29,471 nucleotides of DNA from a virus. Under the pieces are notes generated by a model. The model searched no databases. It was not told the DNA's origin and saw nothing but the letters and a program-made list of their open reading frames with translations. The stretch is taken from IMG/VR virus record IMGVR_UViG_3300027734_000238, positions 1 to 29,471 of that record. One strand, 5' to 3'. The position numbers were made by a program, and so were the translations under genes. Numbering within the stretch: position 1 is the stretch's first letter; every line of letters begins with the position of its first letter. This document shows, piece by piece, positions 1 to 29,471 of the stretch.

Positions 1-3000
1 TACTGCGAGTATCGTCAATGGTAATGCTTGTAGCATCAACGTTGCCCAAGACTTCTAAGTCATCACTGAATTCAAACTGTGTATTAGTATCATCCCATTT
101 TAAATATTCAGTGGTGCCCTTCATATACAAGAAACTGTCAGCCGCAGTGGAGTCTGCGTTAACTTGTATGTTAGGACCATCTGCTATCAAGTTGCCCAGT
201 GAGTAGATGCTGGCATTGGCTTGAAAGCGTAAATTGCTTTCAATCCATTTAAATGTAGCATCTGCACCACTGGTGCCACGCTCAATGGTCAAGCCTGCAT
301 CAACACCTGCTAAGAGAGTGCCGTTTACATTTAATGTAATGTCTGTGGCGTTTAAGAACAAGTCATCGTTGTCCACCGCCAATTGATTTACTACAGTTGT
401 GCTGGCAGGAACAAAGTTGCTTGTTGGGTCAATTTGAATCAAATACTTATTGTTACCACTACTTTGATATTCACTGACCAAACGATGTGTATAAGTTTCT
501 GTGGTGCTAACAACCTGCCCCATAAACTGGCCAACGGTATAACCATCAACCAAACTTGCTCTGCGCTTTAAGAATTCTACGGCACTGATACTGCCTGCTG
601 TGCTAACATTGTTGATAAACTGACTGCGATACGCTGTGGCAACAAATTCAAACTCACTGCTGTTTTCCCAGTTAGTGCCATTGTATATAATACTTTGACC
701 TTCTTGTGGAGTTGTTAAAACAACATCAATAAAGTCATACCATGTAGTGCTGTCTGCACTCCATTCAAAACTGTCTGTTGTGGCGTTCCATCTAATAGCG
801 GCATTAAGGCCAGGTGCTACACGACCAAAGTTTACATACACATCCGTGTCTGTTTTATCACTGTTGATAGTAACAGCATCACCTTGCGCTGTAAAATCGC
901 CGTCAATTTGTAAATCACCAACACTGCTTAAAGCCATTCTGGTGTCATATGTGGCACCACCTGCCATCAAACCAAAACTCATTACAAAGTCTTCGCTGCC
1001 AGGACTAACATCACTTGAAGTCACTGCAATATAACCTGCTCGTTCAGTGTTGGTAGCAGAAGTCTCTACTTCAAAATCTAATAAACTTCCAAAACCAACT
1101 GTGGGAGTTCCTGTGCTTTCTGCTCTTAATGTAATCACTCGGTTGGCCAAGTTTGTGTTAGCAGTGCTTCTTATTGCAAAGATTGGATCTGCTGTGTTGG
1201 ATATCATTGAAGGCAATGATAATTGTCCCACAGTGTTTGTTTCACCGTTGACATCTAGTGTGTAAGCAGGTGTGTCAGTGTTGATGCCAATTCGGTTTTG
1301 AACCTGTGCAAATGTCAGTGTCAAACCAGTGCCGTTGGTTAATACTGCGGCAGTGCCACCTGATATTGTGCTGACTTGACATTGAGTTGCTGTTAGGCCA
1401 GTGGCCAAGACATAATAATACACACTTTGTAACAAACCATTGGCTGTGGCTGTTTGATATAAAATACGATCACCAGCAGTGTAACCATGAGCACTGCCAA
1501 ACACTAGAGTGTTACTACCTGTAATACTGGTAGCAGTGTTAGTGCCCACTACATTAGCATAATCCACATATACGCTGTTGTTAAAAAATTCAGCGTAGTC
1601 ACTGTTCAAGCGCAGTAATGTATAAGTTGTTGGAAACACACCCGGTGTTGGCTCAGGATAATTGTCTGGGCTCCAATTGAACTGTAATGCGGCCTTGTTT
1701 AATGTGCCATACCATACACTGCCCATACCGGAAAATAGTTGTTCAGTGGCAGTGGTTGCGCCACTGGTTCTACCAAACACAACTGCTGGTCCAGAATCAT
1801 CTGTGGCATTGCTGGCCGCATCTGTTACACGTTGAAGTAAACGAATAGCACCTTTGGCTTCACTGGGATTTACTTCAGCAGTGGTTACTCTGCGTTCAAA
1901 CACAGCAGGAACTTCAGTTTGTGTAATATACAATTGGTCACTGAATTCAAAGCGTGTGTCTGCTTGATTCCATTTTAATGATTCATTGGTGCCATTAAAG
2001 TATATAAAATTGTCAGCGGCTGCACCACTGGCATTGATTTTTAATGTGTCACCATTGATACTTAAATTATTGCCCAATGTGGTTAAACTTGAGGCACTGG
2101 CCATGTTCAATACATCAGCGGCTCCAAATGCGTTGACAGTTGTTGCTGTAGTGTTATATAAATTCTGTGTTGTTTGTGTACCTACTACTGTTGGATTGCC
2201 AATGGTCATTGTGCCAGAATTGGCACCCATGTTCACTGTAGTTGCCGCACCAAATGCGTTGGCAGTTGTGGCCACAGTATTGAACACTGCTTGTGTAGCA
2301 CCAATACCTACAATAGTGGCTGGTTTAATTTGAACTTGACTGCCAAATGTTGGACTGCCGATATTGACTTCTACATCTGCGCCATTACCAATGTTAACAG
2401 TGGTTGCTGTGGTATTGAATAAATTACCAGTAACGCTGGTTGTGGTAATGTCGCCACCATTGACTGCTAGGTCACCAGGCAGTGTTGCTTGTAGCGTTGA
2501 GAATAAAGCCGCATTAACAAATGGACCAGCGGTGTTATTATTAATGTTAGTTGAAAGAGCAATAAGAGGAGCAGTGGCATTCCATGCTGTGCTTATTTGT
2601 GCAAATTGATTTGTTGCTTGGCTGTCACTGTCTAATTGGAATGCTAAATTGGCACCATCATTAGTTGTGTAAGGTGTAGCACCATAATTCTTACGTAAGA
2701 ATAATATAGCATTTGATCCTGCGCCACTGTTGTTATATTGTAAAGTAAATCTATCTGCGCTGGCCGCTGATGTAACGGTGCTGGCCGCAACCCATGCTGT
2801 GCCATTCCAATACAAGACCTGTCCCTGTGCAGTGCCATCCGGAATATTATCTGCCACAGTGGCAATAGTAATTGTGTTGGCATCTGTTCTGCTCACTGTA
2901 ATATTAGTACCACCAGCAAATTTAACTGCGTCAACTGGCGTACCAACCTGTGTTAGTGTTAGGTCAGCACCACCCGTGGCAGTGTCTGCTTGAATGGCAT

Positions 3001-3337
3001 AACCAGCAACTGCACTGATGTTTTGCCACGTGGCATTACCATTTCCGTCTGTGCTTAAAACTTGTAGGTTTACGCCATCACTGGTGGGCATTATATAACT
3101 GTTACTGATGGTAACAGCACCTTCCAAGTCGCTGGTGCCCAACACACGTAGATTACCACGCACTAATAAATTACTGCTTACACCACCGCCTGTGGCATTG
3201 CCTTGAGTATTGGCATACAGCGTGGTAAAGTTAGTGTCATTAACTTGACCCTGAGGAATGTCAGCACCAGTCTTAACTGGTGTGGTCTGTGTTGTGCTGT
3301 ACAGCGTAGTTGTGTTGCTTGAATTAACTGTGGCCAT
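1..3337 (-). CDS. Long tail-fibre-like virion protein, C-terminus beyond the window
   Basis: The minus-strand frame starting at the ATG (3335-3337) stays open to base 1, giving about 1112 residues with no stop. AAGGAG lies 7 nt before the ATG and 8 nt separate it from the adaptor gene stop. The N-terminus (MATVNSSNTTTLYSTT) leads into long Thr/Asn/Gly/Ala-rich beta-type sequence. A motif of the form FIYxxGTxExLKW...FEFSDxL occurs near residues 440-470 and 1065-1100, with weaker versions (IRWNATTDSFEWS and FKWIESNLRF) between. Such repeats are typical of phage fibre and structural proteins whose repeats form elongated beta structures. A stretch near 1305-1440 (YYYVLATGLT...GLTLTF) resembles a module in the nozzle-like protein. 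Its place after the adaptor fits a virion surface or fibre role. Exact function and full length are unknown. Confidence 0.8.
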   Translation of the reverse strand, partial: MATVNSSNTTTLYSTTQTTPVKTGADIPQGQVNDTNFTTLYANTQGNATGGGVSSNLLVRGNLRVLGTSDLEGAVTISNSYIMPTSDGVNLQVLSTDGNGNATWQNISAVAGYAIQADTATGGADLTLTQVGTPVDAVKFAGGTNITVSRTDANTITIATVADNIPDGTAQGQVLYWNGTAWVAASTVTSAASADRFTLQYNNSGAGSNAILFLRKNYGATPYTTNDGANLAFQLDSDSQATNQFAQISTAWNATAPLIALSTNINNNTAGPFVNAALFSTLQATLPGDLAVNGGDITTTSVTGNLFNTTATTVNIGNGADVEVNIGSPTFGSQVQIKPATIVGIGATQAVFNTVATTANAFGAATTVNMGANSGTMTIGNPTVVGTQTTQNLYNTTATTVNAFGAADVLNMASASSLTTLGNNLSINGDTLKINASGAAADNFIYFNGTNESLKWNQADTRFEFSDQLYITQTEVPAVFERRVTTAEVNPSEAKGAIRLLQRVTDAASNATDDSGPAVVFGRTSGATTATEQLFSGMGSVWYGTLNKAALQFNWSPDNYPEPTPGVFPTTYTLLRLNSDYAEFFNNSVYVDYANVVGTNTATSITGSNTLVFGSAHGYTAGDRILYQTATANGLLQSVYYYVLATGLTATQCQVSTISGGTAAVLTNGTGLTLTFAQVQNRIGINTDTPAYTLDVNGETNTVGQLSLPSMISNTADPIFAIRSTANTNLANRVITLRAESTGTPTVGFGSLLDFEVETSATNTERAGYIAVTSSDVSPGSEDFVMSFGLMAGGATYDTRMALSSVGDLQIDGDFTAQGDAVTINSDKTDTDVYVNFGRVAPGLNAAIRWNATTDSFEWSADSTTWYDFIDVVLTTPQEGQSIIYNGTNWENSSEFEFVATAYRSQFINNVSTAGSISAVEFLKRRASLVDGYTVGQFMGQVVSTTETYTHRLVSEYQSSGNNKYLIQIDPTSNFVPASTTVVNQLAVDNDDLFLNATDITLNVNGTLLAGVDAGLTIERGTSGADATFKWIESNLRFQANASIYSLGNLIADGPNIQVNADSTAADSFLYMKGTTEYLKWDDTNTQFEFSDDLEVLGNVDATSITIDDTRS

Positions 3338-3345
3338 GTGGCTCC

Positions 3346-4551
3346 TTATTTGAGATTATACTGACGATATATTCTTGGTTGCCATACTGACGTTAGTTTA
3401 GTATGTCCTCCACTCCACTTGCCTAGATTGTTTTGGTCTTCTACAATACTGTATGCATTTTCAAATTTCTGGCTGTAAATGCCAGCATCTTGTTCGTTGT
3501 GGCGTTTGATATAATATTCACGCAGTGAAGCATACACATAACCTTCTGGCCATGTTGCCAACACAGCATTGCTTTGAACTGTTTGATTGATCAAATACAC
3601 ATTGGTCACGCCACCATTAATTGGTGTAGTTCCTCTAGTAGCTGTGAATGTTATGCTTGTGGTGTTAATAATTGAGGCCACTGTGTAAGTACCGCCTGTG
3701 CCCAGGCTACCTGCGCCAGCTGTGGCTGATATTTCATCGCCCACTGCTAGGCCAGTTGTGTCTATACCACTCAGTGTGGCGGTCCATGGACTCACACTGC
3801 CAGTGATAGCTGAAACGGTGCCAGTGGCGCCCAACAACACATCATTAACAGGACTGAACAACAAAGGCCATGCTTTGTAGTAATACATGTTGATCAACGC
3901 ACCGGCGCCAATTAGGGGAAGGAATTGGTAATTGTTGTATACTTCACTGAACTTGCCACGGATAACCTGTGGCACGTTGAATGGTTGCATGTAGAACTGT
4001 GATAACATGCCCTGTGTGATAATGTCTCTGTCGCCAATACGATCATACACTAACCATGGTCCGTTTTGTGTTGTGTTAGTGCCAGATGTTGAGAATGATA
4101 TTGTACCACTCACTGTGCCACTGTTTGCCACGTTCAATGTAATTACACTGCCCACTGTACTACCAGTTAGAGAACTAACAGTAGCGGCCGTGCCAATTCC
4201 AGTACCAGAAACAATCATACCTGTAGTTAAAGTTTGATTGGGTGCGCTGGACAATGTAATAGTAAATTGACCACTAGTGCCCGAGGCTGTGGCTGTTGTA
4301 GTATATGAATTACCTTGTCTAAAAAACACAATGGGTTTGTTCATGTCATTGGGAATGGCGACGCGACCATTTTGATCTGCTACTCCAATGTTTTCTATTG
4401 CATATGGATCACTGCGTAAAGCGGGTAATTCAATGTTACGCATTGAAAGTTCCGCCATAAAAATACAATCTTTAATTTCTGCATCATTGGTGCTGCCTGT
4501 AAAATCTTGGATAAAGGCTACAAGGTCATCGGCTGTGGGTATTTGAAACAT
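3346..4551 (-). CDS. Head-tail adaptor-like protein with inserted beta modules
   Basis: 401 residues. The N-terminal 80 residues (IPTADDLVAFIQDF...AELSMRNIELPAL) look like the helical adaptor/connector proteins that dock below the portal in P22- and SU10-like phages, and the C-terminal part (EGYVYASLREYYIKRHNEQDAGIYSQKFENA) resumes this helical character. Two beta-rich, Thr/Ser/Gly-rich segments (about residues 83-160 and 242-320) interrupt it; the first (MIVSGTGIGTAATVSSL...GTVSGTISF) resembles a segment in the 387-residue virion protein at 22678-23841. The ATG has AAGGAC upstream and follows the previous stop by 2 nt, so translation is probably coupled. The adaptor role is inferred from N-terminal similarity and position between capsid and fibre genes; the insertions are seen directly. 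Confidence 0.65.
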   Translation of the reverse strand: MFQIPTADDLVAFIQDFTGSTNDAEIKDCIFMAELSMRNIELPALRSDPYAIENIGVADQNGRVAIPNDMNKPIVFFRQGNSYTTTATASGTSGQFTITLSSAPNQTLTTGMIVSGTGIGTAATVSSLTGSTVGSVITLNVANSGTVSGTISFSTSGTNTTQNGPWLVYDRIGDRDIITQGMLSQFYMQPFNVPQVIRGKFSEVYNNYQFLPLIGAGALINMYYYKAWPLLFSPVNDVLLGATGTVSAITGSVSPWTATLSGIDTTGLAVGDEISATAGAGSLGTGGTYTVASIINTTSITFTATRGTTPINGGVTNVYLINQTVQSNAVLATWPEGYVYASLREYYIKRHNEQDAGIYSQKFENAYSIVEDQNNLGKWSGGHTKLTSVWQPRIYRQYNLK

Positions 4552-4553
4552 TA

Positions 4554-5138
4554 TTAATGTCCTTCAAAAAATCTTTTTTGTCCTACTTTTGTAGGATATG
4601 AAACTGCTACTGGAATTGGTAATTTGCCACCTGGATAACAAACAAATTGTGGATATTCCGTTTCCACAACTCTATAGAATTGTGCTTTTAATGTACGATC
4701 ATGTTTGAGTGCGTGCCATGGCATGCCGCCAAAATATTCATCGCTGATTTTAGTGGCCACAACGTTGGGTAAATCTATCCATTTCCATCCAATAGTGCCA
4801 TCAGGCATATATGGACCCAGTGGATCAGCAACACCTTTTTCGGCCATTGTTCTATAATCTTTAACCGCTTCAATGATTGCTTGCATGTTCATTTGTTCAC
4901 GTTGAATATAAAACTTGCCATCTTCACGGCCTGTGGTAACTTTGATGTTGCCGCTTTTGTTTAAATCTGTTCTGGTCCAATCGCCTTTTAGGCTGCGGTA
5001 TAACTTGTCGTTTTGTAATAGTTTGTCAGCTACACCATTGTGGTTAGTAACAGTTCCACCGTGATCTTGTCGCCAGTAATTTAAATTCTTTTCTGGATCT
5101 GTGTCACTTAGGTATTCGGGTTGATTAATATCGTTCAT
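4554..5138 (-). CDS. Unknown head/connector-region protein, probably leaderless
   Basis: 194 residues, not recognised. It is mixed and hydrophilic with a Trp/Gly-rich centre (YMPDGTIGWKWIDLP) and a Pro/Tyr-rich C-terminal part (QFVCYPGGKLPIPVAVSYP), without membrane segments. It lies between the major capsid and adaptor genes, so a head-completion or connector role is plausible, but no motif proves it. The ATG has no Shine-Dalgarno sequence. Instead GCTAAATA ends exactly 5 nt before it, and a hairpin after the capsid gene precedes that. The gene therefore seems to be insulated from capsid transcription and started from its own promoter. Confidence 0.75.
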   Translation of the reverse strand: MNDINQPEYLSDTDPEKNLNYWRQDHGGTVTNHNGVADKLLQNDKLYRSLKGDWTRTDLNKSGNIKVTTGREDGKFYIQREQMNMQAIIEAVKDYRTMAEKGVADPLGPYMPDGTIGWKWIDLPNVVATKISDEYFGGMPWHALKHDRTLKAQFYRVVETEYPQFVCYPGGKLPIPVAVSYPTKVGQKRFFEGH

Positions 5139-5143
5139 AGTAT

Positions 5144-5151
5144 TATTTAGC
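5144..5151 (-). promoter_or_regulatory. Late-promoter-like octamer GCTAAATA, 5 nt from ATG
   Basis: On the minus strand GCTAAATA is followed by ATACT and then the ATG at 5138. In T4-type late promoters the -10 element TATAAATA covers about -13 to -6, so +1 would coincide with the A of the start codon. No Shine-Dalgarno sequence is present. The same arrangement recurs at 14962-14969 and 15333-15340. Confidence 0.6.
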
Positions 5152-5163
5152 GTTTTAAACGAC

Positions 5164-5185
5164 GAAAGGGTCTTGCGACCCTTTC
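5164..5185 (-). terminator. Hairpin after the capsid gene, likely terminator
   Basis: Perfect 9-bp inverted repeat GAAAGGGTC / GACCCTTTC with a 4-nt loop (GCAA on the minus strand, a GNRA tetraloop). It lies between the capsid stop (5207) and the next promoter motif (5144-5151). The downstream T content on the minus strand (GTCGTTT) is modest, so it could also be an mRNA-stabilising or processing hairpin. Confidence 0.55.
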
Positions 5186-5206
5186 TTATAGTTTTACTAC
5201 TTGATA

Positions 5207-6427
5207 TTAAGAAGTAGAACCTGGACCAGCGTTTACACGACGGACTAATCCACTAGCACGTGGAGTAGTAACAAGTGTAGTACCAGTTGTGACGTTGTTT
5301 AACATACCAACACCTGCTGGGTTACGTACGATCAGCGTACCTTCCATCAAGAATTGATCTAAACTAGCATCAGCAGAACTGAATACTTCGTTGTTAGGAC
5401 CTAGGTCACGTAATGAACCCCACTGCAACACGTCTTCGTTCAAGAAGTAAATGCTGTTAGAAACACCGGATTGGTCCATGATCCAAGAATCATAGATTTC
5501 GTATGTGTAACTGAAGTCACCTTCGTATGTTTGAATCGTGTCACCACGCTCAACGTTACGACGGTTTACGCTTGTGTTAGAACTAACAATGTTATCACTG
5601 ATAGTAGTTCTTAAACTTGTTGGAACAACCATGGTACGGATCTTAGCGTTATAACGTTGTTCAGCTGTGGTTACCAATTGCTTGTATAACACTGGGCTGA
5701 ATGTTTGGTTAAGAGGACCAGATCCACCGTTTGTGTAGTAGTAATTACCATTGGCCACAACGTACAATGCGTTGACACCACTTGGGCTACCTGTCAATTG
5801 GCTCAATGTTGTTGAACTTGAATCACTGCTGGGTGCGTTGTAATTAGTTATCAAACCAGCTTCTGTAGTAGAAACTGTGCTGAAACTCATAGTACCAGCA
5901 TAAGATGCCAGTGAACCCATACGACGACCAGAAGTGCTGGTTGGTACACCACCAGCACCACCAGGAGCAGTACCTGTTTGACCACTGTACTGAGTACCAA
6001 TTTGGTCGTTACGAACCAATTGTTGTTCCACGTCAAACATCAATTCAATTAGCTGTTTAACTTCCTGATATGCCTGCGGATCTCCCCCGCTCTGCATAAC
6101 AGCACGAGCAGTACCAGTGGCACCAATCGTAGTTTGGAAGATCTGTGTGAAGTTGTTCAAGTTGTAACGCTGATTTGCTTCTGCGTTGTTTGCACTAACT
6201 AATGCACCTTCTGTAACAGCGTTAACTGCTGGCAAACGATAAATGTCGTCTGTCCACAATGGTTGTGTAGAGTTAACTTTGCGTTTCTTTGACATACACA
6301 TGTTTAGAACTGGTGTATCATCTTTAACGCGGTTAGACACATCTAGGTCTAAATCTTTGACAACGATGTCAGTTGCAAATGCACCAGTACCATTGCCAAT
6401 ATTTGTAGTATTAATAAATCCTGCCAT
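5207..6427 (-). CDS. Major capsid protein (SU10/DUF5309-like)
   Basis: 406 residues, the usual size for this group. Residues 88-142 read NNFTQIFQTTIGATGTARAV, then QEVKQLIELMFDVEQQL, then a charged stretch, followed by GRRMGSLASYAG near 166-178. This pattern (an asparagine-rich strand, a 'TQIF...V..TA.AV' strand, a long spine-like helix with E-L-..D-E-Q, then 'R.MGSL..Y') is what I know from the SU10 major capsid / DUF5309 family with the HK97 fold. A Ser/Thr/Gly-rich segment (about 185-235) may be a surface loop. Start supported by AAAGGAG upstream. It directly follows the scaffold-like gene and is followed by a strong hairpin, as expected for the most highly expressed virion gene. Confidence 0.85.
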   Translation of the reverse strand: MAGFINTTNIGNGTGAFATDIVVKDLDLDVSNRVKDDTPVLNMCMSKKRKVNSTQPLWTDDIYRLPAVNAVTEGALVSANNAEANQRYNLNNFTQIFQTTIGATGTARAVMQSGGDPQAYQEVKQLIELMFDVEQQLVRNDQIGTQYSGQTGTAPGGAGGVPTSTSGRRMGSLASYAGTMSFSTVSTTEAGLITNYNAPSSDSSSTTLSQLTGSPSGVNALYVVANGNYYYTNGGSGPLNQTFSPVLYKQLVTTAEQRYNAKIRTMVVPTSLRTTISDNIVSSNTSVNRRNVERGDTIQTYEGDFSYTYEIYDSWIMDQSGVSNSIYFLNEDVLQWGSLRDLGPNNEVFSSADASLDQFLMEGTLIVRNPAGVGMLNNVTTGTTLVTTPRASGLVRRVNAGPGSTS

Positions 6428-6445
6428 TTTAGGCTCCTTTAAATT

Positions 6446-7606
6446 TTATCTACCACCTCTGCCCGCTTTCAATCTTTGAAGCTGAGCCATTAAGAGGTTG
6501 TCTCCGGCTTTCTTATCACCAGAATTGGCTTGTTCACGAAGTTTTTCAATATTGTCGTTGGGACCTTTGTTGGTATTGCTTGAACCTTTACGGTTTGTCA
6601 ATACTGCCATGCTTGCTCCTGCTGATTTAGTAGTGGGTTTGTCTCTATATTTCAAACCATCTCTAATTAAACCTAACAATGTCTCATCACTGCTGATAAG
6701 GTCAATGTTTGGAACTCCCGGTACAATTTCTCGTTTGGCGTGAGGATAGACTTTTTCAATCTTTTCACGTAGCTCATTATACACATACTCGTTTTTCAAT
6801 TCCTTATCGGTAAATGATTTGCGACTCTGTGTCAAAGCTTCGTAGACCTGCTCTTTACGGATCTGTCTAAACTGTTCTATGGCAGGCTGGATCTTGCTGA
6901 TCTGTTTTTGTTGCTGCCTTATATACTGTTCATTTTGAGCCATATTCGCTTGTAATCTCGCGACTTCAACTGGATCTTGTGTTCTTGCCAACTGTTGTTG
7001 AAATGTATTTTGATAGCCTTGTACTTTGACTATTTCATTATACGCTTTCTGCAACTTAGGCTGAACTGTGAATTCCATGGCAAGAGTAAGACCATCTTGG
7101 CGTTGTCTAGCTTCATTGACATATTCGTCAAATTCGGCTCGCTCCACTTTCAACTGTCTTGCGTCTTCGTGTATTGCTGATCCTTGACCTAAAATACTAG
7201 CGGCTTTCTTAGCATCAACTATGACTTCTTTGCCATTCTTCATGAATTTGAATTTGGCGTTGGGGTTTGTTTCTGCAAACTCCACGAAGTCAATTAAATC
7301 TTCTGCTGTAGAATCAGTACTGTCAGTGCTTACCTCTTCAGGGGCGGCTGCTTCCGGATTGTCGCTGTCATATTCTTCAGTGTCTGTATCACCAACTTGG
7401 GCTCCATTGGGAGCCACAGAACCAGATTCATCTGCCGATGAGTCAGGACCTGTTGCAGTTTGATTTGGGTTAAGAGTTTGATTACGCTGAGATTGTGATC
7501 TCATAGCGGTCATTTTATCTGCAATAACTTGATCCAAACTTGGTACTGCGCTTTGTTCAGTGGCCGCCGGCGCTTGTGGCTGGTTAGGCGTGATCGTTGT
7601 TTCCAT
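6446..7606 (-). CDS. Probable capsid scaffolding protein
   Basis: 386 residues and very hydrophilic. The N-terminal third is Gln/Pro/Ser/Thr-rich and acidic (DTDTEEYDSDNPEAAAPEEV). The middle and C-terminal parts are strongly helical and coiled-coil-like (RQRQDGLTLAMEF, QNTFQQQLARTQD, EQYIRQQQKQISKIQPAIEQF), ending in a basic, Gly-rich tail (QRLKAGRGGR). A helical, charged protein with a basic C-terminus directly upstream of the capsid gene is the classic scaffold position in P22-like and related phages. AAAGGA precedes the ATG and the gap to the previous gene is 11 nt. The role is inferred from position and composition; no catalytic protease residues are recognised. Confidence 0.65.
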   Translation of the reverse strand: METTITPNQPQAPAATEQSAVPSLDQVIADKMTAMRSQSQRNQTLNPNQTATGPDSSADESGSVAPNGAQVGDTDTEEYDSDNPEAAAPEEVSTDSTDSTAEDLIDFVEFAETNPNAKFKFMKNGKEVIVDAKKAASILGQGSAIHEDARQLKVERAEFDEYVNEARQRQDGLTLAMEFTVQPKLQKAYNEIVKVQGYQNTFQQQLARTQDPVEVARLQANMAQNEQYIRQQQKQISKIQPAIEQFRQIRKEQVYEALTQSRKSFTDKELKNEYVYNELREKIEKVYPHAKREIVPGVPNIDLISSDETLLGLIRDGLKYRDKPTTKSAGASMAVLTNRKGSSNTNKGPNDNIEKLREQANSGDKKAGDNLLMAQLQRLKAGRGGR

Positions 7607-7617
7607 TTATTTTTCCT

Positions 7618-7956
7618 TTAAGCATCGGGCACTTGCGTGTTACCGATGCGGCTTTTTAAGTAAACTGCCCTCTTTAGGCTATTCACAAAATTATCAATGC
7701 CCGCTAATTCATTGCTTATGGCAATTCTGCGAGCGTTGTCGTCTGGTTGATGACTACGAATGGAAGCTAATTCATCGGCCAGACTAAACTTAAAATGATG
7801 AACAAACATAGCTAAATCTTTGTTCTTCAATAATCCTTCAGCAGTACTGCCATAATGTATAACACGATCGCGTTGGCTTGGTGTTAACTTGCTGGGTTGA
7901 CTAACGTCAACTGTAAGTCTGCTGTTGTAAAAATCTACGGTGTCGTTTTCTATCAT
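7618..7956 (-). CDS. Small unknown protein between portal and scaffold
   Basis: 112 residues, not recognised. Predominantly helical and charged (TPSQRDRVIHYGSTAEGLLKN, FKFSLADELASIRSH), with no signal or membrane segment. It sits between the portal and scaffold-like genes. The ATG lacks a clear Shine-Dalgarno sequence (TATAGAATAGAAC precedes it), and an ACTAAATA late-promoter-like octamer ends 17 nt upstream. A minor head or portal-associated role is possible from context only. Confidence 0.65.
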   Translation of the reverse strand: MIENDTVDFYNSRLTVDVSQPSKLTPSQRDRVIHYGSTAEGLLKNKDLAMFVHHFKFSLADELASIRSHQPDDNARRIAISNELAGIDNFVNSLKRAVYLKSRIGNTQVPDA

Positions 7957-7973
7957 GTTCTATTCTATAATGT

Positions 7974-7981
7974 TATTTAGT
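7974..7981 (-). promoter_or_regulatory. Late-promoter-like octamer ACTAAATA
   Basis: Lies between the portal stop (7984) and the ATG at 7956, with 17 nt between octamer and ATG. The following bases ACATTAT are the same as after the 14962-14969 octamer, but here the trinucleotide 5 nt downstream is ATA rather than ATG. A TATAGAAT sequence lies in the leader. Confidence 0.5.
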
Positions 7982-7983
7982 GT

Positions 7984-10269
7984 TTAACTATAAACCTTTG
8001 GGTCGCCCATGGCCATGGCCATAAAGTCCAACTGTGACTCAGCATCTTCACCTGCCACTTCAGCGGCAATCTGCTGTGCTTTGACCTGTGCAAGTTCAGC
8101 GTCTGCAAGGAACTTCTTGTCTTGTGGACTTGGACCTTTAGCTTGTTGACTTTGTTGTGCGGCTTGAACCATCTTAACAACTTCTTCATCACTGGGCAAG
8201 TACGCATTACAGTCTTTGACACCCAATGTATACAATGTATCAGCGTAGGGCTTTTTAACTTTCTTATACATTTCAGGTGTCATGATGCCTTGTTGAACCA
8301 TGCCTTGAACACTTTGCAATAAACCTGTTTGTGCTTTTTGTATAATTTGTAGTCTGTTCAATGAGTTTTCTTCACTCATCATGCCCACGGCTAATTCTAA
8401 TTGTAGTTGTTTGCGGTCTGTCATTGAAGTCATGCTGTCCCAACCAATGTAATCCATGAACTCTGGTTTGCGATCTGGTCTGCATTGTCCAGCGATTTTC
8501 TTAACTCCGTAGTCATCACCATATTGAATCAATGTGCGCCATATCAAATACAGTGCTTCTTTGAGGCCTTCCGCGGCATTGCGTACTGTGTTGTCTTGAA
8601 TAATTTGGTTTGGACTTAGTGCAAGTTGTAGTTTAACACCACTGTTGCCTGCGGCCATGACTTCTGGATTGAATACGTCCTGTGGAGTAGTCATACCAAC
8701 CATGGCCATGACGTCTTTTTGTATACGGTCCATGCTTTGTGTTAAGAACGCTAGGTTGCCGCTGGGAGGAGGAATTTGGTAAATGTCTGTGGCTGGATTA
8801 AATTTTGAATCCAGAATAAAGATAGCTGATTCGCCATCCTGCAACATTTCAAAGTCTAGTCTGTCTGGTTTGACACCAATGCGTGGTGTAGCAGTTAACA
8901 AGCCCAATTGTATTTCTGCACGAGCCGCTGATGTTGAATATTCCTGCATGGGAATAACTGATTCAGCAATACTCATTCCGTAGAAGTTGCCGGGTAGGGG
9001 TTTTGGTACCATGTTGGCCACAGGAATGAATTCTACTTCACGTGCAGAAATAATATAACTGCCGGAATAGATAACTTCAACCAGTTCTAATTCACCATCA
9101 CCATCAATGTCATATCTGTTCCAAACAGTGACAATACTTACTTGACGGCTGTATGGATCAGCTGATGCCGCACTGCTCACTGGAATACCCATGATGGGCA
9201 CTGAATCACGTGCGTGAATAGCCAAGTTGTTCAACACTGAACCTGCTTGGTAAGCACCGCTTTGATTGTATTCTGCGTGTTCAGTGAATTCTTCTAAATT
9301 GATATCTGGATACAGTTCTGTGGCTTCCTGTATGGTCATTGGATCATAGTAACCACAGAATGGTTGATCCTTCATTTCTGGCACTGTGGGATCACAGACC
9401 CAGTAGTGCTGTGCAATAGGATGGAACTTGATGTTGATCATGTAGCCAGTTAACTTGTACTTGGCTTTGTAAATTGTGTTACGCTTAATAGCTTCGTTGA
9501 TGATGCTTTCTTGACCTTCAATGTTTTTGGCAAATATTTCTGTTTGGCCTTGTGCCAATGAAGTATAATTATCGTCTTCGTCTGCTTCACGCATACTGTC
9601 AATGTGCTTGTCCATGAGCTCATTGGTAATTTCTGTTTTTTGGTCACCCATTAACTGTTGTATTTCAGCCATGGCGGCCTGCAAGTTTACATTGATTTGT
9701 CGCTTGCTTTGGCGCAGTGTTGTCAATCCGGATTCAGCGGCCTGTAGTTCAAAGGCTTTTAATTGTTCATTGGTGCCTTCTGTTTCTATATAACGAGTAA
9801 TTTGTTCACGCACCGGTTTGATCATCATCATACCATTTTTGTGCATAGCGGCATCCATGACCCAACGCTCTAGAATAAAGTGCGGATCATTCATTTGGTT
9901 AACAACTTTTGACACCATGCTGGTAGCTTGACGTGCGGCTTCATCATCCCATTCACCGTCAGCTACAAATTCAAAGTTGATTTCGCCATTGGGCATAAGG
10001 CCTTTGGCAATAACTGCTGTGGCGTAATCTACAATAGGCTTGACTGTAGGATGTATGTAATCAATGCCGTTAACGGGTGCAGTACTGTCAGTGACTGCCA
10101 AACATAGATAGTGATAATCGCTGGCTCTGTTAACAGCGTTCTTTGTGCCTAGATAACGCAGGTAACTGGCCATCTTAGTGTCCATCATGCTTTTCATACG
10201 CACAAAGTTGGCGTTGATTTTTTTGTTTCTATTGATGTCCAATATTGGAATATTTTTTATGTCTAACAT
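7984..10269 (-). CDS. Portal protein (P22-like)
   Basis: 761 residues, close to the length of P22-type portals (about 725). The dodecameric portal is the DNA channel and packaging-motor docking site at one capsid vertex. Recognisable features: an N-terminal part with HPTVKPIVDYATAVIAKGLMP; a central charged helical section (residues about 170-260); a WNRYDIDGDGELELVEVIYSG stretch near 390-410; the wing/stem region KPLPGNFYGMSIAESVIPMQ followed by SAARAEIQLGLLTATPRIGV, typical of these portals; and a Gln/Ala-rich C-terminal helix (barrel-like, EVVKMVQAAQQSQQA...AELAQVKAQQIAAEVAGED). It lies downstream of the terminase. AAAGGTAA is upstream of the ATG, with GCTAAATA 28 nt before it. Confidence 0.85.
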   Translation of the reverse strand: MLDIKNIPILDINRNKKINANFVRMKSMMDTKMASYLRYLGTKNAVNRASDYHYLCLAVTDSTAPVNGIDYIHPTVKPIVDYATAVIAKGLMPNGEINFEFVADGEWDDEAARQATSMVSKVVNQMNDPHFILERWVMDAAMHKNGMMMIKPVREQITRYIETEGTNEQLKAFELQAAESGLTTLRQSKRQINVNLQAAMAEIQQLMGDQKTEITNELMDKHIDSMREADEDDNYTSLAQGQTEIFAKNIEGQESIINEAIKRNTIYKAKYKLTGYMINIKFHPIAQHYWVCDPTVPEMKDQPFCGYYDPMTIQEATELYPDINLEEFTEHAEYNQSGAYQAGSVLNNLAIHARDSVPIMGIPVSSAASADPYSRQVSIVTVWNRYDIDGDGELELVEVIYSGSYIISAREVEFIPVANMVPKPLPGNFYGMSIAESVIPMQEYSTSAARAEIQLGLLTATPRIGVKPDRLDFEMLQDGESAIFILDSKFNPATDIYQIPPPSGNLAFLTQSMDRIQKDVMAMVGMTTPQDVFNPEVMAAGNSGVKLQLALSPNQIIQDNTVRNAAEGLKEALYLIWRTLIQYGDDYGVKKIAGQCRPDRKPEFMDYIGWDSMTSMTDRKQLQLELAVGMMSEENSLNRLQIIQKAQTGLLQSVQGMVQQGIMTPEMYKKVKKPYADTLYTLGVKDCNAYLPSDEEVVKMVQAAQQSQQAKGPSPQDKKFLADAELAQVKAQQIAAEVAGEDAESQLDFMAMAMGDPKVYS

Positions 10270-10297
10270 ATGGGCGAATTACCTTTAGTATATCTAT

Positions 10298-10305
10298 TAT
10301 TTAGC
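10298..10305 (-). promoter_or_regulatory. Late-promoter-like octamer GCTAAATA before portal
   Basis: GCTAAATA followed by ATAGATATAC; 28 nt separate it from the portal ATG. A start 6 nt after the octamer would give a leader of about 23 nt with AAAGGTAA as ribosome-binding site. It overlaps nothing coding, lying just after the stop of the small gene ending at 10311. Confidence 0.55.
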
Positions 10306-10310
10306 GTTTT

Positions 10311-10508
10311 TTAATCCGGTAAAATAATTCTAGGGCGATGCAATTCGTCCTGCAGGTCGCAGGCATGACAACGAGCTGTTAGTGCATCTTCATCATCCAA
10401 TTCATATATTGTGTGAGGTGTCATTGCTGTGCAAGCGGCTATTTCAAATGATTTAGCATGGCGTTCACACAATATCATTGTGTTTTGTTCTATGGCACAG
10501 ATAAACAT
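10311..10508 (-). CDS. Small Cys/His-rich protein, unknown
   Basis: 65 residues. It contains CERH (residues 14-17), C25 and RCHACDL (46-52), suggesting a possible zinc-binding fold, although spacing is not a textbook zinc ribbon. An alternative start is the internal Met11. The first ATG overlaps the previous stop (TAATG) and has AAAGGAC 9 nt upstream, so I prefer it. It lies between the terminase and portal; function unknown. Confidence 0.55.
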   Translation of the reverse strand: MFICAIEQNTMILCERHAKSFEIAACTAMTPHTIYELDDEDALTARCHACDLQDELHRPRIILPD

Positions 10509-10723
10509 TACAGTGAGTCCTTTAACTTAGCAAGTTCTTCATGTGTTAAGAACATTTCAAACCTACGTTCAAATATACTTTGACTCAGTATTTGTATGTG
10601 CCAAACTGATGTTGCTTCAACCCAAGTCTTTTTGACTCGTAATTTGTAATCTTCTGTGTTGATTACATCATGTTCTTCTCGTGGTGCTTGTCCACCATAT
10701 ACATGTATTTGTCCGTGTTTCAT
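10508..10723 (-). CDS. Small unknown protein after the terminase
   Basis: 71 residues, unrecognised, charged and soluble. Its C-terminal FLTHEELAKLKDSL resembles the RLDHEELKRLTDYL part of the 66-residue protein at 12343-12543 on the other side of the terminase, so the two may be distant paralogues. AAGGAC precedes the ATG; its stop overlaps the next gene's start. Confidence 0.6.
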   Translation of the reverse strand: MKHGQIHVYGGQAPREEHDVINTEDYKLRVKKTWVEATSVWHIQILSQSIFERRFEMFLTHEELAKLKDSL

Positions 10724-10732
10724 TGCTTGTCC

Positions 10733-12343
10733 TTATTCTGGTGAAAACGTTTGTTTCCACGCTGGTCTATTTGTGTATTCTCTAGATACGTATTTGTCTC
10801 GCTGTGCTGCCATGCGTTGTTGCGGAGTTTTATTATCCCAGGGTTCTGCTATGCCTTGTAGGCAAGCCAATAGAGCATACCTAGCACTATCAATGCAGTC
10901 ATCTGGATCACTAAATCTTCCTTTTTCATCTACATAGTAGTTAGTTGCTTCGCTCAAGAATTGTGTGCAATTCTCATTGACCATTAAACTTCCTACTTCT
11001 AACATTTGTCGCATTTGGTTGATACCATATGCTTTGTGGTTAGTGACTCTGCCCTGTGGATCTGGCGGATTCATAATAGCTTTATCATAGACATTAAGTT
11101 CATACTGTTCAAATAATTCACGAATGCTGTTGGCACTCATAGTGTATCTGCCAGCAGTACTAGCGTCAGCAGGTAAAACGATAGGAGTACCGTACACTTC
11201 AGGACGAAGTAAATGATTGATATACTGAGTGGGGACAGCTTCTTCAATGCCCTGCACAACAATTTGTCTATGTAAAAAAGCAGTCTTCTCATGTGGTTCC
11301 CAATACATTAATGATATAACAGTTTTGTCGTTGACCAAGCCCAAGTCCAAGGCAATAACTCGTTGTATGCGTGGCATGCGTAAAAAGTCAATTTCACCTG
11401 TTTTATATGTGGGCCAGTTGCCGATTTGAAATACTGCACCTTTACCCATGACAGGCTTACCAGCAATACGTGCTTCACGTTCATGCGGCAAGTAATCTCG
11501 TTCCAATTGACGGCGTGTTTCATAGAGCAAGAATGGCATGCCCCATGGATCCATTTCAGGAACATCATCCCATGCCACACGAATAAATTCATAGCCTGTT
11601 TCTTTGTTCCAAAATTTACTTACAAGTCCGTTGAGGCCTTTGAGCGGTGTGAACGAACATAAAACTTTGCCCTGCGTGGTAGCAGTTCTAGTAACGATTT
11701 CACTGAAAAAGTCATCCGGTGGCTGCTCGTCAAACACCGCCAAATTAAGTTTGAAACCTTGTAGTTGCCTAACTTCCTGTGTGTAGTTAGCAAATAATAG
11801 ATAACTGTTAGTACCACTGACGTGCCGGATCTCACAGCCGATGTTGTTAGCACCATCGTTACGCATAGTATCAACAACAATACAATCACGGGGGACAGCA
11901 CCAGTGCCCAAATTTTCTGTAATCTTAACATCCTGTGTTCCTAATAATTCATTTTGCAATACCAGGGCAACCTGACTCCAACCTTCACCTGCTACCATGC
12001 AGGTAATGGGTTGTGTAAATCTATGTCCCTGCCACCAATCAGGATAAAGTCCAGTTAGGTGCATGGCAGTTTCATAGCAGGTACTCACAGTTTTGCCAAT
12101 CCTGTTTGCCGCAAGTATTCCTCGGCGTTCACTGTTGCCAGTTAAAAAGAATTTCTTTTGATGTTCAAAGGGTCTAAAGTATTTGAGCTGATTATACCGC
12201 ATGTCATCGGCAACGGCAATGCTCAAATCCATTAGTTCAGTTTTTACATCGCCATTTAAATTAGCCAAGGAATCCAATGTTAGGTCATACTTGTCCACTG
12301 CCCAACGTAATGCACGGCTCATTAATATTTCATTACCCAACAT
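10733..12343 (-). CDS. terL: Terminase large subunit
   Basis: 536 residues, normal length for a phage packaging ATPase/nuclease, which cuts concatemeric DNA and drives it through the portal. Visible motifs: Walker A-type GILAANRIGKT (residues 75-85), then TAMHLTGLYPDWW-like sequence (ETAMHLTGLYPDWWQG, 91-106), typical of the P22-like terminase group; Walker B LNLAVFDEQ (199-207) with the D-E pair 205/206; a coupling-like SFTPLKG (230-236); and the RNase H-like nuclease start VIALDLGL with Asp333. The ATG is preceded by AAGGTTAC and overlaps the previous stop (TAATG). Confidence 0.92.
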   Translation of the reverse strand: MLGNEILMSRALRWAVDKYDLTLDSLANLNGDVKTELMDLSIAVADDMRYNQLKYFRPFEHQKKFFLTGNSERRGILAANRIGKTVSTCYETAMHLTGLYPDWWQGHRFTQPITCMVAGEGWSQVALVLQNELLGTQDVKITENLGTGAVPRDCIVVDTMRNDGANNIGCEIRHVSGTNSYLLFANYTQEVRQLQGFKLNLAVFDEQPPDDFFSEIVTRTATTQGKVLCSFTPLKGLNGLVSKFWNKETGYEFIRVAWDDVPEMDPWGMPFLLYETRRQLERDYLPHEREARIAGKPVMGKGAVFQIGNWPTYKTGEIDFLRMPRIQRVIALDLGLVNDKTVISLMYWEPHEKTAFLHRQIVVQGIEEAVPTQYINHLLRPEVYGTPIVLPADASTAGRYTMSANSIRELFEQYELNVYDKAIMNPPDPQGRVTNHKAYGINQMRQMLEVGSLMVNENCTQFLSEATNYYVDEKGRFSDPDDCIDSARYALLACLQGIAEPWDNKTPQQRMAAQRDKYVSREYTNRPAWKQTFSPE

Positions 12344-12543
12344 TAATGTAACCTTACTTGTGCTAGTTTAAAATGTAGATAATCAGTTAAACGTTTAAGT
12401 TCTTCATGGTCTAATCTTAGATGTACTAAGAAGTCCGGTTTATCATCATGATTGAATCTAAATGAGAGTTCAAATTCATCAGGACCCGTCCATATTCCGC
12501 CTACATCTAATGCACTTGTTTCATCATGAGTTAGGTTGAACAT
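12343..12543 (-). CDS. Small unknown protein before the terminase
   Basis: 66 residues, acidic, unrecognised. A beta-like middle (GPDEFELSFRFNHDDKPDFLVHL) is followed by LDHEELKRLTDYL, resembling the end of the protein at 10508-10723. It overlaps the preceding gene by 20 nt and its stop overlaps the terminase start, so it is embedded in the same translationally coupled string. The ribosome-binding site is weak (AGAGAT). Confidence 0.6.
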   Translation of the reverse strand: MFNLTHDETSALDVGGIWTGPDEFELSFRFNHDDKPDFLVHLRLDHEELKRLTDYLHFKLAQVRLH

Positions 12544-12838
12544 GTTTTATATCTCTGTGTATTTGATATACGTTGTGCAATGCTTGACTCAGTGCGGCAA
12601 TTTCATCGGCTGTGGCAGTCCATGTTGCAGGATCATTTAATGCGGTGGGTTTATTGGTCAGTATGGCTTGTAAACGTTCCGCTATCAAACGCATGACATG
12701 CTCACATTGGCCAGGAAACTTTTCCACAAATGCTTCTCTATGTGCGGCATTTACTTTTTGTAGTATTAAAGTATCTTTGACTATGCGAGCTTGTTGCGCT
12801 TGATATATTGCGCCATCTCTAGGAGTATGGTCTGTCAT
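12524..12838 (-). CDS. Small helical protein of the packaging cluster, unknown
   Basis: 104 residues from the ATG at 12838, chosen because AAGAAG precedes it and because it follows the previous stop by one base; an upstream ATG at 12907 would overlap that gene by 68 nt. Largely helical (GAIYQAQQARIVKDTLILQK, TADEIAALSQALHNVYQIH) without membrane segments. Not recognised. Its place upstream of the terminase would allow a packaging accessory role, but nothing in the sequence shows it. Confidence 0.6.
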   Translation of the reverse strand: MTDHTPRDGAIYQAQQARIVKDTLILQKVNAAHREAFVEKFPGQCEHVMRLIAERLQAILTNKPTALNDPATWTATADEIAALSQALHNVYQIHRDIKHVQPNS

Positions 12839-12839
12839 A

Positions 12840-13640
12840 TTAGTTGCTTCTTGTGTCAGTGCCCCATGGGTCAACAATAGCTTCACTGTTAAACTGTCCA
12901 AAGTCACGGTCTACGAATGTGTCCCAAAAATTACCTTTGTTAATTTTCATACTCTGCATCATGGTACGTAGTCTACGTCCCACTGGAGTCAGCGTGCCAT
13001 CATCACGCTGAATTGTTTGTTCGCCTGAACATTTGCCAAGCCATTTGATAATCTCTGGACGTTCACGACCAAATTTGTCAATTTTTGTGCCATGCGGTAC
13101 TTTTTCCCATGGACCATTGATTTCATAACTGATTGTGCCATCGTTGTATTTGCGGAATGTGCAATGACATTTTTTACCCACGGCTCTAGCGTCTGGATCC
13201 GGATGCGGAACAAAAGGACTAAAGAAATAATTTTGCAATTCGCTTTCGGGCGGTAAAGTAGGATCACGTGCGGGAATTTCTGGAAATGGTTCTTCGGGCA
13301 CCATTTCTGCTTTATCTAGATATGGATTTTCACCGCCAATAAAATTAGTGTCAATGTCTTGTCCGTTGAGAGCATCCATGGCCACTTGATATTTTAATTT
13401 GTTGGCACGACCTTTTAAGTTTAAGACAATCCCCGTTTCATCAAAGACAAATCTCTCAAGTTCTTTGGCCGTGGGAAAGTCGGTCATTAAACCTTCCATG
13501 TCGTATTCAGCGTTACTTATTGAACGTGGCGCAATGCCAGCAACTTGATTTGCTACTTCAATTATTTCTTGGGGTGTTGGAGAAGCGTCATCTTCCCATG
13601 GGCTGGCTACGTCTGTAGGCGTGGCTGTTTTCTTAGTCAT
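12840..13640 (-). CDS. Unknown 266-residue protein upstream of terminase
   Basis: Soluble, Pro- and charge-rich protein, not recognised. The N-terminal 40 residues are low complexity (TPTDVASPWEDDASPTPQE). Residues 75-105 (ERFVFDETGIVLNLKGRANKLKYQVAMDAL) look folded and helical. The C-terminal half has KKCHCTFRKYNDGTISYEINGPW and KWLGKCSGEQ, three Cys that might bind metal. The end is SEAIVDPWG. AAAGGAAATGAA precedes the ATG. Twin hairpins and a possible GTTAAATA promoter lie in front of it. Confidence 0.6.
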   Translation of the reverse strand: MTKKTATPTDVASPWEDDASPTPQEIIEVANQVAGIAPRSISNAEYDMEGLMTDFPTAKELERFVFDETGIVLNLKGRANKLKYQVAMDALNGQDIDTNFIGGENPYLDKAEMVPEEPFPEIPARDPTLPPESELQNYFFSPFVPHPDPDARAVGKKCHCTFRKYNDGTISYEINGPWEKVPHGTKIDKFGRERPEIIKWLGKCSGEQTIQRDDGTLTPVGRRLRTMMQSMKINKGNFWDTFVDRDFGQFNSEAIVDPWGTDTRSN

Positions 13641-13659
13641 TTCATTTCCTTTATATAAA

Positions 13660-13681
13660 CAGGGAAACTATTGTTTCCCTG
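13660..13681 (-). terminator. Perfect 9-bp hairpin, terminator or leader element
   Basis: CAGGGAAAC / GTTTCCCTG with a 4-nt loop (AATA on the minus strand), followed on that strand by TTTATATAAAGGAAATG, so a T-rich run leads directly into the Shine-Dalgarno of the 266-residue protein. It may terminate transcripts from the 131-residue gene, or sit in the leader and control translation. Confidence 0.5.
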
Positions 13682-13696
13682 CCTACTATGCTATAT

Positions 13697-13712
13697 TGAG
13701 ACTATTGTCTCA
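13697..13712 (-). promoter_or_regulatory. Second hairpin with the same AATA loop
   Basis: TGAGAC / GTCTCA, 6-bp stem, loop AATA on the minus strand, 15 nt upstream of the larger hairpin. The two share loop and closing pairs (GA-A/G-AC-AATA-GT-C/T-TC), suggesting duplication or a shared binding partner. Confidence 0.4.
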
Positions 13713-13716
13713 TTTG

Positions 13717-13724
13717 TATTTAAC
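13717..13724 (-). promoter_or_regulatory. Weak late-promoter-like octamer GTTAAATA
   Basis: GTTAAATA, a one-base variant of the recurrent octamer, just after the stop of the 131-residue gene. If used, the leader would be about 70 nt and would contain both hairpins. Confidence 0.25.
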
Positions 13725-13726
13725 CT

Positions 13727-14122
13727 TTAAAAGTTATTAAAACTTTGTGTGGCATTTTGGTTTTGTTGTGGAACTTGGTTACCAAAATTTTGGCCAAAAG
13801 ATTTACCGCCGCCGCCAAATATACTGCCGGGCATCATGCCCGCACTCTTACCGTTACCGTACTGCCCTTGTTGGGGTTGACCAATATTCTGTTGTTGAGT
13901 TGATGGAGGTTGGCCGAATTGTTGCGGTGCACCTGGTAGTGGGCCTGGGCCAAAACCAACACCAGGTCCTAGATCTGGGCGAGGTGTATAAGGGCCACTA
14001 GGCATGCTTGGGCTTGGGCTTGGGCTTGGGCTTGCAACATTATTCAACAAGGGTGCTAGCCCAGCAAGGCCACCTTGCATATTAGCACTGGGATTGAATT
14101 GTTGATAAGATCCAAAACTCAT
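13727..14122 (-). CDS. Low-complexity Gly/Pro/Gln-rich protein
   Basis: 131 residues dominated by Gly, Pro, Gln, Asn and Ser, with SPSPSPS (DNA: a GGGCTT-type hexamer in tandem), GFGPGPLPG and FGGGGKSFGQNFG. No fold can be assigned; probably disordered. It starts after AAGAAG and closely follows the gene upstream. It belongs to a group of small disordered proteins between the possible small terminase and the terminase. Function unknown. Confidence 0.6.
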   Translation of the reverse strand: MSFGSYQQFNPSANMQGGLAGLAPLLNNVASPSPSPSPSMPSGPYTPRPDLGPGVGFGPGPLPGAPQQFGQPPSTQQQNIGQPQQGQYGNGKSAGMMPGSIFGGGGKSFGQNFGNQVPQQNQNATQSFNNF

Positions 14123-14124
14123 GA

Positions 14125-14430
14125 TTACTTCTTAGGTGCTTTGTATTTTGCTGGCAACTTAGCACCATTGGCAGTAGAGTTTTTCTTTGCACCAACGTTG
14201 GTGTCTGCGCTTAGACCTTCAACAGCTGGATCACGGAAACTTTTCATGCCTTCACCACGACGAGCAACTGCACTAGTTACCATGTCGGCTAGAGCACTTT
14301 TCTCATTGCCTGTGCTGGCTTTTTCTTTCATGAACGTTGAACGCTTACCGCCTGCATCCATGTTGCCAGTTGTGGGACCACGCTTTTGGTTGATCTCTTT
14401 TGCCTGCATGTTTTTTGTAGATATTCTCAT
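14125..14430 (-). CDS. Small basic protein with RGPTxGN motif
   Basis: 101 residues, Lys/Ala-rich and basic, probably disordered in part. KRGPTTGN at residues 16-23 matches KRGPTVGN and GRGPTKGN in the neighbouring 128-residue protein. The C-terminus is KLPAKYKAPKK. AAAGGAAATC precedes the ATG, which overlaps the previous stop (ATGA). Not recognised as a known family; the basic character would allow DNA or capsid-interior binding. Confidence 0.65.
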   Translation of the reverse strand: MRISTKNMQAKEINQKRGPTTGNMDAGGKRSTFMKEKASTGNEKSALADMVTSAVARRGEGMKSFRDPAVEGLSADTNVGAKKNSTANGAKLPAKYKAPKK

Positions 14431-14813
14431 ACTTGATTTCCTTTAGTTGGGCCACGACCCATGTTAATTTTGTCTGCGTTGCCCTTGTAGTTTTGACCTT
14501 CACTGGGCATAAATGCTCTAGTGCCAGGAAAACGTCCGCCACCACTTTCACGTACTTGTGGATTGGCTGAACCAGGGAACATGTCTTTGCCTGGAGTAAA
14601 CTTTGGTAATGCGGCAGCATCTGGATATGTGCTGTCATCGTCACTCTTGTTGCCTACTGTAGGACCACGTTTGTTGTTAAACGTTTTGTTCGGGTTTTGG
14701 ATACCGCTGTGTTGGTTACCGGCGAATTTGTTTGCACCACGATTAACGCCATTACCTGCCATGCCGTTAAAATCTAAGTTCATATCGCTTTGTGTAATGC
14801 TATTATGCTTCAT
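14427..14813 (-). CDS. Small Asn/Gly-rich protein with two RGPTxGN motifs
   Basis: 128 residues, Asn/Gly/Pro-rich. Copies of the motif are NKRGPTVGN (about 47-55) and GRGPTKGN (about 119-126), and the protein ends one residue after the last copy. Other segments (FTPGKDMFPGS, GRFPGTRAFMPSEG) suggest an extended chain. Overlaps both neighbours by 4 nt (ATGA). AAAAGGA precedes the start. Function unknown. Confidence 0.65.
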   Translation of the reverse strand: MKHNSITQSDMNLDFNGMAGNGVNRGANKFAGNQHSGIQNPNKTFNNKRGPTVGNKSDDDSTYPDAAALPKFTPGKDMFPGSANPQVRESGGGRFPGTRAFMPSEGQNYKGNADKINMGRGPTKGNQV

Positions 14814-14956
14814 TTCATTTTTCCTTTTTTGCTTGCTGCCGCTCTCTTAGTAGAGTATGCGATTGCCACGGCCTGTTTAGGAGGCTTACCTGCGGCGATT
14901 TCTTTTTTAACATTCTCTGTGAATGCTTTTTTGCTGGTTGATTTTTTTAACGGCAT
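14810..14956 (-). CDS. 48-residue basic protein, probably leaderless
   Basis: A short gene beginning MPLKKSTSKKAFTENVKK and containing EIAAGKPPKQAVAIAYSTKR. The 'EIAAGKPxKQAVAIAYS' pattern is one I associate with small conserved phage proteins of unknown function. It is Lys-rich, helical and ends in KKGKMK. Its TGA overlaps the next ATG (ATGA). No Shine-Dalgarno sequence precedes the start; instead an exact TATAAATA ends 5 nt upstream. Confidence 0.75.
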   Translation of the reverse strand: MPLKKSTSKKAFTENVKKEIAAGKPPKQAVAIAYSTKRAAASKKGKMK

Positions 14957-14961
14957 AATGT

Positions 14962-14969
14962 TATTTATA
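14962..14969 (-). promoter_or_regulatory. Exact T4-type late octamer TATAAATA, 5 nt from ATG
   Basis: TATAAATA then ACATT then ATG on the minus strand. It overlaps the TAA stop and last codon of the preceding gene. The predicted +1 coincides with the start codon; no ribosome-binding site is present. Confidence 0.65.
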
Positions 14970-15327
14970 CTTGTTTGACCCCAGTAAGTTTGCTCAATGC
15001 TTCTGCAAAGGCCAACTGCTTGGCTTGAACTGCGTCTTCGCTGTCAGTTACTTCAATTTTAGCTAGAGTATTCATAACTTTGTTTAGAATCAAATTATGA
15101 TACTTTAACACTACATTCTTATCACCTTCATTGCGAGCTGATATAAAATCTTCAACTAGTAATTCTTCGTAACGCTGTCCGCCTGTGCGGGATTCTAAGC
15201 TGGACAATAAGTCTTCTACGCTGACGTGATTCTTACTGCCTTTTTTACGGCCAGCATTGGGGCGAGCTCCGCCACGGCTGGAGATCTTTTTCTTTTCTTT
15301 GGGTTGTTCTATGCTATCTGTTTTCAT
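14965..15327 (-). CDS. Possible terminase small subunit / DNA-binding protein
   Basis: 120 residues. The basic N-terminus has SSRGGARPNAGRKKGSKN (residues about 17-34), the 'GGARPxAGRKKGS' pattern often seen at the start of phage small terminases and similar DNA-binding proteins. The rest is helical and charged (SVEDLLSSLESRTGGQRYEE, VVLKYHNLILNKVMNTLAKI). It lies at the head of the cluster that leads to the large terminase, consistent with TerS, although about 2.6 kb of small genes intervene. There is no Shine-Dalgarno sequence; GCTAAATA ends 5 nt before the ATG. The TerS assignment is an inference; a regulator is the alternative. Confidence 0.55.
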   Translation of the reverse strand: MKTDSIEQPKEKKKISSRGGARPNAGRKKGSKNHVSVEDLLSSLESRTGGQRYEELLVEDFISARNEGDKNVVLKYHNLILNKVMNTLAKIEVTDSEDAVQAKQLAFAEALSKLTGVKQV

Positions 15328-15332
15328 AATAT

Positions 15333-15340
15333 TATTTAGC
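15333..15340 (-). promoter_or_regulatory. Late-promoter-like octamer GCTAAATA, 5 nt from ATG
   Basis: GCTAAATA-ATATT-ATG on the minus strand, with no Shine-Dalgarno, again predicting a leaderless transcript. Only 3 bp separate it from a plus-strand ATTAAATA. Confidence 0.6.
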
Positions 15341-15343
15341 AGG

Positions 15344-15351
15344 ATTAAATA
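15344..15351 (+). promoter_or_regulatory. Possible divergent promoter octamer ATTAAATA
   Basis: Plus-strand ATTAAATA with 22 nt to the ATG at 15374; the leader carries AGGA. It differs from the main motif by one or two bases, so it is weaker evidence than the minus-strand copies. Confidence 0.35.
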
Positions 15352-15373
15352 CAGTACTAGACTAGGAATTGCA

Positions 15374-15862
15374 ATGAATTACACATGGACCTTTGCCACA
15401 CTTGCTGACGTTGACAGCATAGTTAACATGGCTGAACAACACTTTCAACAAGAAATTGATTTAATCTTTAAACCAGAACCTCCAATATACGCTAGAAACC
15501 TAGCTTATGCTGTGCTTAATCAAACTTACTATCCAGGCAGTGAATTATTAACTGTGGCTAAAACTCCTGACAATACTTTATTAGCTTATAACTGGGCTAA
15601 GAGTAACGACCGCGCATTTTGGAGCGATGATTACATGATTAACGTGCGTATGGTACATTTAAATTTAGAGTTATCCGCTAGACTGCGAATTAAACTAATC
15701 AAAGAAATGATGACGCAATGGGAAGAGCTGGCCAAGTTCAGTAAAAATCCTATTATATGTTCAACTACTATGCGACATGACCAAGATGCTTTTCTTAAAC
15801 TACATGAACGGGCTGGTTACAGCATTAGAGGTAGCTATGCCTATAAAAAAGTAAGTGCTTAA
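15374..15862 (+). CDS. GNAT-like acetyltransferase, the only plus-strand gene
   Basis: 162 residues from the ATG at 15374, chosen because AGGA lies 7 nt upstream; an upstream in-frame ATG at 15257 would run through the divergent gene. Layout fits the GNAT fold: N-terminal strand-helix ATLADVDSIVNMAEQHF; paired strands ELLTVAKTPDNTLLAYNWAK; a helix after the acetyl-CoA region (ARLRIKLIKEMMTQWEELA); and the C-terminal AFLKLHERAGYSIRGSYAYKK, typical of GNAT motif B and last strands. The consensus Q/RxxGxG/A pyrophosphate loop is not obvious, so activity is uncertain. It faces all neighbours and looks like an inserted accessory gene. Confidence 0.65.
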   Translation: MNYTWTFATLADVDSIVNMAEQHFQQEIDLIFKPEPPIYARNLAYAVLNQTYYPGSELLTVAKTPDNTLLAYNWAKSNDRAFWSDDYMINVRMVHLNLELSARLRIKLIKEMMTQWEELAKFSKNPIICSTTMRHDQDAFLKLHERAGYSIRGSYAYKKVSA

Positions 15863-15948
15863 CAAACTCGCCTGCCAATTCGTTGATGCCTGGATTAGAA
15901 AACGGCAAAATCATTCCAGTTCTTGATAGCACTTGCGGCCGCTTAACT
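15863..15948. other. Short convergent intergenic gap
   Basis: 86 bp between the ends of the GNAT-like gene and the Dps-like gene. It contains GCGGCCGC but no convincing bidirectional terminator hairpin with a T-run that I can see. Confidence 0.4.
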
Positions 15949-16380
15949 TTAATCTAATGTGCTACGCAACATCCAAATTGACTTTTCTATGTCCAAGGCT
16001 TGGTCTTGTGCGTAGTTACTGATTTCTTCTAGACCTTCATCACTGGCAATTATAATCAGTGCTTTATAATCTTCTAGTAAATGTTCCAAGTCCATCATCA
16101 CAGTTTCTAATAACTCATCTGCTTTGCCTTCAATGGCATCTGTGGGTATTGTACTGTCTGCTACAACTTCTGTGATATCGCAGGGCATGTATTCTTGCAT
16201 GGTGCGTAGTAGTTCACCAATCTTATCAATCTCTGCTTGTCTACGTTCATAGACACCCTGTAGTAGTTTATGGTCACTGCGGAAATTGCGACCTGTGATG
16301 TTTACATGTGCCGCATGACTTCTAAAATAAGCAACAAAGTTATTTTTAAAGAGTTGTGTTAGTAGTTCTGCTGTTGTCAT
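15949..16380 (-). CDS. Dps/ferritin-like protein
   Basis: 143 residues, close to a minimal Dps (about 150-170). Dps proteins form 12-mers that oxidise and store iron using H2O2 and often protect DNA. Features: HVNITGRNF (residues 25-33), matching the HWNxxGxNF signature; then SDHKLLQGVYE (35-45), IDKIGE (51-56), and a C-terminal EKSIWMLRSTL, matching the conserved HExxxWMLR end. Aligned to E. coli Dps, ferroxidase ligands H51, H63, D78 and E82 correspond to H25, H37, D52 and E56, whereas D67 corresponds to Gln41. There is no Lys-rich N-terminal DNA-binding tail. AGGAC precedes the ATG, directly after the ejection-type gene. Fold assignment is strong; iron oxidation is likely but untested. Confidence 0.8.
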   Translation of the reverse strand: MTTAELLTQLFKNNFVAYFRSHAAHVNITGRNFRSDHKLLQGVYERRQAEIDKIGELLRTMQEYMPCDITEVVADSTIPTDAIEGKADELLETVMMDLEHLLEDYKALIIIASDEGLEEISNYAQDQALDIEKSIWMLRSTLD

Positions 16381-16381
16381 A

Positions 16382-17455
16382 TTATTGTCCTGGTGCTATG
16401 GGGCTTAAAATTCTGCTTGCGGCTCGTTGTCTAACGCCTGATTTGACCAACGCTTCTAAGTGCGCTCTGCCGCCGTAGATATTTATAGTGCGCTGATCAT
16501 CACTTTGTAATAGGTTACTGGCTTCCTGTGGACTTAATGGAGCAGGAGTAGGACGGTTTAACATCATCTGTTGTGCTTCTACCATTCTGTTTTTTGCACG
16601 ACCACTGGTTAATTCTGGTCCTGCTTGTTCTAAGTATGGTGCGGCTTCGTATAAGTTATAGGCCATACCTGCAGGACCGGCTACTCTAGCGGCACCTTTC
16701 AATATTGGACTAACAATTTTCATTGCTTGACTGCCATAACCTGGTACTGCTTTGAGATATTCCGCGGCTTTTGCGGCAAATTCTGGATTAGCAGCCTGTG
16801 CGGCACGACCTTCTGCAGAATTTAACCAACTGCGAACAGCGTTATTGCCACCGCCACCGGTTTTTGCTCCATATAGTTCAGTGAGTTTTTGGCTGACTTC
16901 AGGAGTTGCGCTTTTACTCATTTGTATGTATGGTTCAATGGTAGTAGTTGTTGGCGCACCACGCACTGGTGTTGTGCTAGGAGCACCTTGACTCAGTACT
17001 TGACTGCCAACGTTTTTACTAGCTTCTAAGGCTTTGTATTTGTCATAGGCACCCATGGCACTTTGACTTGCAGCCACAGGAGGAATACCAATTGTAGCCA
17101 TGCCTATTGCATCTGCCAATGGCGCCATTATAGGACTTGCTTTGTATATATTGGCCACGTCGCGTCCACCCTGGATCAAACTTTGTGCCAATGGTCTAGC
17201 AACAGAAAAAGCATCCCGGCCCAGCTGGCCAGCACCAGTTGCACCCATACCATAACCTGTTACCGCGGGAGCAACTGCACCTAACAATGCACCTTCACTG
17301 GGTGCAACTGGTCCTGTGGGTGCTGTGGGCGTTGTGGACTCCGGCTCCGGAGCTTCTTGGGCCAAGAACGCATCAACATCAAAAGCTTTAGCGGGTTCGC
17401 TGTCAGTTTCTTTTTTTTCTTCTTGGGCTAAAAATGCATCCGGATCAAAGGCCAT
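16382..17455 (-). CDS. Internal virion (ejection-type) protein with FDxDAFLAQE repeat
   Basis: 357 residues. The N-terminus has FDPDAFLAQEE and, 20 residues later, FDVDAFLAQEA, a duplicated short acidic motif. Then come a Pro/Thr-rich linker, a Gly/Ala-rich amphipathic or weakly hydrophobic region (GALLGAVAPAVTGYGMGATG, ASPIMAPLADAIGMATIGIP), and a helical C-terminal half (AQAANPEFAAKAAEYLKAVPG). This composition is typical of proteins packaged in podovirus heads and ejected ahead of the DNA. AGGAG precedes the ATG; it follows the transglycosylase gene by one base. Role inferred from composition and neighbours. Confidence 0.6.
   Translation of the reverse strand: MAFDPDAFLAQEEKKETDSEPAKAFDVDAFLAQEAPEPESTTPTAPTGPVAPSEGALLGAVAPAVTGYGMGATGAGQLGRDAFSVARPLAQSLIQGGRDVANIYKASPIMAPLADAIGMATIGIPPVAASQSAMGAYDKYKALEASKNVGSQVLSQGAPSTTPVRGAPTTTTIEPYIQMSKSATPEVSQKLTELYGAKTGGGGNNAVRSWLNSAEGRAAQAANPEFAAKAAEYLKAVPGYGSQAMKIVSPILKGAARVAGPAGMAYNLYEAAPYLEQAGPELTSGRAKNRMVEAQQMMLNRPTPAPLSPQEASNLLQSDDQRTINIYGGRAHLEALVKSGVRQRAASRILSPIAPGQ
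16480..16487 (-). promoter_or_regulatory. TATAAATA inside the coding region upstream of Dps
   Basis: Exact TATAAATA within codons for T-I-N-I of the 357-residue protein, 99 nt before the Dps-like ATG. It may be chance, or an internal late promoter giving extra Dps expression. Confidence 0.25.
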
Positions 17456-17456
17456 G

Positions 17457-20018
17457 TTAATCTCCTGCTCTTTCTAGTTTCAAACGCACACCGTCTGCCC
17501 TAGGATCTTTAGGATTCTTTTTGAGCCATTCAAATGCTTCTTTTTCTTTAGCATTAAACGGTTTATAGCGTGGCTCTTGTCCAACTTGCAAACGCTCATT
17601 GTCAATGCCATTACGCATGGTAGTTTTAAATATTTCAGCGTTGCGTTTAAATTCTTTTTCGCTGATGTATGGATCATTCAATGCGGCAATGGCAGTTTCT
17701 GCTCGCATACCTTCTGCTTCACTGATACTGCCTGTACCACGTAGGCCATTGTATGCTTCCATGAACGCTTTGCCTTTTAACTGTTCGTATTTTGTTTTGA
17801 AGTTACGTGCATCTGTAGTTGGCGCACTCCAAATACCAGTTAAAATATTTGGCATGCCGATAACATCACTAAAGCCAGGATGTGTTAACACATCATCAAT
17901 GACTTTTAATGCTGATGCTGTGGCTCTTTCAGTCTTGGGCAATGCAATACGCATGTCTGCTAATTTTTTGCTTTCTTCTTTGGCGCCAGTTTCTGCTACT
18001 TCACGCTGAGACTTTTCAATTTCTTTTTGCTTTTGTATGTCTGCCAACGTTGGACGTGCGCTTGGAGCAGGTTGTGCTTGTGGTGCTGCCATTGCTGGAG
18101 TTGCTGTTTGAGGAGCAGCCATGGCAGGCGCAGTGCCTGGAGCAACTGGTGCAACTGGTGCTACAGCTTGTGGTGCAGCCTGTTGTGCTTGTGGAGCAAC
18201 TGGTGCTACAGCTTGTGGAGCAGCCGCTTGCGTTCCAGCACTTGCTGCCTGTGGAGCTGGCTGTACCTGCATTCTTTGTCCTGCTAAACTACCATCTGGC
18301 GACAATCCCATTTCCTGCATGGTTAGAGTAGGCAAACCTTCTGCTTGTAATGCTTTGTTGTAATTTGAAAATATATCCAAACGGTCTTTAAATGTAGCCT
18401 TAGACAAATCATTGGCCAAACCTTGCTGAAGAACTTGCAAGCGATTAGCTTGTTCAGTGGTCATGTTTTCTCTACGGAAGCCTTGCTTTTGTTCAGCGGC
18501 TTGTTGAGCATCAAGTGTGCGTCGTGCTGTTAATGGTTCATTGCCTTTATATACTTCATTTGTTTTGGCATTAACAATACGAGTTTGACCTTTGTCATTG
18601 TGCTGTGCTTGATATAAGTTGCCAGCTTTGTCATTGAAAAACTCAGCAGTTGTGCTCCATTTACCTTGACCAGCACCTGCGGCCGCTGTAATCAATTCTT
18701 CTGGAGTTAGTGCTTTACCTTGGTCATTAAAGCCTTCAATTGGTGCGCCATTTGCACCAACCTTGATCAAATAACCTTTACCATCTGCGCCTGTGACAAT
18801 CTTATCAGTACCGATACCAAGCTTACTGGATTCTTCATCACGCAGTGCTGTCATACCCAATGCGCCAAATAATATATACTTGCCCCAACTGCCATCTTTT
18901 TTACGCTCTGTCATCATTCTAGCAAGTTCACTGGGAGTCTTAGTGCCTAATTCTGCCTGTGCTTTAGTTTGTTCACGTTGTTGTGTGATCAAGTCAGCGG
19001 CACGGTTACGAGCACGTTCACGTAATGCTGGAGGTACAGTTTCATCTGTGCCCATCTTCATTAATGCTGAAGGATCGTTTTGTGCTGTTTGATATTGATC
19101 AATAAAGCCTTGGCTTGACGCAGGCTTGGCTTCTGGTTTAGCCAAACTATACATATTTTGTGGTGCAGGTGCAGCCTGTGTTTGTGCTTGTGCTTGTTCA
19201 GGACTTACCGGAGCTGCCTGTTGAGGAGCTGCCTGTGGTTGTTGTGCCTGAGGAGCAACTGGCTGTACTGGTTGTGGTCGTTGTTGTGCGGCGCCACTGG
19301 CTGGTGCGGCTTGTCCGCCTAGTCTAGAATCTACAATACGACGAACATTGTCATAGCCACCATTGGCTTTTGCGGCTGCTTCACTGATCTGTCCTGTTTT
19401 TAAATAATTGCTGAGACCTTGTGCGCCTAGGAAGTGAGCGGCACCTAAGTTCTGTGGAGTAGGTTCAATGCCTAGGTTCTGTAAGTATCTAGCGTTTTGC
19501 TGTGTATAAGCATTTTGTGCCTGTGTTTGTTGCTCAGGCGTTGTCTGTGTAATATCTTCTGGCAACGTTGGATCTAATTTGCGAGCATCTTGATAACCAG
19601 CCGCAGTCATACCATATGTGCCGTAGGCTGTGCCTTTGTTTCTATCGTGGTAGCCAATATCAGGACGGTTGTCACTTTCTTGACGTGCTATGTCGGCATT
19701 GTAGTCTTCGGGCGCAACAGGCATATTGCGGCTTTGAATTCGCGGAGTCTGCACAGGACTTGTTTGCGCAGGAATTTCTTGTTTGGTTTCAATGGTTCTA
19801 CTACCATTTTCATAGGTAATAACTTTTTGTTCTTTGACAGCAGTTTCATCGGCACGTTTGGCTTCTGCTTCTCTACGTTTGCGTTCTTCTTCTTCACGCT
19901 TTCTACGTTCTTCTTCCGTTTCCATGCCCGCGGGCATTACAGGCGCAACCGGCGCACTATAATCTGTGTATTCGTCATAGCCTCCATAATTGCCCATTGC
20001 GTCATATTGTGCCATCAT
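17457..20018 (-). CDS. Large internal virion protein with transglycosylase-like domain
   Basis: 853 residues. Residues 33-63 are a highly charged E/R/K helix. Residues 107-235 resemble a lysozyme-like/lytic transglycosylase domain: IARQESDN with likely catalytic Glu114, AYGTYGMTAAGYQDA (131-145), and NLGAAHFLGAQGLSNYL (190-206). Long Ala/Pro/Gln-rich linkers follow (about 236-300 and 590-660), then a helical C-terminal part. Phage ejection proteins such as T7 gp16 combine a peptidoglycan-cutting domain with long flexible regions, allowing local wall opening during DNA entry. AAGGAA precedes the two tandem ATGs. Domain assignment is good; its place inside the virion is inferred. Confidence 0.75.
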   Translation of the reverse strand: MMAQYDAMGNYGGYDEYTDYSAPVAPVMPAGMETEEERRKREEEERKRREAEAKRADETAVKEQKVITYENGSRTIETKQEIPAQTSPVQTPRIQSRNMPVAPEDYNADIARQESDNRPDIGYHDRNKGTAYGTYGMTAAGYQDARKLDPTLPEDITQTTPEQQTQAQNAYTQQNARYLQNLGIEPTPQNLGAAHFLGAQGLSNYLKTGQISEAAAKANGGYDNVRRIVDSRLGGQAAPASGAAQQRPQPVQPVAPQAQQPQAAPQQAAPVSPEQAQAQTQAAPAPQNMYSLAKPEAKPASSQGFIDQYQTAQNDPSALMKMGTDETVPPALRERARNRAADLITQQREQTKAQAELGTKTPSELARMMTERKKDGSWGKYILFGALGMTALRDEESSKLGIGTDKIVTGADGKGYLIKVGANGAPIEGFNDQGKALTPEELITAAAGAGQGKWSTTAEFFNDKAGNLYQAQHNDKGQTRIVNAKTNEVYKGNEPLTARRTLDAQQAAEQKQGFRRENMTTEQANRLQVLQQGLANDLSKATFKDRLDIFSNYNKALQAEGLPTLTMQEMGLSPDGSLAGQRMQVQPAPQAASAGTQAAAPQAVAPVAPQAQQAAPQAVAPVAPVAPGTAPAMAAPQTATPAMAAPQAQPAPSARPTLADIQKQKEIEKSQREVAETGAKEESKKLADMRIALPKTERATASALKVIDDVLTHPGFSDVIGMPNILTGIWSAPTTDARNFKTKYEQLKGKAFMEAYNGLRGTGSISEAEGMRAETAIAALNDPYISEKEFKRNAEIFKTTMRNGIDNERLQVGQEPRYKPFNAKEKEAFEWLKKNPKDPRADGVRLKLERAGD

Positions 20019-20029
20019 TTATTCCTTAA

Positions 20030-20746
20030 TTAAAACTTCCATGGAAGCGCAACGCTGGCGCTCTTACCACTAGTGCTGGTGCCTGTTGGGCCCATGTTAT
20101 TATAACTTGAACTTGGTGCACCGTAGGCTATGTTAGCCAAACGACCATATGCATCCATGGGCACGTTTGCGGCTCCTAGAATTTGATTGGCTGCTGATAT
20201 AGCACCTGGCAATGCTTGTCCACCGTAGCCCATTAAGCTGGTAGCGGCACCTTGTCTTTGTTGTGCAACTTGATTGGCAACCTGTGCGGCAATCTGTGCT
20301 TGTTGGCCAGCGTTTGCGCCTGCCATTTGTTGTCCTGCCAGTGCTTGACGTGCTGAACCCAACTGTCCTGCTCCACCAAAACCTATGCCTTGGTTAGTTA
20401 CGTTTTGTTGATACTGTGCCTGCGCAGGTGCAAGTGCAGCCTGTATTTGATTCTGTTCATAGTCTTTGCCGAACAGGCCTTGTAGGCCACTAACGCCTGT
20501 GCGTAGTGCTGATTCACCGGTTTCACCTAGTGTCTGTTGAACTTGTCCTGCTGTACCAGCTAGGTTTTGTCCTGCTTTATACATGCCCGGCAAGTTTTGT
20601 TCATATATGCCTTTGGCGCCACCTACGATGTCTTTGTACGTTGGAGCAATGACATTTGTATAAAAGTCACTTTGTGCTTTTACATATTCACGCTGTTCCG
20701 GACTTAGCGTTGGTATTGATTGACTACTGCTTTTTCCCATTCCCAT
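20030..20746 (-). CDS. Internal virion (ejection-type) protein, Gln/Ala/Gly-rich
   Basis: 238 residues. Starts with a Ser-rich segment, then a helical stretch (LSPEQREYVKAQSDFYTNVI), followed by Gly/Ala/Gln-rich helices (GQLGSARQALAGQQMAGANA, QAQIAAQVANQVAQQRQGAA). This resembles the small ejection proteins of podoviruses (P22 gp7 or T7 gp14 type) by composition and position next to the transglycosylase gene; I see no specific signature. AAAGGAAATT precedes the ATG and GCTAAATA lies 22 nt upstream, so it may head the transcript of the ejection-protein genes and Dps. Confidence 0.6.
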   Translation of the reverse strand: MGMGKSSSQSIPTLSPEQREYVKAQSDFYTNVIAPTYKDIVGGAKGIYEQNLPGMYKAGQNLAGTAGQVQQTLGETGESALRTGVSGLQGLFGKDYEQNQIQAALAPAQAQYQQNVTNQGIGFGGAGQLGSARQALAGQQMAGANAGQQAQIAAQVANQVAQQRQGAATSLMGYGGQALPGAISAANQILGAANVPMDAYGRLANIAYGAPSSSYNNMGPTGTSTSGKSASVALPWKF

Positions 20747-20768
20747 GATTAATTTCCTTTATTTTTAT

Positions 20769-20776
20769 TATTTAGC
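20769..20776 (-). promoter_or_regulatory. Late-promoter-like octamer GCTAAATA
   Basis: GCTAAATA followed by ATAAAAATAAAGGAAATT on the minus strand; 22 nt to the ATG at 20746. Predicted leader of about 17 nt with a good ribosome-binding site. Confidence 0.55.
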
Positions 20777-20780
20777 ATAA

Positions 20781-21965
20781 TTAAGCCAAGCCCTTGCTAC
20801 GTAAGAATGCATCACGAGCCTGAGGATCTAGGATGCTCAAATAACTTTGTTCTGCTGGGCTCAATTGAGGATAGCTGGGCTGTCCTTGTAATATACTCAA
20901 AGCACTTTGGAACGTTGCAGGTTGTGCTATGTTCTGTATGCCCCATGGTGTCTGTGGCGCTGTGGGCACTGTGTTGTATGCTGTTGCATTAAAGGCGTCG
21001 CCTGTTTGTAATGCTCTACCTGTGCCCCAATAGAATTTACTTTGGACATCATTGGTTGTATTGTAAAACGGTATGGATTCAATCATGCCAGGATTTAGAT
21101 ATTTGCCGGCTTTGCCTGTTGTGGGAACAACTGGTACCGTTGGGCCTGGGCCTATAGGAACTACTGGAGTGGCTACACCGCCGTCTCCGCCTCCATCACC
21201 ACCTCCATCACCACCTCCATCGCCGGTATCACCCGTGTCTCCAGTATCATCTCCGGTATCATCTCCGGTATCATCACCAGTGTCATCGCCAGTGTCATCA
21301 CCAGTGTCATCACCAGTGTCATCGCCAGTGTCATCGCCAGTGTCATCACCAGTATCATCTCCAGTGTCGTCTCCTGTGTCATCACCAGTATCATCACCAG
21401 TATCATCTCCAGTATCATCTCCAGTATCATCTCCAGTATCATCACCGGTGTCATCTCCTGTGTCATCGCCGGTATCGTCTCCACTGTCGTCTCCGGAATC
21501 GTCACCCGAATCATCTCCACTGTCACCAGTATCACCAGTATCACCAGTATCGCCAGTATCGCCTGTGTCACCTGTGTCACCACCGGCATCACCACCTGCG
21601 TCACCACCTGCGTCACCACCGGCATCACCTCCGGCATCACCACCTGCGTCACCTCCGGCATCTCCACCAGCGTCTCCGCCACCTCCGTCGCCACCACCTC
21701 CATCACCACCACCGCCATCTCCTCCGCCACCTCCGTCGCCTCCACCTCCATCACCACCACCGCCATCATCAAATTCCATTAAACCTGTGTATGGATTGAC
21801 AGCGCCGGATCCGCCATGTTCTTTTAACAAGTCTACTTCATCTGGATTGATGTGAGCCACAATGGTATCTTCACCGCGTCCGTGTTTAGCCAGTTCTTTA
21901 GCTAGGCGTGCTAGATCAGCGTCACTTAGTGTGCTGAAATCAATTTGGTTCTGTTTTTTCTTCAT
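20781..21965 (-). CDS. Ejection-type protein with extreme Asp/Gly repeat domain
   Basis: 394 residues. The N-terminus (residues about 35-68) has AHINPDEVDLLKEHGGSG then NPYTGLMEFDDGG, a 'HINPxE..LLK..GGSG..NP.TGL.EF' pattern that I associate with phage internal virion proteins. About 200 residues of tandem repeats follow: GGGGD, AGGD (8), TGD (6), SGDD (4), TGDD (about 19), then GGGD units. A Pro-rich linker (TPVVPIGPGPTVPVVPTT) leads to a folded C-terminus with LSILQGQPSYPQLSPAEQSYLSILD. The repeat is strongly acidic and probably disordered or cation-binding. It is not an RTX nonapeptide. AGGAC lies upstream of the ATG. Confidence 0.7.
   Translation of the reverse strand: MKKKQNQIDFSTLSDADLARLAKELAKHGRGEDTIVAHINPDEVDLLKEHGGSGAVNPYTGLMEFDDGGGGDGGGGDGGGGGDGGGGDGGGGDGGGGDAGGDAGGDAGGDAGGDAGGDAGGDAGGDAGGDTGDTGDTGDTGDTGDTGDSGDDSGDDSGDDSGDDTGDDTGDDTGDDTGDDTGDDTGDDTGDDTGDDTGDDTGDDTGDDTGDDTGDDTGDDTGDDTGDDTGDDTGDDTGDDTGDTGDTGDGGGDGGGDGGGDGGVATPVVPIGPGPTVPVVPTTGKAGKYLNPGMIESIPFYNTTNDVQSKFYWGTGRALQTGDAFNATAYNTVPTAPQTPWGIQNIAQPATFQSALSILQGQPSYPQLSPAEQSYLSILDPQARDAFLRSKGLA
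21178..21772 (-). repeat. Tandem low-complexity repeat coding Asp/Gly units
   Basis: About 590 bp of 9-, 12- and 15-bp units. On the plus strand the main unit looks like TCATCACCAGTG with synonymous variation. The protein period is kept while third positions vary, so selection on the amino acid pattern is likely, not just recent slippage. Unit number may vary between relatives and is prone to assembly error. Confidence 0.85.
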
Positions 21966-21990
21966 GGGGGTGATGTCCTGTCTTATTGCA

Positions 21991-21998
21991 TATTTATG
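21991..21998 (-). promoter_or_regulatory. Late-promoter-like octamer CATAAATA
   Basis: CATAAATA on the minus strand, 25 nt before the ATG at 21965; it lies within a GCATAAATATGC near-palindrome. AGGAC is in the predicted leader. Confidence 0.5.
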
Positions 21999-22010
21999 CT
22001 AAAATTTTGA

Positions 22011-22661
22011 TCAATATATTGGACCAAAGTCTGGATCACGTTTGAACTTTTCCACGTAGGCTTTCCATGACATGGCAAAGTCTTCGCAGGTAAACAAACT
22101 GATTAGTTCTTTTTGTTTAACATAGTTCTCAGGATGTGAGGCCTGTGTTTTGTTGATCAATGTGGCATACTGACCGGCTAGGGGCAAACCAAATGCTTCT
22201 AAAGTCTTGGCGGCTGTCTTCAATGTGTTTTGACTACCAGCTACATCATCTACCAACAGTATAGGTAATCCTATGGCGCGGCCTTCTGTAAAGTTTAATA
22301 AGCCGTAGACCTTACGTGCTTTCTTTAAACTGATCATTGGTGTGCCCAAGATAGTTGCCATGGCCAAGCCTAGGGGAACTCCAGCATCTTCACATGCTCC
22401 AATTTGCACATGCTTGTCGGGCAGTTTATCTATCAACAGTTCAGCCGCGGTGAACACAAACTTGGGATCAAACATACAACGGCGTAGATATATCTGCCAT
22501 GTGTAATTTGTATTGGCTCGCTTGCCCGGCAACTTGTGGCCACCGGGTGCTACTCTGTATACTGCACGATGTTCTATTTCGTCACGTAGGTATTCCCACT
22601 TGGCGGCTTGTGCCGCTTGGGTGGCTATGTTCTGCAATTCTTGTGCTCTTTGACTATTCAT
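22011..22661 (-). CDS. Orotate-phosphoribosyltransferase-like PRTase
   Basis: 216 residues from the ATG at 22661, preferred over an ATG 30 nt upstream because AAAGGAAAAG precedes it. Type I phosphoribosyltransferases transfer ribose-5-phosphate from PRPP to a base. The PRPP loop is ILLVDDVAGSQNTL (134-147), with the two acidic residues D138/D139; ARKVYGLLNFTEG (115-127) resembles the OPRT region before it. The N-terminus (HKLPGKRANTNYTWQIYLRR) is not obviously OPRT. It could act on orotate or another nucleobase, and substrate cannot be read. The C-terminal LFTCEDFA recurs in the 88-residue protein at 27321-27587. It lies unusually between tail and ejection genes. Confidence 0.75.
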   Translation of the reverse strand: MNSQRAQELQNIATQAAQAAKWEYLRDEIEHRAVYRVAPGGHKLPGKRANTNYTWQIYLRRCMFDPKFVFTAAELLIDKLPDKHVQIGACEDAGVPLGLAMATILGTPMISLKKARKVYGLLNFTEGRAIGLPILLVDDVAGSQNTLKTAAKTLEAFGLPLAGQYATLINKTQASHPENYVKQKELISLFTCEDFAMSWKAYVEKFKRDPDFGPIY

Positions 22662-22677
22662 TTCTTTTCCTTTTCTA

Positions 22678-23841
22678 TTAAAATTTAACAACTTGAACGC
22701 TAATGTTTCTGTTGCCTAACTTGCTCTGTGAAACTTCACAGGCTCCAGTATCATTTATCACTCTAAACAACAAATCTACCCTGTACAAATAATAAGCACT
22801 GCCAGGATTGTCAATTACGTTGGAGAACACAGTTTCTTCCACGGGCAAGGTTGCTGTGCCTATGGCCACGGCATATTGATAAGTTTGTAGTGCCACAGTT
22901 TGATCATAGAAATATTGAAACTCTGTATTGGTCAATGTCAATGAGGGCACAGCCACGTATCTGTTAATGGCCACAGTATACTCTAGAGTTGTTGTCGCTG
23001 TGGCAGTGTATGTTATGGTGTTGTCCAATTGAGCAGATATAAACACACGATCCAAATTACCATTGACAGTGACATTGCTGGCACAGTCTGTGGTATTCCA
23101 ATATACGCTGCCGGGAAAGCCTGGACTTACACCCACCACAGGAGGTTGTAGTGTATTGCTGACTTTGATTGATCCACCGGTGCTGGTACCCGCGTTGGCA
23201 ATGTCCACAGCACTTTGCAGTGTCACTGTGCTTTCAGTGCAGGCCACAACTCCGGGCCCTGTATACAATCCATTATAATATGCGCTGCCAAATATCAAAG
23301 GCAGTGTGCCTAGTTCAAAGGGCGGTGTGGGCTGTGCTGTGGCAAAGGTCACTATAATAGTTCTTGCATCCTGCCAAGCTATTGTGCCAATTGCAATGGG
23401 TGCAACATATAGTACCGCAGGAGGTAAATTGTAAAATGTCACAGCACCCTGCACTGCACCCACATTGGCCACGGTAAGGGGAACTATCCATGGCGTATTG
23501 ATTTCATCATAGTCAACGCTGACCAGCGCACCTGCGGCTATGTTAGTGCCATATACATATTGTCCTATGGCAATCTTACTAGGTATATTGGCATCATTTT
23601 GTCTTAGACTGCCGGGATCACTGACGGTAAGTTCTGTGCTACCACTGGCACCATGCCCGGGTGTGGTATAGCCTGCCACCGTACTGGGCTGACGCACATT
23701 GCCACGTAGCCATGCTGTGAAACTGTCATTGAAGCCAGAGAAGTTTTGCCCTAGGCCTGATGGGCCACTCAGCGCATAGTTGATGGCCTCAACTAGACTT
23801 TCACTGTCCTTACGTGCATATTCAACTGGAAACTGTGCCAT
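22678..23841 (-). CDS. Virion structural protein, tail region
   Basis: 387 residues. The N-terminal domain (FPVEYARKDSESLVEAINYALSG) looks folded; the remainder is beta-rich with Thr/Val/Ala strands. The segment IGQYVYGTNIAAGALVSVD...GAVQGAVTFY (about 92-137) matches the type of beta module inserted in the adaptor. The C-terminus has DLLFRVINDTGACEVSQSKL. AGAGGATG precedes the ATG, which overlaps the nozzle-like gene's stop (TAATG), so both are co-translated and probably co-assembled in the tail. Precise role unknown. Confidence 0.6.
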   Translation of the reverse strand: MAQFPVEYARKDSESLVEAINYALSGPSGLGQNFSGFNDSFTAWLRGNVRQPSTVAGYTTPGHGASGSTELTVSDPGSLRQNDANIPSKIAIGQYVYGTNIAAGALVSVDYDEINTPWIVPLTVANVGAVQGAVTFYNLPPAVLYVAPIAIGTIAWQDARTIIVTFATAQPTPPFELGTLPLIFGSAYYNGLYTGPGVVACTESTVTLQSAVDIANAGTSTGGSIKVSNTLQPPVVGVSPGFPGSVYWNTTDCASNVTVNGNLDRVFISAQLDNTITYTATATTTLEYTVAINRYVAVPSLTLTNTEFQYFYDQTVALQTYQYAVAIGTATLPVEETVFSNVIDNPGSAYYLYRVDLLFRVINDTGACEVSQSKLGNRNISVQVVKF

Positions 23842-26800
23842 TAACGATCATCCTCTACTTGTGTATACTGCCACGTGATGCCTGTGACCATCCATATTTG
23901 TTGATTACTGCTGTTGCTCATGTTAACGCTGTTGACGCGATAAGCATTTTGATTATACTGCATCCATGGATATTCTGTGTCACTGCTGATCACGCCTGTG
24001 TTAACACTCGCAGGAGCTTGTCCCACGCTGTTAGCACCTTTGAGAGTGACGCTGAGATCACCTATCAAATTGGTTGACACTGTGCCACTGAGCGTCTGCG
24101 GTCCAGCTGTTGTGCCCAACCAACTAACACTGGTAGTGGTACAGGTAGTCACAGTCTTTACACCATTGAAGCCATTGGGACTAACGTTTTCAATCAGTAT
24201 GGTATCACCTGAGTTGAAGGGTGCGCTTTCCTGTTCTGCGAATGTCACTGTGTTGTAAGTGCCATCCGTTGACGCTGTTAATGTAGTAAAGCTGGCTGCA
24301 CTGATTGGAACTTCATTGTTGTTCAAGTTCACAAACTCTGGCAGTATCCTATGCACCAGCAACTTACCACTGTAGTCATTCAACAGTTTTAAGTTGTCAC
24401 GTTCAAAGTAACTGCTGATTAGTCCATCAGGATTTTCTGTGGTTGATAAGAAAGCATAACCTTGATCCTTCTGCACAATCTTCTGCGCTGATTCTCCTCT
24501 AGCATAGATCACTGTTCTACTAGCAGGACGGTATAACCATGTGCCTGTCGTTGGACTATAGAAACGCACAGGACTTTCTGCGGCTGCTGTGGCTGCTGTA
24601 ACATCACGGGGAGCATTCCAACAGTCTAGGTCATAACGATATGAAATCATCTTGTTGGGCACACCATACGTAGTGATAGCCACTGTTAGGCCTGTTGTTG
24701 TACCGGCCGTAGTTGTTATAGCACTACCGTTTGCTGTTGCGCTTAGTGTAAACGTTGTTGATCCGTTTGTGGCAATGATATAATAGGTTGTAGGACTTGT
24801 GTAGCCTGTTATTGAACCAGATCCGGATAACGTGCCGCTGATCGTAATAGCTTGCCCTAGAACCAACGTAGTAGCATTACAGCTAAACTGACCTGCTGTA
24901 CCTGCTATAGCAACTCCACTTAGATTATTATAAGCGGCAGCATCCACAGTAGGATAATATATCTCAATTTGGTTACGCTGTGTGTTGGCCTGCATGTAAA
25001 TTCTATCTGTGTAACGTTGATCAATTTGATTAAAGAACCAATTCTTTACACGTTGATTACCCAAGCCCACGAACTGTGTACCATCAAAGGCCCATACGTC
25101 TCTGGCATCAATACCATAGATAACTTTGTCTGTGTTAGCAAAACAGTTTGCCGATAATAATCCTCGTCCTTGATTAAACAATCTAACACCTAGGATAGGA
25201 GCATTGGTAGTTGTATAGTTGATAGGACTGAACACCACTGTGTCCCAATAACTGCATAGAAACAACTGACCATTACAAGGGAAAGCATCTAGGCTGGCTC
25301 CTCGCAGTGGAACTTCAAGTTGGTTGGCCACGTTCAATATTGTGGGTGTCCATGTTAAAGGAGCAGTCTCAAGTCCAAAGTTCTGGCTCCACTGTACGGT
25401 AACAGGATATTCTTCTGTTTGTCCAGTGGTCTTATTTGTAGCTGTTAAGTTACCTGCAACTAGAATACTACCAACGTTGGGTGTATTGTATAAGCGCATC
25501 CATCCTGCGTGTACTGCACTCCAATTGGGATTATAGTTCCATGAATATTCCGGTGCCACTGTGCCTATACTGTTGCCAGGATATACTGTGCCGATACCAT
25601 TGGGAGCGTTAAAGTTTATTGTTGATGTGGTCGCTGATACAACTTCAAAGACACCATTAAAGTAATTGTTGACGTTGGCGATCTGTATATTTTCTCCTGC
25701 TGTAAAGGGCGCTGATGGCTGTGTTTGGTCTAAGGTAATTTGATATTCTGTATTACTAATGTAGGTAATGTTTGATATGCCCATGGGTATTTGATTACTG
25801 TACATGATCATGCGAGGTAATTCTGGACCCACCGTGCCTGCTGTTGTCTGTGCGCCCCATGTGCCTGTTAATGCATAACTCACGCTGGTAGTGGTTGATG
25901 CAGTGACTACATATGTGCCTTGATACTGCGCCGGCACAATGGTTGATACTGCAATGGTTTGTCCCACGTAGAAAGGAAAGTATACAAATGTCAGGCCTGT
26001 AGTAGCACCTGGCAGTGTAGTAACTGCTGTGCCACCTAGTGTAGTGCTCAATGTGAATTCATTAAAGCCATTTGTTGCTATAATGAAATATGTTGTGGGA
26101 GTAACATAACCTGTGATTGCCGGAGGCTGAATGCTGAATGTGAGTCCAGTTGTAGATCCCACTGTGGTAACTATGGCCGCTCCACCTGTGGTCTTAAGCG
26201 TAAACAACGTGGATCCATTGGTAGTGGCAATCACGTAGGTAGTGGGATCACTATAAGCTGTGATCGTGCCCGTGCCTGAGAGCGTACCCGATACGATGAC
26301 TTGCTGTCCTACCAACAGTGTAGTTGCCGCACAGGCAAATAAACCTGCGGTATTCACAATGCCTACACCAATTGTGTAAGTTAGTCCTGTGGGCGTACCT
26401 GCTGTGGTAACTATGGCCACACCTGCGGCAGTTACCAGCGTGAATGTTGTTGTGCCATTGGTAGCACTTATTCTATATGTTGTGGGATTGGTATAGCCTG
26501 TGATTGTGCCGGTGCCACCCAATGTGCCGCTGATCGTAACTGTTTGTCCCACGCTGAGTTGTGTGCTAGTGCAGGAGAATTGACCTGCTATACCTGTAAT
26601 CTTTACGCCTGATATAGTTGCAGTGGGCACAACCACAGGTGTAGTTATGGCGCCACTGACTGTGACCTTTTGATTGACCTTGAGTTGTTCACCACTGCTG
26701 TAACTAAACTTACCTTCAGTGTTGGTAATAGTCACAGTGGCCAAAGGAGTTTGTTGAGCAAAGCCCAAGGTAGCTGTGCCGGAACCTGATGTCGCTGATG

Positions 26801-27242
26801 TAGTCACTATTCTATATGCCGTGTCTTCTGGCCAGAACATGGGAGGATTCTGTGCGTCATTGAAGAAAGGCACTGTGCCGCTCCATGATTCTGTGATGTT
26901 CTGTCCCTGTGTATATGTGCCGACACCGTTGACAGGAGTAATGTCATACCATAGATAGTTACGTGCGGCATACCATTTACCATCTTCCTGTGCAATGATA
27001 GTCCAGAAACGGCCATCCTGTCTAAAGCCTGAACTGATGTAAGTGGGTGTGCCTGGTGTGGCCTGCGCTAGAATATTTTGATCGCCACTGACGCTTCTAA
27101 TACCTCTAACATCAGTTTCCACGTTTAAGCCAGCATTGAATTCATTAGGCCCCAAGGCCGCACTGGGCACGTCGGGTGTAAATGACATTTTCGCAAAGGG
27201 TACGCGAACTTCGTTGAGACTACTGTTTATTTGTTTTGGCAT
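23841..27242 (-). CDS. Tail nozzle / gp10-like protein with inserted beta modules
   Basis: 1133 residues. The N-terminus (NEVRVPFAKMSFTPDVPSAAL...VRSVSGDQ-like, residues 8-56), GFRQDGRFWTIIAQEDGKWYA (72-92) and the central-to-late part (LRGASLDAFPCNGQLFLCSYWDTVVFSP, split across 646-673; TDKVIYGIDARDVWAFDGTQF, 704-724) resemble beta-propeller tail nozzle or P22 gp10-type hub proteins that seal and gate the tail tube. At least two full copies and fragments of an 80-residue module (GQFSC..TxLxVGQxVxISGTL..TTY.I.ATNGxTxFTL) lie at 168-420, with another at 776-856 inside the propeller-like part. A second module type (NGVFEVVSATTSTINF-like) is near 425-475, 515-566 and 1009-1056. AGGAA precedes the ATG. 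Confidence 0.7.
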   Translation of the reverse strand: MPKQINSSLNEVRVPFAKMSFTPDVPSAALGPNEFNAGLNVETDVRGIRSVSGDQNILAQATPGTPTYISSGFRQDGRFWTIIAQEDGKWYAARNYLWYDITPVNGVGTYTQGQNITESWSGTVPFFNDAQNPPMFWPEDTAYRIVTTSATSGSGTATLGFAQQTPLATVTITNTEGKFSYSSGEQLKVNQKVTVSGAITTPVVVPTATISGVKITGIAGQFSCTSTQLSVGQTVTISGTLGGTGTITGYTNPTTYRISATNGTTTFTLVTAAGVAIVTTAGTPTGLTYTIGVGIVNTAGLFACAATTLLVGQQVIVSGTLSGTGTITAYSDPTTYVIATTNGSTLFTLKTTGGAAIVTTVGSTTGLTFSIQPPAITGYVTPTTYFIIATNGFNEFTLSTTLGGTAVTTLPGATTGLTFVYFPFYVGQTIAVSTIVPAQYQGTYVVTASTTTSVSYALTGTWGAQTTAGTVGPELPRMIMYSNQIPMGISNITYISNTEYQITLDQTQPSAPFTAGENIQIANVNNYFNGVFEVVSATTSTINFNAPNGIGTVYPGNSIGTVAPEYSWNYNPNWSAVHAGWMRLYNTPNVGSILVAGNLTATNKTTGQTEEYPVTVQWSQNFGLETAPLTWTPTILNVANQLEVPLRGASLDAFPCNGQLFLCSYWDTVVFSPINYTTTNAPILGVRLFNQGRGLLSANCFANTDKVIYGIDARDVWAFDGTQFVGLGNQRVKNWFFNQIDQRYTDRIYMQANTQRNQIEIYYPTVDAAAYNNLSGVAIAGTAGQFSCNATTLVLGQAITISGTLSGSGSITGYTSPTTYYIIATNGSTTFTLSATANGSAITTTAGTTTGLTVAITTYGVPNKMISYRYDLDCWNAPRDVTAATAAAESPVRFYSPTTGTWLYRPASRTVIYARGESAQKIVQKDQGYAFLSTTENPDGLISSYFERDNLKLLNDYSGKLLVHRILPEFVNLNNNEVPISAASFTTLTASTDGTYNTVTFAEQESAPFNSGDTILIENVSPNGFNGVKTVTTCTTTSVSWLGTTAGPQTLSGTVSTNLIGDLSVTLKGANSVGQAPASVNTGVISSDTEYPWMQYNQNAYRVNSVNMSNSSNQQIWMVTGITWQYTQVEDDR

Positions 27243-27263
27243 CGTGGATTCCTATTATTACAT

Positions 27264-27271
27264 TATTTATA
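27264..27271 (-). promoter_or_regulatory. Exact TATAAATA before the nozzle-like gene
   Basis: TATAAATA followed by ATGTAATAATAGGAATCCACG and the ATG at 27242 (21 nt). The predicted leader of about 16 nt keeps AGGAA as ribosome-binding site. Likely start of the tail transcript. Confidence 0.6.
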
Positions 27272-27320
27272 GTTTTTTACTTAACACAGTAAGAAAGACT
27301 TTGTTTGAATTTCCGTGATG

Positions 27321-27587
27321 TTAAACTGTGCCTCTAATGAAAGCAAAGTCCTCACAGTTAAACAACTTGTTTAATCTACGCACCTGTGCTCTGGCATTGC
27401 CTTCATTAGTGTAACTGAGTTTCATGTATTTTCTACGCTGTGGACCCAAGCTTGCATGTTGTATTCTAATGTTCACTGGTTCTCGCAGGTACACTATCAC
27501 GTAACAGTCTTCTGCACTGAGCAAGTCATAGCTGGTGCCATGGTCTGTGGTCATGGTTTTGATTATTTTGGGTGCTGGTCTTGCCAT
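27321..27587 (-). CDS. 88-residue unknown protein
   Basis: Start at 27587 rather than the longer frame start at 27686, because AAGGACG precedes it and it overlaps the previous stop (TAATG). Basic, mixed alpha/beta-like (SAEDCYVIVYLREPVNIRIQ, YTNEGNARAQVRRLNKLF). It ends in LFNCEDFAFIRGTV, similar to LFTCEDFAMSW near the end of the PRTase. Function unknown. Confidence 0.6.
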   Translation of the reverse strand: MARPAPKIIKTMTTDHGTSYDLLSAEDCYVIVYLREPVNIRIQHASLGPQRRKYMKLSYTNEGNARAQVRRLNKLFNCEDFAFIRGTV

Positions 27588-27799
27588 TATACGTCCTTGA
27601 ATCTTGTGTTGAACTGTGGATACTGTAGACAAAATGCAAATGCATCTTGATCCTCCATCACTGCCCACATGTATTTGAACTGCCAATCTATGCCAGTTTG
27701 GAATGGATGTCTAGTATGAAACTCTCTTAGGGCTGTGTGTAAATCTGTGTGCTCTAAAGGTATACCTTCGTATTCTATGCTTTGTGTGATCTTTTTCAT
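27587..27799 (-). CDS. 70-residue unknown protein
   Basis: Soluble, aromatic-rich protein (FKYMWAVMEDQDAFAFCLQY) with no recognised motif. It overlaps the preceding gene by 4 nt (ATGA) and its stop overlaps the next start, so it is part of a tightly coupled four-gene cassette. The ribosome-binding site is weak. Confidence 0.6.
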   Translation of the reverse strand: MKKITQSIEYEGIPLEHTDLHTALREFHTRHPFQTGIDWQFKYMWAVMEDQDAFAFCLQYPQFNTRFKDV

Positions 27800-28134
27800 A
27801 GTAAGGGATTTCTTTTATTTGTGGGTTTGAGCTCAAAGTGTTCAGGGTTACAGCATCGTTGGTTATGACAGGTAAGTTTAACTTGATAATCACTGACGTC
27901 TTGGTTATTGACATCCATCCATACCAATCTACGTGCCTGTGACATTTGTTGGTTTGAATTCTTCCAAGCGCCCATGAGTGCTCCTGTGGGACTCATTGCT
28001 CCCCGCCAATTATGGCATCCATGAGCATCTGGTGTAGTATCAATCTTTGACCATAACAATGTGCTGTTCCAACCCCATGCACCTTGTTGTTTGAATCCGG
28101 GTTTTTTGTGATAATAAGGTCCTATGTGTGGCAT
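27796..28134 (-). CDS. HNH-like protein, possibly degenerate
   Basis: 112 residues. HGCHNWRGAMSPTGA (about 38-52), QARRLVW (66-72) and LTCHNQRCCNPEHFEL (about 87-102) follow the layout of short phage HNH_3-type proteins (GCxxWxGA..G....aHRl......HtC.N..CvNPeHLel). The usual HR pair reads RR and the first His of the catalytic 'HTC' is replaced (KLTC), while the C..C..H-type Zn-binding residues are present. It may bind nucleic acid or zinc without cutting DNA. Its start overlaps the preceding stop. It is not inserted in another gene, so it is not an obvious homing endonuclease. Confidence 0.6.
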   Translation of the reverse strand: MPHIGPYYHKKPGFKQQGAWGWNSTLLWSKIDTTPDAHGCHNWRGAMSPTGALMGAWKNSNQQMSQARRLVWMDVNNQDVSDYQVKLTCHNQRCCNPEHFELKPTNKRNPLL

Positions 28135-28436
28135 TATAATTGCTTCTCTAGTAAGCTTAACATATTTGGATTATTACGGAATAAGTCTATGAGTCCCAGT
28201 GCGATGAGATCAACTTGTCGCTCACTGAGATCTAGATCCAGTTTTAGTTCTATGCAATGTACCAATTCATGTAGGACTGTGTGTATCAATGTTTCTGCGT
28301 TTTGATTTGGACTAATGATTATTTCGTGTTGATCTGCTCGGCATTGACCTAGGTCATCTCCTAGTTCATAGGGCTCCGCTGTTCTTATCTGCCATTGCTG
28401 ACCAAATAATGTAAATGAGTCAGGTATCTGTGCCAT
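28134..28436 (-). CDS. HExxH mini-metallopeptidase
   Basis: 100 residues. TVLHELVHCIE contains HELVH at 56-60 (two His zinc ligands and catalytic Glu57). The following LDLSERQVDLIALGLIDLFRNNP gives a likely third ligand (Glu72) and matches the short phage/IrrE- or SprT-like peptidase pattern 'HElvH....l..lsE..vd..a.gl.~ll..NP'. The N-terminal part (FTLFGQQWQIRTAEP) is short and strand-like. AAGGAG precedes the ATG. The gene heads the cassette after the long gene-free region. Substrate unknown; processing of a virion or host regulatory protein are both possible. Confidence 0.65.
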   Translation of the reverse strand: MAQIPDSFTLFGQQWQIRTAEPYELGDDLGQCRADQHEIIISPNQNAETLIHTVLHELVHCIELKLDLDLSERQVDLIALGLIDLFRNNPNMLSLLEKQL

Positions 28437-28546
28437 ATGTCTCCTTGTATGTAAGTGTATTTACCTTTACGTATCTTAATATCATAGACAGACATCCCGG
28501 GTTGATGTAGTGCATATAGGTGTTTGCTACGCCAACACCAAACTCT

Positions 28547-28578
28547 GTTGTTTGCTTCGCTGTTGGCTCACAAACAAC
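28547..28578. repeat. 8-bp inverted repeat
   Basis: GTTGTTTG and CAAACAAC separated by 16 nt. Strand of any RNA product is unknown. Confidence 0.5.
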
Positions 28579-28597
28579 TCGTTTACATATGCTACGC

Positions 28598-28650
28598 AGT
28601 AAAAATAGAAGAGACAGATGAACGAACGTCAGTGAGTGGCCTGTCTCTTC
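28598..28650 (-). terminator. Candidate rho-independent terminator, minus strand
   Basis: On the minus strand GAAGAGACAG / CTGTCTCTTC forms a perfect 10-bp stem with a 23-nt loop and is followed by TATTTTTACTG. It would end transcripts coming from the DUF3820-like gene before the metallopeptidase cassette. The long loop lowers confidence. Confidence 0.4.
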
Positions 28651-28669
28651 CTCTGGCGACGCGTCAGCG

Positions 28670-28848
28670 TTGACAGTTAATGTTTGTGTTTGTTACTAAA
28701 AGAGAATAAGACCCCTCCCCCCATTTGATTTACTACTGGAATGTAGCTAAGTTCAAACCGTGCCCGACGTAGGGTATAGACGCATAAAACTTATGCTCGT
28801 GTGAAAACCTTTCCCAAGGTGTTGCCACGAGCGGCTTGTTTCGTTTTT
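28670..28848 (+). ncRNA. Speculative plus-strand structured RNA
   Basis: TTGACA (28670-28675) with a poor -10 (TACTAA, 18 nt later) precedes a stretch with the GCATAA/TTATGC hairpin and the GCTCGTG/CACGAGC stem enclosing ACCTT/AAGGT, ending with GTTTCGTTTTTTA (28839-28850). This order (promoter-like, structured, T-run) fits a short RNA antisense to the main transcription direction. Only inspection supports it. Confidence 0.25.
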
Positions 28849-28951
28849 TACAGACTTTGCTTATCACTTAATGGGACGACCCGCAAGTTCTAAGTTTTGG
28901 TCTCTGCCACGCACAGAGAGGACATGTGTCGCTGGGGATAACTGAATTATC

Positions 28952-29299
28952 TTATGCTGGGTAGCGATTGTAAAATGCTATTATTTCTTTGCCTAAGGGA
29001 CCATCGGGTGCGTTAACTAAAATCCATTCTATATAGTCTGGATGCTTTTTAGCTACTTCACCTATAAATTTGCCGCCGTATTTGCCGTGTGTAAAATGCC
29101 TGTCGTTGTTGCTACTAAAGATTTGTTTGTGTTTGGGAGTTGATTTTTTTAAGTATTGACCAAAGGACATCTTGCGATCCAATCCTTGATCAATCCAAGA
29201 TTGCCTAAGTGTACGTGCTTTAGCGTTTTTGCCGTGTTTAGAGTATACTGCGTTATTGACTTTGCGAGCTGTAGAGTTTTGTGTGTTACCTATTGCCAT
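28952..29299 (-). CDS. DUF3820-like small protein
   Basis: 115 residues. The C-terminal part FTHGKYGGKFIGEV...HPDYIEWIL (about 69-94) matches the 'GKykGkxixEvp..YleWil' pattern of DUF3820, found alone or at the C-terminus of some DnaQ/ExoX-type exonucleases. The N-terminal half is basic (SKHGKNAKARTLRQSWIDQG). No exonuclease residues are present. Upstream AGGC is a weak ribosome-binding site. Function unknown; nucleic-acid association is plausible. Confidence 0.55.
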   Translation of the reverse strand: MAIGNTQNSTARKVNNAVYSKHGKNAKARTLRQSWIDQGLDRKMSFGQYLKKSTPKHKQIFSSNNDRHFTHGKYGGKFIGEVAKKHPDYIEWILVNAPDGPLGKEIIAFYNRYPA

Positions 29300-29319
29300 A
29301 GTGTGTGCCTGTATATTAG

Positions 29320-29471
29320 TTATGCGAATAGATCATTAAATGTAGTGTTGACCTGTGGACGTAGGTTGCCCATTCTAAATTCCCACTTGGTTTCTGTTTT
29401 AATTGCCTGTGCCAGCTGGGGTTGTATAACACCATTGGCACCAGTACGCCAATTGACCAAGTTGGTATCAA
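29320..29471 (-). CDS. C-terminal end of a gene truncated by the window edge
   Basis: An open frame enters from the right edge and stops at the TAA at 29320-29322. Visible residues include DTNLVNWRTGANGVIQPQ, then AIKTETKWEFRMGN and finally TTFNDLFA. The sequence looks like real protein and lies 20 bp upstream of the DUF3820-like gene, but 49 residues are too few to identify it. Confidence 0.5.
   Translation of the reverse strand, partial: DTNLVNWRTGANGVIQPQLAQAIKTETKWEFRMGNLRPQVNTTFNDLFA

Follow-up and report, generated by a model that had tools for sequence, protein, structure and literature searches.

The late promoters of bacteriophage T4 carry an octamer at positions -13 to -6, and transcription starts about 6 nt after it. 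Promoters of this type, which are served by gp55, gp33 and gp45, consist of a single 8-bp element (TATAAATA in T4, NATAAATA in S-PM2) with no -35 element (PMC2988020, PMC2984593), an arrangement shared by the phage described here. Leaderless mRNAs, on the other side, are known from few phages. They are described for lambda (PMC3160421) and for the Thermus phage phiYS40, which has mRNAs without a leader or Shine–Dalgarno (SD) sequence and most of whose middle and late transcripts are leaderless (PMC3594737); phage mRNAs lacking leader and SD are also treated in PMC9031893. For leaderless genes of bacteria, a -10 box of the form TANNNT is described roughly 12 bp upstream of the start codon (PMC3160421). 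Other phages use late promoters of different kinds. Those of the podophages phiEco32 and 7-11 are recognized by a sigma factor of the phage itself, with a single element in phiEco32 (PMC8948821), and in phiKZ the start site of late promoters falls within a TATG, the G of which is +1 (PMC4666361). These elements (tAATGTAtA in phiEco32, GTAAtg-16-aCTA in 7-11 and TATG in phiKZ) differ from the octamer, and the available parts of the two sources do not mention leaderless starts in these phages (PMC8948821, PMC4666361).

The window analysed here is the whole stretch of 29,471 nucleotides (IMG/VR record IMGVR_UViG_3300027734_000238, positions 1-29,471) from an uncultured lake phage. Octamers of the form NMTAAATA (M = A or C) in this phage group match the T4-type late promoter box, the commonest first pairs being AC and GC, which gives CTAAATA where T4 has its own form. 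A preliminary description had reported eight such octamers, three of them placed 5 nt before an ATG without an SD sequence, and all eight were found as described; the remaining five stand farther from their ATG, with SD in four of them (the 112-aa gene being the exception). Two more, absent from that description, are added to the features listed here.

4554-5138, minus strand: 194-aa gene, predicted leaderless; the A of its ATG (5138) is the predicted +1
5144-5151, minus strand: octamer GCTAAATA, then spacer ATACT (5139-5143) and the ATG at 5138; predicted leaderless class, 194-aa gene
5164-5185, minus strand: terminator-like hairpin, identified by eye, with a weak T tract, between the major capsid gene and the putative 194-aa promoter
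7974-7981, minus strand: octamer ACTAAATA, 17 nt to the ATG of the 112-aa gene, without SD
10298-10305, minus strand: octamer GCTAAATA, 28 nt to the ATG of the portal gene, with SD-like sequence
14810-14956, minus strand: 48-aa gene, predicted leaderless; PHROG 2423, a family without assigned function
14962-14969, minus strand: octamer TATAAATA, then spacer ACATT (14957-14961) and the ATG at 14956; predicted leaderless class, 48-aa gene
14965-15327, minus strand: 120-aa gene, predicted leaderless
15333-15340, minus strand: octamer GCTAAATA, then spacer ATATT (15328-15332) and the ATG at 15327; predicted leaderless class, 120-aa gene
15344-15351, plus strand: ATTAAATA, back to back with the minus-strand octamer at 15333-15340, 22 nt to the ATG at 15374, with an AGGA sequence (added)
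16480-16487, minus strand: TATAAATA, within a 357-aa open reading frame (added)
20769-20776, minus strand: octamer GCTAAATA, 22 nt to the ATG of the 238-aa gene, with SD-like sequence
21991-21998, minus strand: octamer CATAAATA, 25 nt to the ATG of the 394-aa gene, with SD-like sequence
27264-27271, minus strand: octamer TATAAATA, 21 nt to the ATG of the 1133-aa gene, with SD-like sequence

At the 194-, 48- and 120-aa genes the T4-type octamer would place +1 at the A of the ATG or within one or two bases of it, and it is probable, judging from the sequence, that their mRNAs are leaderless. The octamer would act like a T4-type late promoter, as a single -10-like element without a -35, and RNA polymerase would start at the A of the start codon, or a base or two from it. 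The resulting mRNAs would begin with 5'-AUG, lack an SD and be translated by 70S ribosomes binding directly to the 5'-AUG. The same promoter lies 21-28 nt upstream of the portal gene and of the 238-, 394- and 1133-aa reading frames, which would give leaders of about 16-23 nt that contain an SD. The activity of the octamer as a promoter, the transcript starts, their lateness and the ribosomal mechanism are what we infer. Such mRNAs would resemble those of lambda and phiYS40 in being leaderless, but would come from another kind of promoter; moreover, phiYS40 is mostly leaderless in its middle and late transcripts, whereas here one promoter type serves both kinds of gene, predicted leaderless and SD-led, the kind varying from gene to gene. 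The logic is that of the bacterial TANNNT genes, with a -10 element at a set place immediately upstream of the start codon, but those boxes are sigma70-like, whereas this one is a T4-type octamer and occurs in phages. The parts are known, and their combination was not found in the literature searched.

In AT-rich intergenic sequence, such an arrangement could arise by chance, and the octamer by itself is indeed not clearly enriched in the window, with CTAAATA standing at chance level (5 found, 4.3 expected) and TATAAATA at 3 found against 1.3 expected. The full layout of octamer, 5 nt and ATG occurs three times against 0.26 expected, a number reached in 1 of 100 shuffles. Conservation was then assessed in homologues, whose contexts come from related phages, hence are non-independent, and were collapsed to unique ones (the last 40 nt plus 9 nt of the gene), with the complete relative L189 excluded. 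From the MCP scan of relatives, 80 of 179 were taken. Loci were dropped where the match started beyond residue 25, no start could be found or fewer than 45 nt lay upstream, which left 132 of 136 for the 194-aa gene, 57 of 60 for the 48-aa gene, 56 of 69 for the 120-aa gene and 78 of 130 for the portal gene.

The octamer stands 4-7 nt before the ATG in 81 of 87 unique contexts of the 194-aa gene, 30 of 39 of the 48-aa gene and 28 of 43 of the 120-aa gene. In the control families, this placement was seen in 1 of 58 portal and 0 of 74 major capsid contexts. Among 463 unique octamer contexts the distances to the ATG are bimodal (179 at 4-7 nt, 18 at 8-15 nt and 102 at 16-30 nt), and exactly 5 nt separate the two in 136 of the 179 close placements. 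Close placements also make up 179 of the 368 octamers that precede an ATG, a share to be read with the fact that loci were fetched partly through these genes. Four control words gave 3-13 close placements in 339-824 contexts; two others, which partly overlap a shifted octamer, gave 36 in 454 and 71 in 344. This conservation over unique contexts refutes a chance origin, the probability of which is practically negligible.

Few distances of 8-15 nt would be expected with a +1 some 5 nt beyond the octamer, since a leader only a few nucleotides long would leave no space for an SD and yet keep the AUG from the 5' end. SD-like sequences were sought from -19 to -5, a range that in the close class lies wholly upstream of the predicted +1. 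They were found in 12 of 152 close contexts, compared with 98 of 111 distant ones and 472 of 571 genes without an octamer, and as the 12 matches lie upstream of the predicted +1, the predicted close-class transcripts would carry no SD. The start codon is ATG in 152 of 152 close and 105 of 111 distant contexts. It might be argued that the octamer, AT-rich and near the ATG, is no promoter at all and serves as an AU-rich translation signal. Such a signal is scarcely plausible, as it would fit neither the bimodal spacing nor the portal homologues, in which the octamer lies at least 15 nt upstream in 56 of 58 contexts and an SD is near the ATG in all 56.

The base next to the start codon points in the same direction. 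C or T directly precedes the ATG in 113 of 113 five-nt cases, compared with 190 of 551 genes without an octamer; the figure for the distant class is 42 of 105. The tree of the 194-aa family, with its 53 five-nt rows counted, requires no fewer than 11 switches of this base from T to C or back. To judge from the sequences, this pyrimidine is the signature of a transcription start at the A of the ATG. A pyrimidine/purine step at the corresponding place was not seen in the distant class, and a -35 signal was absent from the 40 nt upstream of the octamer, where no position exceeded 0.44 bits in either class. If transcription instead began 1-3 nt before the ATG, the octamer would still be a promoter and the mRNA would have a very short leader without SD. 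Start sites of the single-element promoters of phiEco32 do vary, 6-8 bp downstream (PMC8948821), and a start upstream of the A suits the 4-nt subclass, in which CAAG often precedes the ATG. This subclass has a pyrimidine before the ATG in just 9 of 23 contexts and G in 14, and therefore does not fit +1 at the A under the same geometry. Since the 5-nt mode and the invariable pyrimidine point to the A itself, the short-leader explanation is quite unlikely for these genes as a whole.

The preliminary description had named the 5-nt spacing in homologues beforehand as a test of leaderless mRNAs. The spacing is kept, as a range of 4-7 nt without SD, in most homologues, and the conserved spacing, the missing SD and the start-site signature support a leaderless reading. 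It does not extend to an SD-led minority (5 of 87 contexts for the 194-aa gene and 4 of 39 for the 48-aa gene), and for the 120-aa gene 15 of 43 contexts lack the octamer. That description further suggested that the two promoter classes could time or scale their products differently; such a difference in timing or yield is conceivable, and a gp55-type factor may read the octamer in this phage.

The three genes could also be translated from polycistronic mRNAs that start upstream, by coupling to the preceding gene, with the near octamer weak or idle. Coupling is possible at the 48-aa gene, as its octamer includes the stop codon of the 120-aa gene (14965-14967), which is 8 nt from the 48-aa ATG. 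However, 80 of 87 contexts, all from homologues of the 194-aa gene, have a terminator-like hairpin with a T tract between that gene and the capsid gene, against a mean of 2.0 in five shuffling rounds; the 120-aa gene faces a divergent plus-strand reading frame; and an idle octamer is not expected to hold its distance. Coupling is accordingly highly improbable as an explanation, and the leaderless reading is preferred.

First codons were examined in close-spaced contexts with a matching start (75 for the 194-aa, 30 for the 48-aa and 13 for the 120-aa gene). Codons 2-10 are under purifying selection in 194-aa homologues and strongly conserved, under selection, in the 48-aa family; no such selection was seen in the 13 close contexts of the 120-aa family, whose alignment has a GGARPGAGRKKGSK-type N-terminus. 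A downstream in-frame ATG with SD was found in 0 of 75, 0 of 30 and 0 of 13 contexts, respectively. The 120-aa protein, which we take to be possibly a small-terminase-like DNA-binding protein, had no match in a Pfam search of the window protein. Structure models of the 120-aa (pLDDT 73.4) and 194-aa (pLDDT 71.6) proteins gave no PDB matches at E<=0.001.

The 112-aa family is mixed. Its 78 contexts comprise 12 close, 17 distant, 4 other and 45 without an octamer, and an SD accompanies just 4 of the 17 distant octamers, so a distant octamer does not always come with an SD. In MW202484, a complete relative, the portal, 48-aa and 238-aa homologues are not preceded by an octamer.

Beyond the lake phages, the layout recurs in the cultured T4-type ocean phage HTVC008M, at 16 of 198 annotated genes when 4-8 nt are allowed and T is also permitted at the second octamer position; gp010, gp014, gp019, gp026, gp027, gp053, gp063, gp092 and gp093 are among the 16. 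An unfiltered scan at 4-7 nt gave 13, and a filtered scan, in which starts with a frame running on upstream for over 10 codons were removed, gave 12. The octamers of HTVC008M precede structural genes, and a late sigma factor, the gp33 co-activator and the gp45 clamp are annotated in this phage. In Mosig the layout is present, less clearly than in HTVC008M. Close placement, frequent in the lake phages at 4-7 nt, was not found at 4-8 nt by the filtered scan in T4, Syn9 or S-PM2, and the unfiltered scan gave one each in T4 and S-PM2; an excess over control words among T4-type phages is clear for HTVC008M only. In a study of SAR11 myophages, late-promoter prediction was reported as unsuccessful (PMC7029224). 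The predicted leaderless class would be conserved within T4-type promoters in lake phages and at least one cultured ocean phage, and HTVC008M offers a concrete set of 16 start sites that are testable in culture. The rule suggested is octamer, 5 nt and ATG, and genes that follow it may be missed by SD-based start-site prediction.

A wider reading is unlikely, if conceivable. One T4-type promoter would support two modes of translation, with the mode set for each gene and conserved between aquatic phages that are unrelated, namely T4-type SAR11 myophages and uncultured lake phages whose head and packaging module are podophage-like. The split would serve as a post-transcriptional switch, the ratio of leaderless to SD-led products shifting with ribosome and initiation-factor pools late in infection. 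The smaller phages, in which no late sigma factor was detected, would depend on one supplied by the host or a co-infecting T4-type phage.

In this respect, the group may differ from the T4-type system: searches of the window and 18 relatives, all possibly partial genomes, gave no gp55 relative. A search with the T4 gp55 protein gave none in the 18 relatives and recovered T4 itself as positive control, and sigma-70 region 2 (Pfam) was not found in these relatives, none of them known to be complete. A four-sequence gp55 profile run against six-frame reading frames of these possibly partial genomes gave best E values of 2.6 (group loci) and 1.2 (window). PHROGs and Pfam searches were run on 77 of 87 selected reading frames without a window homologue, from 8 relatives; these frames include a primase-polymerase, a helicase and methyltransferases, and no sigma factor was among the 20 Pfam families or among the 25 PHROG families listed out of 68. 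Two scans of genome contigs for a host found no relative. Rfam at gathering scores gave no match in the window, which contains no tRNA-Gln; this tRNA is present in 2 of 16 pieces of relatives. The gp55 profile gave a best E of 0.44 against L283-L285. Starting from one relative's helicase, a walk reached three other contigs, the longest of which, L285, belongs to a different phage type and also carries octamers.

The record of 29,471 bases is an entire IMG/VR virus entry, and the minus strand of the window holds most of its long open reading frames (ORFs), including those for the portal, large terminase and major head protein. By these three proteins, the nearest annotated relative is Podoviridae sp. 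ctfne034 (MW202484, 41,762 bases, circular), with identities of 45%, 50% and 58%, respectively. All eight copies of the T4-style late-promoter-like octamer NMTAAATA (M is A or C) were confirmed at the positions and spacings reported in the preliminary description, as was a Shine–Dalgarno (SD)-like sequence at four of the five distant octamers (at least 15 nt from the ATG). There are two additional octamer-like sites:

16480–16487, minus strand: perfect TATAAATA, inside a 357-aa ORF, about 100 nt before a ferritin-like gene
15344, plus strand: 22 nt before a 162-aa ORF, with an AGGA sequence

At 15333–15351, two octamers stand back-to-back on opposite strands, 3 nt apart, the minus one being that of a 120-aa gene predicted to be leaderless. 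The ferritin-like gene (Pfam Ferritin, 15949–16380) lies among the structural genes, and 43 of the fetched loci contain a match to it.

Three minus-strand genes, encoding 194, 48 and 120 aa (ATG at 5138, 14956 and 15327), carry the octamer, five bases and then ATG. This arrangement was observed 3 times versus 0.26 expected from shuffles, with 1 of 100 shuffles equally high, while the octamer by itself occurs at about chance level in the window. These genes lack an SD and had been proposed to produce mRNAs starting at the A of the ATG, a prediction that is well supported by comparison, namely by the spacing, the missing SD and the pyrimidine before the ATG. The T4 late-promoter geometry was taken from PMC2988020. 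If the RNA starts some 6 nt downstream of the octamer, a gap in octamer distances is to be expected, since a leader only a few nucleotides long would offer neither a 5'-AUG nor space for an SD.

Such a gap, with distances falling into two modes, was found among 463 unique octamer contexts from the fetched loci, counting only ATGs that open an ORF of at least 40 codons. The octamer lies 4–7 nt from the ATG in 179 contexts (exactly 5 nt in 136), 8–15 nt in 18 and 16–30 nt in 102, and 95 have no qualifying ATG within 60 nt. Because loci were fetched partly via two of the predicted leaderless genes, close contexts are over-represented; this gives no apparent reason for the gap at 8–15 nt.

Relatives came from viral contigs and were fetched by the head protein (179 relatives, of which 80 were kept), by the 194-aa gene (56 loci) and by the 120-aa gene (48 loci); upstream sequences were aligned on the start codon and reduced to unique contexts. 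For the 194-aa gene, 81 of 87 contexts have the octamer 4–7 nt before the ATG (exactly 5 nt in 56); the corresponding figures are 30 of 39 for the 48-aa gene (5 nt in 29) and 28 of 43 for the 120-aa gene (5 nt in 25). The portal gene shows this in only 1 of 58 contexts; in 56 the octamer is at least 15 nt away, always with an SD. The 5-nt (4–7 nt) spacing anticipated in homologues is kept by most members of the three families, but a minority has either a distant octamer with an SD (5 contexts of the 194-aa gene, 4 of the 48-aa gene) or no octamer (15 of 43 for the 120-aa gene). The distant cases are read as an unchanged promoter combined with the alternative translation signal. The two classes were proposed to time or scale their products differently; the translation mode is largely constant for a given gene. 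The 112-aa gene family (window 7618–7956) stands against a simple two-class rule: its 78 contexts comprise 12 close, 17 distant (only 4 with an SD), 4 other and 45 without the octamer.

Of the close contexts, 12 of 152 have an SD-like match, compared with 98 of 111 distant contexts and 472 of 571 that lack the octamer (close versus distant, Fisher p 3e-43, which is too small since the rows are related). All 152 close cases start with ATG, and 6 of 111 distant ones do not, in agreement with the AUG requirement of leaderless starts in E. coli described in PMC9031893. The synonymous share of single changes in codons 2–10 exceeds that of upstream pseudo-codons in the 194-aa (0.50 versus 0.26) and 48-aa (0.78 versus 0.09) families, indicating that this stretch is translated. 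In the 120-aa family, the two values do not differ (0.17 versus 0.19). An in-frame ATG with an SD further downstream was found in 0 of 75, 0 of 30 and 0 of 13 contexts of the 194-, 48- and 120-aa genes. Moreover, 80 of the 87 contexts of the 194-aa gene have a hairpin with a T tract ahead of the gene (shuffle mean 2.0), versus 0 of 58 for the portal gene, making upstream transcripts a less likely source of the 194-aa mRNA. The copy in the window was spotted by eye:

5164–5185: hairpin before the 194-aa gene

The usual bacterial transcription start is a purine preceded by a pyrimidine. A pyrimidine precedes the ATG in all 113 gene contexts of the 5-nt class (T 97, C 16). This is so in 190 of 551 contexts where the octamer is absent and in 42 of 105 of the distant class, which has no pyrimidine/purine step at the corresponding place. 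In the 194-aa protein tree (83 rows), the 53 five-nt rows imply at least 11 T/C switches at this base and include no purine. Spacings of 6 nt (11 of 12) and 7 nt (4 of 4) mostly agree. At 4 nt, only 9 of 23 contexts have the pyrimidine and 14 have G, often as CAAG-ATG in 194-aa homologues (window 4554–5138; e.g., loci L024, L034 and L104). This subclass is at odds with a start at the A, and transcription there may begin elsewhere. No position within 40 nt upstream of the octamer exceeds 0.44 bits, so a –35 element is absent.

Neither the window nor 18 relatives (32–40 kb, none known to be complete) gave a match in searches for sigma-70 region 2 and gp55. MW202484, in two pieces, has 9 octamers, one preceding an SD and ATG, and none ahead of its portal, 48-aa and 238-aa homologues. 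The octamer thus seems to work like a T4-type late promoter, with this phage as no more than a candidate member of the T4 system.

In T4-type phages, scanned after removing starts with long upstream extensions, T4, Syn9 and S-PM2 have no octamer 4–8 nt before a start (unfiltered, one each in T4 and S-PM2) and 22, 22 and 17 at 15–32 nt. Close and distant counts are 12/5 in HTVC008M, 7/19 in Mosig, 3/17 in Melnitz and 3/24 in P-SSM4. Six A/T-rich control words gave 0–5 close placements per phage (0–5, 0–3, 0–1 and 0–2, respectively), so that the close layout is clear in HTVC008M, less so in Mosig and weak in Melnitz and P-SSM4. In HTVC008M, a T4-type Pelagibacter phage (NC_020484, L243–L250), 16 of 198 annotated genes have the octamer 4–8 nt before the ATG, including head closure, DNA end protector, tail tube cap, baseplate wedge and tail completion genes. 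An SD-like match occurs at 2 of the 16, and a pyrimidine precedes the ATG in 14, compared with 85 of the remaining 173 genes that start with ATG (p 0.003). Among the annotated products of HTVC008M are a late sigma factor and a protein described as a putative late promoter transcription factor.

Searches of the open-access literature on phage leaderless mRNAs and late promoters brought up no paper recognised as describing T4-type late promoters with leaderless transcripts. For phiYS40, leaderless middle and late transcripts are reported (PMC3594737); according to PMC5312081, phage transcripts are often leaderless, but AR9 leaders measure 26–491 nt. For pelagimyophages, cyanomyophage methods for middle and late promoters gave unsatisfactory results according to one study (PMC7029224), and the Melnitz genome was searched for a T4-like late motif in its own paper (PMC9004378).

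A different phage type, the 26.6-kb viral contig IMGVR_UViG_3300025451_000005 (L285) with an SPP1-like portal, also carries octamers, e.g., GCTAAATA ahead of the portal gene. In the window, about 515 bases lie between ORFs at 28437–28951, which is unusual for so dense a sequence; the interval holds no ORF of at least 50 aa and no Rfam match at gathering scores. A 394-aa ORF (20781–21965) contains a long repetitive low-complexity stretch, and a 260-aa open frame runs antisense to it on the plus strand (21073–21855).

Follow-up and report, generated by a model that had tools for sequence, protein, structure and literature searches.

The late promoters of phage T4 consist of a single box without a -35 element, followed by an A/T-rich downstream region (PMC2988020). 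Phage CBB carries an ATAAATA late motif together with a gp55-like factor, with gp33 and gp45 not detected according to its published description (PMC5259590), and the phiEco32-like phages are described as using single-element late promoters from which transcription starts 6 to 8 bp downstream (PMC8948821). A T4-late-like motif is also reported before the late genes of phage rV5, which is stated to lack gp55, gp33, and gp45 homologues (PMC3606486). The virophages Sputnik and Mavirus are described as placing their own virion genes under the late promoters of another virus (PMC6723459).

The virus analyzed here belongs to a clade of 33- to 40-kb podovirus-like uncultivated phages. This clade resembles T4 in having a single box at the -10 position, no -35 element, and A/T-rich downstream sequence before virion genes, and differs from T4, with its TATAAATA consensus and its gp55, gp33, and gp45, in that the box mostly reads [AG][CA]TAAATA, lies frequently 5 nt from the start codon, and is accompanied by no recognized gp55. 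Environmental relatives of the jumbo phages CBB and GAP32 share the 5-nt class with the clade (the head protein of L285 matches CBB and GAP32 at 67%) but have large genomes, their own gp55, and another preference at position -12. The rV5 motif is a looser one, TggTAaAAtA, with eight copies, and the passage describing it mentions no leaderless class. Satellites of the P4 type are without head and packaging genes of their own, whereas the clade has a terminase, a portal, and a head protein; virophages are eukaryotic and have a known giant-virus partner, whereas the dependence of the clade is presumed. We suggest, with a probability of about 45%, that the octamers are T4-type late promoters read by a gp55-type factor from a co-infecting T4-like phage; the motif, its placement and conservation, the spacing classes, its absence from the sister clade, and the lack of a detectable gp55 are direct observations, and the promoter function, gp55 as the reader, and the co-infecting phage as its source are each inferred.

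The window, which is the whole virus record of 29,471 bases, holds 15 matches to TAAATA against a chance mean of 21, so that the motif is not over-represented in total. Strand and position are what is unusual. The minus strand carries 11 of the 15 matches, and 10 of these 11 lie in intergenic gaps, compared with 1 of the 4 on the plus strand. When the gaps, which amount to 1,438 non-coding bases according to a hand-made gene list, were dinucleotide-shuffled, the mean was 3.4 and 5 of 2,000 trials reached 10. The eight minus-strand octamers that the initial annotation had listed are all present, and its list was incomplete by two, at 13717 (GTTAAATA) and 28458 (GGTAAATA). The remaining minus-strand match, TATAAATA at 16480, is intragenic. 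The distance from box to start codon is 5 nt at three of the ten gap sites and 17 to 28 nt at six, a spacing pattern whose 5-nt component the initial annotation had not remarked upon.

Three minus-strand boxes belong to the 5-nt class, and the genes behind them are predicted to be leaderless. The box GCTAAATA at 5144..5151 stands before the ATG of a 194-aa gene (4554..5138, minus strand) that follows the major head protein gene (5207..6427, minus strand; phrog_1328, E value of 9.5e-29); a family search with the 194-aa protein returned no match, and 23 of 24 members of its gene family have a box at 4 to 7 nt. A terminator-like hairpin assigned to the minus strand (5164..5185) separates the head protein gene from this box, and the fold of 5150-5210 has an energy of -17.3 kcal/mol (z of -5.0); the pattern scan listed this hairpin on the plus strand only. 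The same octamer, GCTAAATA, at 15333..15340 precedes the ATG of a 120-aa gene (14965..15327, minus strand) that is present in 25 of 25 records, encodes a basic, Gly/Arg-rich N terminus, and may by resemblance be a small terminase subunit; 19 of 26 family members have a box at 4 to 7 nt. The stop of this gene is overlapped by the box TATAAATA at 14962..14969, which lies 5 nt before a 48-aa open reading frame (14810-14956, minus strand) with a box at 4 to 7 nt in 11 of 18 family members. On the plus strand, TAAATA at 15346..15351 stands 22 nt before the gene at 15374-15862 and forms a divergent pair with the box at 15333, and a similar pair is found in the relative G016.

The longer spacings are likewise on the minus strand. 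The portal gene (7984..10269; phrog_1216, E value of 1.1e-27) is preceded at 28 nt by GCTAAATA (10298..10305), and 22 of 25 portal genes in the clade have a box at 15 to 28 nt. The same range holds for 23 of 24 family members of the gene at 20030-20746, with GCTAAATA (20769..20776) at 22 nt, and for 11 of 25 members of the family of 23841-27242, with TATAAATA (27264..27271) at 21 nt. Further boxes are ACTAAATA (7974..7981), 17 nt before the gene at 7618-7956; CATAAATA (21991..21998), 25 nt before 20781-21965; and GGTAAATA (28458..28465), 21 nt before 28134-28436. The box GTTAAATA (13717..13724) ends 76 nt before the start codon of 12840-13640, a gene for which none of 25 family members has a box at 4 to 7 or 15 to 28 nt. 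The minus strand also encodes the terminase large subunit (10733..12343; phrog_2, E value of 3.5e-25) and a Dps/ferritin-like protein (15949..16380; PF00210, E value of 7.6e-12).

The initial annotation had described a T4-type late-promoter motif before a podovirus-like virion module. This part of its reading is supported, in that the sites behave like such promoters and are conserved across relatives. Of all intergenic hexamers in 25 related records, TAAATA shows the highest enrichment, with 253 occurrences against 7.2 expected and 56 on the opposite strand. Across 80 loci of the window clade, which include near-identical contigs, it occurs 7.61 times per intergenic kb; 67 sites lie at 5 nt and 76 at 15 to 28 nt. 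The pattern is absent from the sister clade, whose terminase is 50% identical: 44 loci gave no TAAATA at 0 to 12 or 15 to 28 nt and a density of 0.29 per intergenic kb. An origin of the box as chance A/T-rich spacer sequence, with which the unremarkable total in the window would agree, runs against its strand, position, spacing, and clade specificity and is ruled out by this sister-clade control. The clade sites show a single box, no -35 conservation, and A/T-rich, G-poor downstream sequence. Around the core TAAATA, which was the search term, position -13 is A or G in 79% and position -12 is C in 51% and A in 37%, so the full T4 consensus TATAAATA is not matched by that of the clade. These positions place the box at about -13 to -6 relative to a start that is itself predicted.

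Among the sites at 4 to 7 nt, 44 of 60 lie at exactly 5 nt, and in a comparison of 64 A/T hexamers no other one reaches this number at a single distance. With the box 5 nt before the ATG, a T4-type start would coincide with the A of AUG, leaving the mRNA without a leader. A Shine-Dalgarno sequence is present in only 9 of 75 near-class genes, compared with 86 of 99 far-class genes, which have short leaders, and 493 of 646 others; near-class late genes, including the three in the window and the conserved families, are therefore predicted to be leaderless. A peak at 5 nt is seen in T4-like contigs as well (17 of 74 sites and 18 of 206; 16 of 65 in G026), and Shine-Dalgarno sequences are absent at 45 of 49 sites at 4 to 7 nt in six T4-like records, while phage T4 has the 5-nt spacing at 0 of 20 sites in 72.9 kb. 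The AR9 paper (PMC5312081) remarks that leaders are frequently missing from phage transcripts, so that there is no novelty in leaderless phage mRNA itself. What is new here is the box 5 nt before the ATG at three genes of the window and across conserved families. The open-licence literature covered, mostly titles and the beginnings of abstracts, describes neither leaderless T4-type late genes nor phages dependent on T4-like late transcription.

The box could also be an RNA signal, such as a processing site or a translation element before virion genes, since leaders could be processed. This is a very improbable reading, because Shine-Dalgarno sequences are mostly missing from the 5-nt class, a strong hairpin precedes the box at 5144, and the same box stands before genes of gp55-bearing phages.

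The initial annotation had expected a gp55-like or other recognizable sigma gene outside the window, an expectation that is not supported: no gp55 was recognized in the clade records searched, nine of which are near-complete genomes. With the gp55 profile PHROG 234, 13 of 15 T4-like records matched as a positive control, and the 45 clade records gave nothing except a 13-bit borderline match inside a 922-aa frame. This profile replaced PHROG 12791, which was uninformative in that its controls were silent too. No gp55 was found among 18,714 partly redundant clade open reading frames (best E value of 1.7), nor did the gp55 profile match any of 230 protein clusters, the best comparison giving 26% over 15 columns. 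The phiEco32-like phages have the box tAATGTAtA and encode their own sigma factor (gp36), whereas the Pfam models Sigma70_r2 and Sigma70_r4_2 detected no sigma domain above cut-off in the clade. Sigma70_r2 matched 0 of 25 clade records and 11 of 14 control genomes, and Sigma70_r4_2 gave nothing above cut-off in the 25 records; Sigma70_r2 was also silent in all 3 T4-like records with a gp55 and would thus miss a factor of the gp55 type.

With no recognizable gp55 gene in the clade, the factor that reads the box may be provided by a different phage in the cell. Under the co-infection reading, host core RNA polymerase with a gp55-type sigma would recognize the single box without a -35 element, and the boxes would drive the virion genes. 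One gene set would start at the A of AUG and be leaderless, the other would have a short leader with a Shine-Dalgarno sequence, and a co-infecting T4-like phage would provide the late factor in trans, an arrangement comparable to the reliance of virophages on giant-virus late promoters. A missing gp55 need not mean a helper, since rV5 has its motif without one.

The main rival, which we regard as possible, is that the phage itself encodes a late sigma-like factor, either diverged beyond recognition or unrelated to gp55, that has converged on the box; it would be made from early host sigma-70 promoters and then turn the late genes on. The clade indeed has two promoter classes, with sigma-70-type promoters (TTGACA-17-TATAAT) before small early genes, one product of which could be the factor. 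Precedents are the single-element sigma promoter of phiEco32 gp36, as described (PMC8948821), and the gp55-free T4-late-like motif reported for rV5 (PMC3606486). The box is constant, yet the genes common to all 25 records all lie within the virion and packaging block; with no early gene common to the clade, a conserved early sigma is unlikely and an unrecognizable one possible. Few near-universal families lack a homologue in the motif-free sister-clade phage MW202484: clusters 0, 6, and 10 (in 24 or 25 records), and perhaps cluster 2, the 120-aa protein, which would join them but for a weak trace in MW202484 (E value of 0.0095). The predicted structure of the latter is uninformative (pTM of 0.39; no PDB match at an E value of ≤0.001). 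A 115-aa early protein of G015 bears a gp55-like NPHxY-x7-AF string, but its E value against gp55 is only 1.7 and the string occurs in one called protein in 25 records; it was dropped as a singleton. If the reader is an unrecognized phage protein, it would represent a new class of factor that arrived at the T4 box by convergence. A 266-aa gene before the terminase was also considered as a candidate factor and set aside, having a homologue in MW202484.

Environmental T4-like phages carry gp55 and show the 5-nt spacing class, and they share further features with the clade. The early promoter block is common to the clade and the T4-like G026, G028, and G036, and occurs 0 times in 632,726 sister-clade bases. 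Fibre-type gene repeats are common to the clade and T4-like contigs (72 to 85% for the stretch in the window), and MW202484 has fibre repeats too. Shared promoter blocks and repeats are explicable by a shared host alone, and a change of host is a confounder, since the sister clade lacks the early promoter as well. At position -12, six T4-like records have A in 43 to 55%, compared with the C-rich preference of the clade, so no sampled T4-like phage is an exact match; in Acidovorax phage ACP17, 8 of 9 sites carry C or G there. Eight sample identifiers are common to clade and T4-like contigs, an overlap given no weight because the sister clade shares some of them.

The difference in early promoters between the clade and its sister, as if their hosts differed, would also suit a host sigma factor as the reader, the clade having switched to a host with an RNA polymerase that recognizes the box. 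We consider this improbable: the gp55 that T4-like phages encode alongside the same box would then be needless, and the clade has early promoters of the plain TTGACA-17-TATAAT kind. We know of no bacterial sigma factor with a TAAATA-type box.

Terminase, portal, and head protein families are present in all nine near-complete genomes, and in seven of the nine no replication enzyme was recognized by the scan, which took in 63 of 152 non-universal proteins together and the best 25 of 39 PHROG families. Genes for PriPol-type primases occur in seven records, two of them near-complete; in G001 and G002, PriPol genes are accompanied by DUF5906 genes. A match of three early proteins to phrog_16, annotated as DNA helicase, was discarded, as three methylases match phrog_16 too. 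ERF and RusA were each found in 0 of 25 clade records, and at least one of them in 22 of 24 sister records. A tentative and rather unlikely extension of the co-infection reading is that the clade is a bacterial counterpart of virophages, with late genes under a T4-like late promoter and an own virion module, lacking most replication genes as well as the recombination genes present in its relatives, and expressed, perhaps copied, only in co-infected cells. If the reader does come from a T4-like phage, late promoters would be a sign of inter-phage dependence traceable by sequence only, and the clade would represent a novel type of parasite on phages. Under both readings, leaderless late mRNAs are expected for the 5-nt class, in small and T4-like phages alike. 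A search for the host with the terminase against bacterial genomes gave one match, of 50 residues, where a contig of a Bacteroidota assembly ends.

A motif search without prior assumption, in which every hexamer was counted in the non-coding part of 25 records, returned TAAATA as the most enriched, with 253 occurrences versus 7.2 expected from coding density and 56 on the opposite strand; Shine-Dalgarno words came next. The 25 records are the window and 24 long related records read whole, the relatives having been taken from the best 80 matches of each of two IMG/VR searches (142 stretches matched by the terminase, window 10733-12343, and 179 by the head protein, 5207-6427). Among 170 sites no more than 120 nt from a start, position -13 is A (40%) or G (39%), the sequence downstream of the box is A/T-rich and G-poor, and no conservation is seen in the -35 region. 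The T4 late promoter, as reviewed in PMC2988020, is an 8-bp box about one turn before the start, with -13 among its positions, A/T-rich sequence downstream, and an unconserved -35 region; the clade boxes are alike in the lone box, the unconserved -35, and the A/T-rich downstream sequence. The match is not exact, since position -12 is most often A in the T4-like phages examined, whereas the same 170 sites have C (51%) or A (37%). We regard the boxes as T4-type late promoters, with a probability of about 0.9.

In the window, all eight octamers of the initial annotation are where it placed them, but it had overlooked two further sites, at 13717 and 28458. The hexamer itself is not overrepresented (15 occurrences against a chance mean of 21). 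Of the 15, 11 lie on the minus strand, which is also the main strand for coding, and 10 of these 11 lie within gaps, which by our own gene list make up 1,438 of the 29,471 bases; a count of 10 was reached in 5 of 2,000 dinucleotide shuffles of these gaps. A gap of 5 nt separates the minus-strand boxes at 5144, 14962, and 15333 from an ATG; the gap to a start is 17 to 28 nt for six others on that strand and 76 nt for one more. A hairpin (-17.3 kcal/mol; z, -5.0) lies between the head protein gene and box 5144; because the pattern scan picked it up only on the plus strand, its minus-strand form resembles a terminator but lacks a clean T run. A single gene was called on the plus strand of the window (15374-15862, in 21/25 records), and it has its own facing TAAATA box; we take this gene, from resemblance, to be acetyltransferase-like, and it has no match in NCBIfam or in Pfam (queried with the longer frame 15257-15862).

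The distance from box to called start is bimodal across 209 sites, with 60 at 4 to 7 nt (44 at exactly 5 nt), 79 at 15 to 28 nt, and 48 at 60 nt or more; genes were called by a simple script of our own, which limits the accuracy of starts and small genes. No other A/T hexamer equals TAAATA in its count at a single distance, and the runners-up read the same stretch in overlapping frames. Shine-Dalgarno-like words precede 9 of 75 near-class genes, 86 of 99 far-class genes, and 493 of the 646 remaining. In the T4 register, a 5-nt gap makes the A of AUG the +1 base, and many near-class genes are therefore predicted, as quite likely, to be leaderless. Spacing class follows gene family: the near class includes the gene after the head protein (4554-5138; 23/24), the 120-aa gene (14965-15327; 19/26), and the 48-aa gene (14810-14956; 11/18), and the far class includes the portal gene (7984-10269; 22/25) and cluster 9 (20030-20746; 23/24). 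The majority of the remaining virion families belong to neither.

MW202484 is the only named phage at all close (terminase, 50.5%; portal, 45.4%), and it served as the control together with 44 related loci. Intergenic TAAATA occurs at 0.29 per kb in this sister clade (44 loci) versus 7.61 per kb in the window's clade (80 loci); none of the former lies at 0 to 12 or 15 to 28 nt, and the latter has 67 boxes at 5 nt and 76 at 15 to 28 nt. The loci compared partly overlap one another in sequence. RusA was found in 17 and ERF in 9 of 24 sister records (MW202484 plus those containing 23 of the 44 loci), with one or both in 22, and neither was found in any of the 25 window-clade records. We infer gain of the promoters, and loss of the RusA/ERF genes, in the window's clade. 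The Dps/ferritin-like gene within the virion region (15949-16380; PF00210, E 7.6e-12), present in 24/25 clade records, had no homologue found in MW202484. Sister-clade non-coding DNA (L367-L410) is strongly enriched in G-runs and carries a repeated element that includes GGGGGGCCCACTC, which may serve that clade as a signal.

Late-type boxes were found in the regions examined of T4, S-RIM8, Acidovorax phage ACP17, and Melnitz, where those at 5 nt number 0/20, 0/11, 1/9, and 0/6, respectively. Environmental T4-like contigs, retrieved with an ACP17/T4 head-protein alignment (best 80 of 107), do show the 5-nt class, at 17/74 sites in a first group, where 8 sites are also found at 0 nt, following a Shine-Dalgarno, and 18/206 in a second (near-identical contigs counted singly); in one contig, G026, it accounts for 16/65. 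The head protein of L285, in the second group, is 66.7 to 71.3% identical to those of CBB, GAP32, PA5oct, and similar phages, and for CBB, PMC5259590 reports gp55 and a late motif, ATAAATA, with gp33 and gp45 undetected. Clade records G007, G017, and G020 share an early promoter block, TTGACACAAAT...TATAATA, with T4-like G026 and G036, and the likeness extends to spacer bases that sigma-70 should not need; most copies in T4-like G028 have TATACT at -10, and none was found in 632,726 sister-clade bases. Two other clade copies of the block's 11-mer, in G006 and G018, were judged by eye not to be promoters. Fibre-type repeats at 2862-3002, in a gene (2-3337) with no family match, share DNA at 72 to 85% with T4-like contigs L251, L253, L255, L257, L258, and L259; part of these contigs also match MW202484, and the window repeats match its annotated tail-fibre gene, so these repeats do not single out the window's clade. 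A shared host, with no dependence between the phages, would explain the common early block and repeats.

The gp55 family (PHROG 234) was found in 13/15 T4-like records; the 45 clade records yielded only a 13-bit borderline match within a 922-aa frame. HMMs built from T4-like gp55 matched none of 18,714 partly redundant clade open reading frames (best E, 1.7), nor did profile comparison match any of 230 clade protein clusters. Sigma70_r2 was found in 0/25 records, a weak control since three gp55-bearing T4-like records were also missed, and Sigma70_r4_2 gave two short subthreshold matches in the clade, within large open frames, and a match above the cutoff in T4-like G028. An early 115-aa protein of G015 (L192:11687-12034), encoded behind two sigma-70-type promoters, has a gp55-like NPHxY-x7-AF string and E 1.7 to the gp55 HMM.

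Nine genomes of about 33 to 39 kb were taken as near-complete: G002, G003, G005, G012, G014, G015, G016, and G019, whose two ends overlap at ≥97% identity over 70 to 2,566 bases, and G001 (86%); G006 and G008, at 84 to 90%, were left out. Genes shared by all 25 records belong to the block for virion and packaging functions, several without known function, and no early gene is so shared. Sigma-70-type promoters precede many small early genes. Scans of 63 of the 152 non-universal proteins of the nine genomes together (Pfam, 17 families; PHROGs, best 25 of 39 families), of ten proteins of G002, and of ten proteins singly included methylases, HNH and GIY-YIG nucleases, metallopeptidase-like proteins, and three proteins with a small ExoX-like C-terminal domain. 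PriPol and DUF5906 protein genes occur in G001 and G002 (L163:9212-11810, L165:8377-10871); the PriPol family is in 7/25 records and 2/9 near-complete genomes and was not found in the other seven. A constant box without a constant gene, the shared signals, and the lack of recombination genes and largely of replication genes together suggest, as the best single account, that a co-infecting T4-like phage may supply the late factor. The chief rival is a phage factor of unrecognised type that reads the box; rV5 calls for caution, since PMC3606486 reports for it a T4-late-like motif, though a looser one, and no homologue of gp55. One end of a contig in a Bacteroidota assembly (JAURIG010000039.1) carries a terminase fragment (L220:2-151) with 88% identity to the family; the contig may derive from a phage and have been binned with that assembly.

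Follow-up and report, generated by a model that had tools for sequence, protein, structure and literature searches.

The window analysed here, 29,471 nucleotides of an uncultivated virus, is a linear fragment in which all structural genes lie on the minus strand. Its capsid and portal proteins belong to the families of SU10-type podoviruses, and the features that bear on the present analysis are the following:

5207..6427, minus strand: major capsid protein, SU10 type (SU10_MCP, E 2.2e-34)
7984..10269, minus strand: portal protein, SU10 type (SU10_portal, E 5.3e-47)
10733..12343, minus strand: large terminase subunit (Terminase_6N and Terminase_6C)
14965..15327, minus strand: presumed small terminase subunit, from position and conservation; no Pfam match
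15257..15862, plus strand: convergent ORF of 201 aa (upstream starts possible), acetyltransferase-like by eye, conserved beside Dps in 74 of 76 related loci; no Pfam match
15949..16380, minus strand: gene for a Dps-type mini-ferritin, 143 aa, from Pfam, PHROG and PDB matches, fold and invariant ligands
16382..17455, minus strand: Ala-rich protein of 357 aa, encoded immediately ahead of Dps in the operon; probable internal virion or ejection protein, from position; no Pfam or PHROG match
17457..20018, minus strand: probable ejection protein, 853 aa (PHROG_2534, 'released from the phage upon host infection', E 9.8e-15)
20030..20746, minus strand: probable ejection or internal virion protein, 238 aa, from position and conservation; no Pfam or PHROG family match

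Transcription proceeds from 20030-20746 through 17457-20018 and 16382-17455 to Dps, beyond which come the convergent ORF of 201 aa and then the genes for the presumed small and the large terminase subunit. A preliminary description of the locus had placed the Dps gene next to internal virion genes, and this holds, as a single nucleotide separates Dps from the stop of 16382-17455, which is itself preceded by the PHROG_2534 match. An ejection role of the upstream genes is probable, given that one PHROG match, their position and the analogy with SU10. The product of 20030-20746 is conserved in 42 of the 76 related loci, many of which end before its position, while a homologue of 16382-17455 was detected in 9 of the 76, the gene in this slot being variable.

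Several other features of the region deserve mention in their own right. Between the terminase genes (14125-14813, minus strand) are encoded two adjacent small proteins which have in common an RGPTxGN motif (in the forms RGPTTGN, RGPTVGN and RGPTKGN) and are conserved across the clade without a named function. A 394-aa protein (20781-21965, minus strand), with homologues detected in 33 of the 76 loci, carries a long Asp/Gly/Thr repeat built from about 23 copies of a 12-bp unit. A phosphoribosyltransferase-like gene (22011-22691, minus strand; a weak Pfam match of 19.8 bits, below the cut-off) is located among the tail genes and is rare in related loci. Finally, the homologue of 15257-15862 in a sister clade devoid of Dps lies on the terminase strand, and the orientation of this gene thus differs between the clades.

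The Dps reading frame runs along the minus strand (16380..15949) and encodes protein P0001, whereas the plus strand of the same interval has stops throughout. P0001 matches Pfam Ferritin (45.8 bits, E 7.6e-12, cut-off 24.5) and PHROG_3636 (97 bits, E 2.3e-27), the phage Dps family annotated as 'DNA binding protein'; a search of NCBIfam gave no match. Comparison with the PDB by phmmer recovered Helicobacter CAIP, HP-NAP and many other Dps proteins (5lbh at E 2e-12), and a profile built from 68 relatives of P0001 strengthened the Dps match to E 2.6e-23. An AlphaFold2 model of the monomer, computed on the alignment of relatives, has a mean pLDDT of 97.7 and consists of helices at residues 3-27, 33-60, 69-74, 87-114 and 118-142, that is, a four-helix bundle with the short BC helix in the middle loop that is typical of Dps. 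The best Foldseek matches of this model are Dps structures, among them HP-NAP and the Bacillus, Listeria and Staphylococcus proteins, at TM 0.91-0.95 (mostly 0.92-0.95) and 1.3-1.6 A. Sequence families and predicted fold hence concur with the earlier assignment to Dps, the resemblance being well above what chance would give; structure prediction, which had been proposed as a check on the dodecamer, returned a ferritin-like bundle for the monomer, and the motifs HVNITGRNF, HKLLQG, IDKIGE and WMLRS are all found where they had been reported. Relatives of P0001 are encoded in 237 viral stretches. Between relatives the median dN/dS is 0.19, and the gene is, judged by this ratio, under purifying selection. 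A chance ORF or a pseudogene is ruled out by this selection together with the universality of the gene in its clade, and 15949-16380 is a real gene for a Dps-type mini-ferritin.

The putative ferroxidase site was examined in an alignment of 74 distinct complete homologues, with identity down to 42%. H25, H37, D52 and E56, which the preliminary description had named as ferroxidase ligands, are indeed at these positions and invariant in all 74, as is H22. Since 23 of the 143 columns are invariant, the chance of all four named ligands falling among them is about 5e-4. According to PMC4192664, Dps proteins keep all four of these residues without exception and use them to chelate iron between the two subunits of a dimer. 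In apo HP-NAP, His22 pairs with Asp52. That the ligands contributed by either side of the dimer interface do not vary lends indirect backing to a putative 12-subunit hollow shell.

The fifth canonical ligand position, 41, is Gln in P0001 rather than Asp. The preliminary description was right about the letter, and yet the substitution is uninformative: within the clade the position is Q in 47, E in 15, G in 11 and N in 1, Gly predominates there among 78 other viral Dps, and HP-NAP has Glu (PMC4192664). Gln41 as a special feature is consequently discarded, and a residue other than Asp here is no defining failure for a Dps, because the site is also variable in accepted members of the family. A better oddity of the clade is the loss of Trp26, the residue after the first ligand His, which is replaced by V, A, I or L in 73 of the 74 homologues and by another residue in the last; one Phe was seen at this position in the clade, and the Dps of Synechococcus phage S-EIV1 has Leu. 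Trp26 of HP-NAP is well conserved in Dps and moves on iron binding (PMC4192664). It is present in 12 of 13 members of an independent Dps comparison set, the only set that tells how rare its loss is, as the 78 viral sequences had been fetched with a pattern requiring Trp. This residue is conserved in Dps, though not strictly defining. With Trp26 replaced and Gln at the fifth ligand position, the chemistry of the site could be altered.

With 13 Lys and Arg against 27 Asp and Glu, P0001 has a pI of 4.5, and the pI lies between 4.2 and 4.7 in all 74 clade proteins. Its N-terminus is in register with the start of HP-NAP and leaves no room for a basic tail, in agreement with the earlier remark that a DNA-binding tail is lacking; neither the basic tail nor the basic surface of E. 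coli-type DNA-binding Dps is seen. Given a strongly acidic shell without a tail, DNA binding by the clade Dps is unlikely. As a whole, the first reading stands as regards the Dps fold, the four ligands, the missing tail and the place beside ejection-protein genes; it falls short on Gln41, and it overlooked both the loss of Trp26 and the status of the gene in its clade.

That status was assessed in two partly overlapping sets of loci, which have some contigs in common. In the 76 related viral loci fetched by Dps itself, the neighbourhood is alike in essentially all. Loci were also fetched by terminase, so as to avoid ascertainment through Dps, and Dps is present in 34 of 34 such loci that reach 1700 nt or farther upstream of the small terminase; the 8 loci that have a small terminase and no Dps all end within 528 nt of the small terminase. 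All 28 long contigs of the clade contain exactly one Ferritin match. In the sister clade, whose terminase is about 50-55% identical and whose capsid genes are in the same order, a Ferritin or Dps match was found in none of 24 long records, one of which is the complete circular MW202484. The Dps start lies between -4 and +18 nt from the preceding stop in 63 of 66 loci, although the preceding gene itself ranges from about 200 to 1085 residues. Dps is thus a core gene of an uncultivated podovirus clade with SU10-type capsid and portal, and the last gene of its ejection-protein block. Phage Dps as such is already known; what is new is that a clade has it as a core gene coupled to the ejection operon.

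The clade proteins form a monophyletic group (support 0.95) in a tree of 106 Dps domains. Their sister group, at 0.87, consists of S-EIV1 and one other viral sequence, and deeper nodes are weak. No relative came up when a collection of bacterial and archaeal genomes, one per species for 84,980 species, was scanned by pattern, a result that excludes close relatives only, as just two degenerate patterns were used. Recent capture from a host was considered and set aside, the scan having returned no relative and the tree grouping the gene with phage Dps. With regard to the host, the terminase profile matched nothing more than 50 residues at one end of a single Bacteroidota MAG contig, too little to be of use. 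In a comparison for co-inheritance, distances between Dps proteins track those of their neighbours weakly (best rho 0.23 for 20030-20746, and 0.13 for terminase), whereas terminase distances track their own neighbours better (rho 0.33-0.54). The weak correlation for Dps implies that the genomes are mosaic, with modules shuffled within the clade.

A census of viral contigs by DNA pattern revealed at least 120 stretches, and all of the 80 loci listed are Dps genes, 8 of them with Dps inside a larger protein. At L259:306-2567 (minus strand), directly after portal and terminase genes, a 754-aa protein combines Dps (about residues 315-454) with a prohead serine protease (Peptidase_S78, 526-677), and several BFVD proteins named 'Prohead protease' match the Dps fold. 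At L242:812-2014 a portal-like segment is joined to Dps beside a Mu F-like gene, and at L237:664-2892, L298:5977-8154 and L310:2140-3465 Dps is joined to DUF5824. Stand-alone Dps genes are located between large terminase and portal at L281:3708-4148 (minus strand) and L284:9438-9878 (plus strand), with a protease-capsid fusion gene shortly past Dps, in a phage type unrelated to the clade (the Pfam run covered the portal and fusion of L281 and the terminase of both). The idea that viral Dps commonly has a prohead protease nearby was considered and dropped, since one occurs in only 5 of 50 other Dps-bearing viral records. The link between Dps and the head in viruses is recurrent, not general, and these fusions and cassettes are the best available argument, by analogy, that Dps can be head cargo.

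How, then, might the clade use its mini-ferritin? On balance we lean, with modest confidence, towards a late-made ferroxidase that clears iron and peroxide during genome replication and packaging and in this way protects the phage DNA. This reading builds on what was observed, namely homology to Dps, the predicted fold, ligands without variation, purifying selection, an acidic protein, the place in the operon and core status in the clade. Dps would be made late, as the final gene of the ejection-protein operon, the one indication of this timing being its position there, and its subunits would form the hollow 12-mer that is usual for Dps. Fe(II) would be bound where two subunits meet, by H25 and H37 from one chain together with D52 and E56 from its partner; the iron would be oxidised (in Dps typically by H2O2) and stored as ferric oxide. 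Acting in the cytoplasm during assembly, the shell would remove both Fenton reactants while much phage DNA is being replicated and packaged. Such protection would be chemical, as an acidic shell without tails would not coat DNA.

The main alternative, tentative and rather unlikely, is that Dps is packaged in the head together with the ejection proteins, where it would shield the genome of the particle from iron and peroxide damage or carry iron. The location of Dps at the close of the ejection-protein operon, shared by the whole clade, speaks for it, and packaging gains plausibility from the unrelated viruses described above, in which Dps is fused to prohead protease (L259, BFVD) or to a portal-like segment (L242), or is set between terminase and portal (L281, L284). 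Mass spectrometry of a concentrated phage sample moreover identified six peptides of the SU10 Dps, but that sample had not been purified on CsCl (PMC4281155), and the ejection proteins of purified SU10 are gp20-24, with Dps not among them (PMC9509320). Against packaging stand also the ORF 15257-15862, which is not virion-like and is common to the same junction, and the scarcity of prohead protease in other Dps-bearing records. About as tentative is a wider reading, in which a mini-ferritin would be a standard internal component of the particle, an antioxidant or iron cargo beside the genome. This would hold for the clade and also for other phages that arrived at it independently, whether through a prohead protease fusion or through a Dps gene inserted between terminase and portal. 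An assembled Dps dodecamer measures about 9 nm, and some ejection proteins are thought to pass the portal unfolded. An intact dodecamer of this size could not pass the portal channel, and delivery with the DNA, as the preliminary description had raised, would need unfolded subunits; delivery of the intact shell is physically implausible.

It is quite improbable that Dps is an auxiliary metabolic gene in support of the host, guarding the infected cell from oxidative stress or withholding iron, with its position among virion genes incidental. Freshwater phage ferritin and Dps have been read as ROS defence (PMC6802176), relief of oxidative stress has been proposed in passages on gut 'Gratiaviridae' and Lactobacillus phages (PMC8008677, PMC6669764), and SU10-type isolates carry Dps in their replication region. 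The fixed position, the tight operon coupling and the presence in every member are nevertheless unlike sporadic accessory genes, and the genome pattern scan found no close host homologue. Least credible is a Dps that has lost or changed its ferroxidase function and serves as a structural shell. Although Trp26 is lost throughout the clade and position 41 is not Asp, structure would not by itself require the four metal ligands and His22 to be invariant.

Phage Dps is usually explained as an aid to host tolerance of oxidative stress. A Dps found throughout a clade, phage-specific in descent and coupled to the ejection operon, points instead to the making or protecting of the particle. Since Dps is always at the end of the head-protein operon, it is suggested that phages of the clade handle iron and peroxide during assembly, possibly inside the particle. 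Taken with the fusions and head cassettes of other phages, this raises the question of whether a ferritin, and iron with it, resides within the virion, which matters for how phages survive oxidative conditions and for proposals of iron-carrying phages (the 'Ferrojan Horse' hypothesis).

Among known proteins, the tail-less Helicobacter HP-NAP and CAIP and Listeria Dps are of similar length, have the same ligands and match the fold of P0001 at TM 0.92-0.95 with about 22-26% identity, but they are bacterial, and HP-NAP and CAIP have Trp at position 26, unlike the clade. The nearest named relative by E-value is the 'DNA-binding ferritin-like protein' of S-EIV1 (33% identity, E 2e-10), which is likewise devoid of Trp26; it differs in a long Pro-rich N-terminal extension and a pI of 6.4, and its gene adjoins one for sulfate adenylyltransferase, where that of the clade adjoins virion genes. 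Gut 'Gratiaviridae' and Lactobacillus phages, as the clade, encode a Dps; the passages on them mention no virion operon for it (PMC8008677, PMC6669764), and that on the Lactobacillus phage places the gene near DNA metabolism genes (PMC6669764). No report of a packaged phage Dps was found in the literature searched, the 'DPS' of PMC6989608 being a polysaccharide and not the ferritin. The SU10-type (C3) podoviruses and their relatives have capsid, portal or terminase kinship with the phages of the clade. SU10 gp67, GAP52 gp52, 7-11 gp73 and the Aeromonas LAh Dps belong, as the clade Dps, to PHROG_3636 (187 bits for gp67, 97 for P0001), with the four ligands conserved and, for GAP52, 7-11 and LAh, 27-31% identity to P0001. 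They keep the Trp26 that the clade lacks, and SU10 gp67 has about 35 additional N-terminal residues. In these isolates Dps is found in the middle or replication region, beside genes for DNA polymerase, thymidylate synthase, ribonucleotide reductase and dCTP deaminase, whereas in the clade it closes the ejection-protein block.
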